From positions 38,821 to 96,189 of the forward strand of contig NZ_JAUOQM010000028.1 of assembly GCF_030547685.1 (NCBI RefSeq): a DNA stretch of 57,369 nt, in the 5' to 3' direction. Numbering within the stretch: position 1 is the first letter of the stretch; every line of letters begins with the position of its first letter. Below the pieces are notes generated by a model that ran no database searches, was not told the DNA's origin, and saw only the letters and a list, made by a program, of their open reading frames with translations. Made by a program: the position numbers and the translations under genes. Of this stretch, positions 1-57,369 are shown piece by piece. The stretch comes from Gilvimarinus sp. 2_MG-2023. Its GTDB lineage: Bacteria; Pseudomonadota; Gammaproteobacteria; Pseudomonadales; Cellvibrionaceae.

Positions 1-20
1 GCAGAACGCAGAACGCAGAA
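1..20. repeat. Short heptamer array (gcagaac) at window start
   Basis: Nearly three tandem copies of gcagaac open the window. The unit differs by one base from the gctgaac unit that forms the 15-copy array at the other end (57265-57369). The array is cut by the window edge, so its true length is unknown. Confidence 0.8.
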
Positions 21-89
21 AAGTTTGTTGCTGCTCCCTGCAAGAAACAAGAATTATTACTGAACGCAGTAGATTTTGTTCCCTGACAA

Positions 90-107
90 GGCAACGTAGC
101 TCAGAGG
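90..107 (+). other. Possible tRNA-Met 5' fragment
   Basis: The stretch ggcaacgtagctcagagg resembles the acceptor and D-arm start of bacterial elongator tRNA-Met (GGCTACGTAGCTCAG...). The resemblance stops after about 18 bases and no anticodon or T arm follows before the intact tRNA at 125. Probably a remnant in a tRNA-rich, rearranged spot; could be chance. Confidence 0.3.
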
Positions 108-124
108 ACAAAAGACAAGTTTAA

Positions 125-201
125 GGGCCTTTAGCTCAGTTGGTTAGAGCATCCGACTCATAATCGGCAGGTCCCCAGTTCAAGTCTGGGAAGGCCCACC
201 A
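125..201 (+). tRNA. tRNA with CAT anticodon (Ile2 or elongator Met)
   Basis: A complete 77-nt tRNA with encoded CCA. The acceptor stem GGGCCTT (125-131) pairs perfectly with AAGGCCC (191-197), and the D arm TAGCTCAG and T arm GTTCAAGTC are canonical. The anticodon loop 157-163 carries CAT at 159-161. The anticodon stem context CGACTCATAATCG resembles bacterial tRNA-Ile2, whose C34 is changed to lysidine by TilS, more than typical elongator tRNA-Met, but sequence reading alone does not settle this. A terminator follows within a few bases. A 3'-end fragment and a degenerate copy of this tRNA lie at 3175-3191 and 3231-3320. Confidence 0.93.
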
Positions 202-205
202 TCCA

Positions 206-249
206 ATAAAAAAGCCCCTGCCAATTTATTTTGGCAGGGGCTTTTTTAT
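206..249 (+). terminator. Rho-independent terminator of the tRNA gene
   Basis: Inverted repeat AAGCCCCTGCCAA / TTGGCAGGGGCTT with a short loop (225-230), followed by a T tract. Its distal half is also the first part of the 153-bp direct repeat, so the same arm recurs at 3027-3058. Confidence 0.85.
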
Positions 250-374
250 TGGATGGTTGTTTTCTAGAATTTGTTCGCTCTGGCCAGTTCACTAATTGCG
301 CAAGCAATTCGCAGCGAGGCGAAGCCGACGCCCGCAGGGTCAAAAAGACTCTAGTCTTTTTGATTCACTCTGGG
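222..374. repeat. 153-bp direct repeat, copy 1
   Basis: This copy aligns without gaps to 3027-3179 at about 95% identity, with roughly seven differences that are all transitions. It contains two hairpins: AATTGC-GCAA-GCAATT (294-309) and a near-perfect palindrome at 340-363. No open reading frame is convincing. It lies directly after the tRNA terminator. It may be a non-autonomous repeat element or one flank of a duplication or insertion. Confidence 0.85.
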
Positions 375-454
375 GAATCCTTCGCAACCACTTCCAAAAC
401 CTACATTCACCACATCCAAGTAGCCGGATTAAACCGCGCGCCCACCCCGTTTTA

Positions 455-793
455 TCATTCCTCCGGCATATTGATATTAATATCAGTGGCGCCGCATACA
501 CTGAGCAGCTGTTTGATACGGGGCAGGCAGTGGTGGGCGTCAAAGTTACCGTCCAGGGCACATTCAAACTGGTTGCCATTGGCGTTAAAGCCTTCAAACC
601 AGACTCGGCCCAGGTTTTCTTCGCAGTCGTCCATTAGCTGTTCAATTTCCTGCTCTGCCGCCTCGCCAAAGCGCTCAAACTGCTCCTCCAGCCAGGCGCC
701 CTGCTTGCCCTCGCACAAACCAGCTAGCATTTTATGCCAGGCTTCACGGTCTTGCTCTGGGCTCTTAAAGCAGATGGTATTAAAAATACTCAT
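455..793 (-). CDS. Hypothetical protein, 112 aa
   Basis: A small acidic soluble protein that I do not recognise. It has no signal peptide or membrane segment. Its middle is rich in Glu and Phe, and there are conserved-looking Cys, Trp and Asn-Gly positions. I chose the ATG at 793 because GGAG lies about 10 bases upstream, inside the last codons of the preceding gene; the longer reading to 832 would overlap that gene without a ribosome site. It is the second gene of a two-gene unit with 799-1584, 5 bp apart, which suggests related roles (for example an effector with a small partner), but nothing in the sequence shows a function. Confidence 0.65.
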   Translation of the reverse strand: MSIFNTICFKSPEQDREAWHKMLAGLCEGKQGAWLEEQFERFGEAAEQEIEQLMDDCEENLGRVWFEGFNANGNQFECALDGNFDAHHCLPRIKQLLSVCGATDININMPEE

Positions 794-798
794 AGCGG

Positions 799-1584
799 CT
801 ATTCTCCGTGCTTTTTCTTTAGCGCTTGCCACATACGTTTCACTTTGGTGTCGCCTTCGATGCCGTCAAAAACTTCTCGCAATTCATCGAGAAAGCCTTG
901 GCGTACTGCCTTTTTCTCGTCCGTTAAGGGGTACTCGGGTTGATAGTCCAAAACAGAATTCATTTGTCGAGTCATCAGTTTCTCTTTACGGGAATTGCCG
1001 CTCTTACCATCAAAGTCCTGTTCGTCCATTTGCGATAGCAGATCAAAATAGTAGCTTTTTCTTGGCATATAGGAGCTAGGCAAATTATCACTCTTCCCGG
1101 AAATCCACCTGGATAAACTAGGGCCAAACATTAGGCCAAATACTCTGCACGCATCCACTTCGAATTGCGCGTATTCTTTATTTTTCCCGATCGGCACTCT
1201 GGATTTGAAGTTTCGTTTAAAAGTGCTACCCAGAAAGTAGTCCCACTGTGCCAGCTCTTCTTCTGGGGTGTAACCAAAACGAATCAAGTCTCCTTCAATT
1301 GTCCAATATAGCTTATGCTCAATTACAAATGGGGACTCGATTATGTGCTCCAACACAAAATCCCATCCCTCTTCTGACTTGAGTGGAAAGTAAGTAAACA
1401 AGGAGCTATCACTTAGCACATTGCGCGACAGTATTTCTCCGGTCATAAAGTAGTGTTCTATTTCCTTTAAATCTTTTTTTCTGACTTCGCCCTTAATTGC
1501 TTCCCGCACCACGGCCCACTGCTCAGTGCGACGGGCTATCCACTCTGGGTCTTTAGTAATCGATAAGTCCACAATTCCCTCCAT
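799..1584 (-). CDS. Hypothetical protein, 261 aa
   Basis: A soluble protein rich in charged and aromatic residues, with no signal peptide, membrane helix or catalytic motif that I recognise. The C-terminal third is Lys-rich and probably helical. It begins at ATG 1584 and is followed 5 bp later by the 112-aa gene, so the two are probably cotranscribed. Both lie inside the segment bracketed by the 153-bp direct repeats and point back toward the tRNA, as cargo of an accessory insertion would. Function unknown. Confidence 0.7.
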   Translation of the reverse strand: MEGIVDLSITKDPEWIARRTEQWAVVREAIKGEVRKKDLKEIEHYFMTGEILSRNVLSDSSLFTYFPLKSEEGWDFVLEHIIESPFVIEHKLYWTIEGDLIRFGYTPEEELAQWDYFLGSTFKRNFKSRVPIGKNKEYAQFEVDACRVFGLMFGPSLSRWISGKSDNLPSSYMPRKSYYFDLLSQMDEQDFDGKSGNSRKEKLMTRQMNSVLDYQPEYPLTDEKKAVRQGFLDELREVFDGIEGDTKVKRMWQALKKKHGE

Positions 1585-1817
1585 TTATTGCCTTTGTAAT
1601 CCTTCGCCCCTTTTATCACTGAGGACGTCATCAATGCTTATTTGTACCAGATTTTCAAAGATCATCGCAGTGCGTTTTATTCTACCTATTATGTTCAGAC
1701 AAATCACAGCCATAAGACTGCATCAGCCAGTGGTACGAAATGAAGCTTTGTTTGTGAGCTCTGCAAACGGATCTGTGTGGAACTCCAGCTCTTATCGAGA
1801 AGCTCAGCAGGTGTGGG
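1585..1817. other. Non-coding stretch upstream of the two-gene unit
   Basis: This stretch should hold the promoter of the minus-strand pair ending at 1584. I see no convincing gene or RNA. It runs into the decayed reading frame at 1818. Confidence 0.4.
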
Positions 1818-1955
1818 GTGGATTTTGATACCGGCGAGGTCACGCACGAGGCTGAGGACGCAAAGCTGCCCGTTCGGTGGGTGCGCGAGAATGCGCCCTA
1901 AGGCTTCGGCTACCGGCCTTACGGCAATGCATATTACGGGGAGTTCAGAGTGTGA
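1818..1955 (+). pseudogene. Decayed C-terminal gene fragment
   Basis: One frame reads protein-like on both sides of a single TAA (1899-1901). The first part is VDFDTGEVTHEAEDAK and continues to RENAP; after the stop come GFGYRPYGNAYYGEFRV and a TGA at 1953-1955. The composition (alternating acidic and aromatic residues, Tyr-Gly repeats) suits a genuine protein C terminus. There is no start codon or N-terminal part in this frame upstream of about 1810. I read it as the 3' end of a lost gene with an in-frame stop; the family is unknown. Confidence 0.35.
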
Positions 1956-1999
1956 TGAGCTCCTTGGTCACAGTGGATGAAACGTTGAGGGAATGGTGT

Positions 2000-2812
2000 A
2001 TGAGCTATGTGAAGGTGTTTGGGCTGTGTGTTGGAATGATTGTGCTCGCCGGGTGCAGCGAACCGACGATAGACGCCTCCTCGGAGAAGGCGATGAAAGC
2101 CTCGGTCACCGAGGTTAGGGACTCGCTGCCAGAGGGCGAGCGCGATAAGTTCGAAAAGGCTGTGCAGGTGCTGGCAATGAGTCACATCAACATGGAAGAC
2201 GTGCTCTCAGGCGGCAGCGATGGCCTCGGGACCATGCAGAGGCGGTTTTACCAGTCGATTGATGGCAAGACTGCCGCCGAGGTGTTCGCCGAGGCTGATA
2301 TAATTATCGCCGAGCGAAAGGAGCGAGAGCGCCAGCAGGCGCTAGAGGAGATACGCGAGCTGGAGCAAAAGCGCGTTGACTCGGGCAGTGCCCGCGAGAA
2401 ACTCAAGCAGTTCGAGGTGATGCGGTCCCGATTCTATCTGAAGGATCGAGATTTCACTCGTGATGCACCGGTCATTGAGCTGACCGTGAAAAACGGTACC
2501 GATCAGGCCATATCGAGAGCGTACTTCGAGGGTACCATTGCCAGTCCGGATCGCAGCGTGCCCTGGCTCAAAGACACGTTCAATTACGATATTTCAGGCG
2601 GTTTGGAGCCGGGCGAGGAAGTAACCTGGACTCTTGCGCCCAACCCCTATTTGGACTGGGGCAAGGTTGATGCTCCCGCCGATGCGGTATTCACGGTGAC
2701 CGTCGAGCGGCTCGATGGCGCCGATGGTGAGCCGCTCTATTCGGGCCAATTGTTCGATGAGGACGACCAGAAGAGGTTGGATGAGCTTAAGGCGCAGTAC
2801 AGCGCCGAGTAA
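2000..2812 (+). CDS. Lipoprotein, DUF6694-like
   Basis: A 270-aa predicted lipoprotein. The N terminus has a short hydrophobic stretch ending in lipobox LAGC with Cys at about residue 19, so it should be lipidated and held in the cell envelope. A helical, Glu/Arg-rich segment follows (about residues 95-140, probably coiled coil), then a beta-rich C-terminal domain. The N-terminal part (IDASSEKAMKAS and a segment around SLPEGERDKFEKAV) resembles DUF6694 lipoproteins from memory. I chose ATG 2000 rather than upstream starts because of GAGGGA about 10 bases before it and the signal sequence right after it. It lies inside the segment flanked by 153-bp repeats. Role unknown. Confidence 0.7.
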   Translation: MSYVKVFGLCVGMIVLAGCSEPTIDASSEKAMKASVTEVRDSLPEGERDKFEKAVQVLAMSHINMEDVLSGGSDGLGTMQRRFYQSIDGKTAAEVFAEADIIIAERKERERQQALEEIRELEQKRVDSGSAREKLKQFEVMRSRFYLKDRDFTRDAPVIELTVKNGTDQAISRAYFEGTIASPDRSVPWLKDTFNYDISGGLEPGEEVTWTLAPNPYLDWGKVDAPADAVFTVTVERLDGADGEPLYSGQLFDEDDQKRLDELKAQYSAE

Positions 2813-3026
2813 CGAAGCCGGGCGCCAGAGGTGCCTCAGGCCGGGGCCGGATAGTCTTCGGTCCTAGTCGCTCAGTCGTAGCTTGGTGCGCTCTGACTAT
2901 AGGCGCCGTGCTTGAATTCAACTTAGAAGCTCCCAAATGGATTGGCGATAAGGGAGCAAGTAAGAAAAATAATTAAAAGTTTATACGATACGAGCTAAAA
3001 GTGGCCAAACTATGATCCCCCGCACA
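2813..3026. other. Intergenic stretch, no gene seen
   Basis: The first 80 bases after the lipoprotein stop are GC-rich with short inverted repeats that could end transcription weakly. The rest is AT-rich. No open frame or RNA gene is supported. Confidence 0.4.
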
Positions 3027-3179
3027 CAATTTATTTTGGCAGGGGCTTTTTTATTGGATGGCTGTTTTCTAGAACCTGTTCGCTCTGGCCAGTTCACTGA
3101 TTGCGCAAGCAATTTGCAACGAGGCGAAGCCGACGCCCGCAGGGTCAAAAAGACCCTAGTCTTTTTGATTCACTCTGGG
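3027..3179. repeat. 153-bp direct repeat, copy 2
   Basis: Direct, ungapped counterpart of 222-374, beginning at the distal arm of the tRNA terminator hairpin. Immediately after the repeat the sequence switches to the 3' end of the CAT tRNA (…CTGGGAAGGCCCACCA), whereas copy 1 continues into unrelated sequence. This places a recombination joint within CTCTGGG. Confidence 0.85.
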
Positions 3180-3191
3180 AAGGCCCACCAT
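3175..3191 (+). other. tRNA 3'-end fragment (att-like repeat)
   Basis: CTGGGAAGGCCCACCA matches the 3' end of the CAT tRNA at 186-201. Repeats of a tRNA 3' end are what integrating elements leave at their far boundary (established knowledge). No integrase gene lies between the copies, so a complete element is not present. Confidence 0.6.
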
Positions 3192-3192
3192 A

Positions 3193-3230
3193 TAAAGGCC
3201 GCTATCTTCTCAGGTAGCGGCCTTTTTTAT
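3193..3230 (+). terminator. Rho-independent terminator after tRNA fragment
   Basis: Stem AAGGCCGCTA / TAGCGGCCTT with a 10-base loop, followed by TTTTTTATT. It sits right after the tRNA 3' fragment as a terminator follows a real tRNA gene, suggesting that this was once the end of a second tRNA transcription unit. Confidence 0.8.
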
Positions 3231-3320
3231 TGGCCTTTAGCTCAGTTGATTAGAGTATCCGACTCAGCTTTTATAGAATTCGGGGCAGGTCGACAGTTCA
3301 AGGTTATCCGGTCTAAACCA
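3231..3320 (+). pseudogene. Degenerate tRNA-CAT copy with expanded anticodon loop
   Basis: The first 35 bases match the tRNA at 125-160 with two or three changes (GGCCTTTAGCTCAGTTGATT…). About 14 extra bases then interrupt the anticodon loop, so CAT is gone. Next comes a recognisable variable region and T arm (GGCAGGTC..CAGTTCAAG) and a decayed acceptor ending in ACCA. It cannot fold as a normal tRNA: the acceptor strand is mutated and the loop expanded. Confidence 0.6.
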
Positions 3321-3340
3321 TATAAAAAACCACTATAAAC

Positions 3341-4009
3341 TTACAGCTCGTCTGTCTGATCGGACGCAACATAAGGGCTGCTGGTTTGGATATGAAACTC
3401 CCCCATCAGAGATTGATGCACAGGGCACCGATTAGCGACCTCCAATAAACGCCGGTGTTGCTCGTCGCTTAATGTACCGACATAACTTATTTTTCTCTCA
3501 ATCACACTGTCTATGCCTGACCCGCCTTCTTTATTGGTTTTAAGTCGGCGGTGGGTTAAACGTACTTCGAGCTGTTCTATCGCCAGCTTTTTGTGATTAG
3601 CATACATACGCACGGTCATGGAGGTGCAAGCCCCCAATGACATAAGCAGTAATTCATAGGGACTGGGACCTAAATTACTGCCGCCTTTATCTTCCGGCTC
3701 ATCGGCTTGCCATTGGTGATCGGCACTGTACAGCCCACGCAAAAACTGCGTATTTTTTTCGGTAACCAATACCTCCGCAGGTTCCACACTGGGGCGGTCC
3801 TGACTTTGCACTGGGGGCGGATCTAGTTTTAAGTAACGACTGGCCCACGTCGTCAGTGTTAGCGCAACATAATCGGCATCTTTCTGCCGACTGAGTAAGT
3901 GGTCGGCATCATCCAGTGACACGTAACTTTTGGGATGCTTTGCGGCTTTAAAAATTTTCGTCGCCTCGGTTACATCCACCACAAGATCAACCGGCGAATG
4001 GAAAATCAA
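3341..4009 (-). pseudogene. OsmC-like C-terminal half of a broken hydrolase-OsmC fusion gene
   Basis: The first 50 codons (IFHSPVDLVVDV…SYVSLDDADHLLS) are the end of an alpha/beta hydrolase domain, including the acid (PVD) and His (DADH) regions. From about residue 75 an OsmC/Ohr domain follows, with its Cys motifs (LGACTSMT at about 130 and NRCPVHQSL at about 200). In the known family these are one protein of about 400 residues, used against peroxides or reactive small molecules. Here the reading frame is shifted relative to the hydrolase start, and the two frames overlap at 3987-4009. The ATG at 4009 lies within a hydrolase strand and is not a natural start, so I treat this as the 3' half of a damaged gene. 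Confidence 0.7.
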
Positions 4010-4547
4010 CAGCGGCTCCTAAATCCTCCAACAACTCCGCACCCAACTCAAAGGTTCGACCGGCAATCGTAACCGGAGCACGGCCGGTTTGACGGATATC
4101 ACATGCTTGATCCGCAAATAAATGCTCAACATGGGACGGAGATGCCGGCGCAGCGATGGTAACCACCGCTTGCACCGAGTCGAGCCGGCGTGCCACCGCC
4201 AAAACAGCGGCACCACCTAAGCTGTGGCCAATGAGTAATGAAGGGGCCTGGTACTGCCGGGCTAAAAATAGCGATGCCGCTTCCAGATCTGTCACATTAC
4301 TGGAAAAGGTAGTGTTGGCGAAATCACCTTCGCTGCTGCCCAGACCGGTAAAATCGAACCTCAACACAGCAATCCCTTGATTGGCTAGAGTGCGAGCAAT
4401 ACGAGTGGCAGCTACCACGTCTTTACCACAGGTAAAACAATGAGCAAATAACGCATATGCTTTCGGTGTGCCGTTATCTGGCAACTCTAAGGCACCTGCC
4501 AAGGTGTGCCCCTCGGTACTGGTAAACTCAACCTTGTGACGCGACAT
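3987..4547 (-). pseudogene. Alpha/beta hydrolase N-terminal half of the same broken gene
   Basis: The start at ATG 4547 has GGAGG 5 bases upstream. The protein shows the serine hydrolase fold: oxyanion region HCFTCGKD, strand RFDFTGLGSSEG, and nucleophile elbow GHSLGG. It follows the bifunctional alpha/beta hydrolase/OsmC family up to GAELLEDL, then leaves the frame and stops after about a dozen unrelated residues. Around 4018 the other frame resumes with EPLLIFHSPVD. Relatives have roughly ten residues between these points, so a small out-of-frame deletion is the simplest explanation. Without its acid and His residues this half should be inactive. A sequencing error cannot be excluded. Confidence 0.7.
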
Positions 4548-4740
4548 AATGCCTCCGTATAGCCAATAAATGTAAGATCCAACCGTTAACCCTGTAAAAC
4601 ACGGCATGCTGTCTTCGGCCCAGCAGGGAAAGATCCATACGTTAACCCCATCAGAACATTAGAGCGAAATTTAGGCAAGCTCACCCCGTTAAGCGTGGCG
4701 ATAAACGTGAGGCAAAACAAAGCACCCTTTGAACTTTTTT

Positions 4741-4762
4741 GTTATGGTAGGCGCCTACTAAC
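4741..4762. promoter_or_regulatory. Candidate operator palindrome upstream of metal-efflux genes
   Basis: Perfect 12-bp palindrome GTAGGCGCCTAC (4747-4758), bordered by GTTA on the left and TAAC on the right, 30 bp before the first gene of the efflux operon. A TTGAAC box precedes it (4729-4734). The position suits a metal sensor operator, but I cannot assign a regulator family. Confidence 0.4.
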
Positions 4763-4787
4763 GGACTGACATGACAAAATTGCACCG

Positions 4788-5162
4788 ATGATGCTTAAAA
4801 AGATTGTGATTTACCTAGCGCTGATGGTGGTTGCTCTGCAATCAGGCATGACGCTGGGCGATATTCACCACTGGCATCAATCGGGTAATGGGCACTGGGT
4901 GTTTGACGCTTCACATCAGCCCGCCGATACTCACCCCTCAACCTTTACCGATTCAAACAACAGCGATACCGTCGTTATTGATAGCAACTCGCACGAGCTG
5001 GATTGTCAAAATTGCTGTCAGTGCCACGGCCATTTTTGCTCGGCCTTGCTGCTATCGGCGCAGCATCTACTGCCCAGTAAAGCCATCAGCCCACCCACTG
5101 AGTACACCGTTGGCACCCGTCCCGAGCCGCTCGAATCCTTTTTACGCCCTCCCAAAGCCTGA
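4788..5162 (+). CDS. His/Cys-rich small exported protein of the efflux operon
   Basis: A 124-aa protein with an N-terminal hydrophobic signal (about residues 4-22), then a His-rich stretch (IHHWHQSGNGHW) and a tight Cys/His cluster DCQNCCQCHGHFC at about 72-84. Such residues bind soft or borderline metals (inference). It directly precedes the CzcC/B/A-like genes on the same strand, so a periplasmic metal-binding or sensing role beside the pump is likely. The start may be either of two adjacent ATGs (4788 or 4791). I do not know a named family. Confidence 0.65.
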   Translation: MMLKKIVIYLALMVVALQSGMTLGDIHHWHQSGNGHWVFDASHQPADTHPSTFTDSNNSDTVVIDSNSHELDCQNCCQCHGHFCSALLLSAQHLLPSKAISPPTEYTVGTRPEPLESFLRPPKA

Positions 5163-5286
5163 GCCCTTAACTTCTGATACCACTTGGTAGCGGGCGTTAA
5201 TACGCCGCCACAGCCTGTTGGCTTTTTGCCGGCTGACGACGGCCTTGCCCGCACCAGCGAATGCAGCTTGAACTTAGGACTTACTC

Positions 5287-6558
5287 ATGGAGTTGAACAC
5301 CATAACGCGCCGCTGTCGGCGCTTGCTGGGGCTTATGCTACTCGGCACCAGCATCCACTCGCTGGGGGCACCGGCAACACCGGCTAATACGCTAACCCTG
5401 CAGGATGCTTTAACCCGCACGCTGACTCACAATCCGGCGCTATATCAATACCGTTTTCACAAGGCCGCACTCCTTGCCAGTAAACAAAATGACGCACTTA
5501 GCCCGGCGTTAGCGGTTGAGCTAAACGTTGAAAATATCGCGGGGACAGGTGCCAAACAAGGCGTGCAAGAAGCCGAGACAACCTTGGCGCTGTCGTCGAT
5601 GATTGAATTAGGAGGCAAACAGCAAGCGCGGCTTACCTATGCCGATGCTCGCATCCGTCATGCGCAGTATCAGCACCAGGCCACCAGCTTAGATGTATTG
5701 GCACAGTTAACCACCCACTATATTGAAAGCCTTGCCACCCAGGCCAATAGGGAGCTGGCCCAGCGCTCGCTGGATTTTACCCACTCTCTGCTCGACACCA
5801 TGTCGGTGCGGGCTCAACGCGGCGCCACCCCCGAGGCCGAAGTACTGCGCGCCAAAGCCGCCGTGGCTCGCGCCGATATGCAATTAACGGCGCTGCAACG
5901 CAAATTTGAGCGGCAAAAAATTCAGCTCGCTCGCTACTGGGGTGAAACTCAAACGCCTTTTCAGCGTTTAGATGGCAGCTTATTTGAGTTTGGCGCCAGC
6001 GAGCCCTTTGCCGAGCTGTATCAGCGCGCCCAACGCTCACCCGCCCTGCAGGTCTTCGCCAGCGAAAAGCGCCTTCAGGAGGCGCAGTTATCGCTGGCAC
6101 ACGCCGACCAACGCAGCGACTTAACCTGGCGGCTTGGGGTAAAACATTTTGCCGCAACAGATGACGCCGCTTTAACCGCCGGAGTTTCAATGCCGCTGTT
6201 TGCCAACCAGCGCGGTAGCACACAGGTAAAAGCGGCCCAGGCGAAACGCGATGCAATCGATTATGCCGAAACAGACCAGCGATTACGCCTACACGCACAG
6301 CTATTTAATGCCTATTCGCTGCGCCAACAAGGTATCGACAATGCGACGAAAATGGCCGAGGTCGTGATTCCAGCGCTAGAGCAAGCGCTCGAACTCACCC
6401 AAACCGCTTACGACAATGGCCGCTACCAATACCAGGACTTAATGGCCGCGCGCGAAGAGTTGTTAGCGGCGCGGCAGGCGCGTATTGACGCCGCCACCAC
6501 CGCGCTCGTCAGCCAAGCACTGATAGAACAACTAACCGGCGCGCCTTTTACCCAATAA
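5287..6558 (+). CDS. czcC: TolC-family outer membrane channel, CzcC-like
   Basis: A 423-aa outer membrane efflux protein. The signal peptide covers about 1-28. Two OEP-type repeats follow, with long coiled-coil helices rich in Ala, Gln, Glu and Arg, including a LTLQDALTRTLTHNP opening and an AYDNGRYQYQDLMAAREELL segment near the C terminus, both typical of TolC/CzcC relatives. It forms the exit duct of a tripartite metal pump with the next two genes, which follow 47 bp and then 10 bp apart. The start at 5287 has AGGA upstream. The metal cannot be read from this subunit. Confidence 0.85.
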   Translation: MELNTITRRCRRLLGLMLLGTSIHSLGAPATPANTLTLQDALTRTLTHNPALYQYRFHKAALLASKQNDALSPALAVELNVENIAGTGAKQGVQEAETTLALSSMIELGGKQQARLTYADARIRHAQYQHQATSLDVLAQLTTHYIESLATQANRELAQRSLDFTHSLLDTMSVRAQRGATPEAEVLRAKAAVARADMQLTALQRKFERQKIQLARYWGETQTPFQRLDGSLFEFGASEPFAELYQRAQRSPALQVFASEKRLQEAQLSLAHADQRSDLTWRLGVKHFAATDDAALTAGVSMPLFANQRGSTQVKAAQAKRDAIDYAETDQRLRLHAQLFNAYSLRQQGIDNATKMAEVVIPALEQALELTQTAYDNGRYQYQDLMAAREELLAARQARIDAATTALVSQALIEQLTGAPFTQ

Positions 6559-6605
6559 TCAAAATATTTTTAGTTTGTTAACCAGCAAACTCGGGACTTA
6601 ACCTT

Positions 6606-7529
6606 ATGAAGATTTCAACCATCGCACTGCTGTCACTCGCAAGCTTGGTGTTTAACGCCTCGACACTCGCCTCGGACGAACACGGCCACGATGATCACGG
6701 CCACAGCGACGATCACCACACTGAAGAAAACCACAGCCGTATTCAGCCGGAGATGGCTCACCAGCTGGGCATTGAAACCACTACAGCCGGCCCACAAGAA
6801 CTGCGCCAAACCATCACCACATACGGCGCCGTCGCCACCGATCCCGCACAATTGAGCCATGTGCGCGCCCGCTTTACCGGCACGTTAAAAGCCGTACGCG
6901 CCACCACCGGTGACCGGGTAAAAGCCGGTGACACACTGGCCGTGGTGGAGTCGGACGAAAGCTTTAAGGCTTATACGCTGCACGCCCCTATTGCCGGACA
7001 AATTATTCAGCGCCACGCCAATATCGGCGAAAGCACGCGTGATCAGGTTTTATTTACCATCGTTAATACCGATAAGCTCTGGGCCGAGCTGCGTGTGTAT
7101 CCGCAACAACAAAACATCGTGGCCGAGGGGCAAACCGTTTTTATTGACACCGTGCACACCCAGCTAAGGGGGCTTATTCAACATATGATTCCCGCTATTG
7201 ATGGCCCCTACCAACTGGCCCGGGTTGAGCTCGACAACACCGACGGACATTTAACACCGGGGTTAATGCTGCAGGCACACATACAAGTGGGGCACTTTAC
7301 CGCGCCCGTGGCGGTGGCCAAACAAGCCGTGCAAAAATTGGGGGACAGACGCGGTGTTTTTATACAGCACGAGCATACGTACACCTTTACGCCACTAAAG
7401 CTGGGCGCCAGTGATAACAATTTTTACCAAGTGCTGGCCGGATTAGCACCGGGCGCGGAGTACGTCAGCGAAAACAGTTATTTAATTAAAGCGGACATCG
7501 AAAAGTCTGCCGCTGAACACAAACACTAA
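6606..7529 (+). CDS. czcB: RND periplasmic adaptor, CzcB-like
   Basis: A 307-aa membrane fusion protein linking the CzcA-like pump to the outer membrane channel. It has an N-terminal signal (about 1-22), then a His-rich metal-binding stretch (DEHGHDDHGHSDDHH, about 24-38). The barrel-sandwich domain spans about 70-170 (VRARFTGTLKAVRATTGDRVKAGDTLAVVES), followed by a beta barrel and a membrane-proximal domain. The long alpha hairpin is short or missing, as in compact CzcB-type adaptors. The His stretch suggests zinc, cobalt, cadmium or nickel rather than copper, which usually comes with Met-rich motifs. Confidence 0.87.
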   Translation: MKISTIALLSLASLVFNASTLASDEHGHDDHGHSDDHHTEENHSRIQPEMAHQLGIETTTAGPQELRQTITTYGAVATDPAQLSHVRARFTGTLKAVRATTGDRVKAGDTLAVVESDESFKAYTLHAPIAGQIIQRHANIGESTRDQVLFTIVNTDKLWAELRVYPQQQNIVAEGQTVFIDTVHTQLRGLIQHMIPAIDGPYQLARVELDNTDGHLTPGLMLQAHIQVGHFTAPVAVAKQAVQKLGDRRGVFIQHEHTYTFTPLKLGASDNNFYQVLAGLAPGAEYVSENSYLIKADIEKSAAEHKH

Positions 7530-7539
7530 GGGGCGCTAG

Positions 7540-10500
7540 ATGATTTATTCAATATTGCGTCTGGCCATCGACAAGCGCTGGGCCTTTTTATGCATGGCGC
7601 TGGTGATTATTGCCGTTGGCGTCTGGAGCTATAAACAATTACCGATTGATGCGGTGCCGGACATCACCAATGTGCAGGTGCAAATCAATACCGAGGCGCC
7701 GGGCTACTCCCCCCTTGAGGCTGAGCAACGTATTACCTACCCGGTAGAAAATGCACTGGCGGGGTTGCCCAGCCTTTCTTACACACGGTCTTTATCACGC
7801 TATGGTTTGTCGCAAGTGACGGTTGTGTTTAACGAGGGCACGGATATTTATTTCGCCCGCAACCTCATTAACGCGCGCTTAGGGGCGATTAAAAGTGCAC
7901 TGCCGTTGGGGCTCGAACCCAAAATGGGACCCATAGCCTCAGGTCTGGGCGAGATTGTGTTATACACGGTACAGGCCAGCGCCGAGGCGCGCACCGCTCA
8001 AGGTGAGCCCTATAGCGCCACCGACCTGCGCGAAATACAAGACTGGATTATCAAGCCCCAGCTCGCGCAAGTGCCCGGTGTTATCGAGGTCAACAGTATT
8101 GGCGGCTACCATAAGCAATACCATGTACTGCCCGACCCAACTCAACTGCTGCATCACAAAATTAGCTTGCGTGATATTCACCACGCACTACAGGCCAACA
8201 ACGACAATCGCGGCGCCGGCTATATTGAGCGCAACGGTCAACAGCTATTGGTTCGCTCGCCCGGCCAGTTGGCAACTATCGATGATATCGGCAATGTCAT
8301 TATTGCCGAGCGCGATTCAACACCGATAAAAATTAGTGATGTCGCCGAGGTGGCCATCGGCAAAGAACTGCGCACCGGGGCCGCCACACGCAATGGTCAA
8401 GAAACCGTATTAGCCAATGTGATGATGCTCATCGGTGAAAACTCGCAAGCGGTGGCACAAAACGTAACCGCCAAACTTGACGACATTCAAGCCTCCCTCC
8501 CCCCTGGGGTTGTGGCAGACATTGTGTACAACCGCACCACCCTAGTCGATAAAGCCATTGCCACCGTGGCTAAAAACCTTATGGAAGGCGCCCTGCTGGT
8601 TATCGCCGTACTGTTTATTTTGCTGGGCAACTTTCGCGCGGCATTAATCACCGCTCTGGTGATTCCGCTCAGTATGTTAATGACCATTACCGGTATGGTA
8701 AAAACTGGCGTTTCCGCCAACCTAATGAGTCTGGGTGCGCTTGATTTTGGTTTGATTGTCGATGGCGCGGTGATTATTGTTGAGAACTGTGTGCGCCGCC
8801 TGGCTATCGCCCAACGCGAGAGCGGCCCACAAGCCTTGCGTGAGCGATTAAACACGGTGTTTACAGCCACCGCCGAGGTGATACGGCCCAGCCTATTTGG
8901 TGTTGCCATTATCACCATTGTTTACATTCCCATATTCAGCCTCACCGGTGTGGAAGGCAAAATGTTTCACCCCATGGCGGCGACCGTGGTGATGGCACTG
9001 CTAAGCGCCATGGTGTTATCACTCACCTTAGTGCCCGCAGCGGTGGCTGTGTTGATGAACGGTGAAATTCAAGATCGTGAAAACTGGTTAATGCGCCGCT
9101 CAAAATCACTCTACTACCCACTGCTCACGCTGGCGCTCAAGTGTCGCTGGGCAGTGGTGGGTTTTGCCTCACTGTTAGTGGTTGTGTGTCTGTGGCTGGC
9201 CACCACTTTGGGTTCAGAATTTGTCCCCCAACTGGATGAAGGTGATGTTGCCCTGCACGCCATGCGCATTCCGGGCACAGGGCTTGAGCAGTCGGTCAGT
9301 ATGCAAAAAACCTTAGAAAAACATATTCGACAATTCCCCGAGGTGGATAAGGTCTTCTCTCGCATTGGCACTGCGGAGGTGGCCACCGACCCCATGCCGC
9401 CTAATGTATCGGATAATTTTATTACCTTCTTGCCGCGCCATGCTTGGCCCAATCCGAATAAAAGTAAAGCGACGTTACTGGCCGACATTGAAACCAGCTT
9501 AAAAACTTTGCCGGGTAACAACTATGAATTTACCCAGCCGATTGAAATGCGCTTTAACGAACTTATCTCCGGCGTGCGGGCCGATTTAGGCATCAAGCTA
9601 TTTGGTGACAACTTAGATCAGCTGGTGCTTACGGCCAACGAGATACTCAGTATTGTTAATAGCGTTGAGGGGGCGGCCGATACCAAAGTGGAGCAAGTCA
9701 CGGGCTTGCCCACCCTGTCGGTAATACCTAAGCGCGAGGCACTGGGCCGCTACGGATTAAACGTCGCCGACTTACAAGCTTGGGTTGCCACAGCCATCGG
9801 CGGTGAATCCGCCGGCATTATTTATCAGGGCGACCGGCGCTTTGAATTAGTAGTGCGCCTGCCGGAAACATTGCGCCGCGATATCGAGGGTTTAGCGTTT
9901 CTACCCATACCGCTTAGTGACGGTGATTATGTGCCACTGCAAGAGGTGGCCGAGCTGAACATCGCCCCGGCACCGGCGCAAATTAGCCGGGAAAATGGCA
10001 AGCGCCGTATTGTTATTACCAGCAATGTACGCGACCGCGATTTGGGCAGCTTTGTCAGCGAAGTGCAAAACCGCATTGCTCAGCAGGCGGATATTCCACC
10101 CGGCTATTGGCTCGATTACAGCGGCACCTTCAAACAATTGCAATCGGCCAGCCAGCGTTTATCCATCGTAGTGCCGCTCACTTTGTTACTTATTTTAGGC
10201 ATGCTAATGATGGCGTTTTCATCCTTAAAAGAAGCGTTGATCATTTTTACCGGTGTGCCCTTAGCGCTTACCGGCGGTGTTCTCTTGCTGTACGCGCGGG
10301 GTATGCCGCTGTCTATTTCGGCAGGGGTTGGGTTTATTGCGCTGTCCGGTGTGGCCGTGCTCAATGGTTTGGTGATGCTCGCGTTTATTCGCGACCTATG
10401 GCAACAAACCGGAGACTTAACGCAATCGATCATCGACGGTGCCATGACCCGCCTTCGCCCGGTACTGATGACCGCACTGGTAGCAAGTTTGGGGTTTATC

Positions 10501-10662
10501 CCCATGGCGCTCAACACCGGCACCGGCGCGGAAGTGCAGCGGCCCCTGGCCACGGTAGTCATTGGCGGTATTCTCTCATCCACCCTGCTTACACTGCTGG
10601 TACTGCCAGTGTTATACCAGTGGGTGCACCAGCGCGCCGATAAAGCTCCTGTGAAAAAGTGA
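7540..10662 (+). CDS. czcA: Heavy-metal RND efflux pump, CzcA-like
   Basis: A 1040-aa inner membrane proton/metal antiporter of the HME-RND family. It has a first membrane helix at about 13-30, a large periplasmic domain, a block of six helices (about 335-530), a second periplasmic domain, and a second block (about 860-1030). The TM4 motif DFGLIVDGAVIIVEN matches the divalent cation (Zn/Co/Cd) HME signature, not the Cu/Ag form. The length is normal. It is the third pump gene and starts 10 bp after the adaptor. No dedicated regulator lies nearby. Confidence 0.92.
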   Translation: MIYSILRLAIDKRWAFLCMALVIIAVGVWSYKQLPIDAVPDITNVQVQINTEAPGYSPLEAEQRITYPVENALAGLPSLSYTRSLSRYGLSQVTVVFNEGTDIYFARNLINARLGAIKSALPLGLEPKMGPIASGLGEIVLYTVQASAEARTAQGEPYSATDLREIQDWIIKPQLAQVPGVIEVNSIGGYHKQYHVLPDPTQLLHHKISLRDIHHALQANNDNRGAGYIERNGQQLLVRSPGQLATIDDIGNVIIAERDSTPIKISDVAEVAIGKELRTGAATRNGQETVLANVMMLIGENSQAVAQNVTAKLDDIQASLPPGVVADIVYNRTTLVDKAIATVAKNLMEGALLVIAVLFILLGNFRAALITALVIPLSMLMTITGMVKTGVSANLMSLGALDFGLIVDGAVIIVENCVRRLAIAQRESGPQALRERLNTVFTATAEVIRPSLFGVAIITIVYIPIFSLTGVEGKMFHPMAATVVMALLSAMVLSLTLVPAAVAVLMNGEIQDRENWLMRRSKSLYYPLLTLALKCRWAVVGFASLLVVVCLWLATTLGSEFVPQLDEGDVALHAMRIPGTGLEQSVSMQKTLEKHIRQFPEVDKVFSRIGTAEVATDPMPPNVSDNFITFLPRHAWPNPNKSKATLLADIETSLKTLPGNNYEFTQPIEMRFNELISGVRADLGIKLFGDNLDQLVLTANEILSIVNSVEGAADTKVEQVTGLPTLSVIPKREALGRYGLNVADLQAWVATAIGGESAGIIYQGDRRFELVVRLPETLRRDIEGLAFLPIPLSDGDYVPLQEVAELNIAPAPAQISRENGKRRIVITSNVRDRDLGSFVSEVQNRIAQQADIPPGYWLDYSGTFKQLQSASQRLSIVVPLTLLLILGMLMMAFSSLKEALIIFTGVPLALTGGVLLLYARGMPLSISAGVGFIALSGVAVLNGLVMLAFIRDLWQQTGDLTQSIIDGAMTRLRPVLMTALVASLGFIPMALNTGTGAEVQRPLATVVIGGILSSTLLTLLVLPVLYQWVHQRADKAPVKK

Positions 10663-10667
10663 TAGCG

Positions 10668-10695
10668 ATGCAGGCCCCGAACGGAGCCTGCTACA
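10668..10695. terminator. Hairpin between convergent genes
   Basis: GCAGGC and GCCTGC form a small stem between the czcA-like gene and the convergent hydrolase. There is no clear T tract on either strand, so a termination role is uncertain. Confidence 0.35.
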
Positions 10696-10699
10696 GTAA

Positions 10700-12127
10700 T
10701 TATTGCGCGGGGGCGCCTAAGGTAAATACGCCGTGTAGGTTTTTCTGATAATCAGGCGTTTGCATTTGGCTGACGGAAAAAACAAATTCAGACGCTTGGT
10801 ATGCCCGTACGGCTTCGGACTCGCCCTCGATTAATACGCCGGCCAAATCCAATTGGCTGGCGTTAACCGACACGGCAATATCACCTTGAATATGCGCGTT
10901 GGTCAGCTCTATTTCAGCATTGTCGGCCTGTAGCCCAATAGCACTACTGCCTAGATTTACGTTGCGCCCCACCAGCTTGCTGTTGTTAACTTGAAGCGAA
11001 TTGGCGGTAACGTCTTGCAAAAAAACATTCTGACAATCATTAATCTCAATCGCTTGATAATGCCCCGACAACTGCACCCCACTCTGCCCCGAGCATTGAT
11101 AATCCCCGTGGTTTTCCTCACTCCCTGCCGACGAGCTAACCGATGTTTTGCTCTGTAAAAAGTTCGTAATCGGCGGGCCGACTAAATCTGGATAGAGTAT
11201 GGGCATATGCCCCATGCCGGGGAATATTTCCAGCTCGGCATCGGGGATTTGTCCGGCCAAAAGGTAGCCGGTTCGCAGCGGGGCCACCGGATCTTGCTCG
11301 CCCCATAGCACCAGGGTGGGCACATCGAGTGTGGTTAAATCGCCGCTGTAGTCTTCGCCGACTAAGGCGAAAGCTGCGTTCATATTGGGTTGGCCTTTTA
11401 AGGTGGTGCCCCAAGCCGTATCGCTTTTACTGAGCAGCGCGGTGGGGTCTGGCAGTGCATCCCAGCGCAGTATCGAACCGCCAATTTCGCGCACCAGCCC
11501 GCTAATACCGCCCTGCACTTCTTTCGGCAACGCATTAAAATAAGACAACATACCCGCCTCTAGCGGCAGAGCGGTTGAATGACCGGCAAAGGTGCTGCGC
11601 TCTAAAATACCGGCGGCACTGATTAACACTAAGCGCTCCACCGAGGTCGGGTAGCGTGTCGCCAAACGCAAAGCCACGGCACCGCCCATGCTGTGGCCCA
11701 CCAAATGAAACTGCTTGATACCAGCCTGGTGCAACACACTGTGCACGGCGGCGGCGTAGTTACTGGGCGAGTATTTGCCCGTGGGCACCTCTGAGCGGCC
11801 AAACCCCGGGAGATCAAAAGCCACAACCCGATACTCTTGAGCCAAAAGCGGCATCACCTTGCGCCAATCACGCCAGCCGTTTTGTCCCAAACCGTGAATT
11901 AACACAATCGTTTCACTGTTCTTTCGCCCGGCCTCTACCCAAAACATTTTACTGCCGAATACGGGCTCCGTTTCATAACCGGTGCGCCACCCTTGCGGCA
12001 AATTTTCTTCAATAGTGGCCTGTTCCGTCTCGGCCCAAACCAAAGGCGAGAAAGCCACGCCTAAACATACCAAGCACGGCAGAAAAAAAGTGCGAATACA
12101 TACATTAAAGATTTTCATAGTGAACAT
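10700..12127 (-). CDS. Exported alpha/beta hydrolase with C-terminal repeat domain
   Basis: A 475-aa protein with a signal peptide (about 1-32, ending near VWAET). A full alpha/beta hydrolase domain follows: HGLGQNGW oxyanion loop, nucleophile Ser in GHSMGG, acid in the LVLWGEQDPVAP region, and catalytic His in GMGHMP. After about residue 330 there is an unusual tail of short repeated units (ALxVNxSxL… and similar) that looks like a small right-handed beta-helix of about 130 residues. The substrate is unknown; esterases and lipases share this fold. The start may be at 12127 or at the ATG at 12118. It is transcribed alone, away from the TonB-like gene. Confidence 0.75.
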   Translation of the reverse strand: MFTMKIFNVCIRTFFLPCLVCLGVAFSPLVWAETEQATIEENLPQGWRTGYETEPVFGSKMFWVEAGRKNSETIVLIHGLGQNGWRDWRKVMPLLAQEYRVVAFDLPGFGRSEVPTGKYSPSNYAAAVHSVLHQAGIKQFHLVGHSMGGAVALRLATRYPTSVERLVLISAAGILERSTFAGHSTALPLEAGMLSYFNALPKEVQGGISGLVREIGGSILRWDALPDPTALLSKSDTAWGTTLKGQPNMNAAFALVGEDYSGDLTTLDVPTLVLWGEQDPVAPLRTGYLLAGQIPDAELEIFPGMGHMPILYPDLVGPPITNFLQSKTSVSSSAGSEENHGDYQCSGQSGVQLSGHYQAIEINDCQNVFLQDVTANSLQVNNSKLVGRNVNLGSSAIGLQADNAEIELTNAHIQGDIAVSVNASQLDLAGVLIEGESEAVRAYQASEFVFSVSQMQTPDYQKNLHGVFTLGAPAQ

Positions 12128-12186
12128 CTTGCCAACAAGCCTGTCTATGGATTATTCATTTTATCAGATAGTGCAACCGATACCGC

Positions 12187-12936
12187 ATGGACGTCGACCT
12201 TAATCATAAAGCACACGGTTATATAACACCCACTCAGGGTTTTCGCGACGGCGCGGCTTATTGCGCCTTGCCGATAGAGCTTGACGCTAAGCGCTCCTCG
12301 CCCTACCGCTTACCCCTGCTGATTAGCGCGGCCATTGCATCGCTCATTCTGCACAGCTTGCTTTTATTTTTAACACCGGCTAAACCCGTACCACAGGACC
12401 AGCCCACGGCTATTCAGGTTACTCTGCACAAAAAGGCCGACACTGCCATACCAACCCGCCAAACAGCCGCGGCTGTGCAAAGTGCGAAAAAAGCACCGCA
12501 ACCGGCGCATACGAACACTGCCCCCGTTGCACCAACTAAACCGGCAGCAGCACCTTTACCCGGAACACTGCCTCACACGGGGCAAGCCAAAGCTAAACCC
12601 TCTGCGAGCAGGCCCACCGTTACAAGACAGGCTGATATAACGCAATCGGGCACATCCACCCCAGCGACTGAAGCTGGCAATATCTTTCACCCCGGCTTAA
12701 GGCAACAGCTGAAACGGGCCCGCAGCCACTCGGCACAGCCAAGTGCCAGCACTGAACACTATTACAGCTTTCGCGATCCGAGCGGTGCGACCCGTGTGAA
12801 TATGAAAGGCCGGTGTTTTCGGCAAAGCCTCAGCCACAATACACGCGGCACCGATTGGTATATAACAGGCTGCCTTGACGATAACAGTGAAGGCGCCAGC
12901 ATACTGTCCGGCCTCAAACAACAACTTCAACGCTAA
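12187..12936 (+). CDS. Single-pass membrane protein, TonB-like layout
   Basis: A 249-aa protein with a cytoplasmic N-terminal tail of about 40 residues, one membrane helix (about 46-64), and a long Ala/Pro/Lys/Thr-rich periplasmic spacer (about 70-175). The compact C-terminal domain has two Cys (about residues 213 and 230) and a YYSFRDPSGATRVN segment. The layout resembles TonB and related envelope-spanning proteins, but the C terminus lacks the usual TonB YP motif. No ExbB/ExbD genes are adjacent. Its last four bases overlap the end of the convergent antiporter gene. Function unknown. Confidence 0.65.
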   Translation: MDVDLNHKAHGYITPTQGFRDGAAYCALPIELDAKRSSPYRLPLLISAAIASLILHSLLLFLTPAKPVPQDQPTAIQVTLHKKADTAIPTRQTAAAVQSAKKAPQPAHTNTAPVAPTKPAAAPLPGTLPHTGQAKAKPSASRPTVTRQADITQSGTSTPATEAGNIFHPGLRQQLKRARSHSAQPSASTEHYYSFRDPSGATRVNMKGRCFRQSLSHNTRGTDWYITGCLDDNSEGASILSGLKQQLQR

Positions 12937-14750
12937 CGCGGTGGCTTATCTTCCGCCTGCTCGGTGCCACTGTCTTCTTGCAACACGCGGCGTAAATCAT
13001 CCAAGTTTTTGCGAATCGCTTTACCGTAAGATTTATCGTCGCCCCAGGCCTGAGCGAGCTTTACCAGTGACTTTTCATCGTGTTGTTCGAAAAGCTCACC
13101 GGCGCGCTGAGCGGCATGATCAGACTGGCCCAATTGCTTTAAGGCATCAACCCCCAGAGCCAGTGCCGAATGGAACGTCTCGCGCTGAAACCCCTCCACC
13201 TCGGCCTCCATAAGCTGATAGGCGTGACGACGATCCACCGCACGCACCAATATCTTAAGATTGGGAAAATTCTCGCGCGCTGTTTGAATTATCCGCATTG
13301 AGCGCTCAGGTTCATCCACTGCCACAATCAGGAGTTTGGCCTCATCGCCACCGGCGGCATGCAACAAATCACGACGCGTGGCATCACCGTAGTACACCTT
13401 CTTACCGAAACGACGCACCAACTCAACTTGTCCGGGGCTGTGATCCAGAATCGTTAGCCGATAACCTTGTGCGGCCAACAAGCGGCCGACGATTTGTCCG
13501 AAACGGCCATAGCCGGCCACAATAACATGATCGGTGGAGGCGATATCTGTATCCAGCTCTGGTGTTTTTTTATTGCGGCTGGCGTGTGAAAACAAATACT
13601 CATAGGCGACCAGTAACAACGGGGTAACCAACATCGACAGCGCTACCGTGAGGATTACAATGCCGCCAATTTCGGCATCAAAGACTTTTGCATTTTGCGC
13701 AGCTGCAACAATGACAAAGGCAAACTCACCACCCTGTGCCAACGCCAAACTGAACAGTAAGCCGCGCCAGCGCCCCATTCTAAAAATACTGGCCAGCGTT
13801 AGCAGTACCAGTAGTTTGCCACCAACTAACAAACCGACACAGAGGGTGATTAACAGCGGATTTTCCAGTAACAATTGAAAGTTTATACCCGCACCCACGG
13901 TGATAAAAAACAACCCCAGTAACAACCCTTTAAACGGCGCTATATCGACTTCTAGCTCATGGCGGTATTCACAATCGGCCAAAACTACGCCAGCGATGAA
14001 AGCTCCCAAGGCGGGTGATAAACCAATAAACTGCATCAGTACCGTAATCGCCACGACAATCAGCAGCGCAAACGCGGTGAAAATTTCCTGCGAATTAGTG
14101 GCGGCAATTAACCGGAAGATAGGTGCCACCAAAAAGCGCCCCGCCAATATCACCAAACTAATGGTCAATACGCTGGCCGCTACTTGATACACCACCGGCC
14201 AATGAGCAATCGCACTTTGATGCTGCTCGGTCGAGCTATGGCTGACCGTGGACAGCAGCGGTAGGAGTGCCAAAATAGGAATAATGGCAATATCTTGAAA
14301 TAATAAAACTGAAAATACGTTAGAGCCCGCCGGAGTATTGAGCAGTCCGCGCTCTTCTAGCGACTGCAACACAATAGCGGTGGACGAGAGTGCCAGCGCC
14401 AAGCCAATGGCTAAGGCTATTTGCCAGCTGAGTGAAAACAAGCTGAGCAAAAGCGCCATAATCAAGCCTGCAGATAACAACACCTGTAGGCCACCCAAGC
14501 CCAAAATAGGTTTACGCAAATCCCACAAACGGGCCGGCTGGAGTTCAAGCCCAATTAAAAACAGCATCATCACCACGCCAAACTCCGCCACATGCATGAC
14601 TTCCGTTTGATCGCCCACTAATGATAATGCGTAAGGGCCGATAAGTACCCCAGCTAATAAATAACCCAGCACCGAGCCCAGGCCCAGGCGCTTAGCGATG
14701 GGCACAACCACCACCGCGGCGAGAAGATAAATTAGGATGTTGACCAGCAC
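12933..14750 (-). CDS. Monovalent cation:proton antiporter, KefB/KefC type (CPA2)
   Basis: A 605-aa inner membrane protein with about 12 helices in residues 1-385 (Na+/H+ exchanger domain, with the LGYLLAGVLIGP motif near residue 30). An RCK/TrkA-N nucleotide-binding domain (HVIVAGYGRFGQIVGRLLAAQG, given in part) begins at about 405. The family exports potassium or other cations in exchange for protons and is gated through the RCK domain, in Kef proteins by glutathione adducts. No KefF/KefG-type subunit is next to it. The start codon is GTG at 14750 with GAGG about 8 bases upstream. Confidence 0.87.
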   Translation of the reverse strand: MLVNILIYLLAAVVVVPIAKRLGLGSVLGYLLAGVLIGPYALSLVGDQTEVMHVAEFGVVMMLFLIGLELQPARLWDLRKPILGLGGLQVLLSAGLIMALLLSLFSLSWQIALAIGLALALSSTAIVLQSLEERGLLNTPAGSNVFSVLLFQDIAIIPILALLPLLSTVSHSSTEQHQSAIAHWPVVYQVAASVLTISLVILAGRFLVAPIFRLIAATNSQEIFTAFALLIVVAITVLMQFIGLSPALGAFIAGVVLADCEYRHELEVDIAPFKGLLLGLFFITVGAGINFQLLLENPLLITLCVGLLVGGKLLVLLTLASIFRMGRWRGLLFSLALAQGGEFAFVIVAAAQNAKVFDAEIGGIVILTVALSMLVTPLLLVAYEYLFSHASRNKKTPELDTDIASTDHVIVAGYGRFGQIVGRLLAAQGYRLTILDHSPGQVELVRRFGKKVYYGDATRRDLLHAAGGDEAKLLIVAVDEPERSMRIIQTARENFPNLKILVRAVDRRHAYQLMEAEVEGFQRETFHSALALGVDALKQLGQSDHAAQRAGELFEQHDEKSLVKLAQAWGDDKSYGKAIRKNLDDLRRVLQEDSGTEQAEDKPPR

Positions 14751-14777
14751 AATGAGGGCCTCAGGCTACTGGGATGT

Positions 14778-15578
14778 TTAACCCCGGGATTTTTTCACCA
14801 AATCGTAGGCAACCTGAATCTCTTTCGAGCGCTCGGTGGCGGCCTTCACAGCATCGTCGGGCAACCCCTGCCCAGCCAGCTTATCGGGATGATACTGGCT
14901 CATCAATTTACGATAAGCACGCTTGACCTCGGCATCGGTGGCGCTGGAGGTTACACCCAAAGCCTCATAGGCACGGGCGAGCTCGTCGGCGCTGGAGGCT
15001 TGCGAGGCGCCACCAGACTGGCGATAACCACCACTGCTAGAGAAGCTATTTTGCGCCTTAATCATGCGCAGCAGCTGCTCAAAGGCAAAGCCGTTAACGC
15101 CTAAGCCTGCGGCCACTTCACGCAGCACACGTTCTTCGGCGGCATCAAACTGTCCGTCCACCAGGGCAAGATTCACAAGATAGGTGAGCAGCATTTGCAC
15201 AAGGTTGTTGTTGCGGCCACAGCGGGCGCGAAAATCGCTCAGTACCTTGGCAGGCTCAAACCCCTTCGCCGAGCCTTGCTTAAACAACTCAATGGCCTCG
15301 CGCCGCTGATCGGCTGACAGCCCCATTTGATCCATCAACTGCTCAGTACCGGCCACCTCAGCCTCACTGACGCGCCCATCGGCCTTGGCTAGATAGCCCA
15401 ACAAGGTGAAAGTGGTTTCAAAAAAGCTGACTTTCAGCGCCTCGCGCTCTTGTGGCGAGACCCTGGCGGTATTGGCTGCATAGCCTTTGTCGAATATATG
15501 GCCGAGAAATACCCCTAAAATTGCCCCCACAATATTAAACAACACAAAACCGATTGCACCGCCAATAAGCTTGCCCAT
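14778..15578 (-). CDS. djlA: Co-chaperone DjlA
   Basis: A 266-aa membrane-anchored J-domain protein. A Gly-rich membrane helix (about 4-27) opens the protein, a TerB-like helical domain occupies about 50-170, and a C-terminal J domain contains HPDKL at about 244, the HPD signature needed to stimulate DnaK. This order is that of DjlA. It lies 27 bp upstream of the antiporter on the same strand and may be cotranscribed. Confidence 0.88.
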
Positions 15579-15811
15579 TATCGAACCCTATTTCGCTCTA
15601 TTGAAAAGACCTTAGCTTACCATATAGGCCGCTTGAGGCCTGCGGACCAAACCAGATTAAGCCAGAAACAAACAAATAATTTGCCGCTAAACCTACGACC
15701 TAGACCATTCAAGACCACCTAGATTGCCCGTAACCTGCAACATCCTTAACCTGCGCAATCCCTAAATTCAGCCGCGCAGAGCTTTAGGCCCAGAAGTCGA
15801 ACGCTGTGGTA
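15579..15811. other. Intergenic stretch, promoter region of djlA
   Basis: No gene or RNA is evident. The djlA promoter should lie here. The terminator of the OmpA-like gene follows at 15812-15846. Confidence 0.4.
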
Positions 15812-15846
15812 ATAAAAAAGGGCGAGATGCCATTGGCCTCTCGCCC
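15812..15846 (-). terminator. Rho-independent terminator of the OmpA-like gene
   Basis: Read on the minus strand, GGGCGAGA and TCTCGCCC pair around an inner GCC/GGC stem and are followed by TTTTTTATT. It ends the DUF4398/OmpA transcription unit. Confidence 0.85.
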
Positions 15847-15916
15847 GTTCTCTGGCGCCCTAACTCTTAACTCAGAGCACTTTTAATCCGAGGGCTTTTA
15901 CTCAGATTACAGCAGG

Positions 15917-16894
15917 TTACTGGCGAGTTTTTACCGGCTCGCCCTGGTTACCAATCACAATCTCGACTCGGCGATTTTGCAAGCGACCGGCAGAGGTATC
16001 ATTACTGGCAACTGGGTGCGCCTCACCATAGCCCTGGGTAGAAATGCGTGCGGCATCAACACCGTGGCCAACCAAATTCTCTTCGACGGCACTGGCACGA
16101 CGATCGGAAAGGTCGAGATTGTATTGATCATTACCCGTACTATCGGTAAAACCTTCAATCAAGACTTCGCGCTCAGGGTACTCTTGCAAGAAAGAAGCAA
16201 CTCGCTGCAAGGTTCGCTCAGAGCCGGATTTTAGCGTTGCCTCATCCAACTCAAACAAAATATTCCCTAAGGTGAGCACCAAACCGCGCTCGGTTTTCTC
16301 AGTCGAGATATTCTCAAGCTCGGCCTCCAATTTACTGGCTTTAGCACTCATTTGTTCGGCCCGTGCCTGCGCTTCTTGTGCTGACTGCTCAGCCTGTAAA
16401 GCACGGCTTTGCGCCTGCTCGGCCTGTTCACGCGCCTGCTGCGCTTGCTGTGAAGCTTGATTGGCACGATCTTCCGCCATTCGAGCCTGTTGCTCTTTTT
16501 CGGCTGCGCGTAACTCAGCCTGCTCCGCTCTTTGAGTACGAGCTGCCAATAACAATTCATGACGTCGATCATCGGCTTGCTCCACCAACTGATCTGCTTG
16601 CTGCATGCGAGAGGTTTGCGTGGCAATGGCTAATTTCCGCTCGACCAGATACACTTGCTGCTGAATCACACTTTCATCGGCATCGGCATCAATCAATCGC
16701 TCAAGCTTTTCAAGCGCTTCATCTGCCTCTTTTAATTGAACCGGCGCATACTCGCGTGCTTGATCAACCGTCGACACTTGTGTGTACTGACCTTCTAAGC
16801 TACTCAAACGTTTATCTTCCATCGGGGAAGTGGCACAGCCCACTAACATTGCCGCAGCAATAGCAGACATAACAAAAGTCTTTTTATTTAACAT
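15917..16894 (-). CDS. OmpA-family lipoprotein with DUF4398 and coiled coil
   Basis: A 325-aa outer membrane lipoprotein: lipobox LVGC with Cys at about residue 20, then a DUF4398-like helical region (about 30-105). A very long Ala/Glu/Gln/Arg coiled coil (about 105-200) precedes a C-terminal OmpA domain that binds peptidoglycan (ILFELDEATL at about 212, then EGFTDSTGNDQYNLDLSDRR and NRRVEI). The start at 16894 has GGGAG about 8 bases upstream. It follows another DUF4398 lipoprotein gene; the pair probably tether envelope layers. In this family the coiled coil spans the periplasm (inference). Confidence 0.87.
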   Translation of the reverse strand: MLNKKTFVMSAIAAAMLVGCATSPMEDKRLSSLEGQYTQVSTVDQAREYAPVQLKEADEALEKLERLIDADADESVIQQQVYLVERKLAIATQTSRMQQADQLVEQADDRRHELLLAARTQRAEQAELRAAEKEQQARMAEDRANQASQQAQQAREQAEQAQSRALQAEQSAQEAQARAEQMSAKASKLEAELENISTEKTERGLVLTLGNILFELDEATLKSGSERTLQRVASFLQEYPEREVLIEGFTDSTGNDQYNLDLSDRRASAVEENLVGHGVDAARISTQGYGEAHPVASNDTSAGRLQNRRVEIVIGNQGEPVKTRQ

Positions 16895-16942
16895 TGTCTT
16901 TCTCCCTAACCATTGAGAATATTTGGTAGAAATATTTACTGA

Positions 16943-17299
16943 TTACTTGACTTCTCGCTCTAGCGCTCGCAGATTTTTTTGCACCTGCTGTGCAGCCTTT
17001 TCTGATTTCTCAGCATTACTGGTGGCAATGGCGAGATTGGAGTCGGCAATAGAACGATCCAAATACGAGGTCGCTTTTTCATACTCCTCTTTGGAAATCA
17101 GCTCGTTGGCCATTTTTAGATTTTTTTGTGCTTCGCGAAATACTACGGGTGCGTGGCGCTCAGCATTTACTGACCGGGCCTGTTCAACTCGGGATTGTGC
17201 TTGAGCCAACAAGCTTTCAGGTTTTGGTTGACCAGTTGCGCAACCGGCAAGAACCAAAGCCAAGACCACGGAAGACAGTACTGTGAATAGTGATTTCAT
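16943..17299 (-). CDS. DUF4398 lipoprotein
   Basis: A 118-aa lipoprotein: hydrophobic signal, lipobox LAGC with Cys at 20, then a helical DUF4398 domain (AQAQSRVEQARSVNAERHAP… and following). AAAGGAGAGG lies just before ATG 17299. It is the first gene of a two-gene unit with the OmpA-like lipoprotein 48 bp downstream, which carries a related DUF4398 region, so the two probably work together in the envelope. Confidence 0.85.
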   Translation of the reverse strand: MKSLFTVLSSVVLALVLAGCATGQPKPESLLAQAQSRVEQARSVNAERHAPVVFREAQKNLKMANELISKEEYEKATSYLDRSIADSNLAIATSNAEKSEKAAQQVQKNLRALEREVK

Positions 17300-17948
17300 G
17301 TTCCTCTCCTTTGTAATAATTACACTTTCTGTAATGATTATTGAAGAAAACGCCTAAATTACTAAGCATTTCTACTTCTCCAAGGGTAACTGCAAACACA
17401 GAGCCAACTTAGAATTTAATTTGAATATAAATAAACCCTGATAACACTAAAATTTATAAATATGGAAGGGTGAAATGAATTAAGACGCTATAGTAGTTAT
17501 GACTTTAAGTAGCTACCAACTAATAAAAGAAAGATACAGATCATAAAAATTATCTTTAAAAACAATGTTAAAACAGTAATAGTATTAACGACACATCAAT
17601 GAATGATAATTATAAATTGTATTTTCCTATCATTAATGCGCCAACAAACCTTTGAAACCCTTATTGCGCATAGCCTTTCACATATCAGCATATCGACAAC
17701 TTCACAGTTATAACGTTTTCTACAAATGAGAACGTTATCGCAATATTCCTGTTACATCTCTGAAATAATCCGCCCGTGTTCAAGCAGTACTACTTTTTTG
17801 GATTTATCAACCATCTCGTATTTACATAAGTAGTTTGAAACAAGAATGATATTTTCATTCAATGCGACGCTGACAATCGTCGTGATAAGTATATTTTAAT
17901 AACGTATGCGTCATTAAGGCGCTGAAATTTTTTCTTCGGAGAAATGTC
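17300..17948. promoter_or_regulatory. 650-bp AT-rich divergent regulatory region
   Basis: This region separates the DUF4398 lipoprotein and the alginate-lyase-like gene and contains no convincing gene. An imperfect inverted repeat at 17709-17739 has two AACGTT-centred arms (TATAACGTTTTC and GAGAACGTTATC), which could bind a dimeric repressor. A weak promoter for the lyase gene may be CTGACA (17870-17875) with TATTTT (17892-17897). GGAGA precedes the ATG at 17949. Confidence 0.4.
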
Positions 17949-19547
17949 ATGAAGCTATTAACTAGCAGCTCGATACTTGCCCTAAGCATGATCGCCGCAT
18001 CAGCCGGCGCCGTCACCATTAACAACCCCAGCTTTGAAAATGGTTTTGATGACTGGAATGATGACGACCCATCGGCCGTTTCCGGTGATGCTTACTCAGG
18101 CAATAACTCTGCAAAAATAACCGGTGAAGGCGGCCGTGTAGAACAAGATATTTCGCTTAGCGCCAACACTAACTATCGTTTAACCGCTTATGTGTTGGGC
18201 TCTGGCACTGTTGGCGTCAACATCAATGGCGCCGTGTTTGATACCGATTCTGATGACGACGACTGGAACCAAGTTCAAGTCGATTTTAATTCTGGCTCGA
18301 ATACCTCAGCTGAATTATTTGCCAAATATCATAACGGTACTGGCCGCTTTGATGATTTTACAGTCGAGCAAATTGGTGGAACTTCTTCGTCTTCATCGTC
18401 CTCTTCCAGCAGCTCAAGCCCAAGCGATGATGTCGAAGCTTCGGCCAGCACGGACGACGGAAATGTAGCCGCTAATGTTTTAGATAATGATCTCGATACG
18501 CGCTGGTCAGGCAACGGCGATGGTGAGTGGTTAGAGCTTGACTTAGGCAGCGTGCAACAAGTTGGCAGTGTTAATATCGCTTTTTACAATGGCAATCAGC
18601 GCAACTCTTACTTCGACATTCAAGCCAGTAGCAACGGCAGCAACTGGGAAACCGTATTATCTAACGGCCAAAGCTCTGGCTCTACAAACTCACTTGAAAC
18701 CTTCTCGGTAGTAGAAACCGATGCTCGCTATATACGCTACGTAGGGCATGGTAACAGCTCCAACAGCTGGAATTCAGTCACCGAGATGAGTGTTAATTCA
18801 GAAGGTGGCAGTGATAGCAGCTCATCGTCCAGCTCTAGTTCTAGCAGTGGCGGCTCAGGTGGTGACATTCCCGACCTAATCACCGACGGCAGCCTATTTG
18901 ACTTGGAAGGCGAAAACCCACACCCATTAGTGAACGACAGTACTCTTCGGTTTGTTCCTTTGCAGGCTCAGGTGACTACGCCTAACGGTAACGGTTGGCG
19001 CCACGAGTACAAGATTAAATCAGGTCTGCGAATCGCCATGACCGATACCTATGAACTGTTCGAAGCCGATATTAAGGTCGACATGTCAGACGGTGGTAAA
19101 ACAATTGTGGCGCAACACCACGCTAGCGATACCGGTACCATTATGAAACTCTACGTTTCTGATTCGTCGGAATCGGGCTTTGATGACAGCGTCGCCTACA
19201 ACGGCATCTTCGATGTATACGTACGCTTGCGTAATACCGATGGTAATGAAGAGAAGTATGCACTGGGCACCATCCGCAGTGGTGATACCTTCGACTTGCG
19301 AGTGATCAACGACTACGGGGATGTTTACGTTTACTCTATGGGTAACAGTTTTGGCATTCCTGTAGAAGACGACTCAGCGTCATACTTTAAATTTGGTAAC
19401 TACCTGCAATCGCAAGACACCAGAACCAATGATGACTGCGGTGAATCTGGCGATTCAGACTCGTTTGAAGAGTGTTACGAAGACCTTGGCATTACCGAAT
19501 CTACTGTGACCATGACCAACGTACTTTACGAGCGCGAAGAAAACTAA
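17949..19547 (+). CDS. Secreted multi-domain polysaccharide lyase, PL7 alginate-lyase-like
   Basis: A 532-aa exported enzyme: signal peptide (about 1-22), a beta-sandwich carbohydrate-binding module (about 24-140, NPSFENGFDDW opening), a poly-Ser linker (about 145-157), an F5/8 type C/CBM32 module (about 160-284), a second poly-Ser linker (about 288-302), and a C-terminal lyase domain (about 308-532). The lyase domain carries YFKFGNYLQSQ, close to the PL7 YFKAGxYxQ motif, QHH where PL7 usually has QIH or QVH, and RHEYK at the RxE site. PL7 enzymes cut alginate by beta-elimination. Poly-Ser linkers are typical of Cellvibrio/Saccharophagus-type enzymes. The exact substrate is uncertain. Confidence 0.8.
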   Translation: MKLLTSSSILALSMIAASAGAVTINNPSFENGFDDWNDDDPSAVSGDAYSGNNSAKITGEGGRVEQDISLSANTNYRLTAYVLGSGTVGVNINGAVFDTDSDDDDWNQVQVDFNSGSNTSAELFAKYHNGTGRFDDFTVEQIGGTSSSSSSSSSSSSPSDDVEASASTDDGNVAANVLDNDLDTRWSGNGDGEWLELDLGSVQQVGSVNIAFYNGNQRNSYFDIQASSNGSNWETVLSNGQSSGSTNSLETFSVVETDARYIRYVGHGNSSNSWNSVTEMSVNSEGGSDSSSSSSSSSSSGGSGGDIPDLITDGSLFDLEGENPHPLVNDSTLRFVPLQAQVTTPNGNGWRHEYKIKSGLRIAMTDTYELFEADIKVDMSDGGKTIVAQHHASDTGTIMKLYVSDSSESGFDDSVAYNGIFDVYVRLRNTDGNEEKYALGTIRSGDTFDLRVINDYGDVYVYSMGNSFGIPVEDDSASYFKFGNYLQSQDTRTNDDCGESGDSDSFEECYEDLGITESTVTMTNVLYEREEN

Positions 19548-19592
19548 GCCCATTCGAGAGCAAACCCAGATGCCATAGCTGGCATCAAGGCT

Positions 19593-19624
19593 AGCCCGCC
19601 CCACCTGCGTGGGGTGGGCTTTTT
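19593..19624 (+). terminator. Rho-independent terminator of the lyase gene
   Basis: GCCCGCCCCAC-CTGC-GTGGGGTGGGC followed by TTTTT, 46 bp after the lyase stop codon. Confidence 0.9.
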
Positions 19625-19753
19625 AATGGAAGAAATAGAGAGCGGCTGACGTCTGGTACCTGGCAAAGATCGACACCTTATTTATGACAATCATATTAGT
19701 CACTGTATGCCAGTACAAGCCATAACGACCTCAGAGCTCATTAATCGTGCCAC

Positions 19754-20128
19754 TTATGCAACGACAGTTTCTTTCGGGTTATCACCGTATTGGTTCGTAC
19801 CCGGTTTGCTATCCATTACCATAAACACCAGTAATATAAGTGCGCCAACTAAAGGAACGAATGCGATCAGAACCCACCAACCGGTGCGGCCAGTGTCGTG
19901 CAGCCGACGCACAGAAACCGCAATACTCGGAACAATAATCGCCAGATAATATAGGCCGCTCAACAAACCCAGCCCAATCTCGGCATTAAACATTCCAGCC
20001 ATATTGTCGACCAAACCCAACACAAGAATAGCAATAATATTAAATAATGCGAAAAACCAATACTCTTTTCTTCTCGCCCGACCACTAAATACTGCATACT
20101 TTTTTAAGACTTCCAGATACCAACTCAT
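19754..20128 (-). CDS. DUF805 membrane protein
   Basis: A 124-aa inner membrane protein with the DUF805 pattern: an N-terminal FSGRARRKEYWFF motif (about 14-26), four membrane helices, and the SVRRLHDTGRTGWW motif at about 72-85. The family is widespread and of unknown function, often linked with envelope stress. It is transcribed alone and convergent with the lyase gene. Confidence 0.88.
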   Translation of the reverse strand: MSWYLEVLKKYAVFSGRARRKEYWFFALFNIIAILVLGLVDNMAGMFNAEIGLGLLSGLYYLAIIVPSIAVSVRRLHDTGRTGWWVLIAFVPLVGALILLVFMVMDSKPGTNQYGDNPKETVVA

Positions 20129-20405
20129 AATTTATCCTTTTTTATGCCCCCTAGTGAAAATTTAGATAACCGCGGGGGTGACAACTATCTAATGATTTTT
20201 AATTTGACAGGATAAGAAAAATAAATTTTACCGTAGATTTAGGGAATACTAACTCCAACTCTAACGTATTGAAGTCATGATTTATTCTATAGCCTATCGC
20301 TTCCAATTAGATCAGATATCAACACAACGCTAAGCTAAGCTAAGCTATAAAGTGATCAAGTACATTTTACCAAGCAAAGTTCACCCTTTAGAGCGCCCCC
20401 CAATC

Positions 20406-21182
20406 CTACCCAAACCAGACCAGCAAGGCTTCACTCACAAGCTTAATCCCGGCAAATGTCAACAGCACATAGCACATGCCGTAAAACCATTTATCCGATA
20501 CGCGGTGGTGAAGCCACACGCCTAAGCCCACACCAATGGGAACTAAGGGCAGAAGCACTAAAGAGGTATAAAACGCGCTTAAATCCAGCTGGCCAGTCCA
20601 CACATAAGGCACTAATTTAACGTAGTTAACCACACTGAAAAAAATTACCGTAGTGCCGACAAATACGGTTTTGGGTAATTGCTGCGGGATTAAATAAATG
20701 GAAATGGGTGGGCCACCGGCGTGGGCGATGTAACTAACAAAGCCCGCCACTGCCCCCCAAAATCCGCCGCGCGCAACGCTGGCTTTTTGTGCGACGACGC
20801 GCTGTATAACATGCTTACCCCACAAGTAATGCCCCACAAAATACAACGCCATAATACCCACTATAAAACGAATTTTATTAGCATCCATATAGGTGTGCAT
20901 AGCAGCGCCTAAGGCTAGACCGAGCATAGCCGCGGGAAATAAAATTAATAAATTGCGCTTGTCCCACTTACCGCGAAAGCTCCATAGGCTAACCAAATCC
21001 ATACTGCACAAAATCGGCAGTAACACGGCAGCCGCTAAACGCGGATCAACAGCGAGTGATAACACCGGCACGGCGAGCGAGCCCAAGCCGCCACCAAACC
21101 CACCTTTCGACAACCCCACCAGCAGCACAATTGGTACGGCCAATAGGTAAAACAACCACTGATCAATCATTATTTCCACCAC
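20406..21182 (-). CDS. TauE/SafE-family anion exporter
   Basis: A 258-aa inner membrane protein with about eight helices. The N-terminal LVGLSKGGFGGGLG (about 21-34) and the later HAGGPP motif (about 154-159) are signatures of TauE/SafE permeases, which move sulfite, sulfoacetate or related organic anions. It starts just after the last APE-cluster gene on the same strand (37-bp gap). It could be read through from that operon, but nothing shows a role in pigment synthesis. The start may instead be the ATG at 21170. Confidence 0.83.
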   Translation of the reverse strand: MVEIMIDQWLFYLLAVPIVLLVGLSKGGFGGGLGSLAVPVLSLAVDPRLAAAVLLPILCSMDLVSLWSFRGKWDKRNLLILFPAAMLGLALGAAMHTYMDANKIRFIVGIMALYFVGHYLWGKHVIQRVVAQKASVARGGFWGAVAGFVSYIAHAGGPPISIYLIPQQLPKTVFVGTTVIFFSVVNYVKLVPYVWTGQLDLSAFYTSLVLLPLVPIGVGLGVWLHHRVSDKWFYGMCYVLLTFAGIKLVSEALLVWFG

Positions 21183-21219
21183 TTATTTCAGTGTCGCTAG
21201 GAATGCGGTAATCGACTGA

Positions 21220-22449
21220 TTAATCGTCGTAGCGTTTAAAAATTAACGAGGTGTTAATACCGCCGAAGGCAAAATTATTGGACATCATGTGCACGCTTGA
21301 TTGGGTGAGAACGCCGCCCATGACATACTGCAAAGGGGCGCAGTTGGCATCGACTTGGTTTAAATTTAACGTTGGCATTACCCAGCCATCGCGCATCATG
21401 TGTAGACAGGCCCAGGCTTCGATTGCACCACCTGCGCCCAAAGAGTGCCCCAAGTGGCCCTTGCAACTGCTGACCGGCACACGATCTTGAAACACTGCAT
21501 AAGAGGCTTGGCTTTCGGTGACATCGCCATATTGGGTGGCAGTGCCGTGGGCGTTTAGATAATCAATATCTGAGGTTTGTAAACCCGCATCTTTCAAAGC
21601 AAGCTGCATGGTAACTTGCATGCTGTCGCTATCGGGTTGAGTGACGTGACCGCCATCGGAGTTGGTACCAAAACCAACTACTTCACCATAAATGTCTGCA
21701 CCGCGTGCCTGAGCATGTTCTAGTGATTCTAAAATCAAGCTGCCGGCGCCCTCGCCAATGACTAAACCATCGCGCTTTGCATCAAATGGGCTTGGGGTTT
21801 GGTTGGGGGTATCGTTTTTGGTGCTGGCCGAACGAAAGGTATCAAACACAGCGGCTTCGGTAGGACACAGCTCTTCGGCTCCACCGGCCAACATAATATC
21901 TTGCCGCCCACTGGCAATAGCCTCGTAAGCGTAACCAATGGCTTGACTGCCGGAAGTACAGGCCGAAGAGGTGGGATACACTCGCCCTTTAATTTCAAAA
22001 AACACACCGAGGTTAACCGCGGTGGTGTGGCTCATCATTTTGATATAAGTCGTGGCGGTAATACGGGTTAAATCGCGATCGGTGAGCATTTGTGCAAACT
22101 CGCGGGCGGCGTCGGTACTGCCAGTAGAGGAGCCATAGGCGATACCTGTGCGACCACTGGTTAGCAGTGGGTCATCTAATAAGCCCGCCATCAGCAATGC
22201 ATCGCGACTGGCCACGGTGGCCAATTGTGACACCCGCCCCATGCTGCGCATTTTTTTGCGGGGGTAATCCCCGGTCAGCTGAAAGCCATCCACCGGGCCA
22301 CCCAGCTGGGTGTTTAAGCCTTTAATATCGGCCCATTCGTGCATCACACGAATACCGCTGCGCCCTTGGTGCACCGCATCACTGAAGCTCGACCAATCAG
22401 AGCCCAGCGCAGTGACCGCACCGAGCCCAGTTACAACCACCCGAGTCAT
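21220..22449 (-). CDS. Beta-ketoacyl-ACP synthase of the APE operon (ApeR-like, copy 2)
   Basis: A 409-aa KAS I/II-type ketosynthase. The catalytic triad is complete: Cys164 in SSACTSG, His in NAHGTAT, and His in GHSLGA, with the C-terminal NFAFGGINTS loop. It is a close paralogue of the gene just upstream; they overlap by four bases (ATGA). In APE operons the last KS (ApeR) acts separately from the KS-CLF pair and is thought to help start or extend the chain (family knowledge). Having two such genes is unusual. It is the last gene of the 20-gene minus-strand operon. Confidence 0.9.
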   Translation of the reverse strand: MTRVVVTGLGAVTALGSDWSSFSDAVHQGRSGIRVMHEWADIKGLNTQLGGPVDGFQLTGDYPRKKMRSMGRVSQLATVASRDALLMAGLLDDPLLTSGRTGIAYGSSTGSTDAAREFAQMLTDRDLTRITATTYIKMMSHTTAVNLGVFFEIKGRVYPTSSACTSGSQAIGYAYEAIASGRQDIMLAGGAEELCPTEAAVFDTFRSASTKNDTPNQTPSPFDAKRDGLVIGEGAGSLILESLEHAQARGADIYGEVVGFGTNSDGGHVTQPDSDSMQVTMQLALKDAGLQTSDIDYLNAHGTATQYGDVTESQASYAVFQDRVPVSSCKGHLGHSLGAGGAIEAWACLHMMRDGWVMPTLNLNQVDANCAPLQYVMGGVLTQSSVHMMSNNFAFGGINTSLIFKRYDD

Positions 22450-23672
22450 GAGTCGCCGCGTTTAATAATCAGCGATGTATTAACCCCACCGAAAGCGAAG
22501 TTGTTGCTCATGGCATACTGACAATCCAGTTCGCGCCCCGCCCCTTGAATATAATCTAAAGGGGCGCAGTCGGGGTCGACTTCGGTTAAATTAATAGTGG
22601 GAGCAAACCAGCCCGTGTGCATCATCTCTAAGGTCATCCAAGCCTCCAGCGCGCCGCAAGCCCCCAAGGTATGGCCGATATAACTTTTCAGCGAGCTAAT
22701 CGGTTTGCCTTCACCCAGCACTTCACAGGTTGCCTGTGATTCGGCCACATCGCCCTTAGCGGTGGCGGTACCGTGGGCGTTGACATAACCTATATCGGCA
22801 GCGGTTAATTGTGCATCGTTTAGGGCGGTGCGCATGGCGCCAGCCATTGTTACGGCGCGAGGCTCGGTCACGTGGGCGCCGTCGGAGTTGGTGCCGTAGC
22901 CGACGATTTCACCCAGTATAGTCGCGCCGCGAGCTTTAGCGTGTTCGTACTCTTCCAAAATTAGGGAGCAGGCGCCTTCACCCAGAACTAAACCATCGCG
23001 ATTTTTATCGAACGGGCGAGGTGTTAGCTCGGGGGTATCGTTACTGGTACTGGTGGCAAACAGGGTATCAAATACCGCCACCGGGGTAACATGAAACTCT
23101 TCGGCACCACCGGCAATCATGATGTCTTGCATGCCGTATTTAATCGCCTCGTAAGCATAACCAATGCCTTGGCTGCCCGAGGTACACGCTGAGGCCGTGG
23201 GAATAATGCGGCCAGTCATACCAAAGAACAGACCGATATTCACTGTAGCTGTGTGCGTCATAGTGCGCAGGTAGGTAGAGGCAGTGATATCCACAGTGGT
23301 GTTATCACTCACCACGCGGGTCAGCGCGGGTACATCGCCCGGCGTACCAATGCAGGAGCCGTATGAGACACCCGCGCGGCCGCTTTTGAGCAGTGGATCA
23401 TCGAGTAGACCGGCCATCGTCAAGGCGCGTTCGCTGGCATCTACCGCCATCACCGACACCCGCCCCATAGAGCGCAGTTTTTTGCGCGGGTAGTGTTTAG
23501 GCGTGGCAAACTCAACGGGGGCACCCAGGCGGGTGTTGAGCCCTTCGATCGCATCCCACTCACTAAACACTTGCACCTTGTTTTGGCCGGCCCGCAGGTC
23601 CGCCTCTACGCTAGGCCAGTCATTGCCCAGGGCGCTAACCGCACCCACTCCGGTAATTGCCACTCTACGCAT
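22446..23672 (-). CDS. apeR: Beta-ketoacyl-ACP synthase of the APE operon (ApeR-like, copy 1)
   Basis: A 408-aa condensing enzyme with intact Cys163 (TASACTSG), NAHGTAT His and GHTLGA His. It is about as long as, and clearly paralogous to, 21220-22449, sharing RSMGRVS, a run from AGLLDDPLL and the C-terminal NNFAFGG loop. It overlaps the ketoreductase stop by one base (TAATG), indicating translational coupling. Its position after KS, dehydratase and ketoreductase fits ApeR. Which of the two copies is the orthologue cannot be decided by eye. Confidence 0.9.
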   Translation of the reverse strand: MRRVAITGVGAVSALGNDWPSVEADLRAGQNKVQVFSEWDAIEGLNTRLGAPVEFATPKHYPRKKLRSMGRVSVMAVDASERALTMAGLLDDPLLKSGRAGVSYGSCIGTPGDVPALTRVVSDNTTVDITASTYLRTMTHTATVNIGLFFGMTGRIIPTASACTSGSQGIGYAYEAIKYGMQDIMIAGGAEEFHVTPVAVFDTLFATSTSNDTPELTPRPFDKNRDGLVLGEGACSLILEEYEHAKARGATILGEIVGYGTNSDGAHVTEPRAVTMAGAMRTALNDAQLTAADIGYVNAHGTATAKGDVAESQATCEVLGEGKPISSLKSYIGHTLGACGALEAWMTLEMMHTGWFAPTINLTEVDPDCAPLDYIQGAGRELDCQYAMSNNFAFGGVNTSLIIKRGDS

Positions 23673-24397
23673 TACAACATTCCACCGTTAACAGAGATCA
23701 CCTGACGAGTGATGTAGGAGGCCGAATCACTCATTAAATAAGACACTAAGCTTGCCACTTCGTCAGCTTGACCAAAGCGTCGAAGTGGAATCATTTTTTT
23801 CGCTTCGTCGGCAAAAACTTCATCAACCATATCGGTTTCAATAATTCCCGGCGCCACACAGTTAACGGTAATTTTGCGTTTGCCTAACTCTAGCGCCAAA
23901 GATTTAGTGGCACCAATCAAGCCGGCTTTGGTAGCGCTGTAATTAACTTGGCCGCGGTTGCCCGCCAAGCCCGCTACGGAAGATAACGTCACAATACGCC
24001 CACCTTGGCGCGCTTGCACCATCGGCATTACCAATGGCTGCAAAATATTGTAAAAGCCGTCGAGGTTGGTGTGAATCACACTGTCCCAATCATCTTCCGA
24101 CATCGCCGGAAAGGCGTTGTCGCGAGTTATACCAGCATTGCATACCACGCCATAAAAAGCGCCCTTGCGCTCGACATACTCGGTTAACGCTGCGCGCGCC
24201 GCACTGCGATCGGCCACATCAAAACTGAGCAGTTCGCTGTCGCGCCCCAGCGCTTGGATTTCGGCGACTACTTCGCGCCCTTTTTCCAAACTACCACGGC
24301 AATGGACAACCACATCAAAACCTTCGCGTGCCAGTTGCAACGCAATTGCGCGGCCAATGCCGCGACTTGAGCCAGTCACGAGAATCTGACGAGCCAT
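23672..24397 (-). CDS. apeQ: 3-ketoacyl-ACP reductase (FabG-like), ApeQ
   Basis: A 241-aa short-chain dehydrogenase with NADPH-binding TGSSRGIG (about 8-15), NAG at about 90, a catalytic Ser in the TLSSVAG segment, and YSATK (Tyr at about 153). It should reduce the ketoacyl-ACP made in each round of polyene chain extension. It is the only ketoreductase in the whole locus. It starts 9 bp after the ApeP-like dehydratase stop. Confidence 0.93.
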   Translation of the reverse strand: MARQILVTGSSRGIGRAIALQLAREGFDVVVHCRGSLEKGREVVAEIQALGRDSELLSFDVADRSAARAALTEYVERKGAFYGVVCNAGITRDNAFPAMSEDDWDSVIHTNLDGFYNILQPLVMPMVQARQGGRIVTLSSVAGLAGNRGQVNYSATKAGLIGATKSLALELGKRKITVNCVAPGIIETDMVDEVFADEAKKMIPLRRFGQADEVASLVSYLMSDSASYITRQVISVNGGML

Positions 24398-24406
24398 AAC
24401 TTTCTC

Positions 24407-24895
24407 CTAAAGGGCGCCCTGCCCCGCTTGAGCAACGTGCTGCGGATCGCTTAACCGCAAATAGTCTTCGAGGCTATCGGGACGAAAGGCGGAAAACTCC
24501 CCTTCACTGACCGTTTGCCACTCGTCGTTTACACACTGCGTAATTTTTCCGTGAAAGGCCACAATCGGCCCGTCGATTAAATTAACATCCACCCGCACCT
24601 GCAGCATCGCTCCCAAACTAAAGCTCGCAACGCTCGACTGCACCGAGCGGGCGCTAATTAAAAAGGCCGGTTGTGCGGCCTCGGCCGCTGATTCGCTCAA
24701 CCCCACCCACACCGCAGCGGTTTGCGCCATATATTCAACGCTACACCAGGCGGGCACGCCGCCGCGAGCCGCATCGTAAAGCGCATTATCCTGTTCAATG
24801 GTGGCACCGGTTAAGACCCAATCCGGCGCATGGTCAAGCACTTGGTCAATCAGCCTGAACGGCGGCCGGTGCGGTATTAATGTATCAAGATTCAT
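24407..24895 (-). CDS. apeP: Hotdog-fold 3-hydroxyacyl-ACP dehydratase, ApeP-like
   Basis: A 162-aa single hotdog protein opening with LIPHRPPFRLIDQVLDH. In APE systems ApeP pairs with the small ApeI to dehydrate the hydroxyacyl-ACP, and the SVEYMAQTAAVW helix is typical. I start it at ATG 24895, which overlaps the KS stop by 11 bases; the reading up to 24940 lies wholly within the KS gene. It belongs to the main operon. Confidence 0.87.
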   Translation of the reverse strand: MNLDTLIPHRPPFRLIDQVLDHAPDWVLTGATIEQDNALYDAARGGVPAWCSVEYMAQTAAVWVGLSESAAEAAQPAFLISARSVQSSVASFSLGAMLQVRVDVNLIDGPIVAFHGKITQCVNDEWQTVSEGEFSAFRPDSLEDYLRLSDPQHVAQAGQGAL

Positions 24896-26078
24896 TCTGC
24901 ACGCCCAAAATGATTGCGGCGTTATTGCCACCAAAAGCAAACGAATTGCTTAAATAACAGCGCCGCTTCTCGGCACTGACACAATCACCTACCTGCACGA
25001 GATTAAGATTGGGCAGCGCCGGGTCGTAATGGCCATGGTAGCAGTGAGGCGGTAGTTTACCACTGTCGTTTAGCAGTGCTAACCACATCAGCCCCGCTTC
25101 GGTGGCCCCTGCCGCGCCCAAGGTATGACCCAACTGGCCTTTACTGCTGCTGACCTTAGGGCCGTGGGGAAACAAACGCGACACTACGGCCGACTCCATC
25201 GCATCGTTGAGCGGTGTCCCGGTGCCGTGCAGGTTGATATAGTTAATGTCGGCTGGGGCTAACTGCGCCTGCTCCAAGGCCGTTTTAATGGCCGCTTCGG
25301 CGCCACTGCCAGCAGGATCGGGCGCCGATATATGGTGAGCATCGGATGAGGCTCCCGCGCCTAACAACTGAATACGCCCCCCAATGGGCTCGCGAGTGAC
25401 CATAAAAAACGCCGCCGCCTCGCCGATATTAATACCCGTGCGCCCTTCCCCAAACGGGGTGCAGGGCCCTTCACTGACCGAGTCCAATGCGGCAAATCCG
25501 TTGACGGTCAACCGGCACAAGCTGTCGGCGCCACCGGCAATAACCGCATCGGCCATGTCGGTTGCCAGTAAGCGTTGCGCCGACGCTAAGGCATGGCCGC
25601 TGGAAGAACAAGCGGTGGATAAGGTATAAGCAACCCCTTGCAGTTGGCAGTAGTCGGCTATTAGTTCAGCTAGATTGCCAATTTCTTGGGCACGATAATG
25701 ATAGTGCTCTGGCCGTTCACCCTCGCCCTGCCAGTGCGCCACTGCGTCTTCGCCTTCAGCAATACCCGAGGTACTGGTACCCGCAACCACCGCAATGCGA
25801 GCACTGGGGTAACGTTTTTTAACCTGATCAATACTGCTTTGTATTTGGGCAATAGCGGTTAAGGCCAGCTGCGCATTGCGACTGCGATAGAGCGCCAGGC
25901 GCTCGGGCACGGTCAGCAAAGGAGCCGTCACTGGCGCCGTGTAAGTGGGCTTACCCGGCACCCAATCGCACGGGGCCAAGCCGAGATCGCCGGCAAACAG
26001 GGCCTGGGCCACACTGGCTTTGTCGTGGCCCAGAGCATTGATCAAACCCAAATCCGCTAAATAGCACGCTGGCATCAT
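24885..26078 (-). CDS. apeO: Ketosynthase of the APE KS-CLF pair, ApeO
   Basis: A 397-aa ketosynthase with Cys157 in STACSSSG, NLHGTGT and GHTLGAAGA His residues, and the C-terminal NSFAFGGNNAA loop. In characterised APE pathways ApeO forms a heterodimer with the chain-length factor ApeC (here 38125-38856) and makes the conjugated chain on an ACP. It overlaps the DUF3261 lipoprotein stop by four bases. Confidence 0.91.
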   Translation of the reverse strand: MMPACYLADLGLINALGHDKASVAQALFAGDLGLAPCDWVPGKPTYTAPVTAPLLTVPERLALYRSRNAQLALTAIAQIQSSIDQVKKRYPSARIAVVAGTSTSGIAEGEDAVAHWQGEGERPEHYHYRAQEIGNLAELIADYCQLQGVAYTLSTACSSSGHALASAQRLLATDMADAVIAGGADSLCRLTVNGFAALDSVSEGPCTPFGEGRTGINIGEAAAFFMVTREPIGGRIQLLGAGASSDAHHISAPDPAGSGAEAAIKTALEQAQLAPADINYINLHGTGTPLNDAMESAVVSRLFPHGPKVSSSKGQLGHTLGAAGATEAGLMWLALLNDSGKLPPHCYHGHYDPALPNLNLVQVGDCVSAEKRRCYLSNSFAFGGNNAAIILGVQNES

Positions 26079-26569
26079 GGAGAGTTGGTCCGTATTTGTA
26101 ATGTTATATTTTTAAGGGGCAAAGCGATGGTATTTGGTGCCTCTGGCTGCCACTGCCATACCGTTCGCGATGACGACTGCAGTTGCGTGCCCTGCCCTGT
26201 GTGCTGCAAGTTTAAACCCGCGGCACTGACACAGGATGGGTTTAGGCTGTCGCGTATTAGCCACCAATAAAGTGCACTGACTAAAGTTTCGGGGTCAAGT
26301 CCGCGGTAAAACGGTTGCGTTTCAAGCGCGACTTTTTGCTTTGCCAGGCGGGCATTAAATTGCAAACTGCCCAGTGTATCGATCCCAATAAATCGCACGG
26401 CATCCGCTTCGAGCTGCACTCTCACCACTAAAGGGGCTGAGCCGAGCGATTGAGACACGAGTAACGTCGCAGCCGCTGGTGCTGGGCAAGAACCATTATG
26501 GGGTGCGACCAAGGGGCTGGCACAGCCAGCCAACACTATTAACAGTCCGAGAGCAATAAGCTTTTGCAT
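26075..26569 (-). CDS. DUF3261 lipoprotein of APE operons
   Basis: A 164-aa lipoprotein: hydrophobic signal and lipobox LAGC (Cys at about residue 16), then a beta-rich domain matching DUF3261, known from APE operons at this position (ApeN). It probably helps carry the lipid-linked pigment to the outer membrane together with the LolA-like protein and the MMPL exporter (inference). The start at 26569 overlaps the upstream stop as TAATG, giving translational coupling. Confidence 0.85.
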   Translation of the reverse strand: MQKLIALGLLIVLAGCASPLVAPHNGSCPAPAAATLLVSQSLGSAPLVVRVQLEADAVRFIGIDTLGSLQFNARLAKQKVALETQPFYRGLDPETLVSALYWWLIRDSLNPSCVSAAGLNLQHTGQGTQLQSSSRTVWQWQPEAPNTIALPLKNITLQIRTNSP

Positions 26570-27834
26570 TAGTCGCCTGACGAGCAAAACTCGGCCAAAG
26601 CGCCCATACGGCGACGCGGCTCAGCCACAAATGGGTTGTTTTCATCCCACGCGTAACCGGCCAAAATGGATGAGATCATTTCACGCACGCTGACCGATTG
26701 GTGCGGATAAAAAATCGTATCTTGAAATAGCCCTTCGTACCAAGCGTCGACAAATACCCGGAAAGTGTCCACCCCTTTGCGCAGCGGAATTTCGTAGTCG
26801 GCTTGCCAGTCTACGATTTCGCCTTCTAGCTGACGCGTTAACACATCGACAGCCATTGTCGCCGAACGCATGGCGATGGTGATACCGGAGGAAAATACTG
26901 GGTCGAGAAACTCGCCAGCATTACCCAACAAAGCGTAGTGATTGTTGGCCAAGTGCTTAACATTACAAGAGTAACCGGTGATATGGTTGGCATCATTATT
27001 CCACTCGGCACGATCTAGCATTTTGGCAAGCTCGGGCGCCTCGGCCACCATGGCCTGTAGCAACTCCATAGGCGTGTCTTTGCCGCGTTTTTTCAGTTTC
27101 TCTTCACTGGCAACTACTCCTAACGAACATTTACCGCCACTAAAAGGAATCAGCCAATACCAAATATCACGCTCTTGCGGATGAACTGTTACCAAGATTT
27201 TATTGCGATCAAAATCGCCGAAAGCAATGCCATCATTAATATGGGTAAATGCCGCTTGACGAACAGGAAAATCTGAAGGCTCCTCCAAATCAAGTAGGCC
27301 CGGCAACACGCGGCCAAAACCGCTGGCATCGAGCACAAAGCGACAATCGATGGTGGCAGTTTCACCTTCTGGGGTGGTGTAAGTTAGCGTATTGCCGCCG
27401 CCTTCGTGTAATTGACAGTCATTAATCACATGGCGGTAACGGATGTCCACACCCTGTTTTTGTGCTTCATCGGCCATAAGTTTGTCAAAATGTGCGCGCT
27501 CTACCTGAAAAGTAGTGCCGTGGCCCGGCGAGAATTTTTCTTCAAAATTGAAATAGGTATAGCGCTCGCCCCAAGCAAAAGCAGCGCCATTTTTAAACTG
27601 AAAACCGGCATCGCGAATGGCGGGCAAGAAACCCGCCTGCTCGATATATTCCATGCATTGTGGCAGCAAGCTTTCGCCGATAGAAAAGCGCGGAAACTGC
27701 TGTTTTTCAAACACAATAACGCTATAGCCTTTTTTGTTCAGCAGTGCCGAGGCGATAGCGCCAGACGGTCCCGCACCGATAATGACCACATCCACTTGCT
27801 TAGGCACAGCTGCCATATCCTTTCCCCATTTCAC
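26569..27834 (-). CDS. FAD-dependent oxidoreductase with halogenase motifs
   Basis: A 421-aa flavoprotein: Rossmann GAGPSG (20-25), GESLLP (53-58), Lys81 in FKNG at the place of the catalytic Lys of flavin-dependent halogenases, and WYWLIP (225-230), which fits the halogenase WxWxIP signature. Many APE operons encode a relative annotated only as an oxidoreductase. Xanthomonadins are brominated and some flexirubins chlorinated, so halogenation of the aryl head is plausible. Oxidation or hydroxylation remains possible. The start is either ATG 27834 (overlapping the exporter stop as ATGA) or ATG 27816, which has GGGGA upstream. Confidence 0.82.
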   Translation of the reverse strand: MKWGKDMAAVPKQVDVVIIGAGPSGAIASALLNKKGYSVIVFEKQQFPRFSIGESLLPQCMEYIEQAGFLPAIRDAGFQFKNGAAFAWGERYTYFNFEEKFSPGHGTTFQVERAHFDKLMADEAQKQGVDIRYRHVINDCQLHEGGGNTLTYTTPEGETATIDCRFVLDASGFGRVLPGLLDLEEPSDFPVRQAAFTHINDGIAFGDFDRNKILVTVHPQERDIWYWLIPFSGGKCSLGVVASEEKLKKRGKDTPMELLQAMVAEAPELAKMLDRAEWNNDANHITGYSCNVKHLANNHYALLGNAGEFLDPVFSSGITIAMRSATMAVDVLTRQLEGEIVDWQADYEIPLRKGVDTFRVFVDAWYEGLFQDTIFYPHQSVSVREMISSILAGYAWDENNPFVAEPRRRMGALAEFCSSGD

Positions 27835-30164
27835 TTATGTTGCGCCAAGGGCGCCAATAAAAATGCCAGTACAATTCCCAACAAAACCGCCAAACCAAAA
27901 TGCGCTATGGCTTGGGTACCACTTAACGCCAGTAGGCCAAAAGATAACACGGTCGTTACAGTGGATAAACCAATGGCCAGTAACGTAGACCTTGATACCC
28001 CGCCGGATTCGCGCACAAACAGTGTGTAATCAATACCAATGCCCAACACGAGCATTAAGGCCATAATATGAAACACACTGATATCAATGCCCACAACCAG
28101 TAGCCCACACAAGGTAATCACACTGGCGATGGCAGGAGGGGCAATAACCCTTAGCGCCCCGAGCACACCATAAGGTCCACACAAAAGCACCCCGATTAAA
28201 CCATAGGCCAGTGCCAACAGTCCGCTAGCGTTGTGGCGATACTTTTGCAGTAATTGATTGGTCCGAGCCACAGGGTCTACCCATTGTGCATAGGGCCAAG
28301 GGGCTACCAGCGACGCCAAATAATGAGTATCGAGCGGCGTATTGAGTGTGATCACACTGTACACTTTGTCATCGCGCTGAAACACCAAGGGCACGGCAGC
28401 ATATTGCCCGCTAGCGACTAACACTGCATCAGGCTCAATAAAAGGCACTTCTTGCTGGCTGGCCATCATTGACGCCACAGCCTTTGAGTTAACTCCAAGG
28501 CTGATCAGCACGGATTCTAATACCCCCGAATCTATCACTCGCTCTTGCCACAGTAACTGATTGGCTCGCTGTTGCTGCACGCTAGGCAACCAGTGGTTAA
28601 GCGCAGCAAAACTGGCCAAATGACCGGTTTGTTGGAGAGGCGCAAGTGCGGCATCCACCGCTTGCACGCGGTTAAGAAGTTGCGGGTAATCGTCAGCTTC
28701 TAACAATATGTATTGCATTGCCCTGCGCCCCCCAAGCTGAGTGCGGAACACCTCTTCCATATCGAGCAACTCCTGCGGTGCATTTTGCATTTGGCGGATA
28801 TCGTCATTACTTTGCCAAAGCGGCCATATCAACACGACCATTAGCAGTAATATCAAACCGCTCAAGCGTCGACGAAACAATTCCGCCACAGCCTGATGAC
28901 GCCTTTGCCCCCAGTTCAGTAAATTTAGTAAGGGGCGCGATAGTCCATGCCGACTGGGCTTGCGTAGCAAAATCGGGTAGAGCCCCATAACAGTGACAAA
29001 AGCCGCCACTAGGCCAGCGCTGGACATCACCGCTATCTGGGTAAACCCCGGAAAGCCCGTGGCGGTAAAGCTTAAATACCCCGCCACACTGGTCAATAAC
29101 CCTAAGCTAAGTGGCGCAAGTAAGCGACGGTAATCCGAACCCAGCTGCCAGTGTTGCTGGGCATCTAAACGTTTGGCATAAAAGTGCAAGGTGTAATCAA
29201 TGGCCACCCCAACCAAGGCCGAGCCGAACACCAAGGCAATAATATGCACTTGGCCAAACCACCATTGCACGACACTGAGTCCGGCCAGCACACCCACAGC
29301 AATGGGAACGAAGGCCAACAACAGTAAACCCACACTGCGAAATACCAATAAAAACAAACACACAATACCGATTAACGAGCCCAAACCGACGGTAGAGATT
29401 TCACTACGTGCCTGCTCGGCACCCGCCTGGGTGTAGAAAAAGGCTCCGGCATAAAGCAGGTCGGCACCTGGCAAAGCGCGGAGCTCATTAAATGCCTGTG
29501 ACAATGCCTGCCCCGCCGTTTGCTGCACCTCGAGGCGGTAGGGTGAATCGGCCAAGGTCAGGCGCATTAGGGCGTAATCGGCCCCGCCAATATCCACCAT
29601 AGCCAACCCTGCGTCCGACAGGCGAACTGATCCTAGATCTGACTGCCAGCTATCTTTAAAATCGGCAAGACTGCCTAGAGGGTCTGTATGCAACTCAGCC
29701 GCGGAAAAACCACCCGGACGCATCAATAACCGGCGCAAGGTGTGTTCTTTTAGTTGCTCGGCTGACAGATTTTGCAGGCGGTCGCGCCATTTCGCGCTAA
29801 GTAGTAACGCGGGGTGAGCACCCGGTAAACTAAAAGTTTGTTCGCCGGCTAAACCGGCGGCATCCGCGCCTACTTTGGCGAAGCAGGCGCAGTCGGTCAA
29901 ACGTGCGGTAACCGAGGCGATGGCCACTTGCAGCTGGGCCTGATCGCTGGTGTGCACCAGTAGTAATATCTCTCGCTCAATCTGTGAGGCTCGCTTGCGA
30001 TTGGCTATCACCTCAGCTGATTGTTCAGTTTGCCCGGGGAAAAGTGCAAGCAGGTCATTATTAAACTGCAACCGGTGTAAGCCCGCCACACCGAACACAA
30101 TCGTGGTCAGCATAAGCAAAAGACAAGCGTATTGAAAGCTGCGCACAGCTCGCCCCATGCTCAC
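27831..30164 (-). CDS. MMPL/RND-type exporter of the APE operon
   Basis: A 777-aa RND-superfamily transporter with two blocks of six helices, each preceded by a periplasmic domain. The signature helices read VGVAIDYTLHFYAK in the first half and LGIGIDYTLFVRES in the second. Such proteins move lipid-like molecules; in APE operons (ApeM position) the pump is thought to release the aryl polyene lipid from the inner membrane. The neighbouring LolA-like carrier and DUF3261 lipoprotein suit an export route to the outer membrane. Confidence 0.9.
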   Translation of the reverse strand: MSMGRAVRSFQYACLLLMLTTIVFGVAGLHRLQFNNDLLALFPGQTEQSAEVIANRKRASQIEREILLLVHTSDQAQLQVAIASVTARLTDCACFAKVGADAAGLAGEQTFSLPGAHPALLLSAKWRDRLQNLSAEQLKEHTLRRLLMRPGGFSAAELHTDPLGSLADFKDSWQSDLGSVRLSDAGLAMVDIGGADYALMRLTLADSPYRLEVQQTAGQALSQAFNELRALPGADLLYAGAFFYTQAGAEQARSEISTVGLGSLIGIVCLFLLVFRSVGLLLLAFVPIAVGVLAGLSVVQWWFGQVHIIALVFGSALVGVAIDYTLHFYAKRLDAQQHWQLGSDYRRLLAPLSLGLLTSVAGYLSFTATGFPGFTQIAVMSSAGLVAAFVTVMGLYPILLRKPSRHGLSRPLLNLLNWGQRRHQAVAELFRRRLSGLILLLMVVLIWPLWQSNDDIRQMQNAPQELLDMEEVFRTQLGGRRAMQYILLEADDYPQLLNRVQAVDAALAPLQQTGHLASFAALNHWLPSVQQQRANQLLWQERVIDSGVLESVLISLGVNSKAVASMMASQQEVPFIEPDAVLVASGQYAAVPLVFQRDDKVYSVITLNTPLDTHYLASLVAPWPYAQWVDPVARTNQLLQKYRHNASGLLALAYGLIGVLLCGPYGVLGALRVIAPPAIASVITLCGLLVVGIDISVFHIMALMLVLGIGIDYTLFVRESGGVSRSTLLAIGLSTVTTVLSFGLLALSGTQAIAHFGLAVLLGIVLAFLLAPLAQHK

Positions 30165-30170
30165 ACTCTA

Positions 30171-30815
30171 TTACTCCTCGGCCTGTGCGGCGTACTGGAA
30201 TTGAATTCGGGTGTAATCGGCATTGGGTTCCTGCACGGTGACGTTGTGCAACCTGCCTTGCTCACCGGTAACGACAATCGCCGCAATGGCGCTTGCTAAA
30301 CGTTTATTATTAGGCAGCAAACGCAATTGCCATTGAGCATCCAACTCCGAGTGTGGTAGCTGTACGGTAAAAAAGGACTCTAAGCCTTTTAGTTGCAAAT
30401 CAAAAAGTTTGCCCACAATTTGAAAAAAACCATACACCGATGGTTCTTTGCGAGCGGTAATTTCGGTTTGCTCACCCTCTAGGGTGCGCATGATTGTGCC
30501 ATCGACAATACGGTAAAGCACGGCAAAAGGTTCTTGCACCGACCAAGTCAGATCACCATTCGTTTTTAAGTCGAAAGTGCCGGAAGAGACCAACGGTTCA
30601 TTCAAAATGGCCATATATTTATGTTGTTGCATTTGGCCGTGCACCGGTAAGGAGTTTGCCAGCTGAGCCGCCACGGACTGCAGATGTTTTTGATCATCTG
30701 CACTGCTGGCATTGCGCCATTTGCCATCAGCGGGGCCGTTGTCGGCACTGCTGCTGGCATCAGCCCAAGCGTTCACACACAAAAGACACAGTAGGCATAC
30801 ACTCAGCCATTTCAT
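30171..30815 (-). CDS. LolA-like periplasmic carrier of the APE operon
   Basis: A 214-aa exported protein: signal peptide MKWLSVCLLCLLCVNAWA cleaved near Asp, followed by an open beta-barrel LolA-type domain (QMQQHKYMAILNEPLVSSGTF and GDLTWSVQEPF strands, given as pieces). LolA carries lipoproteins through the periplasm; the APE homologue probably carries the pigment lipid. I chose ATG 30815 with AGAGG about 7 bases upstream over the GTG at 30833, which overlaps the previous stop. Confidence 0.85.
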   Translation of the reverse strand: MKWLSVCLLCLLCVNAWADASSSADNGPADGKWRNASSADDQKHLQSVAAQLANSLPVHGQMQQHKYMAILNEPLVSSGTFDLKTNGDLTWSVQEPFAVLYRIVDGTIMRTLEGEQTEITARKEPSVYGFFQIVGKLFDLQLKGLESFFTVQLPHSELDAQWQLRLLPNNKRLASAIAAIVVTGEQGRLHNVTVQEPNADYTRIQFQYAAQAEE

Positions 30816-30829
30816 CACTACACCTCTTT

Positions 30830-31291
30830 TCACCTAGGATTTTCTGACGCTGGTGTGGTGGGCTGTTGCTTGTGATAGGCGGCTAATTTTTGCGCCAGAA
30901 CATCAGGCATCGCAAAGCACATTTCATTGCTACTCAAATCCACCGCCACCTGCACTGTGTAACCTTTAGTAAGCACCTGATTCGTGTCGGCATCGACAAT
31001 ACGGTAGGCAATTTTTAGCCGCACTTCCCACTCTTCCAATGTGGCTTCAATACGTACAGTGCGATTAAACAGAGCTGGGCGCACGTACTTAATGCGTAAA
31101 TCCACCACCGGAAAACCAAAGCCCGAATCACGCATGGTTTGGTAGTTATAGTCGAGCGCGTCGAGCAATTCGCAGCGCGCGTCTTCAAAATATTTCACAT
31201 AGTGGCCGTGCCAGACAATATCCATACTGTCGACATCATAAAACGGGATTTTGCGTTCCAGTGACACTGTCACGAGTTGTGTTTTAGTCAT
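30830..31291 (-). CDS. 4HBT-type acyl thioesterase of the APE operon
   Basis: A 153-aa hotdog thioesterase. DVDSMDIVWHGHYVKYFEDAR holds the 4-hydroxybenzoyl-CoA thioesterase/YbgC motif (given here as DVDSMDIVWHGHYVKY), with the catalytic Asp near residue 19-22. Its place matches the ApeK gene. It may free stalled or finished acyl chains. Its start overlaps the ammonia lyase stop by eight bases. Confidence 0.88.
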   Translation of the reverse strand: MTKTQLVTVSLERKIPFYDVDSMDIVWHGHYVKYFEDARCELLDALDYNYQTMRDSGFGFPVVDLRIKYVRPALFNRTVRIEATLEEWEVRLKIAYRIVDADTNQVLTKGYTVQVAVDLSSNEMCFAMPDVLAQKLAAYHKQQPTTPASENPR

Positions 31292-32840
31292 TGGGGTAAA
31301 GCTCCCAGCGCTGGTCGCGAATCAGCTGAATGGTTTGGCGCAGCACACCTTCCAGTGGCCGATCCTCATCGACGATATCAAAGTATTCTCGCACCTCTGA
31401 GTACATAGACTCCAGGGTGGGTGTAATAGCACTGTGGTCAAAGTCACCTTGCTGTTTACGCAGATAAAACGCTTGGGTGGCAGCCAGTAAGCCGGCCGCT
31501 ACAACTTGCTCGGTTAACTCCAGCACTCGTTCGCAATCGCGGGCCGCGATGGTACCCATACTGACCTTATCTTGGTTGTGACACTCAGTGGAGCGAGAAA
31601 AGACACTGGCTGGCATGGTGTTTTTAAGGGCTTCGGCCGCCCAGGCTGATGTACCAATTTGTACGGCTTTAAAGCCGTGATTGATCATTGCCCGGTCTGG
31701 CGTTGCCCCCGACAGGTTGGATGGTAAACCATTATTGAATTTCACATCCATCAGCAGCGCCATCTGGCGATCGACCAAATCGGCCACATTGGCAACGGCC
31801 ACTTTTAACGAGTCCATGGCGAACGCAATATGACCACCGTAAAAATGACCACCGTGCAGTACATGCTCGCCCTCACCGTCGATAATAGGATTGTCATTGG
31901 CGCTGTTCAATTCGGTTTCAATAAACTGACGGAACCAGGGCAGCGAATCTTGCAGCACACCGATAATATGTGGGGCGCAGCGCACTGAGTATCGATCTTG
32001 CAATCGGTCGGAGTTACGCTCCACCTCGGCGGCTTGTAGGTCGTCGTGAATCCAGCGGGCAATTTGACCTTGGCCGGGGTGCGGCTTAACGGAAAACAAC
32101 TTGCCATCAAAATGATTGGTGTTGCCTTTTAGGGCCACGCTCACCATCGCCGTTAAGCGGGTGGCCAACTTGGCCAAATACTGTGCGCGATCAAAGGTCA
32201 GGCAAGCAATGGCGGTCATGACCGCGGTGCCGTTCATAATCGCCAAGCCTTCTTTAGGGCGCAGCTGCAATGGGGTTATGCCTTGCGCCTGTAAAACTTC
32301 GGCGGTGCTTTTGCGCTCGCCTTTAAAATACACATCGCGCTCGCCCACCAAAGACGCGGCCACATACGACAGCGGGGTTAAGTCACCACTGGCGCCCACC
32401 GAGCCCTCTTCGGGAACCACGGGCACAATATCTTGCTCAATATAGTCTGCCAAGCGATCCAACAATTCCATGCGGACACCGGAATAGCCGCGCGACAGTG
32501 AGGCCAAGCGTGAGGCGAGAATAGCGCGACCGTGGGCGCGATCAAAATCGCGACCCAAGCCGCAACCGTGAAAGCGGGTTAAATGCAGTGGTAACTCTTC
32601 CACCAAATGCGATGGAATAGACACAGTGCATGAGTCACCATAGCCGGTTGTAACACCGTAAATGACACCCTCTTCTTGCCACAAATCTTTGACAAATTGG
32701 GCGCTGGCCTCAATGCGCTGACGCGATGCTTTCTCGTCAGTGATACGTGCACTGGCACCCCGAGAGATTGCGACGATATCTTCAATAGTGACCGGCGCAC
32801 CGCCGAACTCAATGGTTTTTCGCGAAGTATTAACGGTCAT
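31284..32840 (-). CDS. MIO-type aromatic amino acid ammonia lyase
   Basis: A 518-aa protein of the HAL/PAL/TAL family. The self-forming MIO group comes from Ala150-Ser151-Gly152 (SVGASGDLTPLS) and the catalytic Tyr61 lies in YGVTTGYG. It should deaminate Tyr or Phe to coumarate or cinnamate, the starter that the AMP ligase then activates; this suits aryl polyene and flexirubin pathways. The residues that set substrate choice read Phe90-His91 (TRFHGCGLG), which is neither the classic His-Leu (TAL), Phe-Leu (PAL) nor Ser-His (HAL) pair, so the substrate is left open. Confidence 0.9.
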   Translation of the reverse strand: MTVNTSRKTIEFGGAPVTIEDIVAISRGASARITDEKASRQRIEASAQFVKDLWQEEGVIYGVTTGYGDSCTVSIPSHLVEELPLHLTRFHGCGLGRDFDRAHGRAILASRLASLSRGYSGVRMELLDRLADYIEQDIVPVVPEEGSVGASGDLTPLSYVAASLVGERDVYFKGERKSTAEVLQAQGITPLQLRPKEGLAIMNGTAVMTAIACLTFDRAQYLAKLATRLTAMVSVALKGNTNHFDGKLFSVKPHPGQGQIARWIHDDLQAAEVERNSDRLQDRYSVRCAPHIIGVLQDSLPWFRQFIETELNSANDNPIIDGEGEHVLHGGHFYGGHIAFAMDSLKVAVANVADLVDRQMALLMDVKFNNGLPSNLSGATPDRAMINHGFKAVQIGTSAWAAEALKNTMPASVFSRSTECHNQDKVSMGTIAARDCERVLELTEQVVAAGLLAATQAFYLRKQQGDFDHSAITPTLESMYSEVREYFDIVDEDRPLEGVLRQTIQLIRDQRWELYPND

Positions 32841-33798
32841 TGTTGCCAGTTGCTCCTGAATCTCGCTTATCGGTTTTAGTGGTTAAATCATCATTCCAGT
32901 AGTCATAAAAATTAAACCACTGTAGTGGGTAACGATTGCACAGCGCCTCTAAACGCTGCACATACTTCCCCAAAATTTCTTGGCAGGCGGCATCGCGCTT
33001 GCTGCGCGCTACCCTGCCGCCATCGTACAATAAATCCATACTGGCCTCGTAGCCACTTTCGGTGGTGTAGCCGGCTAAGAAATACACTGGCGCGTCCAAC
33101 ATTAGGGCCAGCCAAAAGGGGCCAGCGGGAAAACGGGCGCTCGCACCAAGAAAATCAGCCTCAAAAAAGCGCTCGCTATTAGCCGGTGGCAGACGGTCGG
33201 CCAATAAGATTAAGAACTCGCCCTGATCCAGTTTATCTTTCAGCATCATGGCAGTGGCTGGCGTGACATCTGTGACCGGAATTAAACGCACATCGGTATT
33301 GCTGTTTGCACTACGCAGTAGTTCATTAAAATTTTCGGTGCTGCCCGCGTGTAAAATGACATTCAATTTTAACGAACCATCATTTGCCACCACCGCGCGG
33401 CACATTTCCAAATTGCCAAAATGCGCACCCAATAAAAGCCCGCCGCGCTTTTCATTTTGCAGCGCCTCCAAGGTGGCGTGCCCTGGAAAATGCACCTGGG
33501 TGCGCTGAAGCCGCCCCATCCAGGCGCCCAGCCGATCCATTAGAGCTCGCCCAAACGCCAAGTGATGGCGCCAAACTTGCCACAAGTTGGCACGACGCCC
33601 CGTGGCCCGCGCTAAATAAGCCGCTGAATGACGACGCGTGGAGCGGCGGGTAAGAAAAAAATACAGCACTACCAAACAAACCACAGGGTAAGCCAGATAG
33701 TGACCACCGTGGCGATAAAACCAAAACAATAACCGCATGGCTCGCAAACTGCCGCGTTCGCGAATATTATCCCAACCGGAACTTTGCGGGGCGCTCAT
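32830..33798 (-). CDS. LpxL/HtrB-like acyltransferase
   Basis: A 322-aa membrane-associated acyltransferase with an N-terminal membrane helix (about 35-55) and the HX4E catalytic motif in LGAHFGNLEM (about 145). Relatives attach acyl chains to lipid A or glycolipids. In many APE operons this domain is fused to a glycosyltransferase (ApeJ); here the two are separate adjacent genes. ATG 33798 overlaps the glycosyltransferase stop as ATGA. It may add an acyl group to the pigment's lipid anchor. Confidence 0.85.
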   Translation of the reverse strand: MSAPQSSGWDNIRERGSLRAMRLLFWFYRHGGHYLAYPVVCLVVLYFFLTRRSTRRHSAAYLARATGRRANLWQVWRHHLAFGRALMDRLGAWMGRLQRTQVHFPGHATLEALQNEKRGGLLLGAHFGNLEMCRAVVANDGSLKLNVILHAGSTENFNELLRSANSNTDVRLIPVTDVTPATAMMLKDKLDQGEFLILLADRLPPANSERFFEADFLGASARFPAGPFWLALMLDAPVYFLAGYTTESGYEASMDLLYDGGRVARSKRDAACQEILGKYVQRLEALCNRYPLQWFNFYDYWNDDLTTKTDKRDSGATGNNDR

Positions 33799-34547
33799 GC
33801 CAACCACCGGCGCAGCTTGCGCGCGATTAAAACCGGTGAGCGAAGAATCATTCCAACCACCAGCCGGGTGTGCATCCAGCTTATGGCCACATTGTCACCC
33901 CACAAACGAAAATTCGAGTAACCCTGCTCGGGATAAATCACTTTAGTGGGGACGGATATCACGCGCAAACCGCGCCAGTACAATCGCACTAAAATCTCGG
34001 TATCAAAATCCATGCGCGCGCCAATTTTGACATCCCGCGCGAGCTCAATAACGGGTTGTAATGGGTAGGCTCGAAAACCGCACATCGAGTCTTTAATATC
34101 AAACGATAAGGTTTCCACCCACACCCAAAAATGCGTGATGTACCGACTGTAGAGCCGGTGCTTGGGTACGCTGGCATCGTATTGGGGGATGCCGGCAATA
34201 ACCGCCTTGGGGTGGGCCTGTGCCTCGGCTATTAACAGGCCTGTATCTTCTACGTTGTGCTGTCCATCGGCATCAATTTGCACAGCGTGGCTGTAACCTA
34301 AGTTATAGGCGTGGTGCATTCCCAGCAATACAGCAGAACCTTTGCCACCATTAGGGTGTTGCTCAACCAACTCACTACCGGTTTCTGTACACAGTGCTTG
34401 CAGAGTGTGGCCCGCCTCAGCATCGCCACCGTCATTCACCACAATACAATCAATGCCCTGGCCGCGCAGATAACGCAACGAGGGGCTCAGTAGATGCGCG
34501 TGATTATAAACGGGAATGACCACACACAGACGAAAGGTATCGGTCAT
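33795..34547 (-). CDS. Family 2 glycosyltransferase
   Basis: A 250-aa GT-A fold glycosyltransferase: LCVVIPVYNHAHLL at the start, NDGGDAEAG, then the metal-binding QIDADGQH (DXD at about 92-94) and GFRAYP near residue 160. It resembles dolichyl-phosphate-mannose-type synthases. In APE lipids a sugar-containing anchor is plausible. The start at ATG 34547 overlaps the dehydratase stop by four bases (ATGA); the longer reading to 34586 lies inside the dehydratase gene. Confidence 0.87.
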   Translation of the reverse strand: MTDTFRLCVVIPVYNHAHLLSPSLRYLRGQGIDCIVVNDGGDAEAGHTLQALCTETGSELVEQHPNGGKGSAVLLGMHHAYNLGYSHAVQIDADGQHNVEDTGLLIAEAQAHPKAVIAGIPQYDASVPKHRLYSRYITHFWVWVETLSFDIKDSMCGFRAYPLQPVIELARDVKIGARMDFDTEILVRLYWRGLRVISVPTKVIYPEQGYSNFRLWGDNVAISWMHTRLVVGMILRSPVLIARKLRRWLA

Positions 34548-34897
34548 TTTGACACCTCTTCGACCTTGAGCACACCGCGCGAACAATCACCCAGAGCATT
34601 GCGATAGCGAAACTTAAGCTGTTGCGCTTCAGGGCGGTACTGCAAACTCAGCATCAGCGATACCGGCGGGCGCACCAGCTGTTGAAATTTATTAGATACT
34701 TGGCCGCGACAATCAAAACGGCACGCAAAAAAGCGCTCAGCCAATTGCAGCGCCCAACCAATTTGCACCACGCCCGCCAGTACAGGCAGGTCCGTAAAGT
34801 GACCAGCAAAGCACGGTAAATCCTCTCTGAGTTCGATACCAAGCTCAATGCTATTGTCACCTTGATCAAGGACTTGTATCTCTGGCGGCAGCAACAT
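34544..34897 (-). CDS. apeI: ApeI-like small hotdog dehydratase
   Basis: A 117-aa single hotdog. CFAGHFTDLPVLAGVVQIGWA contains the FabZ-like GHF catalytic His and the P-x-x-x-G helix start (cited here as GHFTDLPVLAG). It should act as a complex with the ApeP-like protein to remove water in each cycle. It lies between the glycosyltransferase and the AMP ligase; its start codon abuts the ligase stop. Confidence 0.87.
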   Translation of the reverse strand: MLLPPEIQVLDQGDNSIELGIELREDLPCFAGHFTDLPVLAGVVQIGWALQLAERFFACRFDCRGQVSNKFQQLVRPPVSLMLSLQYRPEAQQLKFRYRNALGDCSRGVLKVEEVSK

Positions 34898-36276
34898 TAA
34901 TGTTCTCTCTCACTGAGTAATTGCTGAATAGTCGCGGCCACTACTTTGCCCTGATTGTTGCGCGGCAAGGTCGTAAAATACCGCCAGCGTCGCGGTAACA
35001 ACGGTCTCTCAAAATAAGTCGAGAGGTGGTTCTTTAACGTAGTATTGATGAACAATTTTTTTTCATTGTGCAGCGCACTCAAACCCGCTTCGCTCAGCGC
35101 CACCACCATACCAACCTCATCTCTGCGACCGCGTACAACTGCCGCACGGCTTTCTTGCACCCATGGGTGCTCGCTCAACCGAGCTTCCATCTCGCTCAAC
35201 GATAAGCGTTTACCTTCTACCTTGACGATAGTGTCGGCCCGGCCCAACAAATGAAAACGACCATCGGCTAAAAACTCAACCTTATCGCCCATCACAAATT
35301 CATGGAGGCCACCTAAGTGCGCGCTGCGCACACGCAGCTGTCCCTCTGCTGTGGGCTCGACTTCAACACCGGGCAAAGCCGCCCAGGAGGACGATTCGCT
35401 GCGCCTACGATACGCTACGCCACCGGTTTCAGTACTGCCCAATATTTCCCACGGGGCATGCCCGACAATGTTCGCCATCGCTTGGGCATCCGTTTCTGCC
35501 AACAGTCCGCCGGATGAAAAAATTGCCGCTAAGCCTTCTGCTTGCTGACAAAATACCGGGGTTTGCGGCAAGCGCGACAAATGCGTAGGGCTAGACACCA
35601 ACACTACCGGCGCCAATTGTGCGACCTGACCGGCCAAGACTTCAGGGTAGTGGCCAGCTTCCAGCATAATGGGCGCACGGCGAGCCAAAGGCCACAGTAA
35701 AAAATGCAATAACCCGTAGATATGCTGGTGCGAAACGGTAGCCAGTACCGGATGCTGTGCCACCGCGTCGGCGAAAACTTGTTGTAATTCGGCCAACTCA
35801 CAGTGCAAATCGGCGAAGGTTTTGGCGATAGGTTGCGGAGTTGAGGTAGTGCCCGAGGTAAACAGAACCAATTCAACCTGCTCGTTAATATCTTGCTCAC
35901 CCAAATCGGCAGGATTATCAGTTTGTGCCAACAGTTGCTCTAACTGCCAATAAGAGCTGTGTAAGGCCAGAGCGGGATCATCGCTAATCAGTGCAGAAAA
36001 ATGCTGCCCCAAACAATCAGCGGTACCCGCCTGTAAGTTATGGGGCATCACAATACGCTTACCAGCCAGAGCCAGGGCGATAAACACGCATAGAAAATCC
36101 CAAGGGTTGGTAAGCCAGACGCCGACATGGTGCTCATCTTTTTGCACCAAGCTCTGATATAACGCCTCGACGCGCAGCTTTAAATCATCGGCGCTGTAGC
36201 GACGTTGAGCGTCCAGAGCGACGCAATGGGCTCCGCCTTGCAACGCCAAGCTGCCAATATTAAAAGATGTGCTCAT
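34897..36276 (-). CDS. apeH: AMP-dependent acyl-ACP ligase, ApeH
   Basis: A 459-aa adenylate-forming enzyme with the P-loop-like LFTSGTTSTPQPIAKTF (about 153-169), the acceptor motif ILGSTETGGV at about 278, and the hinge GRADTIVKVEGKRLSL at about 352. It activates the aryl acid made by the ammonia lyase and loads it on an ACP to start the polyene. ATG 36276 overlaps the ApeG-like stop by four bases. Confidence 0.91.
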   Translation of the reverse strand: MSTSFNIGSLALQGGAHCVALDAQRRYSADDLKLRVEALYQSLVQKDEHHVGVWLTNPWDFLCVFIALALAGKRIVMPHNLQAGTADCLGQHFSALISDDPALALHSSYWQLEQLLAQTDNPADLGEQDINEQVELVLFTSGTTSTPQPIAKTFADLHCELAELQQVFADAVAQHPVLATVSHQHIYGLLHFLLWPLARRAPIMLEAGHYPEVLAGQVAQLAPVVLVSSPTHLSRLPQTPVFCQQAEGLAAIFSSGGLLAETDAQAMANIVGHAPWEILGSTETGGVAYRRRSESSSWAALPGVEVEPTAEGQLRVRSAHLGGLHEFVMGDKVEFLADGRFHLLGRADTIVKVEGKRLSLSEMEARLSEHPWVQESRAAVVRGRRDEVGMVVALSEAGLSALHNEKKLFINTTLKNHLSTYFERPLLPRRWRYFTTLPRNNQGKVVAATIQQLLSEREH

Positions 36277-36830
36277 AACGCGTGTTTTTTTCGAAAAATT
36301 AATTGTCTGTAGGCAAACTCACCGCCCAACAGCACCCCCATAAAGAGGTAAGCGATAAAACCGTTGTACAGCGCCCATGTCGCGCGCGTTGCCAATACCG
36401 CAGTCGCCGCGGCTATGGCTGCATTTATTATAAAAAACCCAATCCACATCCATGTCACATTGAGAGTGTAACCCACCACCACCTCCGGCAGCCCTTCAGG
36501 GTGCTCCAGTGCGGCCATTCGGGCCGGTATAGTGGGTGGATAAAAAACGGAGTAAGCAAAAACAGCCGCCATGGTTAAGTTAATTAAACTGGGCAAGAAC
36601 TTCAGCAGCAGCTCATTATTACTCCACCAGATCATACCGGCAAAAGATACTAGCCCCAGTAACAACATTAACCTTTGCCACCACTGCTTCACTTTGAAGG
36701 CGAGGCGAGTCAAATACACCGCCGCAATGGCCACACCGAGAATCCGAGGTTCCAGCCATTGCATGCCGATATACACCAGCAGTGGATACAGCAACAGCAC
36801 AACAATGGCTATTGCTGTGAGGATGCGCAT
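36273..36830 (-). CDS. COG4648-type membrane protein, ApeG position
   Basis: A 185-aa inner membrane protein with about six helices beginning at residue 4. It belongs to a conserved family of unknown role found between the ACP and ligase genes of APE operons. It overlaps the upstream ACP stop by one base and the downstream ligase by four, so it is translated as part of the operon. Confidence 0.83.
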   Translation of the reverse strand: MRILTAIAIVVLLLYPLLVYIGMQWLEPRILGVAIAAVYLTRLAFKVKQWWQRLMLLLGLVSFAGMIWWSNNELLLKFLPSLINLTMAAVFAYSVFYPPTIPARMAALEHPEGLPEVVVGYTLNVTWMWIGFFIINAAIAAATAVLATRATWALYNGFIAYLFMGVLLGGEFAYRQLIFRKKHAL

Positions 36831-37078
36831 TAGTCCTTGCTCAGCAAATCATCAACGACATTGACGGCATCGCCAATCGTTCTAACGCCTTTAAACTGTT
36901 CGGGTTTTAATTGCTTGCCCGTCACGCTGTGAATTTTAGCGGCCAGGTCAATGGCATCGATACTGTCAAAGTCGAGATCCTGATACAGATCGGCGTCCAA
37001 TGACACGTCTGCCTCGTCAATCATAAATGAGTTGACCAGTACGGACTTGAGTTCGTTATAAATTTCGTCTTTTGTCAT
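36830..37078 (-). CDS. apeF: Acyl carrier protein, ApeF
   Basis: An 82-aa acidic ACP. The phosphopantetheine site is Ser in DLDFDSIDAIDL (about residue 39). APE systems use two ACPs, one for the growing polyene and another for loading or a late step. Its start lies 27 bp after the stop of the first ACP gene. Confidence 0.93.
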   Translation of the reverse strand: MTKDEIYNELKSVLVNSFMIDEADVSLDADLYQDLDFDSIDAIDLAAKIHSVTGKQLKPEQFKGVRTIGDAVNVVDDLLSKD

Positions 37079-37105
37079 GAAACTGTCTATGTATGTTTGG
37101 GGTAT

Positions 37106-37363
37106 TTAGGCCTGTTGAGCCAAGACAAAGTCGCGCAAGCTGGCGACACTGCGAAAATGCTCTTTATTTTGCTCAGAGTTTGCGTCAATTTTAACATTAA
37201 AGCGCTTTTGTAAGGCCAAGCCGATCTCTAATGCGTCAATTGAATCCAACCCCAAGCCGTCGCCGAACAGTGGCGCTTCGGTGTCGATATCTTCGATAGT
37301 GATATCTTCGAGCTCCAGCTCTTCGATAATCATTGTTTTTATGTCGTGATCAAGATCAGTCAT
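37106..37363 (-). CDS. apeE: Acyl carrier protein, ApeE
   Basis: An 85-aa acidic ACP with attachment Ser in GLGLDSIDALEI (about residue 40). It overlaps the acyltransferase stop upstream by eight bases. In characterised APE clusters ApeE carries the growing aryl polyene chain. Confidence 0.93.
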   Translation of the reverse strand: MTDLDHDIKTMIIEELELEDITIEDIDTEAPLFGDGLGLDSIDALEIGLALQKRFNVKIDANSEQNKEHFRSVASLRDFVLAQQA

Positions 37364-38132
37364 AGCTTTTCAAACCTTCCTCAAAATACTGCTCTAGGTG
37401 GTCAGTCAATAATCTGGCCGCCTTGGGCTTGTCGTCAAAATCTTCAATAAGTGCATGAGGCTCTAAAGTCTCTTGCAGATACACATTAAAATGTCCCTTG
37501 CTAGGTGGCACCTGGTACCACTTCTCCCCTTTGGTTAGCATTAGGGGTTTGCAAGTAATAAAAGCCGTTAATAATGGAGCACCTGTGCGTACTGCCACAT
37601 TGGCCACTCCGCGCTTAAACTGCAAGGGTTGACCCGGTATTGTGCGCGAGCCCTCCGGAAAAATCAGCACGGCCTGCCCCTCTGCCAATGCTTGTTTGCA
37701 ACCTTGCAAAAGCTCGTCGGCGCTGCCGTTACTGATAAATCCAGCCGAGCGCATAACCCCACGAGTAAACCAATTTTGCCAGAGCGCACTTTTTACCACG
37801 CAGTTCGCTTCGGGCAAACGGGCGAATAGAATTACCACATCAATCAAAGAGGGGTGATTGGCAATCACTATGCAACCGGCCGAGCGCTGCAAAAGGGCGC
37901 TATTATGCAACGTCACACGGATGAGTCCCAGTACTTCCATCAATTTCACGAAGCATGCGAAGTTTAATTGCTGTAAACGGCGGATTTTTCGTGTTTTTTC
38001 CGGTGACTTCCCCAGCCACAGACTGTATAGCGGCAATATAAACAAAGTTTGCGCCAAAGCCGTGCCAAAAAAGAACGCAAAACAAAAGCCCGTTGCCAGT
38101 ATTCGCCAAAGGCGGTTCAGTCGCTTAAGCAT
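37356..38132 (-). CDS. PlsC-like acyltransferase, ApeD position
   Basis: A 258-aa lysophospholipid-type acyltransferase: membrane helix at about 8-35, HX4D motif NHPSLID (His at about 93), and FPEGSR at about 158. Enzymes of this type attach an acyl chain to a glycerol or similar hydroxyl. It may anchor the polyene to a lipid or join it to the resorcinol. It overlaps its neighbours by eight bases on each side. Confidence 0.88.
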   Translation of the reverse strand: MLKRLNRLWRILATGFCFAFFFGTALAQTLFILPLYSLWLGKSPEKTRKIRRLQQLNFACFVKLMEVLGLIRVTLHNSALLQRSAGCIVIANHPSLIDVVILFARLPEANCVVKSALWQNWFTRGVMRSAGFISNGSADELLQGCKQALAEGQAVLIFPEGSRTIPGQPLQFKRGVANVAVRTGAPLLTAFITCKPLMLTKGEKWYQVPPSKGHFNVYLQETLEPHALIEDFDDKPKAARLLTDHLEQYFEEGLKSYD

Positions 38133-38856
38133 CAGTCAATACTCGCGCCCAACACCACTGATGCCGGTTACTGGTGTAGGTAATGGTCGCCGCATCGGCA
38201 AACCAACCAGCCAGAAAGCTCGCCAACATAGACACATCGGTGCGCGGGGTTTGCGCGCCAGACATAGTCAAAGACAGGCAGCGCCCACCCTCTTGCGGGG
38301 TACGGCTGAGTAGCATGGCCGCCGCCGCGGGCATGTCCCGCTCATCGGTAAAGGGCTGATAAAACTCGTGCAGGGGTTCGTCGGTATGTACCAAAAGCAC
38401 CGACTCACTGCCGCTGGCCAGCCAGCTACAGGCCTCCTGCCAGGCGGCGGCCAGGGTATCGGCACCGGCGGCCAGTGCTAGAGACGGGGCATGTATATCC
38501 TTAAGAATTGTGAATAAACCGAGCGCCGAATTATGTACCGACAAACTAAAAGCATTGGGGCTGAGAGGCTCACCGCGAGCGAGATCTTGTAGTAATTTGA
38601 AGGTGCGCGCGGTATCGCCGTGGCGCGAGGAGAAAATCACCGGCGTACCGGCTGCCAAAGCTGGCACTAACGGCTCTGCCACCTCCATAGCCTGACGCCC
38701 CCAGCGCGTTAAACGGCGACGGGTCATGGCCGGAACCCCTTGCGCGGCGGGCTTATCGTCGCCACTGGGCAGAGTCTCAAGGCTAAACCCTTGCCAATCA
38801 GCTTGCGTTTCCAGTCCTGGCGCCCAAGCGTGAAGTTGTGATACCCACACGTGCAT
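38125..38856 (-). CDS. apeC: Chain-length factor (KS-like, no Cys), ApeC
   Basis: A 243-aa protein with only the N-terminal half of the ketosynthase fold. The stretch around HNSALGLF and SLALAAGADTLAAAW marks the core, but no catalytic Cys stands before that helix, so it should not condense by itself. ApeC pairs with ApeO and sets chain length. It is the first gene of the minus-strand APE operon. Confidence 0.88.
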   Translation of the reverse strand: MHVWVSQLHAWAPGLETQADWQGFSLETLPSGDDKPAAQGVPAMTRRRLTRWGRQAMEVAEPLVPALAAGTPVIFSSRHGDTARTFKLLQDLARGEPLSPNAFSLSVHNSALGLFTILKDIHAPSLALAAGADTLAAAWQEACSWLASGSESVLLVHTDEPLHEFYQPFTDERDMPAAAAMLLSRTPQEGGRCLSLTMSGAQTPRTDVSMLASFLAGWFADAATITYTSNRHQWCWARVLTDA

Positions 38857-39087
38857 AATCTGTGCTCTTATTTGAGTTCGTATCCCTAAACGGCCACGGG
38901 TCGTGACCTACGGCTCTTAGCCCTTTGGCAAAACCCGTTATTTTACACTACTGCCGCACGGGCTCCCACTGTAATAAAAGGGTTTCACTGCCTGAAATGG
39001 GGTTATCGCTGGCATATTCGGTTAACAGCCCACCCTTAAAACAGGTATAGTTGCGCCTTTCATCCATTCCCCACTGAGGCCTCAAAC
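38857..39087. promoter_or_regulatory. Divergent promoter region of the two operon halves
   Basis: This 231-bp gap separates the APE operon (minus) from the ABC/ACP/KS operon (plus). On the plus strand TTAACA (39022-39027) and TATAGT (39046-39051), 18 bp apart, make a fair sigma-70 promoter. The minus-strand promoter is not clear to me. No regulator gene is adjacent. Confidence 0.45.
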
Positions 39088-39990
39088 TTGCTGACTCTGG
39101 AGAGCGTCACTTTCGGCTACCGCAAACGCACAACGTGTATCGATGATCTATCGCTATCGCTGCAAGCGGGCCAGACCTTAGGGCTGCTGGGGCCCAATGG
39201 TGCTGGCAAGACGACCTTGGTGGCGCTGGTAACCGGCCAGCGCAAGCCAACCTCAGGCAAAATTTTGTTTGAGGGACAAGCTGTTGAACTCGGCCACCCA
39301 GGTATTGCACTGGTACCTCAGGAATACGCTTTCTACGAGCGGCTCACTGCACGGGAAAACCTGATGTTTTTCGCCGGTCTTTTAGGCCTGGCGCGCGACA
39401 TACAAAAAACACGGGTGACACAGGCTCTGTCGCAAACGGAATTAACCCACTGTGCCGACCAAAAAGCGGGCACCTACTCAGGTGGACTCAAGCGCCGATT
39501 GAACTTTGCCATAGCGCTGCTGCAAACCCCCAAGTTATTAATTATGGATGAGCCAACAGCCAATGTGGACCCACAATCTCGCGCCTTTTTGCTCGATACC
39601 ATTGCCCAAGTAAAGCAACAGGGCACAGCCATTATTTACACCTCTCATTTACTATCCGAGGTGGAAGCCATTGCCGATCACGTTGCACTCTTACATCAGG
39701 GTAAAATATTACTGGAGGGCGAGCTGGCCACACTTCTGACCGAAGATCACCGCCACCTGGAAGTGCAACTGAGCGAGCCGATCAGCGAGCACTGCCAAAG
39801 CCAATTCACCTTAGAGGCACTGGAAAACCTTTGGTACCGCTGCGATTTGCGCAGCCAGTCTGCACCTCCCGGCGCCCTGCTGGCAGCGCTGGAAGCTGAT
39901 GGGGCGCATATTCGTCAACTGCGCTACGGCCAGCACCGATTAGAAGAGCTCTATCTGCGCGCCCTAGCCGAAACGGAGGGTAAGCCATGA
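39088..39990 (+). CDS. ABC transporter ATP-binding protein
   Basis: A 300-aa ATPase: Walker A GPNGAGKTT (about 36-44), signature YSGGLKRR (about 130), Walker B LLIMDEPTANVDP (about 150), and a C-terminal domain of about 80 residues as in drug- or lipid-export ABC proteins. The start appears to be a TTG at 39088, with GAGG about 12 bases upstream. It overlaps the permease gene by four bases. It gives the locus a second export system beside the MMPL pump. Confidence 0.88.
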   Translation: MLTLESVTFGYRKRTTCIDDLSLSLQAGQTLGLLGPNGAGKTTLVALVTGQRKPTSGKILFEGQAVELGHPGIALVPQEYAFYERLTARENLMFFAGLLGLARDIQKTRVTQALSQTELTHCADQKAGTYSGGLKRRLNFAIALLQTPKLLIMDEPTANVDPQSRAFLLDTIAQVKQQGTAIIYTSHLLSEVEAIADHVALLHQGKILLEGELATLLTEDHRHLEVQLSEPISEHCQSQFTLEALENLWYRCDLRSQSAPPGALLAALEADGAHIRQLRYGQHRLEELYLRALAETEGKP

Positions 39991-41150
39991 TTGCGCTGCT
40001 CGCGGCCATCAAAAAAGAAGCGCTGTTACTCGTTCGCGATTGGCACGCTCTGGCCCTGCTGTTTATTATGCCGCTGGTTTTTATTGTCATTATGTCGATG
40101 GCATTGCAAGAGCGGTTTGGCATTGAAGGCGGCGTGCAGCTAACCGGACAAATACACGACCTAGCTCAAAGTCCATCCAGCCAGGCTTTTTTACAACAAT
40201 TGCGCGGCACGGATCATCTATCGCTCAACGCCCATCAAGGCCCCCTGAGCCAGCAGGGTGATTTATTTGCCATTACCCTGCAGCCGGCGTTTGATCAAGC
40301 GCTGGCAGGCGCCAATAATCAGGCTGGGGTACTGATTACCTTTGCCGCCGAACTGGGTAAGCGCGAACGAATGTTAGTTGGCGCGGCTGTGCGCGAAGTG
40401 TTCGCTGTCTTTAACAGCACGTTAATTGCCGAAGATCTCGGTTACGACCGCGATTACGCCGAGGCCGAGTTTTTACGCACGGGTTTTATCGAAGTCGATA
40501 CAACTACACCATCAAGCCTTTCGACTCCGACAGCGGTGCAGCAAAATGTTCCCGCCTGGCTAATTTTCGCCATGTTCTTTGTGGCCGTGCCTCTGTCCAC
40601 CGCTGTCATCAGTGAACGACAACTTCGCACTCTGGCACGAGTAAAAACCTTTGGCGCCTCCACAACATTAATTTATGCCGCTAAGTTAACCCCCTATTTT
40701 GTGATCAATATAATGCAATTATTATTGATGCTACTGGCGGGTAACCAATTGCTCCCCCTATTAGGCGCCGAGGGACTGGGCTTAGCCGTTGCCCTTGGCC
40801 CGCTTATGGTCATTGGGGTTTGCACCAGCTTGGCAGCGCTGGCTATGGCCAGCTTGCTGGCCGCCACCGTCAGCAGTACAGAGCAAGCCACCGTCACTAG
40901 CGCCGCGATCAATATACTACTGGCCGCCATTGGCGGTGTTATGATTCCCGTGTTTGTAATGCCGCCGACCATGCAAGCCATTGCCGCTTGGTCACCCATG
41001 GCTTGGGCTCTGGATGGTTTTATTGCCGTACTAGTAAGAGGTGGCTCTTGGGGCGCTATTGCCCTACCTGCACTTAAATTATTGAGCTTGGCCTGCGTAT
41101 TAATGATCTTGGCCATCGCCCTATTAAAAAGAGGACAACAGGATGGTTAG
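39987..41150 (+). CDS. ABC-2 type permease
   Basis: A 387-aa permease with one N-terminal helix (about 20-38), a large periplasmic domain (about 40-185), and five more helices in the C-terminal half (about 190-385), the ABC-2 layout. GGAGG lies 7 bases before ATG 39987. It forms the exporter with the preceding ATPase. The substrate is probably the dialkylresorcinol or the finished hybrid, judged only by neighbours. Confidence 0.86.
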   Translation: MIALLAAIKKEALLLVRDWHALALLFIMPLVFIVIMSMALQERFGIEGGVQLTGQIHDLAQSPSSQAFLQQLRGTDHLSLNAHQGPLSQQGDLFAITLQPAFDQALAGANNQAGVLITFAAELGKRERMLVGAAVREVFAVFNSTLIAEDLGYDRDYAEAEFLRTGFIEVDTTTPSSLSTPTAVQQNVPAWLIFAMFFVAVPLSTAVISERQLRTLARVKTFGASTTLIYAAKLTPYFVINIMQLLLMLLAGNQLLPLLGAEGLGLAVALGPLMVIGVCTSLAALAMASLLAATVSSTEQATVTSAAINILLAAIGGVMIPVFVMPPTMQAIAAWSPMAWALDGFIAVLVRGGSWGAIALPALKLLSLACVLMILAIALLKRGQQDG

Positions 41151-41415
41151 CCCCGTCTCTGACGAATTAAAACTGCGACTAAAGCAAATTATCATTGAAG
41201 AGTGCGACAAAGATGAGCTGACGCCCGACGACATTGCCAACGATGAGCCCCTGCTCACTGGGGATTTGGATTTGGATTCGCTGGACGTACTGCAAATTTG
41301 TATGGCGGTTAAAAAGGAATACGGTGTGCGCATTGAGGGCAACACCGCGGCACGGCGTGCCCTGAAAGATATTGATGCACTGGCTCAAACCATTGCCGAC
41401 GCCACTGCCGAATGA
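41143..41415 (+). CDS. Third acyl carrier protein
   Basis: A 90-aa ACP with attachment Ser in GDLDLDSLDVLQI (about residue 44). It is distinct from the two APE ACPs and is encoded beside the second ketosynthase, overlapping the permease by eight and the KS by four bases. It probably carries the chain of the second PKS set. Confidence 0.91.
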   Translation: MVSPVSDELKLRLKQIIIEECDKDELTPDDIANDEPLLTGDLDLDSLDVLQICMAVKKEYGVRIEGNTAARRALKDIDALAQTIADATAE

Positions 41416-42581
41416 GTGTTTGCATTCGCCAACTAGCCGCCCATTGCAGCTTGGGGAGTGATTTATCCTCTTGCGTGGAGTCGCTCAGCCGCCTCGAGTT
41501 GCCCGCACCCGTAAAGCGCCATTTCGATTGCTCTCACGAACAAGTGGCTATTCCCTATTTCCGGATGCGCAATAAACCCAGCGGTGATTTTTATCAAATC
41601 CTGATCAACCGGCTCGCCAACTTGCTGGATCGCGCCGAATTAAATGCTGACGACCGTTTAGACACAGCACTGCTGATCGGCTCTTCATCTTTTGATGTGC
41701 ATATATCCGAGCAGCAATATCAGCAAGACCTCGCCAAACTCGGTGACCAGGCCGCCGTGTCGATGCCCATTGTCGGCTATGGCAAACTGGCCGAAACTTT
41801 CGGCGAAAGCTTGGGGCTTTCATCGCACCGCTACACATATTCAACCGCCTGCACATCCAGCGCCAACGCCCTGCTGTACGCCAAGCAGCTGATCGAGCAA
41901 GGGCAAGTAAAACACGCACTGGTGCTGGGACTAGAGCCGGAAAACAACACCAGCGTGCTCGGTTTTTACGGGCTGGGATTAATCTCACCCAGCGAGCAAA
42001 TGCACCCCTTTGACGACGATCGCGACGGGCTGGTATTGGGTGAAGCCTTAGGTGCGGCACTGTTAAGCGCGGCCGATGTTACCCCTGCCCCACAGCGACG
42101 CTTCACCTTGGCCGGCGGGGCCATTGGCACCGACAACCACAGCCTAACCGCCGCCCACACCAGCGGTTCGGAGATTGCCCGAGTCATTGATCAGGCGTTA
42201 CAGCAGGCGAAAATTTCGCCCGCCGATATACAGGCCATTAAAGCGCACGGCACCGCCTCATTAAAAAACGACGAGGCAGAAGCGGCCGCGCTCAATCGAA
42301 TTTTTGCTGGCGCCATTCCTCCCGCTTTCGCCCTTAAGCCCTATATTGGCCACACTTTGGGCGCCTGTGGCGCGCTGGAATTGGCGTTGACATTAGGCTG
42401 CTTGCAAACGGGCTACCTGCCGGCCACCCCCTCAGCTAAAGGCGATGGCGGCCTAGGGGTAAAACTGCTGCGGCAATTAAAACCCAGCCAGCCGGGGTAT
42501 TACCTACTCAATTGTTTTGCCTTTGGCGGTAATAACAATGCACTGATCATTCACGACCAAGGCGAGAAAGGCAGCGAGTGA
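41412..42581 (+). CDS. Second-set ketosynthase
   Basis: A 389-aa ketosynthase with catalytic Cys147 (STACTSS), His in KAHGTAS, His in GHTLGACGA, and the NCFAFGGNNNA loop. It resembles ApeO more than FabF in its loops. It is coupled to the ACP before it and to a Cys-less partner after it, mirroring the APE KS-CLF arrangement. Confidence 0.89.
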   Translation: MSVCIRQLAAHCSLGSDLSSCVESLSRLELPAPVKRHFDCSHEQVAIPYFRMRNKPSGDFYQILINRLANLLDRAELNADDRLDTALLIGSSSFDVHISEQQYQQDLAKLGDQAAVSMPIVGYGKLAETFGESLGLSSHRYTYSTACTSSANALLYAKQLIEQGQVKHALVLGLEPENNTSVLGFYGLGLISPSEQMHPFDDDRDGLVLGEALGAALLSAADVTPAPQRRFTLAGGAIGTDNHSLTAAHTSGSEIARVIDQALQQAKISPADIQAIKAHGTASLKNDEAEAAALNRIFAGAIPPAFALKPYIGHTLGACGALELALTLGCLQTGYLPATPSAKGDGGLGVKLLRQLKPSQPGYYLLNCFAFGGNNNALIIHDQGEKGSE

Positions 42582-43438
42582 TGTATATTGAAAATAGTTA
42601 TTCTCTGCTGCATAAAGTAGACGCCCAAAATCCTGTGCTGGCCGATGCGCAAGCGGTCATACAACAGTGGCACGGTAAACGTATTCGCCGAATCGATCGC
42701 TATATTCAGCTATGTGTAGCCGGAGGTTTAGCCTGCGCCGGTGAGCGCAAGCTGCCGAGCAACACCGGAGTGTATCTCTCTACCCGTTGCGGTGCTGTGT
42801 CTACCTCGTCGCAAGTCATGCACACCATAGAGAGTGAAAATGAGCTGCCCAAGCCTTTGCATTTTGTGAACACGCTCGGCAATTCAGCCGGTTTTTACTT
42901 AACCCAACTGTTGCAGCTCACCGGCACCGCTCTGGTGTTGTCGAAAGAAACGCTGTCGTTCGAAGCTGCGCTCTTACATGCCATGATGGACATCAATTCA
43001 GGGCTTTGTGATTACGCCTTGGTGGGCACCTTCGACGAAGTAGCCCTACCCGTTGATCACCAACTGCAAAGACTAAACGCCGCACCGAATGCACCGCATT
43101 TATTTGAAGGAACTCACTGGCTACTACTGAGCAAATCAGCAACCAACACGGCCATTGGCAGTCCGGTTTACGCGCGCTCGCCAAGTGAATTACTGCAAAA
43201 AATCAAGTGGCAAGGGAGCGATGTACAACTAGGATTTGAGCCCTGTGAAGAAGAGCGTCACCAGCTAGAAGGGCAAACTATTGAGGTGTTTCAGAACGAA
43301 GCCTTAGCAGCGGGAACTGTTCCCCATGGCGCCTTTGGTGCCGCCTCGCTCTTGGACGCGGCCGGGAAAAACACCCCCCTATTGCACATCAATCGGACCG
43401 AGCCGAATCACTATTGCGGGGTAGCGATCAACGCTTAA
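42581..43438 (+). CDS. KS-like protein without catalytic Cys (possible chain-length factor)
   Basis: A 285-aa protein with a ketosynthase-like N-terminal half. Where the active Cys would stand it reads LVLSKETLSFEAAL, with Glu-Thr instead, and there is no His-motif half. The HFVNTLGNSAGFYLTQLLQL segment fits the KS core. It follows the ketosynthase with a one-base overlap (TGATG), so the two are probably a KS-CLF pair. Function inferred from position. Confidence 0.7.
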   Translation: MYIENSYSLLHKVDAQNPVLADAQAVIQQWHGKRIRRIDRYIQLCVAGGLACAGERKLPSNTGVYLSTRCGAVSTSSQVMHTIESENELPKPLHFVNTLGNSAGFYLTQLLQLTGTALVLSKETLSFEAALLHAMMDINSGLCDYALVGTFDEVALPVDHQLQRLNAAPNAPHLFEGTHWLLLSKSATNTAIGSPVYARSPSELLQKIKWQGSDVQLGFEPCEEERHQLEGQTIEVFQNEALAAGTVPHGAFGAASLLDAAGKNTPLLHINRTEPNHYCGVAINA

Positions 43439-43495
43439 GAAACCCGCCGAGCTGTTGTTGGCTGGTGGACTATCGTTGGTTGGGAAATTAATGCT

Positions 43496-43536
43496 TGAGA
43501 CAGAGCTGTTTTGCTTTTACAAACCGTTCTGTCTCA
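43496..43536. terminator. Inverted repeat between convergent genes
   Basis: TGAGACAGA and TCTGTCTCA pair around a loop of about 23 bases between the end of the plus-strand KS operon and the convergent BtrH-like gene. It may end transcription from either side, although the loop is long and T tracts are weak. Confidence 0.4.
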
Positions 43537-43553
43537 GCGTTATAAAAGCAAGC

Positions 43554-44540
43554 TTATTTACGACACCACGCTTTCAGTTGCTGCCATACCTGTTTTTCCT
43601 GTGCCGCACACTGGCGCAACTTATCGGAAAGTACCGCCAGACGAATCGGCTCTTTCGATTTGCACTCTTTAACCACCATCAGCGCAAACTCACGCCATGT
43701 ATCGCCGACATCGGTCATCGTTTTCGAGGCCTCCGCCAAGACATCATCGCTCAGTAACTTGGCCGACTCCTGCAAAAAGGAAGCGTAGACAAAACGAAAC
43801 CCCGCCCCGCCAGTCCCTATCTCCTCTTGCATGCGAACGATGTGCCCGAGATACAGTCGCTTATCTTTTTCACTACCTTTCAGTTTATCGATTTTTTTCG
43901 CCAGATAATGAATACCGCGAATACCAATCACCGGCAGAGGCGCACCGGTCATAACTTTAACGTTTTTGGCAATCGCCTCGCGAATAACCCGGGGGTAGTC
44001 GATACTCTCCGGCACAGACTCGATGGTGTACATCAAGCCCTTCGGGGCTAATGGGCCACGCACAAAGCGCGCTTTGTTTAAATCGCGCGGGGCAATTTCC
44101 ATCGGCTCTTCGAACACCGGGTCGCTGATTTGATAAACATCATCGCGCTTGCCGTAAACCAACAAATTGTGGGCGTTAAAATGAAAACGCATCTCTTCGG
44201 GGAAATACGGCAAATAATAAACCGAGGTTTGCAGCCCCACTAAAATGTTCTGCCCCACCAAATCGTCCAGCGCGTTAGCGGCTGTCATTGGGTCTTTGAA
44301 TTTATGGAATTTCACTCCTACCCCTAAGCGCTTGCACAAGCCTTTAATGATGGCACGCGGCGGCAGCCGGTAAGCAATCAAGGGTTGGCCACCGAGCTTA
44401 ACGATGGGGATATAGGCAAACGCCAATGCGTTGGCCAGGCCAAAAGCCATGGGCTCACTCAAGGGCAGTCCGTGATGGCTCAGCAGTGATGAGATAACAC
44501 CGCTTTCACAGTGGGCCGACTGATTGTGGGAAAATGTCAT
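43554..44540 (-). CDS. BtrH-type acyltransferase (BtrH N-terminal and DUF4872 domains)
   Basis: A 328-aa protein opening with HCESGVISSLL (Cys11), the Cys-containing motif of BtrH, which moves an acyl chain from an ACP to an amine in butirosin synthesis. A DUF4872-like C-terminal half follows. Here it sits next to DarB/DarA-like genes, so it could move the aryl polyene from its ACP to the resorcinol hydroxyl and form the ester of a flexirubin-type product (inference). Its start overlaps the next gene's stop by four bases. Confidence 0.78.
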   Translation of the reverse strand: MTFSHNQSAHCESGVISSLLSHHGLPLSEPMAFGLANALAFAYIPIVKLGGQPLIAYRLPPRAIIKGLCKRLGVGVKFHKFKDPMTAANALDDLVGQNILVGLQTSVYYLPYFPEEMRFHFNAHNLLVYGKRDDVYQISDPVFEEPMEIAPRDLNKARFVRGPLAPKGLMYTIESVPESIDYPRVIREAIAKNVKVMTGAPLPVIGIRGIHYLAKKIDKLKGSEKDKRLYLGHIVRMQEEIGTGGAGFRFVYASFLQESAKLLSDDVLAEASKTMTDVGDTWREFALMVVKECKSKEPIRLAVLSDKLRQCAAQEKQVWQQLKAWCRK

Positions 44541-44944
44541 TCAGGTTTATCCGGCAAAGATTGTATTTGTTCTATGGGGCGATCCATGGCCTCGGCGTAG
44601 CGCTGTAAAACGCTATCGCTTAATCGGGCAAAGTGTCGGGGGTTGAAGTGGCGCATCACCCGCCAGCGCCATAAGCCGGTGAGCTGACACAATAGCGGTA
44701 AGTCCATACGACAGTCGTACATATGAAAATACAGCGGGGATTTTCGTCCGGCTAACACCTCTGCGTGAGCCTCTTGGGCCCACAACTCAAACTGAGCCAC
44801 CGCATCGCGGGTAGCAGTGGCCTCTACTTCCCAGCCGGTACTCTGCACACCTTGATATTCACCGTCCTGCCCTTGGGCATACAACAGTTTTTTATGTCCG
44901 GCGTAGGTACTGCTCTTATCCTGGGGTACTTCATCGGCACGCAC
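44537..44944 (-). CDS. Hypothetical protein, 135 aa, in the resorcinol block
   Basis: A soluble protein with a Cys-containing MYDCRMDLPLL segment and a Trp/Arg/His-rich LWRWRVMRHFNPRHF segment. I do not recognise the family. The start is GTG 44944 with AAGGAG six bases upstream. It is held between the BtrH-like gene (four-base overlap) and the DarB-like gene (27 bp), so it is probably part of the same pathway step. Confidence 0.72.
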   Translation of the reverse strand: MRADEVPQDKSSTYAGHKKLLYAQGQDGEYQGVQSTGWEVEATATRDAVAQFELWAQEAHAEVLAGRKSPLYFHMYDCRMDLPLLCQLTGLWRWRVMRHFNPRHFARLSDSVLQRYAEAMDRPIEQIQSLPDKPE

Positions 44945-44971
44945 GGGCCACTCCTTGTTACAACTTCCAGG

Positions 44972-46123
44972 TTAAACGACTTCCAGCAACATATAAGATA
45001 CCGAGAAGCGACCGCTTTCAGGGATATAGCACAGTAGTTTCTGGCCGCGCTTTAATTGACCACTTTTCAACAGATCATCAATCATAATGTAAATGGACGC
45101 AGCACCTGTGTTGCCTTTTTCCGGCAAGTTGGTAAACCAGCGCTCCTGATCAATACCAAAATCGGCGTTTTTCATGCATTGGTCTAAACGATCACGGAAG
45201 TAATGCGATGAGTAGTGCGGCAAAAAGTAATCGATTTGATCGGGGGTAATGCCGTATTTGTCACGCAATTTCGGCAGAGTTTTTTCCGCCGTATAGGGCA
45301 TGATATGTTCGTTCAGCTGCTTAACATCTTGCTTGACCGACATAAAGCTATCGGCGGCGGCCTCGGCGCGGCTAACCGCCTGCCAACCGGTTAACGAGCC
45401 GTCTTCTTCTTTGCGACCGCCGGCATACATACAGGCAGTCATTTCATTGGCGTAAGACAGCACGTCTATCCACTCAACTTTCAATGCTAACTTATCCGTC
45501 GGTTTTTCACTTTGCAGCACCATCGCCCCGGCACCGTCGGATAACATCCAGCGCAGAAAATCTTTCTCGAATGCAATCTCTGGGTTGGCTTCCAGCTCGG
45601 CAATTCTCTGTTCCAGTTCCGGCGAGAAGTTATCCGCCTTCATGGTATATGAGGCCGCTTCGGATGCGGCGGCCACAGCGGAGGAGTGAACGCCCGCTGC
45701 AACACTTAAAAAGGCGTACTTGAGCGCCGTCATACCGCTGACACACACACCTGAGGTGGTGGCCACTTCGCAGGGCGGGCTACCCAATTCGCCGTGCACC
45801 ATAGCGGCGTGCCCCGGCATTAACTGATCGGGGATGCTGGTGGCGGCCGCCAGGCAGGTAACAGACTCAAGCGGCACATCATCCGCCAGAGCTTGCTTTA
45901 CTGCGTGAGCGCAAAGTTCCGCATTGGTATAGTTATGCTTACCGGTTTGCGGATCAATCGCGTAGTAGCGAGTTTTAATTTGGTTGCTGCGTAAAATTAT
46001 TTTGCGCGAGCGTGAAGCCCTTGCGCCAACCTGGCCCAAGAGTTTTTCCATATCATCGTTGCCCACCGGTTCGTTGGGGAGAAAGCTGCCGGTGTGCGTT
46101 ATATAAACTGTATTGGCTGACAT
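44972..46123 (-). CDS. darB: KAS III-like condensing enzyme, DarB-like
   Basis: A 383-aa KAS III-fold protein with catalytic Cys127 in TSGVCVSGMTA, a His in LPHYSSHYF, and Asn in EKGNTGAASIY, the Cys-His-Asn triad. Length and motifs fit DarB, which joins two beta-keto acyl chains in dialkylresorcinol synthesis. DarA-like 46149-47090 lies 25 bp upstream on the same strand, which supports the call. Confidence 0.87.
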   Translation of the reverse strand: MSANTVYITHTGSFLPNEPVGNDDMEKLLGQVGARASRSRKIILRSNQIKTRYYAIDPQTGKHNYTNAELCAHAVKQALADDVPLESVTCLAAATSIPDQLMPGHAAMVHGELGSPPCEVATTSGVCVSGMTALKYAFLSVAAGVHSSAVAAASEAASYTMKADNFSPELEQRIAELEANPEIAFEKDFLRWMLSDGAGAMVLQSEKPTDKLALKVEWIDVLSYANEMTACMYAGGRKEEDGSLTGWQAVSRAEAAADSFMSVKQDVKQLNEHIMPYTAEKTLPKLRDKYGITPDQIDYFLPHYSSHYFRDRLDQCMKNADFGIDQERWFTNLPEKGNTGAASIYIMIDDLLKSGQLKRGQKLLCYIPESGRFSVSYMLLEVV

Positions 46124-46148
46124 CGTGTATTCGTACTTCCAGTGCTAG

Positions 46149-47090
46149 CTAGTCTTCGCCCGAAGGCCAGGCATAATATTGTTTTTGTTGAGCGATGCGC
46201 TTTTTCATAAACGGGGCAAAAGCGAATTTAACCAGTGTGGTTATCGGCACTACCGTTAGCAACATCAACACCAAAAACGCGACATAAAACATCGCCAACA
46301 GCCGCCGCACCTTTGAGGTATACGAGCCATTGGCCAAAAATAATTTTCCCCACAGGTAAAAACTGCGAGTCACCAGTTTTTCACTGGCAATTAATTTATC
46401 GTTGACTTTTACCGCGGCAAGTCCCTGCCAAAGCGTTTCATCCAGCGGCTGATTTTCATCAAACCGCTGTAATATAGCGCGCCCCAGGCGCGAAGCCTCG
46501 GCGACGTCCTGATCGCTCACACCGGCGGGCGGCACCAAGCCAAACCAATGCGGCCCTTTGCGCCCAGTTAGAACCCACAACGGAGTCGCAAAAAAGCTGG
46601 CCACAGAACCGGCGGCATCCACTAACACGGCATTTCCCACCAGCTTAGCACCTAAATTTTGCAGATGCGTTTTAACCTTTTCCTGCGCTTGCAGCCACAT
46701 ATTGCGACAGGCGATTACCGTTACAACCGGCTTATTGGCCAACAATTTAGCGGCCAATTCGCTCTGCAGAAAAGATGAAATCGGGATGGATGGCGCCAAG
46801 TACCACACTTGGTAGGCCAGAACGACTAAATCATAGTCATCGGCCAGATGCTCGGTCGCCATGTCCAGCTCACAGGGTACCTGATGCGCCGATTCCGGAA
46901 ACACGTTAATAAAGCGCAACATTGGCCACGGAAAGGGAAAAGCCTGCGCAGGTTGCACATTAAGAAAGTCGACCGTAACCCCTGGCGCCTGCTGTAAAGG
47001 CTCTACCACTGATTTCGCGACTCGATCTAGCTGTCCGGTTTGCGAGTAGTGTACGACCAACACCCGCTTACTTGTTTTATCTTCTGCCAA
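46149..47090 (-). CDS. darA: Dialkylresorcinol condensing enzyme, DarA-like
   Basis: A 313-aa protein with a flavodoxin-like opening (LVVHYSQTGQL), AFPFPWPMLRFINVFPES in the middle, and two membrane helices near the C terminus. This matches DarA-type proteins of resorcinol and flexirubin clusters. The start is most likely TTG 47090, with AGGGAGG four bases upstream; the frame runs open to 47345, but that part would overlap the divergent DUF2141 gene. DarA works with DarB to make the resorcinol ring. Confidence 0.83.
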   Translation of the reverse strand: MAEDKTSKRVLVVHYSQTGQLDRVAKSVVEPLQQAPGVTVDFLNVQPAQAFPFPWPMLRFINVFPESAHQVPCELDMATEHLADDYDLVVLAYQVWYLAPSIPISSFLQSELAAKLLANKPVVTVIACRNMWLQAQEKVKTHLQNLGAKLVGNAVLVDAAGSVASFFATPLWVLTGRKGPHWFGLVPPAGVSDQDVAEASRLGRAILQRFDENQPLDETLWQGLAAVKVNDKLIASEKLVTRSFYLWGKLFLANGSYTSKVRRLLAMFYVAFLVLMLLTVVPITTLVKFAFAPFMKKRIAQQKQYYAWPSGED

Positions 47091-47183
47091 GCCGCCTCCC
47101 TTGTGCTCTGCATAAGTCTCATTATCAAAGGGATCTGACCCTGCTAAACTGGGCGTAAGTTTACCATAAATGAGTATCGGGTC
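47091..47183. promoter_or_regulatory. Short divergent promoter gap
   Basis: This 93-bp gap separates the DarA-like gene (minus) and the DUF2141 gene (plus). It must hold both starts of transcription, but I see no clear box pair. Confidence 0.35.
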
Positions 47184-47666
47184 ATGGGTTCTATGTGTTT
47201 TCGCTATATTCTGCTTTTCTTGCTGGTTTTGGCCCAGGGCGCGGCCGCACACCCTTACACGCTTGTGATCAAAGACAATCAATTGCCGGGCGCTGCGCTC
47301 TATATTGCCGTCTACTCGGATGCGGCAACCGGTTGGGATAACCACCCCGACCTAGAGCTTAAATTCACCTTGCCGGACAGCAAAGAAGTTCACTACCCAC
47401 TGGATCTACCCAGCGGCCACTACGCCCTGCGCGCTTTTGTGGATTTGAATGACAATCAGACGCTAGACACCAATAATAAAAACCGACCCCGCGAGCCTTT
47501 TAGTACCAGCATAGGATCGGGACGCAAGCGGCCCAGCCCCAGCTTTACTAAGAGTATTCGACCATTAACGGCCAACTCACCGGTCATTGAACTTAAATTG
47601 CGCTACCCAAAAGCGACGCAAGACACTGACCCGCCGGCCGCCTCACAAACGAGCAGACCGAATTAA
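47184..47666 (+). CDS. DUF2141 exported protein
   Basis: A 160-aa protein with a signal peptide (about 1-23, ending AAAHP) and a beta-sandwich domain carrying the HYALRAFVDLNDNQTLDTN motif of DUF2141. Members are exported and of unknown function; the repeated Asp/Asn residues suggest calcium binding. It stands alone within the resorcinol block, and a role there is not shown. Confidence 0.8.
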   Translation: MGSMCFRYILLFLLVLAQGAAAHPYTLVIKDNQLPGAALYIAVYSDAATGWDNHPDLELKFTLPDSKEVHYPLDLPSGHYALRAFVDLNDNQTLDTNNKNRPREPFSTSIGSGRKRPSPSFTKSIRPLTANSPVIELKLRYPKATQDTDPPAASQTSRPN

Positions 47667-47721
47667 AACTGGCTTAAAAGCAAGATGAGTCTGAACAGGC
47701 AGAGCGCTCAGAGGCCTTGAG

Positions 47722-48027
47722 TTAAGACTCACTGTCAGCAGAGGTTGCGGTGAAATTGGCACTGAGGCGGCATTCTCCCGCCACTTGCAGCTGCACCTTA
47801 CCCTTGGGCCAGCGTGCGTCCTCCCACTGGATACTCACCGTATCGCCCGGAGTGACCGCCCCCAGAAATTTCACTTTGCTAAACTGCGGCATGCCTCCGC
47901 TAGGGTAACGCCGTTCAAACGCCTGATGAACAAGACTTAATAAATAGGCACCAGGCACTATCGGGCTATCGGGAAAATGCCCCTGAACACAGGGCAACTC
48001 GGCTGTTACAGTAAACTGGTCCGACAT
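47722..48027 (-). CDS. Second ApeI-like hotdog dehydratase
   Basis: A 101-aa single hotdog with VQGHFPDSPIVPGAYLL, the FabZ/ApeI catalytic His region. It is divergent from, and directly next to, an ApeP-like hotdog gene (48068), so the two could form a second dehydratase pair. Neither lies in the main operon. Confidence 0.83.
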   Translation of the reverse strand: MSDQFTVTAELPCVQGHFPDSPIVPGAYLLSLVHQAFERRYPSGGMPQFSKVKFLGAVTPGDTVSIQWEDARWPKGKVQLQVAGECRLSANFTATSADSES

Positions 48028-48067
48028 GGTTTATCATACTGCCATTGAATTATTGAAGCTAAACGCT

Positions 48068-48499
48068 ATGGAATTATCCGCAAACATCGAACAACTTTTA
48101 CCCCACGCGCCCCCCATGGTGCTGCTGGATTCTATCATTGAGCACAGCGAGACGCACATACTCTGCCAATCCAACTCGCACTTGGCCCCGGACAACCCCC
48201 TGCGCACCGGCGATACACTTTCTGTTTACGCCGGTATTGAATACGCCGCGCAAGCGATGGCGGTACACACCCGCCTCAGCGGCCAAAATACAGCGGATGC
48301 AGCCCCGCGCAAAGGGGTCATTGCCGTCGCCTCTAAGCTGCAGGCTGCAGTCAAAACCCTGGATGCAATCCACTACCCGTTGGACATTCGCACCGATATC
48401 ATCGCCCAGACCGCCGACAGCACACTTTGCAGCTTCACCCTAGAGGCAAAAGGTACAGTCATTCTGCAGGGGCAGCTAACCGCTATGCTAGTAGCTTAA
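48068..48499 (+). CDS. Second ApeP-like hotdog dehydratase
   Basis: A 143-aa hotdog protein opening with LLPHAPPMVLLDSIIEH and containing IEYAAQAMAVHTRLSG, matching the LIPHRPP and VEYMAQTAAVW motifs of the operon's ApeP-like protein. I start it at ATG 48068; the frame upstream to 48026 would overlap the divergent gene. The phosphopantetheinyl transferase gene follows 2 bp after its stop. Confidence 0.83.
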   Translation: MELSANIEQLLPHAPPMVLLDSIIEHSETHILCQSNSHLAPDNPLRTGDTLSVYAGIEYAAQAMAVHTRLSGQNTADAAPRKGVIAVASKLQAAVKTLDAIHYPLDIRTDIIAQTADSTLCSFTLEAKGTVILQGQLTAMLVA

Positions 48500-48501
48500 T
48501 A

Positions 48502-49194
48502 ATGACCACTCACTTCCACCTGGTGGACCTCAGGAAAGTACCCACCTGGGAGGAGGCCCCCCTGCACTTAAAGGGTCGGCTATGCCCCCGGCAACTAGAG
48601 CGAGCTCAAGCACTGCGCCGCCCCGACATCCGGCAGCAGCGCCTACAACAACAACTGGCCCTATTTGACCTACTAGATTACTACCTACCCGAAGACGTCC
48701 GGCCTATTAGTATTAACCGCAGCGAAGCGGGTAAACCTGCACTGACTCATCACCCCAAGTGGCACTTTAACATTAGCCACAGCGGTCACTGGCTGGCATT
48801 GCTGCTCAGCGATGCTTGTGCGGTGGGAGTCGATTTGGAAGTGCCAAGCAAACCCCGCCCGCTATTGGCCATTGCTCAGCAGTACTTCAGTGAACAGGAG
48901 TTTGCTCGCCTGCAAACACTAGAAAGGGATCAATTACAGAGCGAGTTTTATCGGCTCTGGACTCTCAAGGAGGCTTTTTTTAAAGCGCGCGGTACGGGTA
49001 TTGCCGAGGGGCTAGGGAAAATTGATTTTACTCACAGCCAAACCCCGCAATCTGAACAAAACTGGCCGCTGCAACACTGGCAGTTTTATCACCAAAGCTT
49101 AACCCACGAGGACGAAACCCTGTACCTGGCCGCGGTGTTCGGCCGGGCCGAGACACTGCCCAAGCTGCGGACTGATTACCCTATTGCAGGGTAA
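48502..49194 (+). CDS. Sfp-type 4'-phosphopantetheinyl transferase
   Basis: A 230-aa enzyme that adds the phosphopantetheine arm to ACPs. Motifs: FNISHSGHW, GVDLE (metal-binding Asp and Glu), and FYRLWTLKEAFFK with the WxxKEA signature. It starts 2 bp after the dehydratase gene, so the two are probably cotranscribed. It should activate all three ACPs of the locus. Confidence 0.92.
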   Translation: MTTHFHLVDLRKVPTWEEAPLHLKGRLCPRQLERAQALRRPDIRQQRLQQQLALFDLLDYYLPEDVRPISINRSEAGKPALTHHPKWHFNISHSGHWLALLLSDACAVGVDLEVPSKPRPLLAIAQQYFSEQEFARLQTLERDQLQSEFYRLWTLKEAFFKARGTGIAEGLGKIDFTHSQTPQSEQNWPLQHWQFYHQSLTHEDETLYLAAVFGRAETLPKLRTDYPIAG

Positions 49195-49234
49195 AGCGTC
49201 CAAACAGAATGCAGTGTCTCGCCGGTGGTAGCGC

Positions 49235-49984
49235 TTAAGCGCGCTTAAAAGTTACGGTGTACTCGCCAAGACCTTCGTAGGCGATGGTGGTTTCCACATC
49301 AAACACCATATTGACAATACCTTTAAACGAGCCGGTGATAATCGCCGCACCAGCTTTTAAGCCAACCCCGCGCTCACCCATATAATTCACCAGCCAGACC
49401 AAGCCATCAATGGCGCGATCGTTCGGGTGCTTACCGTCAAGCTCGCGCACATCATCACCTTGAGTGACTTTTAACTGTATGGCATTCAGGCCAATGGCTG
49501 TGCCTTTATCAATTTCAGGGCCAACAAAAACCCCTTGGTTAATCATGCAGTCGGCCAGGCTTTCAAAAAAGCTCTGCTCAGCATCATCGGCGTAACGGCT
49601 TTGCATTAACTCCAGCGCCATATGAGCACTACCAATGGCATCGACAATATCGGCCTCACTGTAACCGCCCTCTTTAACCGGCAAGTCTTGCCCTAATACA
49701 AAACACACCTCAGGCTCTACTCGAGCGACACCCTTATCTTCAAACAGCTCTACCGTATCGCTGTCTTTTTGCACGTTAAAAATAGGCGCTGCAATAATTT
49801 TGTCTTCTGCTGGCGGCAGCAGACACTTCCAGCCGCCGACTGTTTCGATCTTAGCCATTTCGGCCTGCACCGCTAACGCATCATCAATGCTGTTCGGACG
49901 AATAGATTCATCCAAACGAGGTGCTTTAGTGCCGGCTTTGCGGCGACTCAATAACTCTTGGGCAGCTTTTTGAAAGTCTGTCAT
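49235..49984 (-). CDS. 2-keto-4-pentenoate hydratase-like enzyme (FAH family)
   Basis: A 249-aa protein of the fumarylacetoacetase-like hydratase fold, with VARVEPEVCFVL at about 86 holding the metal-binding Glu pair. Relatives add water to 2-hydroxydienoates in meta-cleavage of aromatic compounds. No other meta-cleavage gene is nearby. I start at ATG 49984 with GGAG six bases upstream. It ends the biosynthetic region on this side and does not clearly belong to it. Confidence 0.82.
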   Translation of the reverse strand: MTDFQKAAQELLSRRKAGTKAPRLDESIRPNSIDDALAVQAEMAKIETVGGWKCLLPPAEDKIIAAPIFNVQKDSDTVELFEDKGVARVEPEVCFVLGQDLPVKEGGYSEADIVDAIGSAHMALELMQSRYADDAEQSFFESLADCMINQGVFVGPEIDKGTAIGLNAIQLKVTQGDDVRELDGKHPNDRAIDGLVWLVNYMGERGVGLKAGAAIITGSFKGIVNMVFDVETTIAYEGLGEYTVTFKRA

Positions 49985-50113
49985 ATCAGGCTCCATTTTT
50001 TGTTAACGATAAAAGCGACACTATACAAGGTGATAGGTGTTTATGGGTAGCTTAAAGCATGCAGAAATGGAGCGAACAAGGGTATATATAAAAAGGCTCT
50101 TTAATGATGCCCA
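49985..50113. other. Intergenic stretch with tRNA-Leu tail copy
   Basis: No gene is seen. The last 17 bases (50097-50113) match 50257-50273, the end of the tRNA-Leu and what follows, with one change, suggesting a decayed tandem copy or an old insertion scar. Confidence 0.5.
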
Positions 50114-50220
50114 CTAATTTGTCAGGAACAAATTAGGACAGCCCGGCAAGGGCTGGCTCGAAGAGCTGGGGCGCAGGGAAGCGCCCCGTCCACACAGGAC
50201 CTCGGTTCGGCCTGGCACAC
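50114..50220. other. Run of hairpins between tRNA-Leu tail copies
   Basis: Five stems lie almost end to end: CTAATTTGT/ACAAATTAG (50114-50136), CAGCCC/GGGCTG (50139-50155), GCTC/GAGC (50156-50166), GGGGCGC/GCGCCCC (50168-50187), and GTCC/GGAC (50188-50200). There is no open frame. It may be a structured RNA downstream of the tRNA or a folded repeat element. Confidence 0.5.
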
Positions 50221-50221
50221 A

Positions 50222-50256
50222 TAAAAAAAGGCTCTTCACTTGCGTGAAGAGCCTTC
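50222..50256 (-). terminator. Rho-independent terminator of tRNA-Leu
   Basis: Read on the minus strand, GGCTCTTCAC-GCAA-GTGAAGAGCC is followed by seven T. It begins 12 bases after the tRNA end. Confidence 0.92.
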
Positions 50257-50264
50257 CTCTTTAA

Positions 50265-50349
50265 TGGTGCCCAAGGCCGGACTTGAACCGGCACGGCTTG
50301 CGCCACTACCCCCTCAAGATAGCGTGTCTACCAATTCCACCACTTGGGC
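50265..50349 (-). tRNA. tRNA-Leu (GAG)
   Basis: An 85-nt class II tRNA with encoded CCA. The acceptor GCCCAAG pairs with CTTGGGC, the anticodon loop contains CTTGAGG with GAG, and the long variable arm and GGTTCAAGTC T arm fit bacterial tRNA-Leu. Its place next to secG is conserved in many gammaproteobacteria. Confidence 0.95.
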
Positions 50350-50533
50350 AAAGGGGAGATACATTAAGCATCAAATCTTTCTAAGCGTTTTGTGCGAGAG
50401 TCCCGACACGCTACGCGTGGTCGCTACCAGCATCCTGCCTTACGCGACACTTGCACATCCATGTGCATCGTCTACCCTTCCACCGCTTGGGTGAAGGGGG
50501 ATGCATTAAAGCATCAAATTTCTATTTGAAAAC
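50350..50533. other. tRNA-Leu leader with degenerate 5' copy of tRNA-Leu
   Basis: The sequence before tRNA-Leu (ttgatgcttaatgtat…) recurs near 50496-50530 and is followed there by ACCCAAGCGGTGGAAGGGTAGAC (minus strand, 50468-50490 region), a mutated 5' third of the tRNA. A tandem tRNA-Leu copy seems to have been lost apart from this piece. Two small hairpins (CACGC/GCGTG and GCACAT/ATGTGC) fill the space. No gene is seen. Confidence 0.55.
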
Positions 50534-50917
50534 TTACTCGGCGGGTACTGCGGGTACGTCGTCGGTGCTTTCTGGTACGCCTACGCTGGGTACATCAGAC
50601 TGGGCTTCTTCAGCCGCTGTCGGTACGTCACTCATCGCGGGTGCGGATTCTATCATGGCTGGAATTGCTTCGTCAGGTATATTTGCACTGTTTTTAGCAA
50701 TGATGGCCAAACCAAAACTGGTGCAGAAAAAGACGAAAGCAAAGATCGCAGTGGCACGGGTGAAGAAGTTACCACTACCTTCACTACCAAATACCGTTTG
50801 CGAAGCGCCGCCACCAAAAGACGCACCTGCAGAGGCACCTTTGCCCTGCTGCATTAATATCAAGGCAACAATACCCAGTGCGGTCAGTATATGTACGATT
50901 AAAACAATTTTTTCCAT
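50534..50917 (-). CDS. secG: Protein translocase subunit SecG
   Basis: A 127-aa inner membrane protein with two helices (about 4-22 and 54-74), joined by the Gly/Ser/Ala-rich KGASAGASFGGGAS loop typical of SecG. The C terminus is long and Glu/Pro/Ala-rich. It assists SecYE in protein export. It lies between tpiA and tRNA-Leu, the usual gammaproteobacterial order. Confidence 0.94.
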   Translation of the reverse strand: MEKIVLIVHILTALGIVALILMQQGKGASAGASFGGGASQTVFGSEGSGNFFTRATAIFAFVFFCTSFGLAIIAKNSANIPDEAIPAMIESAPAMSDVPTAAEEAQSDVPSVGVPESTDDVPAVPAE

Positions 50918-50982
50918 TTCTCTGCTCTCTAGTTTGAGCTGTTTTCTATAAACAAGTGAGTTGTATCAATATTCAGTATTTA

Positions 50983-51753
50983 TCACCCAGCCGTATTGGC
51001 GTGACGACAAATAGCCAGAAATTCTTCGGCATTTAAAGAGGCGCCACCAAGTAAGGCGCCATCAATATCGGCCAGAGCAAATAATTGTGCTGCGTTATTT
51101 GCTTTCACACTACCACCGTAAACAATGGTGAGCTGCTCGCCCCGCTCGCCAAACAGTTGGCGAATATGGGCATGTACTTCGGCGGCCTGTTCTGGGGTGG
51201 CAGTTTTACCCGTTCCCACGGCCCAAATAGGCTCATAAGCCAGCACGGCTCTTGCCACCGCATCAATGCCTGCCAGATTTATAACGGCACTTATTTGGGC
51301 GGTTATAAAAGCCAATGCATTGCCCGCCGCACGATCTTCGGCGCTTTCCCCAACACACAAAATTGGGATTAAGCCTGCCCGCTGGGCAGCGACAAATTGT
51401 AACGCCACAAACTGATCCGTTTCCGCTCGCAAGCGTCGGCGTTCATTATGACCCACAATAACGTATCGGCTATTCACGTCAGCTAGCATAGGACCGGAGA
51501 CCTCGCCGGTAAAAGCGCCGCTATCGTCCGGGTTTAAGCTTTGCCCACCCCAGGCTATCGCGGAGCCTTGCAGGGCTTCTGCAACCTGTGGCAAATAGAT
51601 AAATGAGGGGCAAATCGCCACATCAACTTCGGCCAAAGGCTCCCAACCGGCCAGTATATCGGCCAATAGAAAGGTATTTTCCTGTCTCGAACCGTACATT
51701 TTCCAGTTACCGACAACTAATCGGCGACGCTGTGCAGTTGATTCGGACGCCAT
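50983..51753 (-). CDS. tpiA: Triosephosphate isomerase
   Basis: A 256-aa TIM-barrel enzyme interconverting glyceraldehyde 3-phosphate and dihydroxyacetone phosphate. Motifs: GNWKM (Lys), GHNERR with the catalytic His, AYEPIWAVGTGK with the catalytic Glu, and YGGSVK. The motif GHSERR, nearly invariant in the family, here reads GHNERR. I start at ATG 51753 with GGAGG seven bases upstream. It is encoded between glmM and secG. Confidence 0.94.
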   Translation of the reverse strand: MASESTAQRRRLVVGNWKMYGSRQENTFLLADILAGWEPLAEVDVAICPSFIYLPQVAEALQGSAIAWGGQSLNPDDSGAFTGEVSGPMLADVNSRYVIVGHNERRRLRAETDQFVALQFVAAQRAGLIPILCVGESAEDRAAGNALAFITAQISAVINLAGIDAVARAVLAYEPIWAVGTGKTATPEQAAEVHAHIRQLFGERGEQLTIVYGGSVKANNAAQLFALADIDGALLGGASLNAEEFLAICRHANTAG

Positions 51754-51861
51754 AACATACCCTCCGTTAAGCGGCCGCCAATGGTAGCCGAACACACTAA
51801 AAGTTACAACGGGCGTAAAAGCGAAATAACCACCAATTGGGGTAAATTCATCGGTATTTGG

Positions 51862-53199
51862 TTAACTAAGCGCATCTTCCACAACTGTGGCTAACTCTTG
51901 AGCTAAGGTTTTTACTTGCGAACGATCTTCGCCTTCCACCATCACTCGCACCACCGGCTCGGTGCCCGAGGGGCGCAGTAAGACCCGGCCGCGGCCGGCA
52001 AGCTTTGCTTCTGTTTCTGTAACGGCGGCCTGAATGGTTTTATCCTGGGCCAAATCTATATTTTTAACCCGATGCACATTCACCATCGTTTGGGGCAACT
52101 TCACCATACCTTGCTTGGCGCTGTGCAACGTTTGGTCCATGGTGCTTATCGCCAGCAGTATCTGTAGCGCTGAGATAATACCATCGCCGGTGGTTGTCAC
52201 ATTGCCACAGACAATATGCCCGGATGACTCACCGCCCAGTGCCCAGCCATTTTTACGCATGGTTTCAATTACGTAGCGATCGCCAACCTTGGCACGCGCA
52301 AATGGTATACCCAGTGCCTGTAGCCCTAGCTCGAAACCGAAGTTACTCATCAAGGTTCCCACCACGCCACTGCAACCGCCGCCGTACTCTTTTTGATAAG
52401 CGGCAATAATGTATAACAGCTCGTCACCGTCGACAATTTCGCCTTTATGATCAACAAAAACCAGACGGTCACCATCGCCGTCAAATGCAACCCCCAAATC
52501 AGCACCGACCTCCAGCACTCGCTCCTTTAAAGCCTCAGGGCTGGTTGAGCCACAACTGCGATTGATATTGGTACCGTTGGGTTCGGTGGCGAAAGGAATT
52601 ACTTTAGCACCCAACTCGGAAAATACCGCAGGGGCAATATGGTAGGTGGCGCCGTGGGCGCAATCGACCACTATATGCATACCGCTTAAATTAAAACCCC
52701 AGGGCATGGTGCCTTTGCAAAATTCGATATATCGGCCTGCGGCATCAGTAATGCGTCGCGCTTTGCCCAAACGCTCCGAGGTAACCATGGGTTTTTCCAG
52801 TTGGGCCTCAATTGCCTGCTCGATATCATCCGGCAATTTTGTTCCCTGGGCGCTGAAAAACTTGATGCCGTTATCATAGTAAGAATTGTGTGATGCACTG
52901 ATAACAATGCCGGCCTGCGCCTGAAAAGTACGAGTGAGGTAGGCAATACCCGGCGTGGGCATAGGCCCTAACAAACCGACATCAACACCAGCATTAATAA
53001 GCCCGGCCTGCAGTGCAGACTCAAACATATAGCCCGAAATACGAGTATCTTTACCAATAAGAATTAAGCCCGGGCCGTCGTACCTGTCCACCAACACACG
53101 CCCTGCCGCCCAACCAAGCTTGAGCATAAAATCAGGGGTAATAGGCATTTCGCCAACGCGGCCGCGAATACCATCGGTACCAAAATACTGTCGACTCAT
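51862..53199 (-). CDS. glmM: Phosphoglucosamine mutase
   Basis: A 445-aa enzyme converting glucosamine 6-phosphate to glucosamine 1-phosphate for peptidoglycan and lipid A. The phosphoserine site is in [15 protein letters not shown] (about residue 100), the metal site FDGDGDR at about 240, and [12 protein letters not shown] lies near the C terminus. It overlaps folP by four bases (ATGA). Confidence 0.96.
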
Positions 53200-54074
53200 G
53201 AGTTGTTATTCTCCATTTGTAATGCTTGGTGCACAGCTAAGACATCGCAGGTTTCCTGCACGTCGTGCACTCGAATAATATGCGCTCCGCGGGCGGCAGA
53301 CTCTAATGCTAGCGCCAATGAGCCAGGCAAACGCTCACTTATCTCACGCCCCAGCAATTGCCCCAGCATAGACTTACGCGACATGCCCACCAGTAATGGA
53401 CAACCAAAGTGATGAAAGTGTTCAAGCTCGCGCAATAACGTCAGATTGTGCGCGAGAGATTTGCCGAAGCCAAAACCCGGATCCAACAATAGCTTATCGC
53501 GAGCGATCCCAACATCGGCGCACGCCTGTAGTCGCTCGGTAAAAAAATCGTCTACTTCACTAACAACATCGTCGTAACACGGAGCATCTTGCATATTGCC
53601 CGGCTCACCGCGCATATGCATAAGACACACTGGCAGTCCTGTCGCAGCGGCTGCTTGCAGTGCGCCGGGTTTGCGCAGGGCGCGCACATCGTTAATCATC
53701 GCAGCGCCCACCGCGGCACTATGACGAATGACGGCGGGGCTGCTGGTGTCCACCGAAACCGGTGCCGATAATTTTTGCACAATAGCCTCGACCACCGGCA
53801 CAACTCGATCCAGCTCTTGTTGCTCGCCCACAGGTTTAGCCCCAGGGCGGGTGGATTCACCGCCCACATCAATGATGCTGGCGCCACCGGCCAGCATAGC
53901 TTCAGCTCGATGCAGAGCCAAATCGAGAGCGAGCTGATCACTCTGATAGCAGTTGCCACCGTCAGAAAAGGAATCGGGGGTCGTGTTAAGAATACCCATC
54001 ACGCGCGGGCGCGATAAGTCGATACGGTAAGATGCGGCGGCAAGCTCGCCGGTCAATGCTGAGGCTGGTTTCAT
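53196..54074 (-). CDS. folP: Dihydropteroate synthase
   Basis: A 292-aa TIM-barrel enzyme of folate synthesis joining p-aminobenzoate to dihydropterin pyrophosphate; it is the sulfonamide target. Motifs: [14 protein letters not shown] (about 27-40), [11 protein letters not shown], and [10 protein letters not shown] terminator lies between it and ftsH, so it may have its own promoter near 54080. Confidence 0.96.
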
Positions 54075-54092
54075 GCAGTGTGTTTCTTACTG

Positions 54093-54121
54093 AAAAAAAT
54101 AACCCCGCCGCAGCGGGGTTA
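54093..54121 (-). terminator. Rho-independent terminator after ftsH
   Basis: Minus strand: TAACCCCGC/GCGGGGTTA with a four-base loop, followed by seven T. It lies between ftsH and folP. Confidence 0.9.
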
Positions 54122-54139
54122 TTGAACAGATCAATTTAA

Positions 54140-56071
54140 TTAGTGATCTTTAGCCGGACCGCCAATAGGACCGGTTTCACCATCTTTTGATTTTTCGGAC
54201 TTGTCGTCATCGCTAGCGCCGCCATCCATATGGCCGTTAAAGTCACCGTCGTGCCAGTCCCGTGGTGGGCGCACTTTACGACGCGCCATCAAATCGTCAA
54301 CTTGTTCGGAGTCAATGGTTTCGTACTCCACCAAAGCCGCCTTCATAGCTTCCAGAATATCGCGATTCTCATGCAGTAATTCTTCCGCACGCTTGTAACA
54401 GCGATCGACAATATCGCGCACTTCTTCATCAATGATTTTGGATGTAGCCCCCGAATAATTCGGCGAGCCTGAACCCGGCATCACGCCTTCGTCTTCACCG
54501 TAATGCAGCGGACCTAACTTCTCAGACAGCCCCCACTTAGTCACCATATTGCGTGACAGTTCGGTGGCCCGTTCAATGTCATTGGATGCCCCGGTAGTAA
54601 TACCTTCGTCACCCAGTGTCATTTGTTCGGCGATACGACCGCCAAATAAAGTACAAATTTGCGACTCAATCGCGCGGCGGCTCAAGCTGTATTTGTCTGA
54701 CTCAGGCAAAAACTGAGTGACACCCAAGGCGCGGCCTCGTGGAATGATGGTGACCTTGTGGATCGGGTCGTGCTCTGGCACTAAGCGCCCGACAATGGCA
54801 TGTCCGGCCTCGTGAAAGGCGGTGTTTTCCTTTTCTTGCTCGCTCATCACCATGGAGCGGCGCTCGGCCCCCATCATGATTTTATCGCGTGCCTTTTCAA
54901 ACTCTTCCATGGTTACCAAGCGTTTGTTGGCACGGGCAGCAAACAGGGCCGACTCATTCACCAGATTGGCCAGATCAGCGCCGGAGAAACCTGGAGTACC
55001 GCGCGCGATCACCGATGCCTCAACGGTATCGGAAATGGGCACTTTGCGCATATGCACTTTCAGTACCTGTTCGCGGCCGCGAATGTCCGGCAACCCCACG
55101 ACCACTTGGCGGTCAAAACGACCGGGACGCAGCAGTGCTTTATCGAGCACATCGGGTCGGTTGGTGGCGGCAATCACAATAACGCCTTCGTTGCCTTCAA
55201 AACCGTCCATTTCCACCAGCAATTGGTTCAGTGTTTGTTCGCGCTCATCGTGGCCACCGCCGTGGCCGCCGCCACGGTGGCGACCAACCGCATCGATTTC
55301 ATCGATAAAGATAATGCACGGTGCCTGCTTTTTCGCTTGCTCGAACATATCGCGTACACGAGAGGCACCGACACCGACAAACATTTCGACAAAATCAGAG
55401 CCGGAAATAGAAAAGAAAGGCACCTTGGCCTCACCGGCAATGGCTTTGGCCAACAAGGTTTTACCCGTGCCCGGCGGGCCCGCCATTAATACGCCGCGGG
55501 GAATTTGGCCACCCAGGCGCTGGAATTTGGTGGGATCGCGCAGGTACTCGACTAGCTCCTGCACCTCTTCTTTGGCCTCATCCACACCCGCCACATCGGC
55601 AAAGGTGGTTTTTACTTGATCTTCACCCAGTAGCTTAGCCTTGCTCTTACCAAAGCTCATAGGGCCGCCACGACCGCCACCGGCACCACCTTGCATCTGT
55701 TTCATAAAGAACAGGAAAACGGCAATAATAATCAGGATGGGGAAGCTGGCCACCAGCAGCTGGTGCCACAAGCTGGGCTCTTCGCGCGGCAACACGGTGA
55801 TTTTCACATCGTGATGGCGCAAATCAGGCATTAATTCTTCGTCGCGAATCAGTGGCAAGTTAGTGGAGAATTGCTTGCTGTCGTCCATAACGCCGCGAAC
55901 CTGCATCTCCTGGATGGTGACTTCGCGCACGCGATCCTGCTCTACTGCCGTGACGAACTCGGAGTAGGTAATGTCATTGGACTGAGTCGGTTGATTAAAT
56001 CCCTGAAATACGCTGAACAGCACGGCGGCAATAATCAGCCATAAAATCAGGTTTTTGGTCATATCATTCAA
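54140..56071 (-). CDS. ftsH: ATP-dependent membrane zinc protease FtsH
   Basis: A 643-aa inner membrane AAA protease: two membrane helices (about 7-25 and 107-125) around a periplasmic domain, Walker A GPPGTGKT (about 195), Walker [17 protein letters not shown], and the zinc site HEAGHAI (about 417). Length is normal. It degrades misfolded membrane proteins and regulators. It lies downstream of rlmE, the usual order in gammaproteobacteria. Confidence 0.97.
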
Positions 56072-56238
56072 GGTTGAACCCTCTTTACATCATCTTTGGG
56101 CTCCTATTGAGCCCTTGGGGCGAAACGTCCCCAGCGAAATTCATTCCGCCAATTGTATGAGTATAGCCTTCATGGGCACTGTTTTGAGAATAACAGCGTC
56201 ATAAAAACCACAGCTTTACCCTTTATAACCCTTGTGCA

Positions 56239-56859
56239 CTAGCCTTTAAAGCCCTTGGCGACGATATAAACTTCGCGTGAACGAGCCCTTGAGGCCTCAG
56301 GCTTGCGGGTGACAACCTTGCTAAAAGCGCCACGCACATCGGCCAACCAAGGCTCAAAACCCTCGCCCTGAAAGACTTTGGCGACAAAATTGCCACCGGG
56401 TTTCAGTATTTGACTGGCCATATCCAGCGCCAACTCCACCAAATACATGGCCTTGGGCTGATCGACAGCACCTACTCCACTCATATTGGGGGCCATATCG
56501 GATATTACAAGGTCTACCGGGGAGCCATCGATGGCGCTCATTAGTGTGTCGAAAACCTCATTTTCGGTAAAATCACCCTGAATAAACTGAACTCCGGCAA
56601 TGCTATCCATCGCCAGAATATCCGACGCCAGTACCTTGCCGTGATCTCCCACCCGCTGGGCGGCCACCTGCGACCAGCCGCCGGGTGCGGCGCCCAGGTC
56701 TACCACGGTCATACCCGACTTAAAGAGTTTGTCTTTTTGGTCCAGCTCTACCAGTTTATAACTGGCGCGCGAGCGATAACCGTCGCGCTGGGACTGTTTA
56801 ACGTACTGGTCGGAGAAATGCTCCTCCAGCCAGCGCTTACTGCTTTTGGATCGGGCCAT
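56239..56859 (-). CDS. rlmE: 23S rRNA 2'-O-ribose methyltransferase RlmE
   Basis: A 206-aa SAM-dependent methyltransferase of U2552. It shows [12 protein letters not shown] (SAM site), [16 protein letters not shown] and [11 protein letters not shown], supplying the K-D-K-E catalytic set. I start at ATG 56859, where [15 protein letters not shown] begins; the frame upstream is not conserved. It is divergent from yhbY, the standard arrangement. Confidence 0.95.
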
Positions 56860-56966
56860 AGTAATGTCCTGTCCGAATCTTTCGATGTTGGCTGAGTCGC
56901 ACAATGCGTTACAATACGCAACCGCCACAAGCGGATACTCATATTGATTGTAAAAGGTACCCTTAT

Positions 56967-57269
56967 ATGCCCCTGAGCGCCGATAAACGCAAACAGTTCC
57001 GTTCCTTGGGACACAACCTAAAGCCGATTGTCACCGTTGCCGGTAACGGCCTATCGGAGGGGGTGTTGGTCGAGCTGAACCGCGCTCTGGATGACCACGA
57101 ACTGATTAAGGTCAAGCTCGCACTGATCGAACGCGAAGACCGCTATGAAGTGATCGAAGCGCTAAAAGCCCTGCCGAAAACCGAATTGGTGCAAACCATC
57201 GGTAAAGTGGCCCTGCTCTATCGCAAAGCCGCCAAGCCCAACCCAAAACTGTCGAATTTGATGCGCTGA
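56967..57269 (+). CDS. yhbY: Ribosome assembly RNA-binding protein YhbY
   Basis: A 100-aa CRM-domain protein that binds precursor 50S particles. [20 protein letters not shown] and [20 protein letters not shown] are typical (pieces given). I start at ATG 56967. Its stop codon TGA lies inside the first unit of the heptamer array that follows, so array changes could alter the protein's last residues. Confidence 0.95.
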
Positions 57270-57369
57270 ACGCTGAACGCTGAACGCTGAACACTGAACG
57301 CTGAACACTGAACGCTGAACGCTGAACGCTGAACGCTGAACGCTGAACGCTGAACGCTGAACGCTGAAC
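57265..57369. repeat. Tandem heptamer array, 15 units of gctgaac
   Basis: Fifteen perfect 7-bp units with only two variants (units 5 and 7 read actgaac), running to the window end. There are no spacers, so this is not CRISPR. The first unit supplies the yhbY stop codon. The unit differs by one base from the gcagaac array at 1-20. Confidence 0.95.

Follow-up and report, generated by a model that had tools for sequence, protein, structure and literature searches.

An aryl polyene locus of a Gilvimarinus-like bacterium encloses a dialkylresorcinol cassette and suggests DarH as the candidate joining enzyme of a probable flexirubin-like pigment

The Gilvimarinus DNA analysed here (the window, 57,369 nucleotides) carries at 21220-49194 an aryl polyene (APE) operon in the E. 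coli gene order together with a dialkylresorcinol (DAR) gene set, as judged from family-model matches and the list of open reading frames. The locus probably directs the synthesis of a flexirubin-like pigment in which a 2,5-dialkylresorcinol is ester-linked to an aryl polyene carboxylic acid, the product lying in the outer envelope. This reading draws on gene content, conserved active-site residues, the predicted fold of DarH, the co-distribution of DarB, DarG, DarH and an APE marker, and the clean presence or absence of the cassette in related genomes. An earlier note had proposed an APE-DAR hybrid in a Cellvibrionaceae-like organism; the hybrid reading is well supported, as is a Gilvimarinus-like host within the Cellvibrionaceae.

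The layout of the locus is given in Table 1. The DAR genes form a single cassette, 39088-47666, inside the APE locus; the APE half runs on the minus strand from 38856 down to 21220, and APE genes flank the cassette on both sides. Every gene that had been named as part of a full APE-type operon beside DAR genes lies in this interval. The apeC-to-apeR order of an E. coli/V. fischeri type cluster is present with ApeO/ApeC, ApeQ, ApeI/P, two ACPs and ApeH, and ApeG, ApeM and ApeN are assigned by position alone. The DAR set contains a StlD/DarB ketosynthase with Cys-His-Asn adjoining DarA, itself named from position. Two dehydratase genes (47722-48027 and 48026-48499) and the phosphopantetheinyl transferase are assigned to the APE locus, not to the DAR half, because they are retained where the DAR cassette is absent. 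The open reading frame of the transferase runs 48427-49194, and its start is uncertain. The earlier list lacked DarG, the DUF2141 protein, the ammonia-lyase and the FAD enzyme related to halogenases.

Table 1. Genes of the APE locus and the enclosed DAR cassette
Feature	Coordinates	Strand	Evidence
ApeR-like ketosynthase, copy 2	21220..22449	-	NF006587 (PRK09116) 646 bits, cut-off 470; Cys-His-His kept
ApeR-like ketosynthase, copy 1	22446..23672	-	NF006587 (PRK09116) 674 bits, cut-off 470; Cys-His-His kept
ApeQ ketoreductase (KR)	23672..24397	-	NF004200 and TIGR01831 over cut-off
ApeP dehydratase	24407..24940	-	PF22817 over cut-off
ApeO ketosynthase	24885..26078	-	NF006618 476 bits, cut-off 407
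Small lipoprotein-like ORF (ApeN position)	26075..26587	-	Position; no family over cut-off
FAD enzyme, halogenase kin	26569..27834	-	PF04820 over cut-off; WYWLIP and FLDPVFSSG motifs
RND/MMPL exporter (ApeM position)	27831..30164	-	Position; weak HpnN/MMPL matches under cut-off; no Pfam match
LolA-like carrier (ApeL)	30171..30833	-	PF19574 just over cut-off
Thioesterase (ApeK)	30830..31291	-	PF13279
Aromatic amino acid ammonia-lyase, probable starter-unit enzyme	31284..32840	-	PF00221 549 bits
LpxL-like acyltransferase (part of ApeJ in E. coli)	32830..33807	-	PF03279
GT2 glycosyltransferase (part of ApeJ in E. coli)	33795..34586	-	PF00535
ApeI dehydratase	34544..34897	-	PF22818
AMP ligase (ApeH)	34897..36276	-	PF00501
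Membrane protein (ApeG position)	36273..36830	-	Position; no family over cut-off
Acyl carrier protein (ApeF)	36830..37078	-	PF00550
Acyl carrier protein (ApeE)	37106..37363	-	PF00550
Lysophospholipid-type acyltransferase (ApeD)	37356..38132	-	PF01553
ApeC, KS-like chain-length factor	38125..38856	-	PF13723 192 bits; active-site Cys missing
ABC ATPase	39088..39990	+	PF00005; missing from APE loci of G004 and G036
ABC permease	39987..41150	+	PF12698
Acyl carrier protein (DarC)	41143..41415	+	PF00550
Ketosynthase (DarJ)	41412..42581	+	PF00109 and PF02801; Cys-His-His
CLF-like protein (darK position)	42578..43438	+	PF00109 just under cut-off; Cys missing
DarH, BtrH-type acyltransferase, proposed polyene-resorcinol joiner	43554..44540	-	NF053550 484 bits, cut-off 300
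DarG, predicted Cro/C1-type helix-turn-helix fold	44537..44944	-	NF053536 168 bits, cut-off 70; structure model, weak fold matches
DarB resorcinol-forming ketosynthase III	44972..46123	-	NF005293 593 bits, cut-off 450
DarA, flavodoxin-like aromatase, start uncertain	46149..47087	-	FMN_red and Flavodoxin under cut-off; position
DUF2141 protein, signal-like start	47184..47666	+	PF09912 over cut-off; goes missing together with cassette
Second ApeI/FabA-like dehydratase, APE locus	47722..48027	-	PF07977 just over cut-off; retained in two DAR-less congeners
Second ApeP-like dehydratase, APE locus	48026..48499	+	PF22817 under cut-off; retained in two DAR-less congeners
Phosphopantetheinyl transferase, APE locus	48502..49194	+	PF01648; retained in two DAR-less congeners

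In the proposed pathway, the ammonia-lyase and the AMP ligase would provide an aryl starter of hydroxycinnamate or related type, which ApeO/ApeC, ApeQ, ApeI/ApeP and the ACPs would extend into the polyene, with the FAD enzyme possibly halogenating or oxidising the ring. DarB would join two fatty acyl thioesters and DarA would aromatise the product to the resorcinol. DarH, through Cys11, His124 and Asp140, would then pass the polyene acyl group, delivered on a carrier protein, to a resorcinol hydroxyl, and the cassette ABC exporter and the LolA/RND system would carry the product outward.

The ammonia-lyase, the sole PF00221 match genome-wide, contains the Ala-Ser-Gly of the MIO group. The closest solved structure to the FAD enzyme is 3nix, which carries only the name 'Flavoprotein/dehydrogenase', and halogenases come next. 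Its WxWxIP, which we take to be a flavin-dependent halogenase motif, is retained in 13 of 14 relatives; motif and kinship together place the enzyme, by sequence, with the flavin-dependent halogenases. DarB residues C127, H303 and N338 are invariant across 21 proteins, and the protein falls below the narrower resorcinol model NF053539 (495 bits, cut-off 550; NCBI type 'exception'). DarA exceeds no family-model cut-off, its flavodoxin-like matches being weak, and is named by position, since it adjoins DarB in 29 of 30 fetched DarH loci, the thirtieth having DarB at a contig end. The same adjacency is seen in three bare darAB pairs and at none of five loci of sub-cut-off DarB-like genes.

Its invariant Cys-His-Asp and a predicted fold like that of CtaG, CcbD and AziU3 make DarH the strongest candidate for forming the ester. 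It matches PF14399 (BtrH_N) at 160 bits, and its structure model (pLDDT 91, pTM 0.90) is closest to the solved folds of AziU2-U3, CtaG and CcbD; for CcbD there is also a structure with a carrier-protein domain. The invariant residues C11, H124 and D140 correspond to those of the CtaG mutants C11A, H128A and D144N (entry titles) in order and in their 16-residue His-Asp spacing. CtaG, CcbD and AziU3 share 11-16% identity with DarH, act on other compounds and were not retrieved by sequence searches with DarH. Their known products are amides or an aziridine, not esters.

That the two halves act together had been proposed from adjacency. It is now backed beyond adjacency by genome-wide co-occurrence, by APE and DAR trees whose sole discordance is the placement of one genome (G066), and by the predicted DarH fold. 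The APE marker PF13723 was followed in 120 genomes of the family and 369 of the class. Within the family, DarH occurs in 15 genomes, DarB exceeds its cut-off in the same 15, and all 15 are among the 64 with PF13723. DAR genes and PF13723 lie on separate contigs in G005, G014, G049 and G102. Two of these genomes, G014 and G049, have their DAR genes deep within contigs of 728 and 891 kb, so that linkage is not a requirement of the association. Across the class sample PF13723 is found in 87 genomes, among them all 18 with DarH and all 21 with DarB over cut-off, each at 84 bits or more (Fisher p ~9e-15 for DarB, the genomes not being independent). Since every genome in the samples with DarB or DarH over cut-off has PF13723, the coupling of APE and DAR extends beyond adjacency. 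Sub-cut-off DarB-like proteins served as a control and do not track the marker: it accompanies them in 14 of 25 family genomes, against 64 of 120 overall, and in none of four class genomes, and DarA, DarG and DarH are missing at all five of their inspected loci. Among 80 named DarH genomes, PF13723 occurs somewhere in 72, six of these below 60 bits. Against the hybrid reading count the other eight, all MAGs, in which it was not found, and five named DarH loci that have no local DarB; two of these genomes lack DarB at E 1e-40 and one has a truncated sub-cut-off match. DarH-like matches under cut-off in three further class genomes, two of them without PF13723, also count against it.

These distributions bear on a rival account in which the locus makes two separate products, an E. 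coli-type APE lipid and a free dialkylresorcinol leaving via the ABC transporter, with DarH performing another acyl transfer, for example from the cassette ACP to the resorcinol. An ACP, a KS and a CLF are encoded in the cassette itself, and this ACP, bearing a different acyl group, could be the DarH donor. Three PF13723-positive class genomes (G223, G317 and G340; 85, 96 and 82% complete) hold DarA and DarB as a bare pair, with no DarH match and no DarG adjoining DarB, and G004 and G036 show that the APE half can stand on its own. Two separate products are nonetheless unlikely: free resorcinols would not require the APE marker, and none of the 21 class genomes with DarB over cut-off lacks it. 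Moreover, for Azoarcus, which has the same dar set, PMC3949708 reports that free DAR was not detected, and its authors proposed a polyene-DAR ester on the basis of mass spectrometry. Partial decay or silencing of the locus, with no hybrid made, is very improbable: the start codon of DarA is uncertain, but all reading frames of the locus are open, active-site residues are kept, and five congeners and three further genera share the gene order.

The locus varies within the genus. In two of eight sampled genomes (G004 and G036) the APE locus is present, with apeD and the GT2-LpxL genes retained as in the window, and the DAR cassette is cleanly absent. Because these two genomes lie apart on the APE and RpoB trees, the cassette was probably lost twice.

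APE-DAR hybrids are already known and widespread, as arcuflavin and the hybrids of marine Pseudomonas and Pseudoalteromonas illustrate. The suggestion that this locus lies outside the usual hosts does not stand: Schoner et al. 2014 reported such clusters across Proteobacteria (PMC3949708), and hybrids from marine Pseudomonas (PMC10165715) and Pseudoalteromonas (PMC9966250) are published. At least 565 stretches encode DarH relatives, the best 80 of them spread over Pseudomonas, Vibrio, Neisseria, Variovorax, Sulfurimonas and others, and the same DAR genes occur at loci of Pseudomonas.

Among the closest known systems, Azoarcus sp. BH72 makes arcuflavin with arc and dar genes, and its dar set shares darA, darB, a conserved hypothetical darD, a BtrH-like darE, an ABC ATPase and permease, an ACP and a KS (PMC3949708); darD and darE correspond by position to NCBIfam DarG and DarH. 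The window cassette equals this content minus a PilT/Prevent-host-death pair, with darK as the CLF by position. Azoarcus polyene genes are xanthomonadin-type, begin from 3-hydroxybenzoate made by a chorismatase and occupy two loci away from dar (PMC3949708), whereas those of the window follow the E. coli order, include an ammonia-lyase and lie on either side of the cassette. Family models found neither a chorismatase nor, in a difference from the flexirubin gene sets, a methyltransferase among the genes of 20406-49194. Because alkali gave no colour shift with the Azoarcus pigment (PMC3949708), a KOH test is not decisive. The E. coli CFT073 APE cluster shares the order C-D-E-F-G-H-I-J-K-L-M-N-O-P-Q-R (PMC8253772); the window adds the ammonia-lyase, FAD enzyme, second ApeR, second dehydratase pair, phosphopantetheinyl transferase and DAR cassette. 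Neither ApeA nor the methyltransferase ApeB turned up among the window genes. At least one of the marine Pseudomonas hybrid types V1-V3 joins an E. coli/V. fischeri-like APE cluster to a DAR cluster (PMC10165715), and in Pseudoalteromonas distincta the resorcinol cluster lies within the APE cluster (PMC9966250).

In Chitinophaga pinensis and Flavobacterium johnsoniae, the flexirubin genes share with the window an ammonia-lyase and AMP ligase, DarA/DarB, and the polyene and resorcinol halves (PMC3992019). Three window proteins fall below flexirubin equivalog cut-offs: the lyase for FlxA tyrosine ammonia-lyase (351 bits against 700), the KR for FlxB (291 against 340) and DarG for NF053545 (128 against 170), the broader NF053536 being reached. 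Substrates of such lyases are not predictable from sequence (PMC3992019). For joining in Bacteroidota, Schoner et al. suggested the ligase-like FlxW (PMC3992019). DarH was found in none of 14 control genomes, among them Bacteroides ihuae, which is positive for PF13723 and, like one other control, has a strong DarB match, one of these two matches being over cut-off; Bacteroidota may thus join the two halves differently.

A wider proposal, for which we see the case as evenly balanced, is that DarH would be the polyene-DAR ester-forming acyltransferase throughout Proteobacteria, that the cassette ACP/KS/CLF trio would be a hand-over station for the polyene, that lineages keeping APE drop the DAR cassette and so switch between two pigment types, and that the FAD enzyme may halogenate the ring in this marine genus. 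The available portions of PMC3949708 and PMC3992019 do not show the joining enzyme of flexirubin-like pigments, and the literature found to tie flexirubin to BtrH or DarH is the Azoarcus paper only. The comparison of loci points to DarH as the enzyme that probably joins the polyene and resorcinol halves, and its distribution, predicted fold and invariant Cys-His-Asp recommend it for direct knockout. Within the genus, members that have the cassette and members that lack it at this site allow the contribution of the resorcinol to an APE pigment to be compared in natural strains.

The window covers 57 kb of contig C39 in a genome of 3.76 Mb that is 99.8% complete, and its polyene-resorcinol locus comprises 33 genes (see table). 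The aryl polyene (APE) half keeps the E. coli order from apeC to apeR, extended in line by an aromatic ammonia-lyase and an FAD enzyme and further lengthened by a second ApeR copy. Neither a methyltransferase nor ApeA was seen among the genes of the locus. Divergent from apeC are genes for an ABC ATPase, a permease, an ACP, a KS and a CLF-like protein, followed on the minus strand by DarH, DarG, DarB and DarA; DUF2141, two extra dehydratases and a PPTase lie beyond DarA. Both tandem ApeR-like ketosynthases have Cys-His-His, and the pair also occurs in the congeners G004 and G036. The named locus closest by DarH, among the best 80 of at least 565 DarH relatives, is that of Gilvimarinus polysaccharolyticus YN3 (L090), which also carries the DAR cassette. 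Genome G075 is assigned to the same genus as the window, and the host is accordingly a Gilvimarinus-like bacterium of the Cellvibrionaceae.

Features of the polyene-resorcinol locus, in positions of the window
Feature	Coordinates	Strand	Remark
Whole locus	21220-49194		33 genes
ape operon	38856 to 21220	minus	apeC to apeR
Tandem ApeR-like ketosynthases	21220-23672		Cys-His-His in both
FAD enzyme	26569-27834		halogenase kin
Aromatic ammonia-lyase	31284-32840
DAR cassette	39088-47666		ABC ATPase to DUF2141
DarG	44537-44944	minus	between DarH and DarB

Comparison within the genus defines the dialkylresorcinol (DAR) half as a discrete unit. Eight genomes of the genus were sampled, the one of the window among them; six have DarH, and it is missing from G004 and G036, both of which have the APE marker PF13723. 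G004 has a complete ape operon from apeR2 to apeC, with the ammonia-lyase and FAD enzyme among its genes, and a second dehydratase pair and PPTase follow about 100 bases past apeC; the arrangement in G036 matches, except that the gap measures about 150 bases. Because these loci close up without it, the unit gained or lost is the cassette running from the ABC ATPase to DUF2141. The second dehydratases and PPTase are rejected as DAR genes, since both DAR-less genomes retain them. Among the other 14 DarH loci of the family sample, 9 repeat the junction of apeC and ABC ATPase, with three other genera represented; so does G407, a genome of another family in the class sample, where gene order was compared over 16 loci plus the window and G387, one of the 18 DarH genomes, was left out.

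A tree of ApeC, ApeD and ACP groups G036 with G054 and G081 (92%) and G004 with G075 (89%), and an RpoB tree repeats both groupings (99% and 100%, respectively). Two independent losses of the cassette, in the G036 and G004 lineages, would be the simplest account, because outgroup genera carry it in an identical position; a less simple alternative would be that a single site gained it repeatedly. The sole disagreement between the APE tree and a DAR tree of DarB, DarH and DarG is the position of G066, placed with 73% support in the former and 100% in the latter.

The association of the two halves, which the earlier note had based on adjacency and on shared PPTase and ACP needs, extends to whole genomes. 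In the class sample (n=369), DarH exceeds the cut-off of its model in 18 genomes, DarB (NF005293) in 21 and PF13723 is found in 87, including 18/18 of the DarH and 21/21 of the DarB genomes. In the family sample (n=120), DarH occurs in 15 genomes, DarB over its cut-off in the identical 15, and PF13723 in 64, all 15 among them. Four genomes (G005, G014, G049 and G102) have the DAR genes and PF13723 on separate contigs. This separation may be an assembly gap in G005 and G102, whose contigs are short; in G014 and G049 the DAR genes are far from the ends of large contigs. The co-occurrence thus holds where the genes are unlinked too, and the DAR half is rejected as a chance neighbour of the APE half. 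Its p values overstate its strength because the sampled genomes share ancestry. PF13723 is not specific to E. coli-type APE operons, as Variovorax and Rhodocyclales relatives of published xanthomonadin-type producers also match; it matched 1 of 14 control genomes. DarB-like proteins below the cut-off are accompanied by PF13723 in 14 of 25 cases in the family, a set that omits a G110 fragment (119 bits) and weaker matches, near the overall 64/120, and in 0 of 4 in the class. DarA, DarG and DarH were absent from all five of the inspected loci of such genes, and with DarA lacking in 5/5 these proteins are rejected as DAR enzymes.

Within the cassette, DarG and DarB both adjoin DarH in 30/30 fetched DarH loci. 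Among the 80 named loci, the best 80 of at least 565 relatives, the counts are 78 for DarG, 75 for DarB and 72 for DarA, and some of the misses fall at contig ends. PF13723 is present in 72 of these 80 genomes (45/50 and 27/30), six of the 72 scoring below 60 bits, and the eight genomes that lack it are all MAGs. For the five named loci without a local DarB, an over-cut-off match lies on some contig of the genome in two and a truncated sub-cut-off match was found in one; two genomes have no DarB at E 1e-40. Loci L161, L163 and L134, from MAGs labelled Syntrophaceae, Deltaproteobacteria and Desulfocapsa, have DarG-DarH pairs that lack a neighbouring DarB, and ketosynthases and an acyltransferase adjoin the pairs of L161 and L163; in these MAGs DarG-DarH may serve another acyl transfer. 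Conversely, three class genomes have DarA, DarB and PF13723 and gave no DarH match in the class search: G223 (85% complete), G340 (82%) and G317 (96%). Their darA-darB pairs are bare, with no ABC, ACP, KS, DarG or DarH genes alongside. Loci L067, L068 and L069 are bare pairs of this kind, in genomes where PF13723 lies at another place; in L067 and L069 the pair adjoins a putative secreted or outer-membrane protein that looks similar in the two on visual inspection. DarH-like matches under the cut-off occur in three class genomes (126, 103 and 23 bits), one of which has PF13723. The link between DarH and the other genes may not extend to Bacteroidota, since DarH was found in 0 of 14 control genomes while Bacteroides ihuae, one of two controls with a DarB match at 1e-60, has a PF13723 match.

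Of the cassette proteins, DarH is the best candidate for an enzyme that would transfer the polyene acyl group to the resorcinol. Residues C11, H120, H124 and D140 are present in all 31 rows of its alignment. Its AlphaFold2 model (mean pLDDT 91.2, pTM 0.90) was compared with solved structures by Foldseek, and the 19 best matches were all to AziU2-U3, CtaG and CcbD (E at most 1.6e-6, TM 0.58-0.77), followed by PCAT1 transporters at E 4e-4 and weaker with TM below 0.4. Known enzymes with the CtaG/CcbD/AziU3 fold use acyl groups bound to carrier proteins. Titles of the matched entries include the CtaG variants C11A, H128A and D144N, a CtaG-PHBA complex and CcbD together with a PCP domain. In DarH, C11, H124 and D140 follow the CtaG order with an identical 16-residue gap from His to Asp. 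By sequence, DarH gave no useful match to solved structures, and a literature search on DarH, on BtrH with CcbD, CtaG or AziU3, or on CtaG and closthioamide found nothing informative. The Azoarcus gene at the DarH position, darE, is listed as a BtrH-like peptidase in PMC3949708, and for the joining step in Chitinophaga PMC3992019 suggests a ligase-like protein, FlxW.

The cassette KS has Cys-His-His, and the Cys is missing from both its neighbour and ApeC, so the locus holds two KS/CLF-type pairs. As darB and darA, expressed heterologously, are reported to yield a dialkylresorcinol (PMC3992019), the cassette ACP, KS and CLF probably have a role outside resorcinol formation; they could hand over or finish the polyene. 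The DarG model (pLDDT 82, pTM 0.65) has a Cro/C1-type helix-turn-helix preceded by a hairpin; its best solved fold match, NGO0477, is weak (E 3.6e-3), and its sequence gave no useful match in solved structures or Pfam. The invariant residues W94 and H99 lie around the would-be recognition helix across distant Proteobacteria, and conservation of this predicted element over such distances is unusual for a regulator. A plasmid search with DarA matched only NZ_CP108315.1, NZ_CP109562.1 and NZ_CP108465.1, all from Streptomyces, at 32-33% identity to proteins annotated as hypothetical.

Reading the ammonia-lyase as a stray histidine-degradation gene is weakened, as it is the genome's sole PF00221 match and sits in the operon; a selectivity motif for this enzyme was matched by just 3 of 12 proteins and was not used. 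The FAD enzyme has halogenase motifs, its nearest solved relative is 3nix, and WxWxIP is found in 13 of the 14 relatives found, three of which are distant. The marine host may therefore make a pigment with a halogenated ring.

The hybrid APE-DAR locus belongs to an already known type, since arcuflavin and hybrids from Pseudomonas and Pseudoalteromonas have been published. Arcuflavin, from Azoarcus sp. BH72, is described as a polyene-resorcinol hybrid whose ester was proposed from mass spectrometry and feeding, and the dar set of its producer is the same as that of the window (PMC3949708). In one literature search, none of the 20 papers listed out of 21 matched named Gilvimarinus, and a search on this genus and pigment matched two papers and gave no usable lead. 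Published reports describe hybrid clusters in marine Pseudomonas (PMC10165715), Pseudoalteromonas (PMC9966250) and, from antiSMASH labels, Pseudomonas (PMC8704066); the cluster family described for Teredinibacter and other Cellvibrionales symbionts is terpene-arylpolyene, with no resorcinol in that description (PMC7329324). What is new here is the boundary of the cassette with its empty site, the genome-wide coupling of the APE and DAR halves and the case for DarH.
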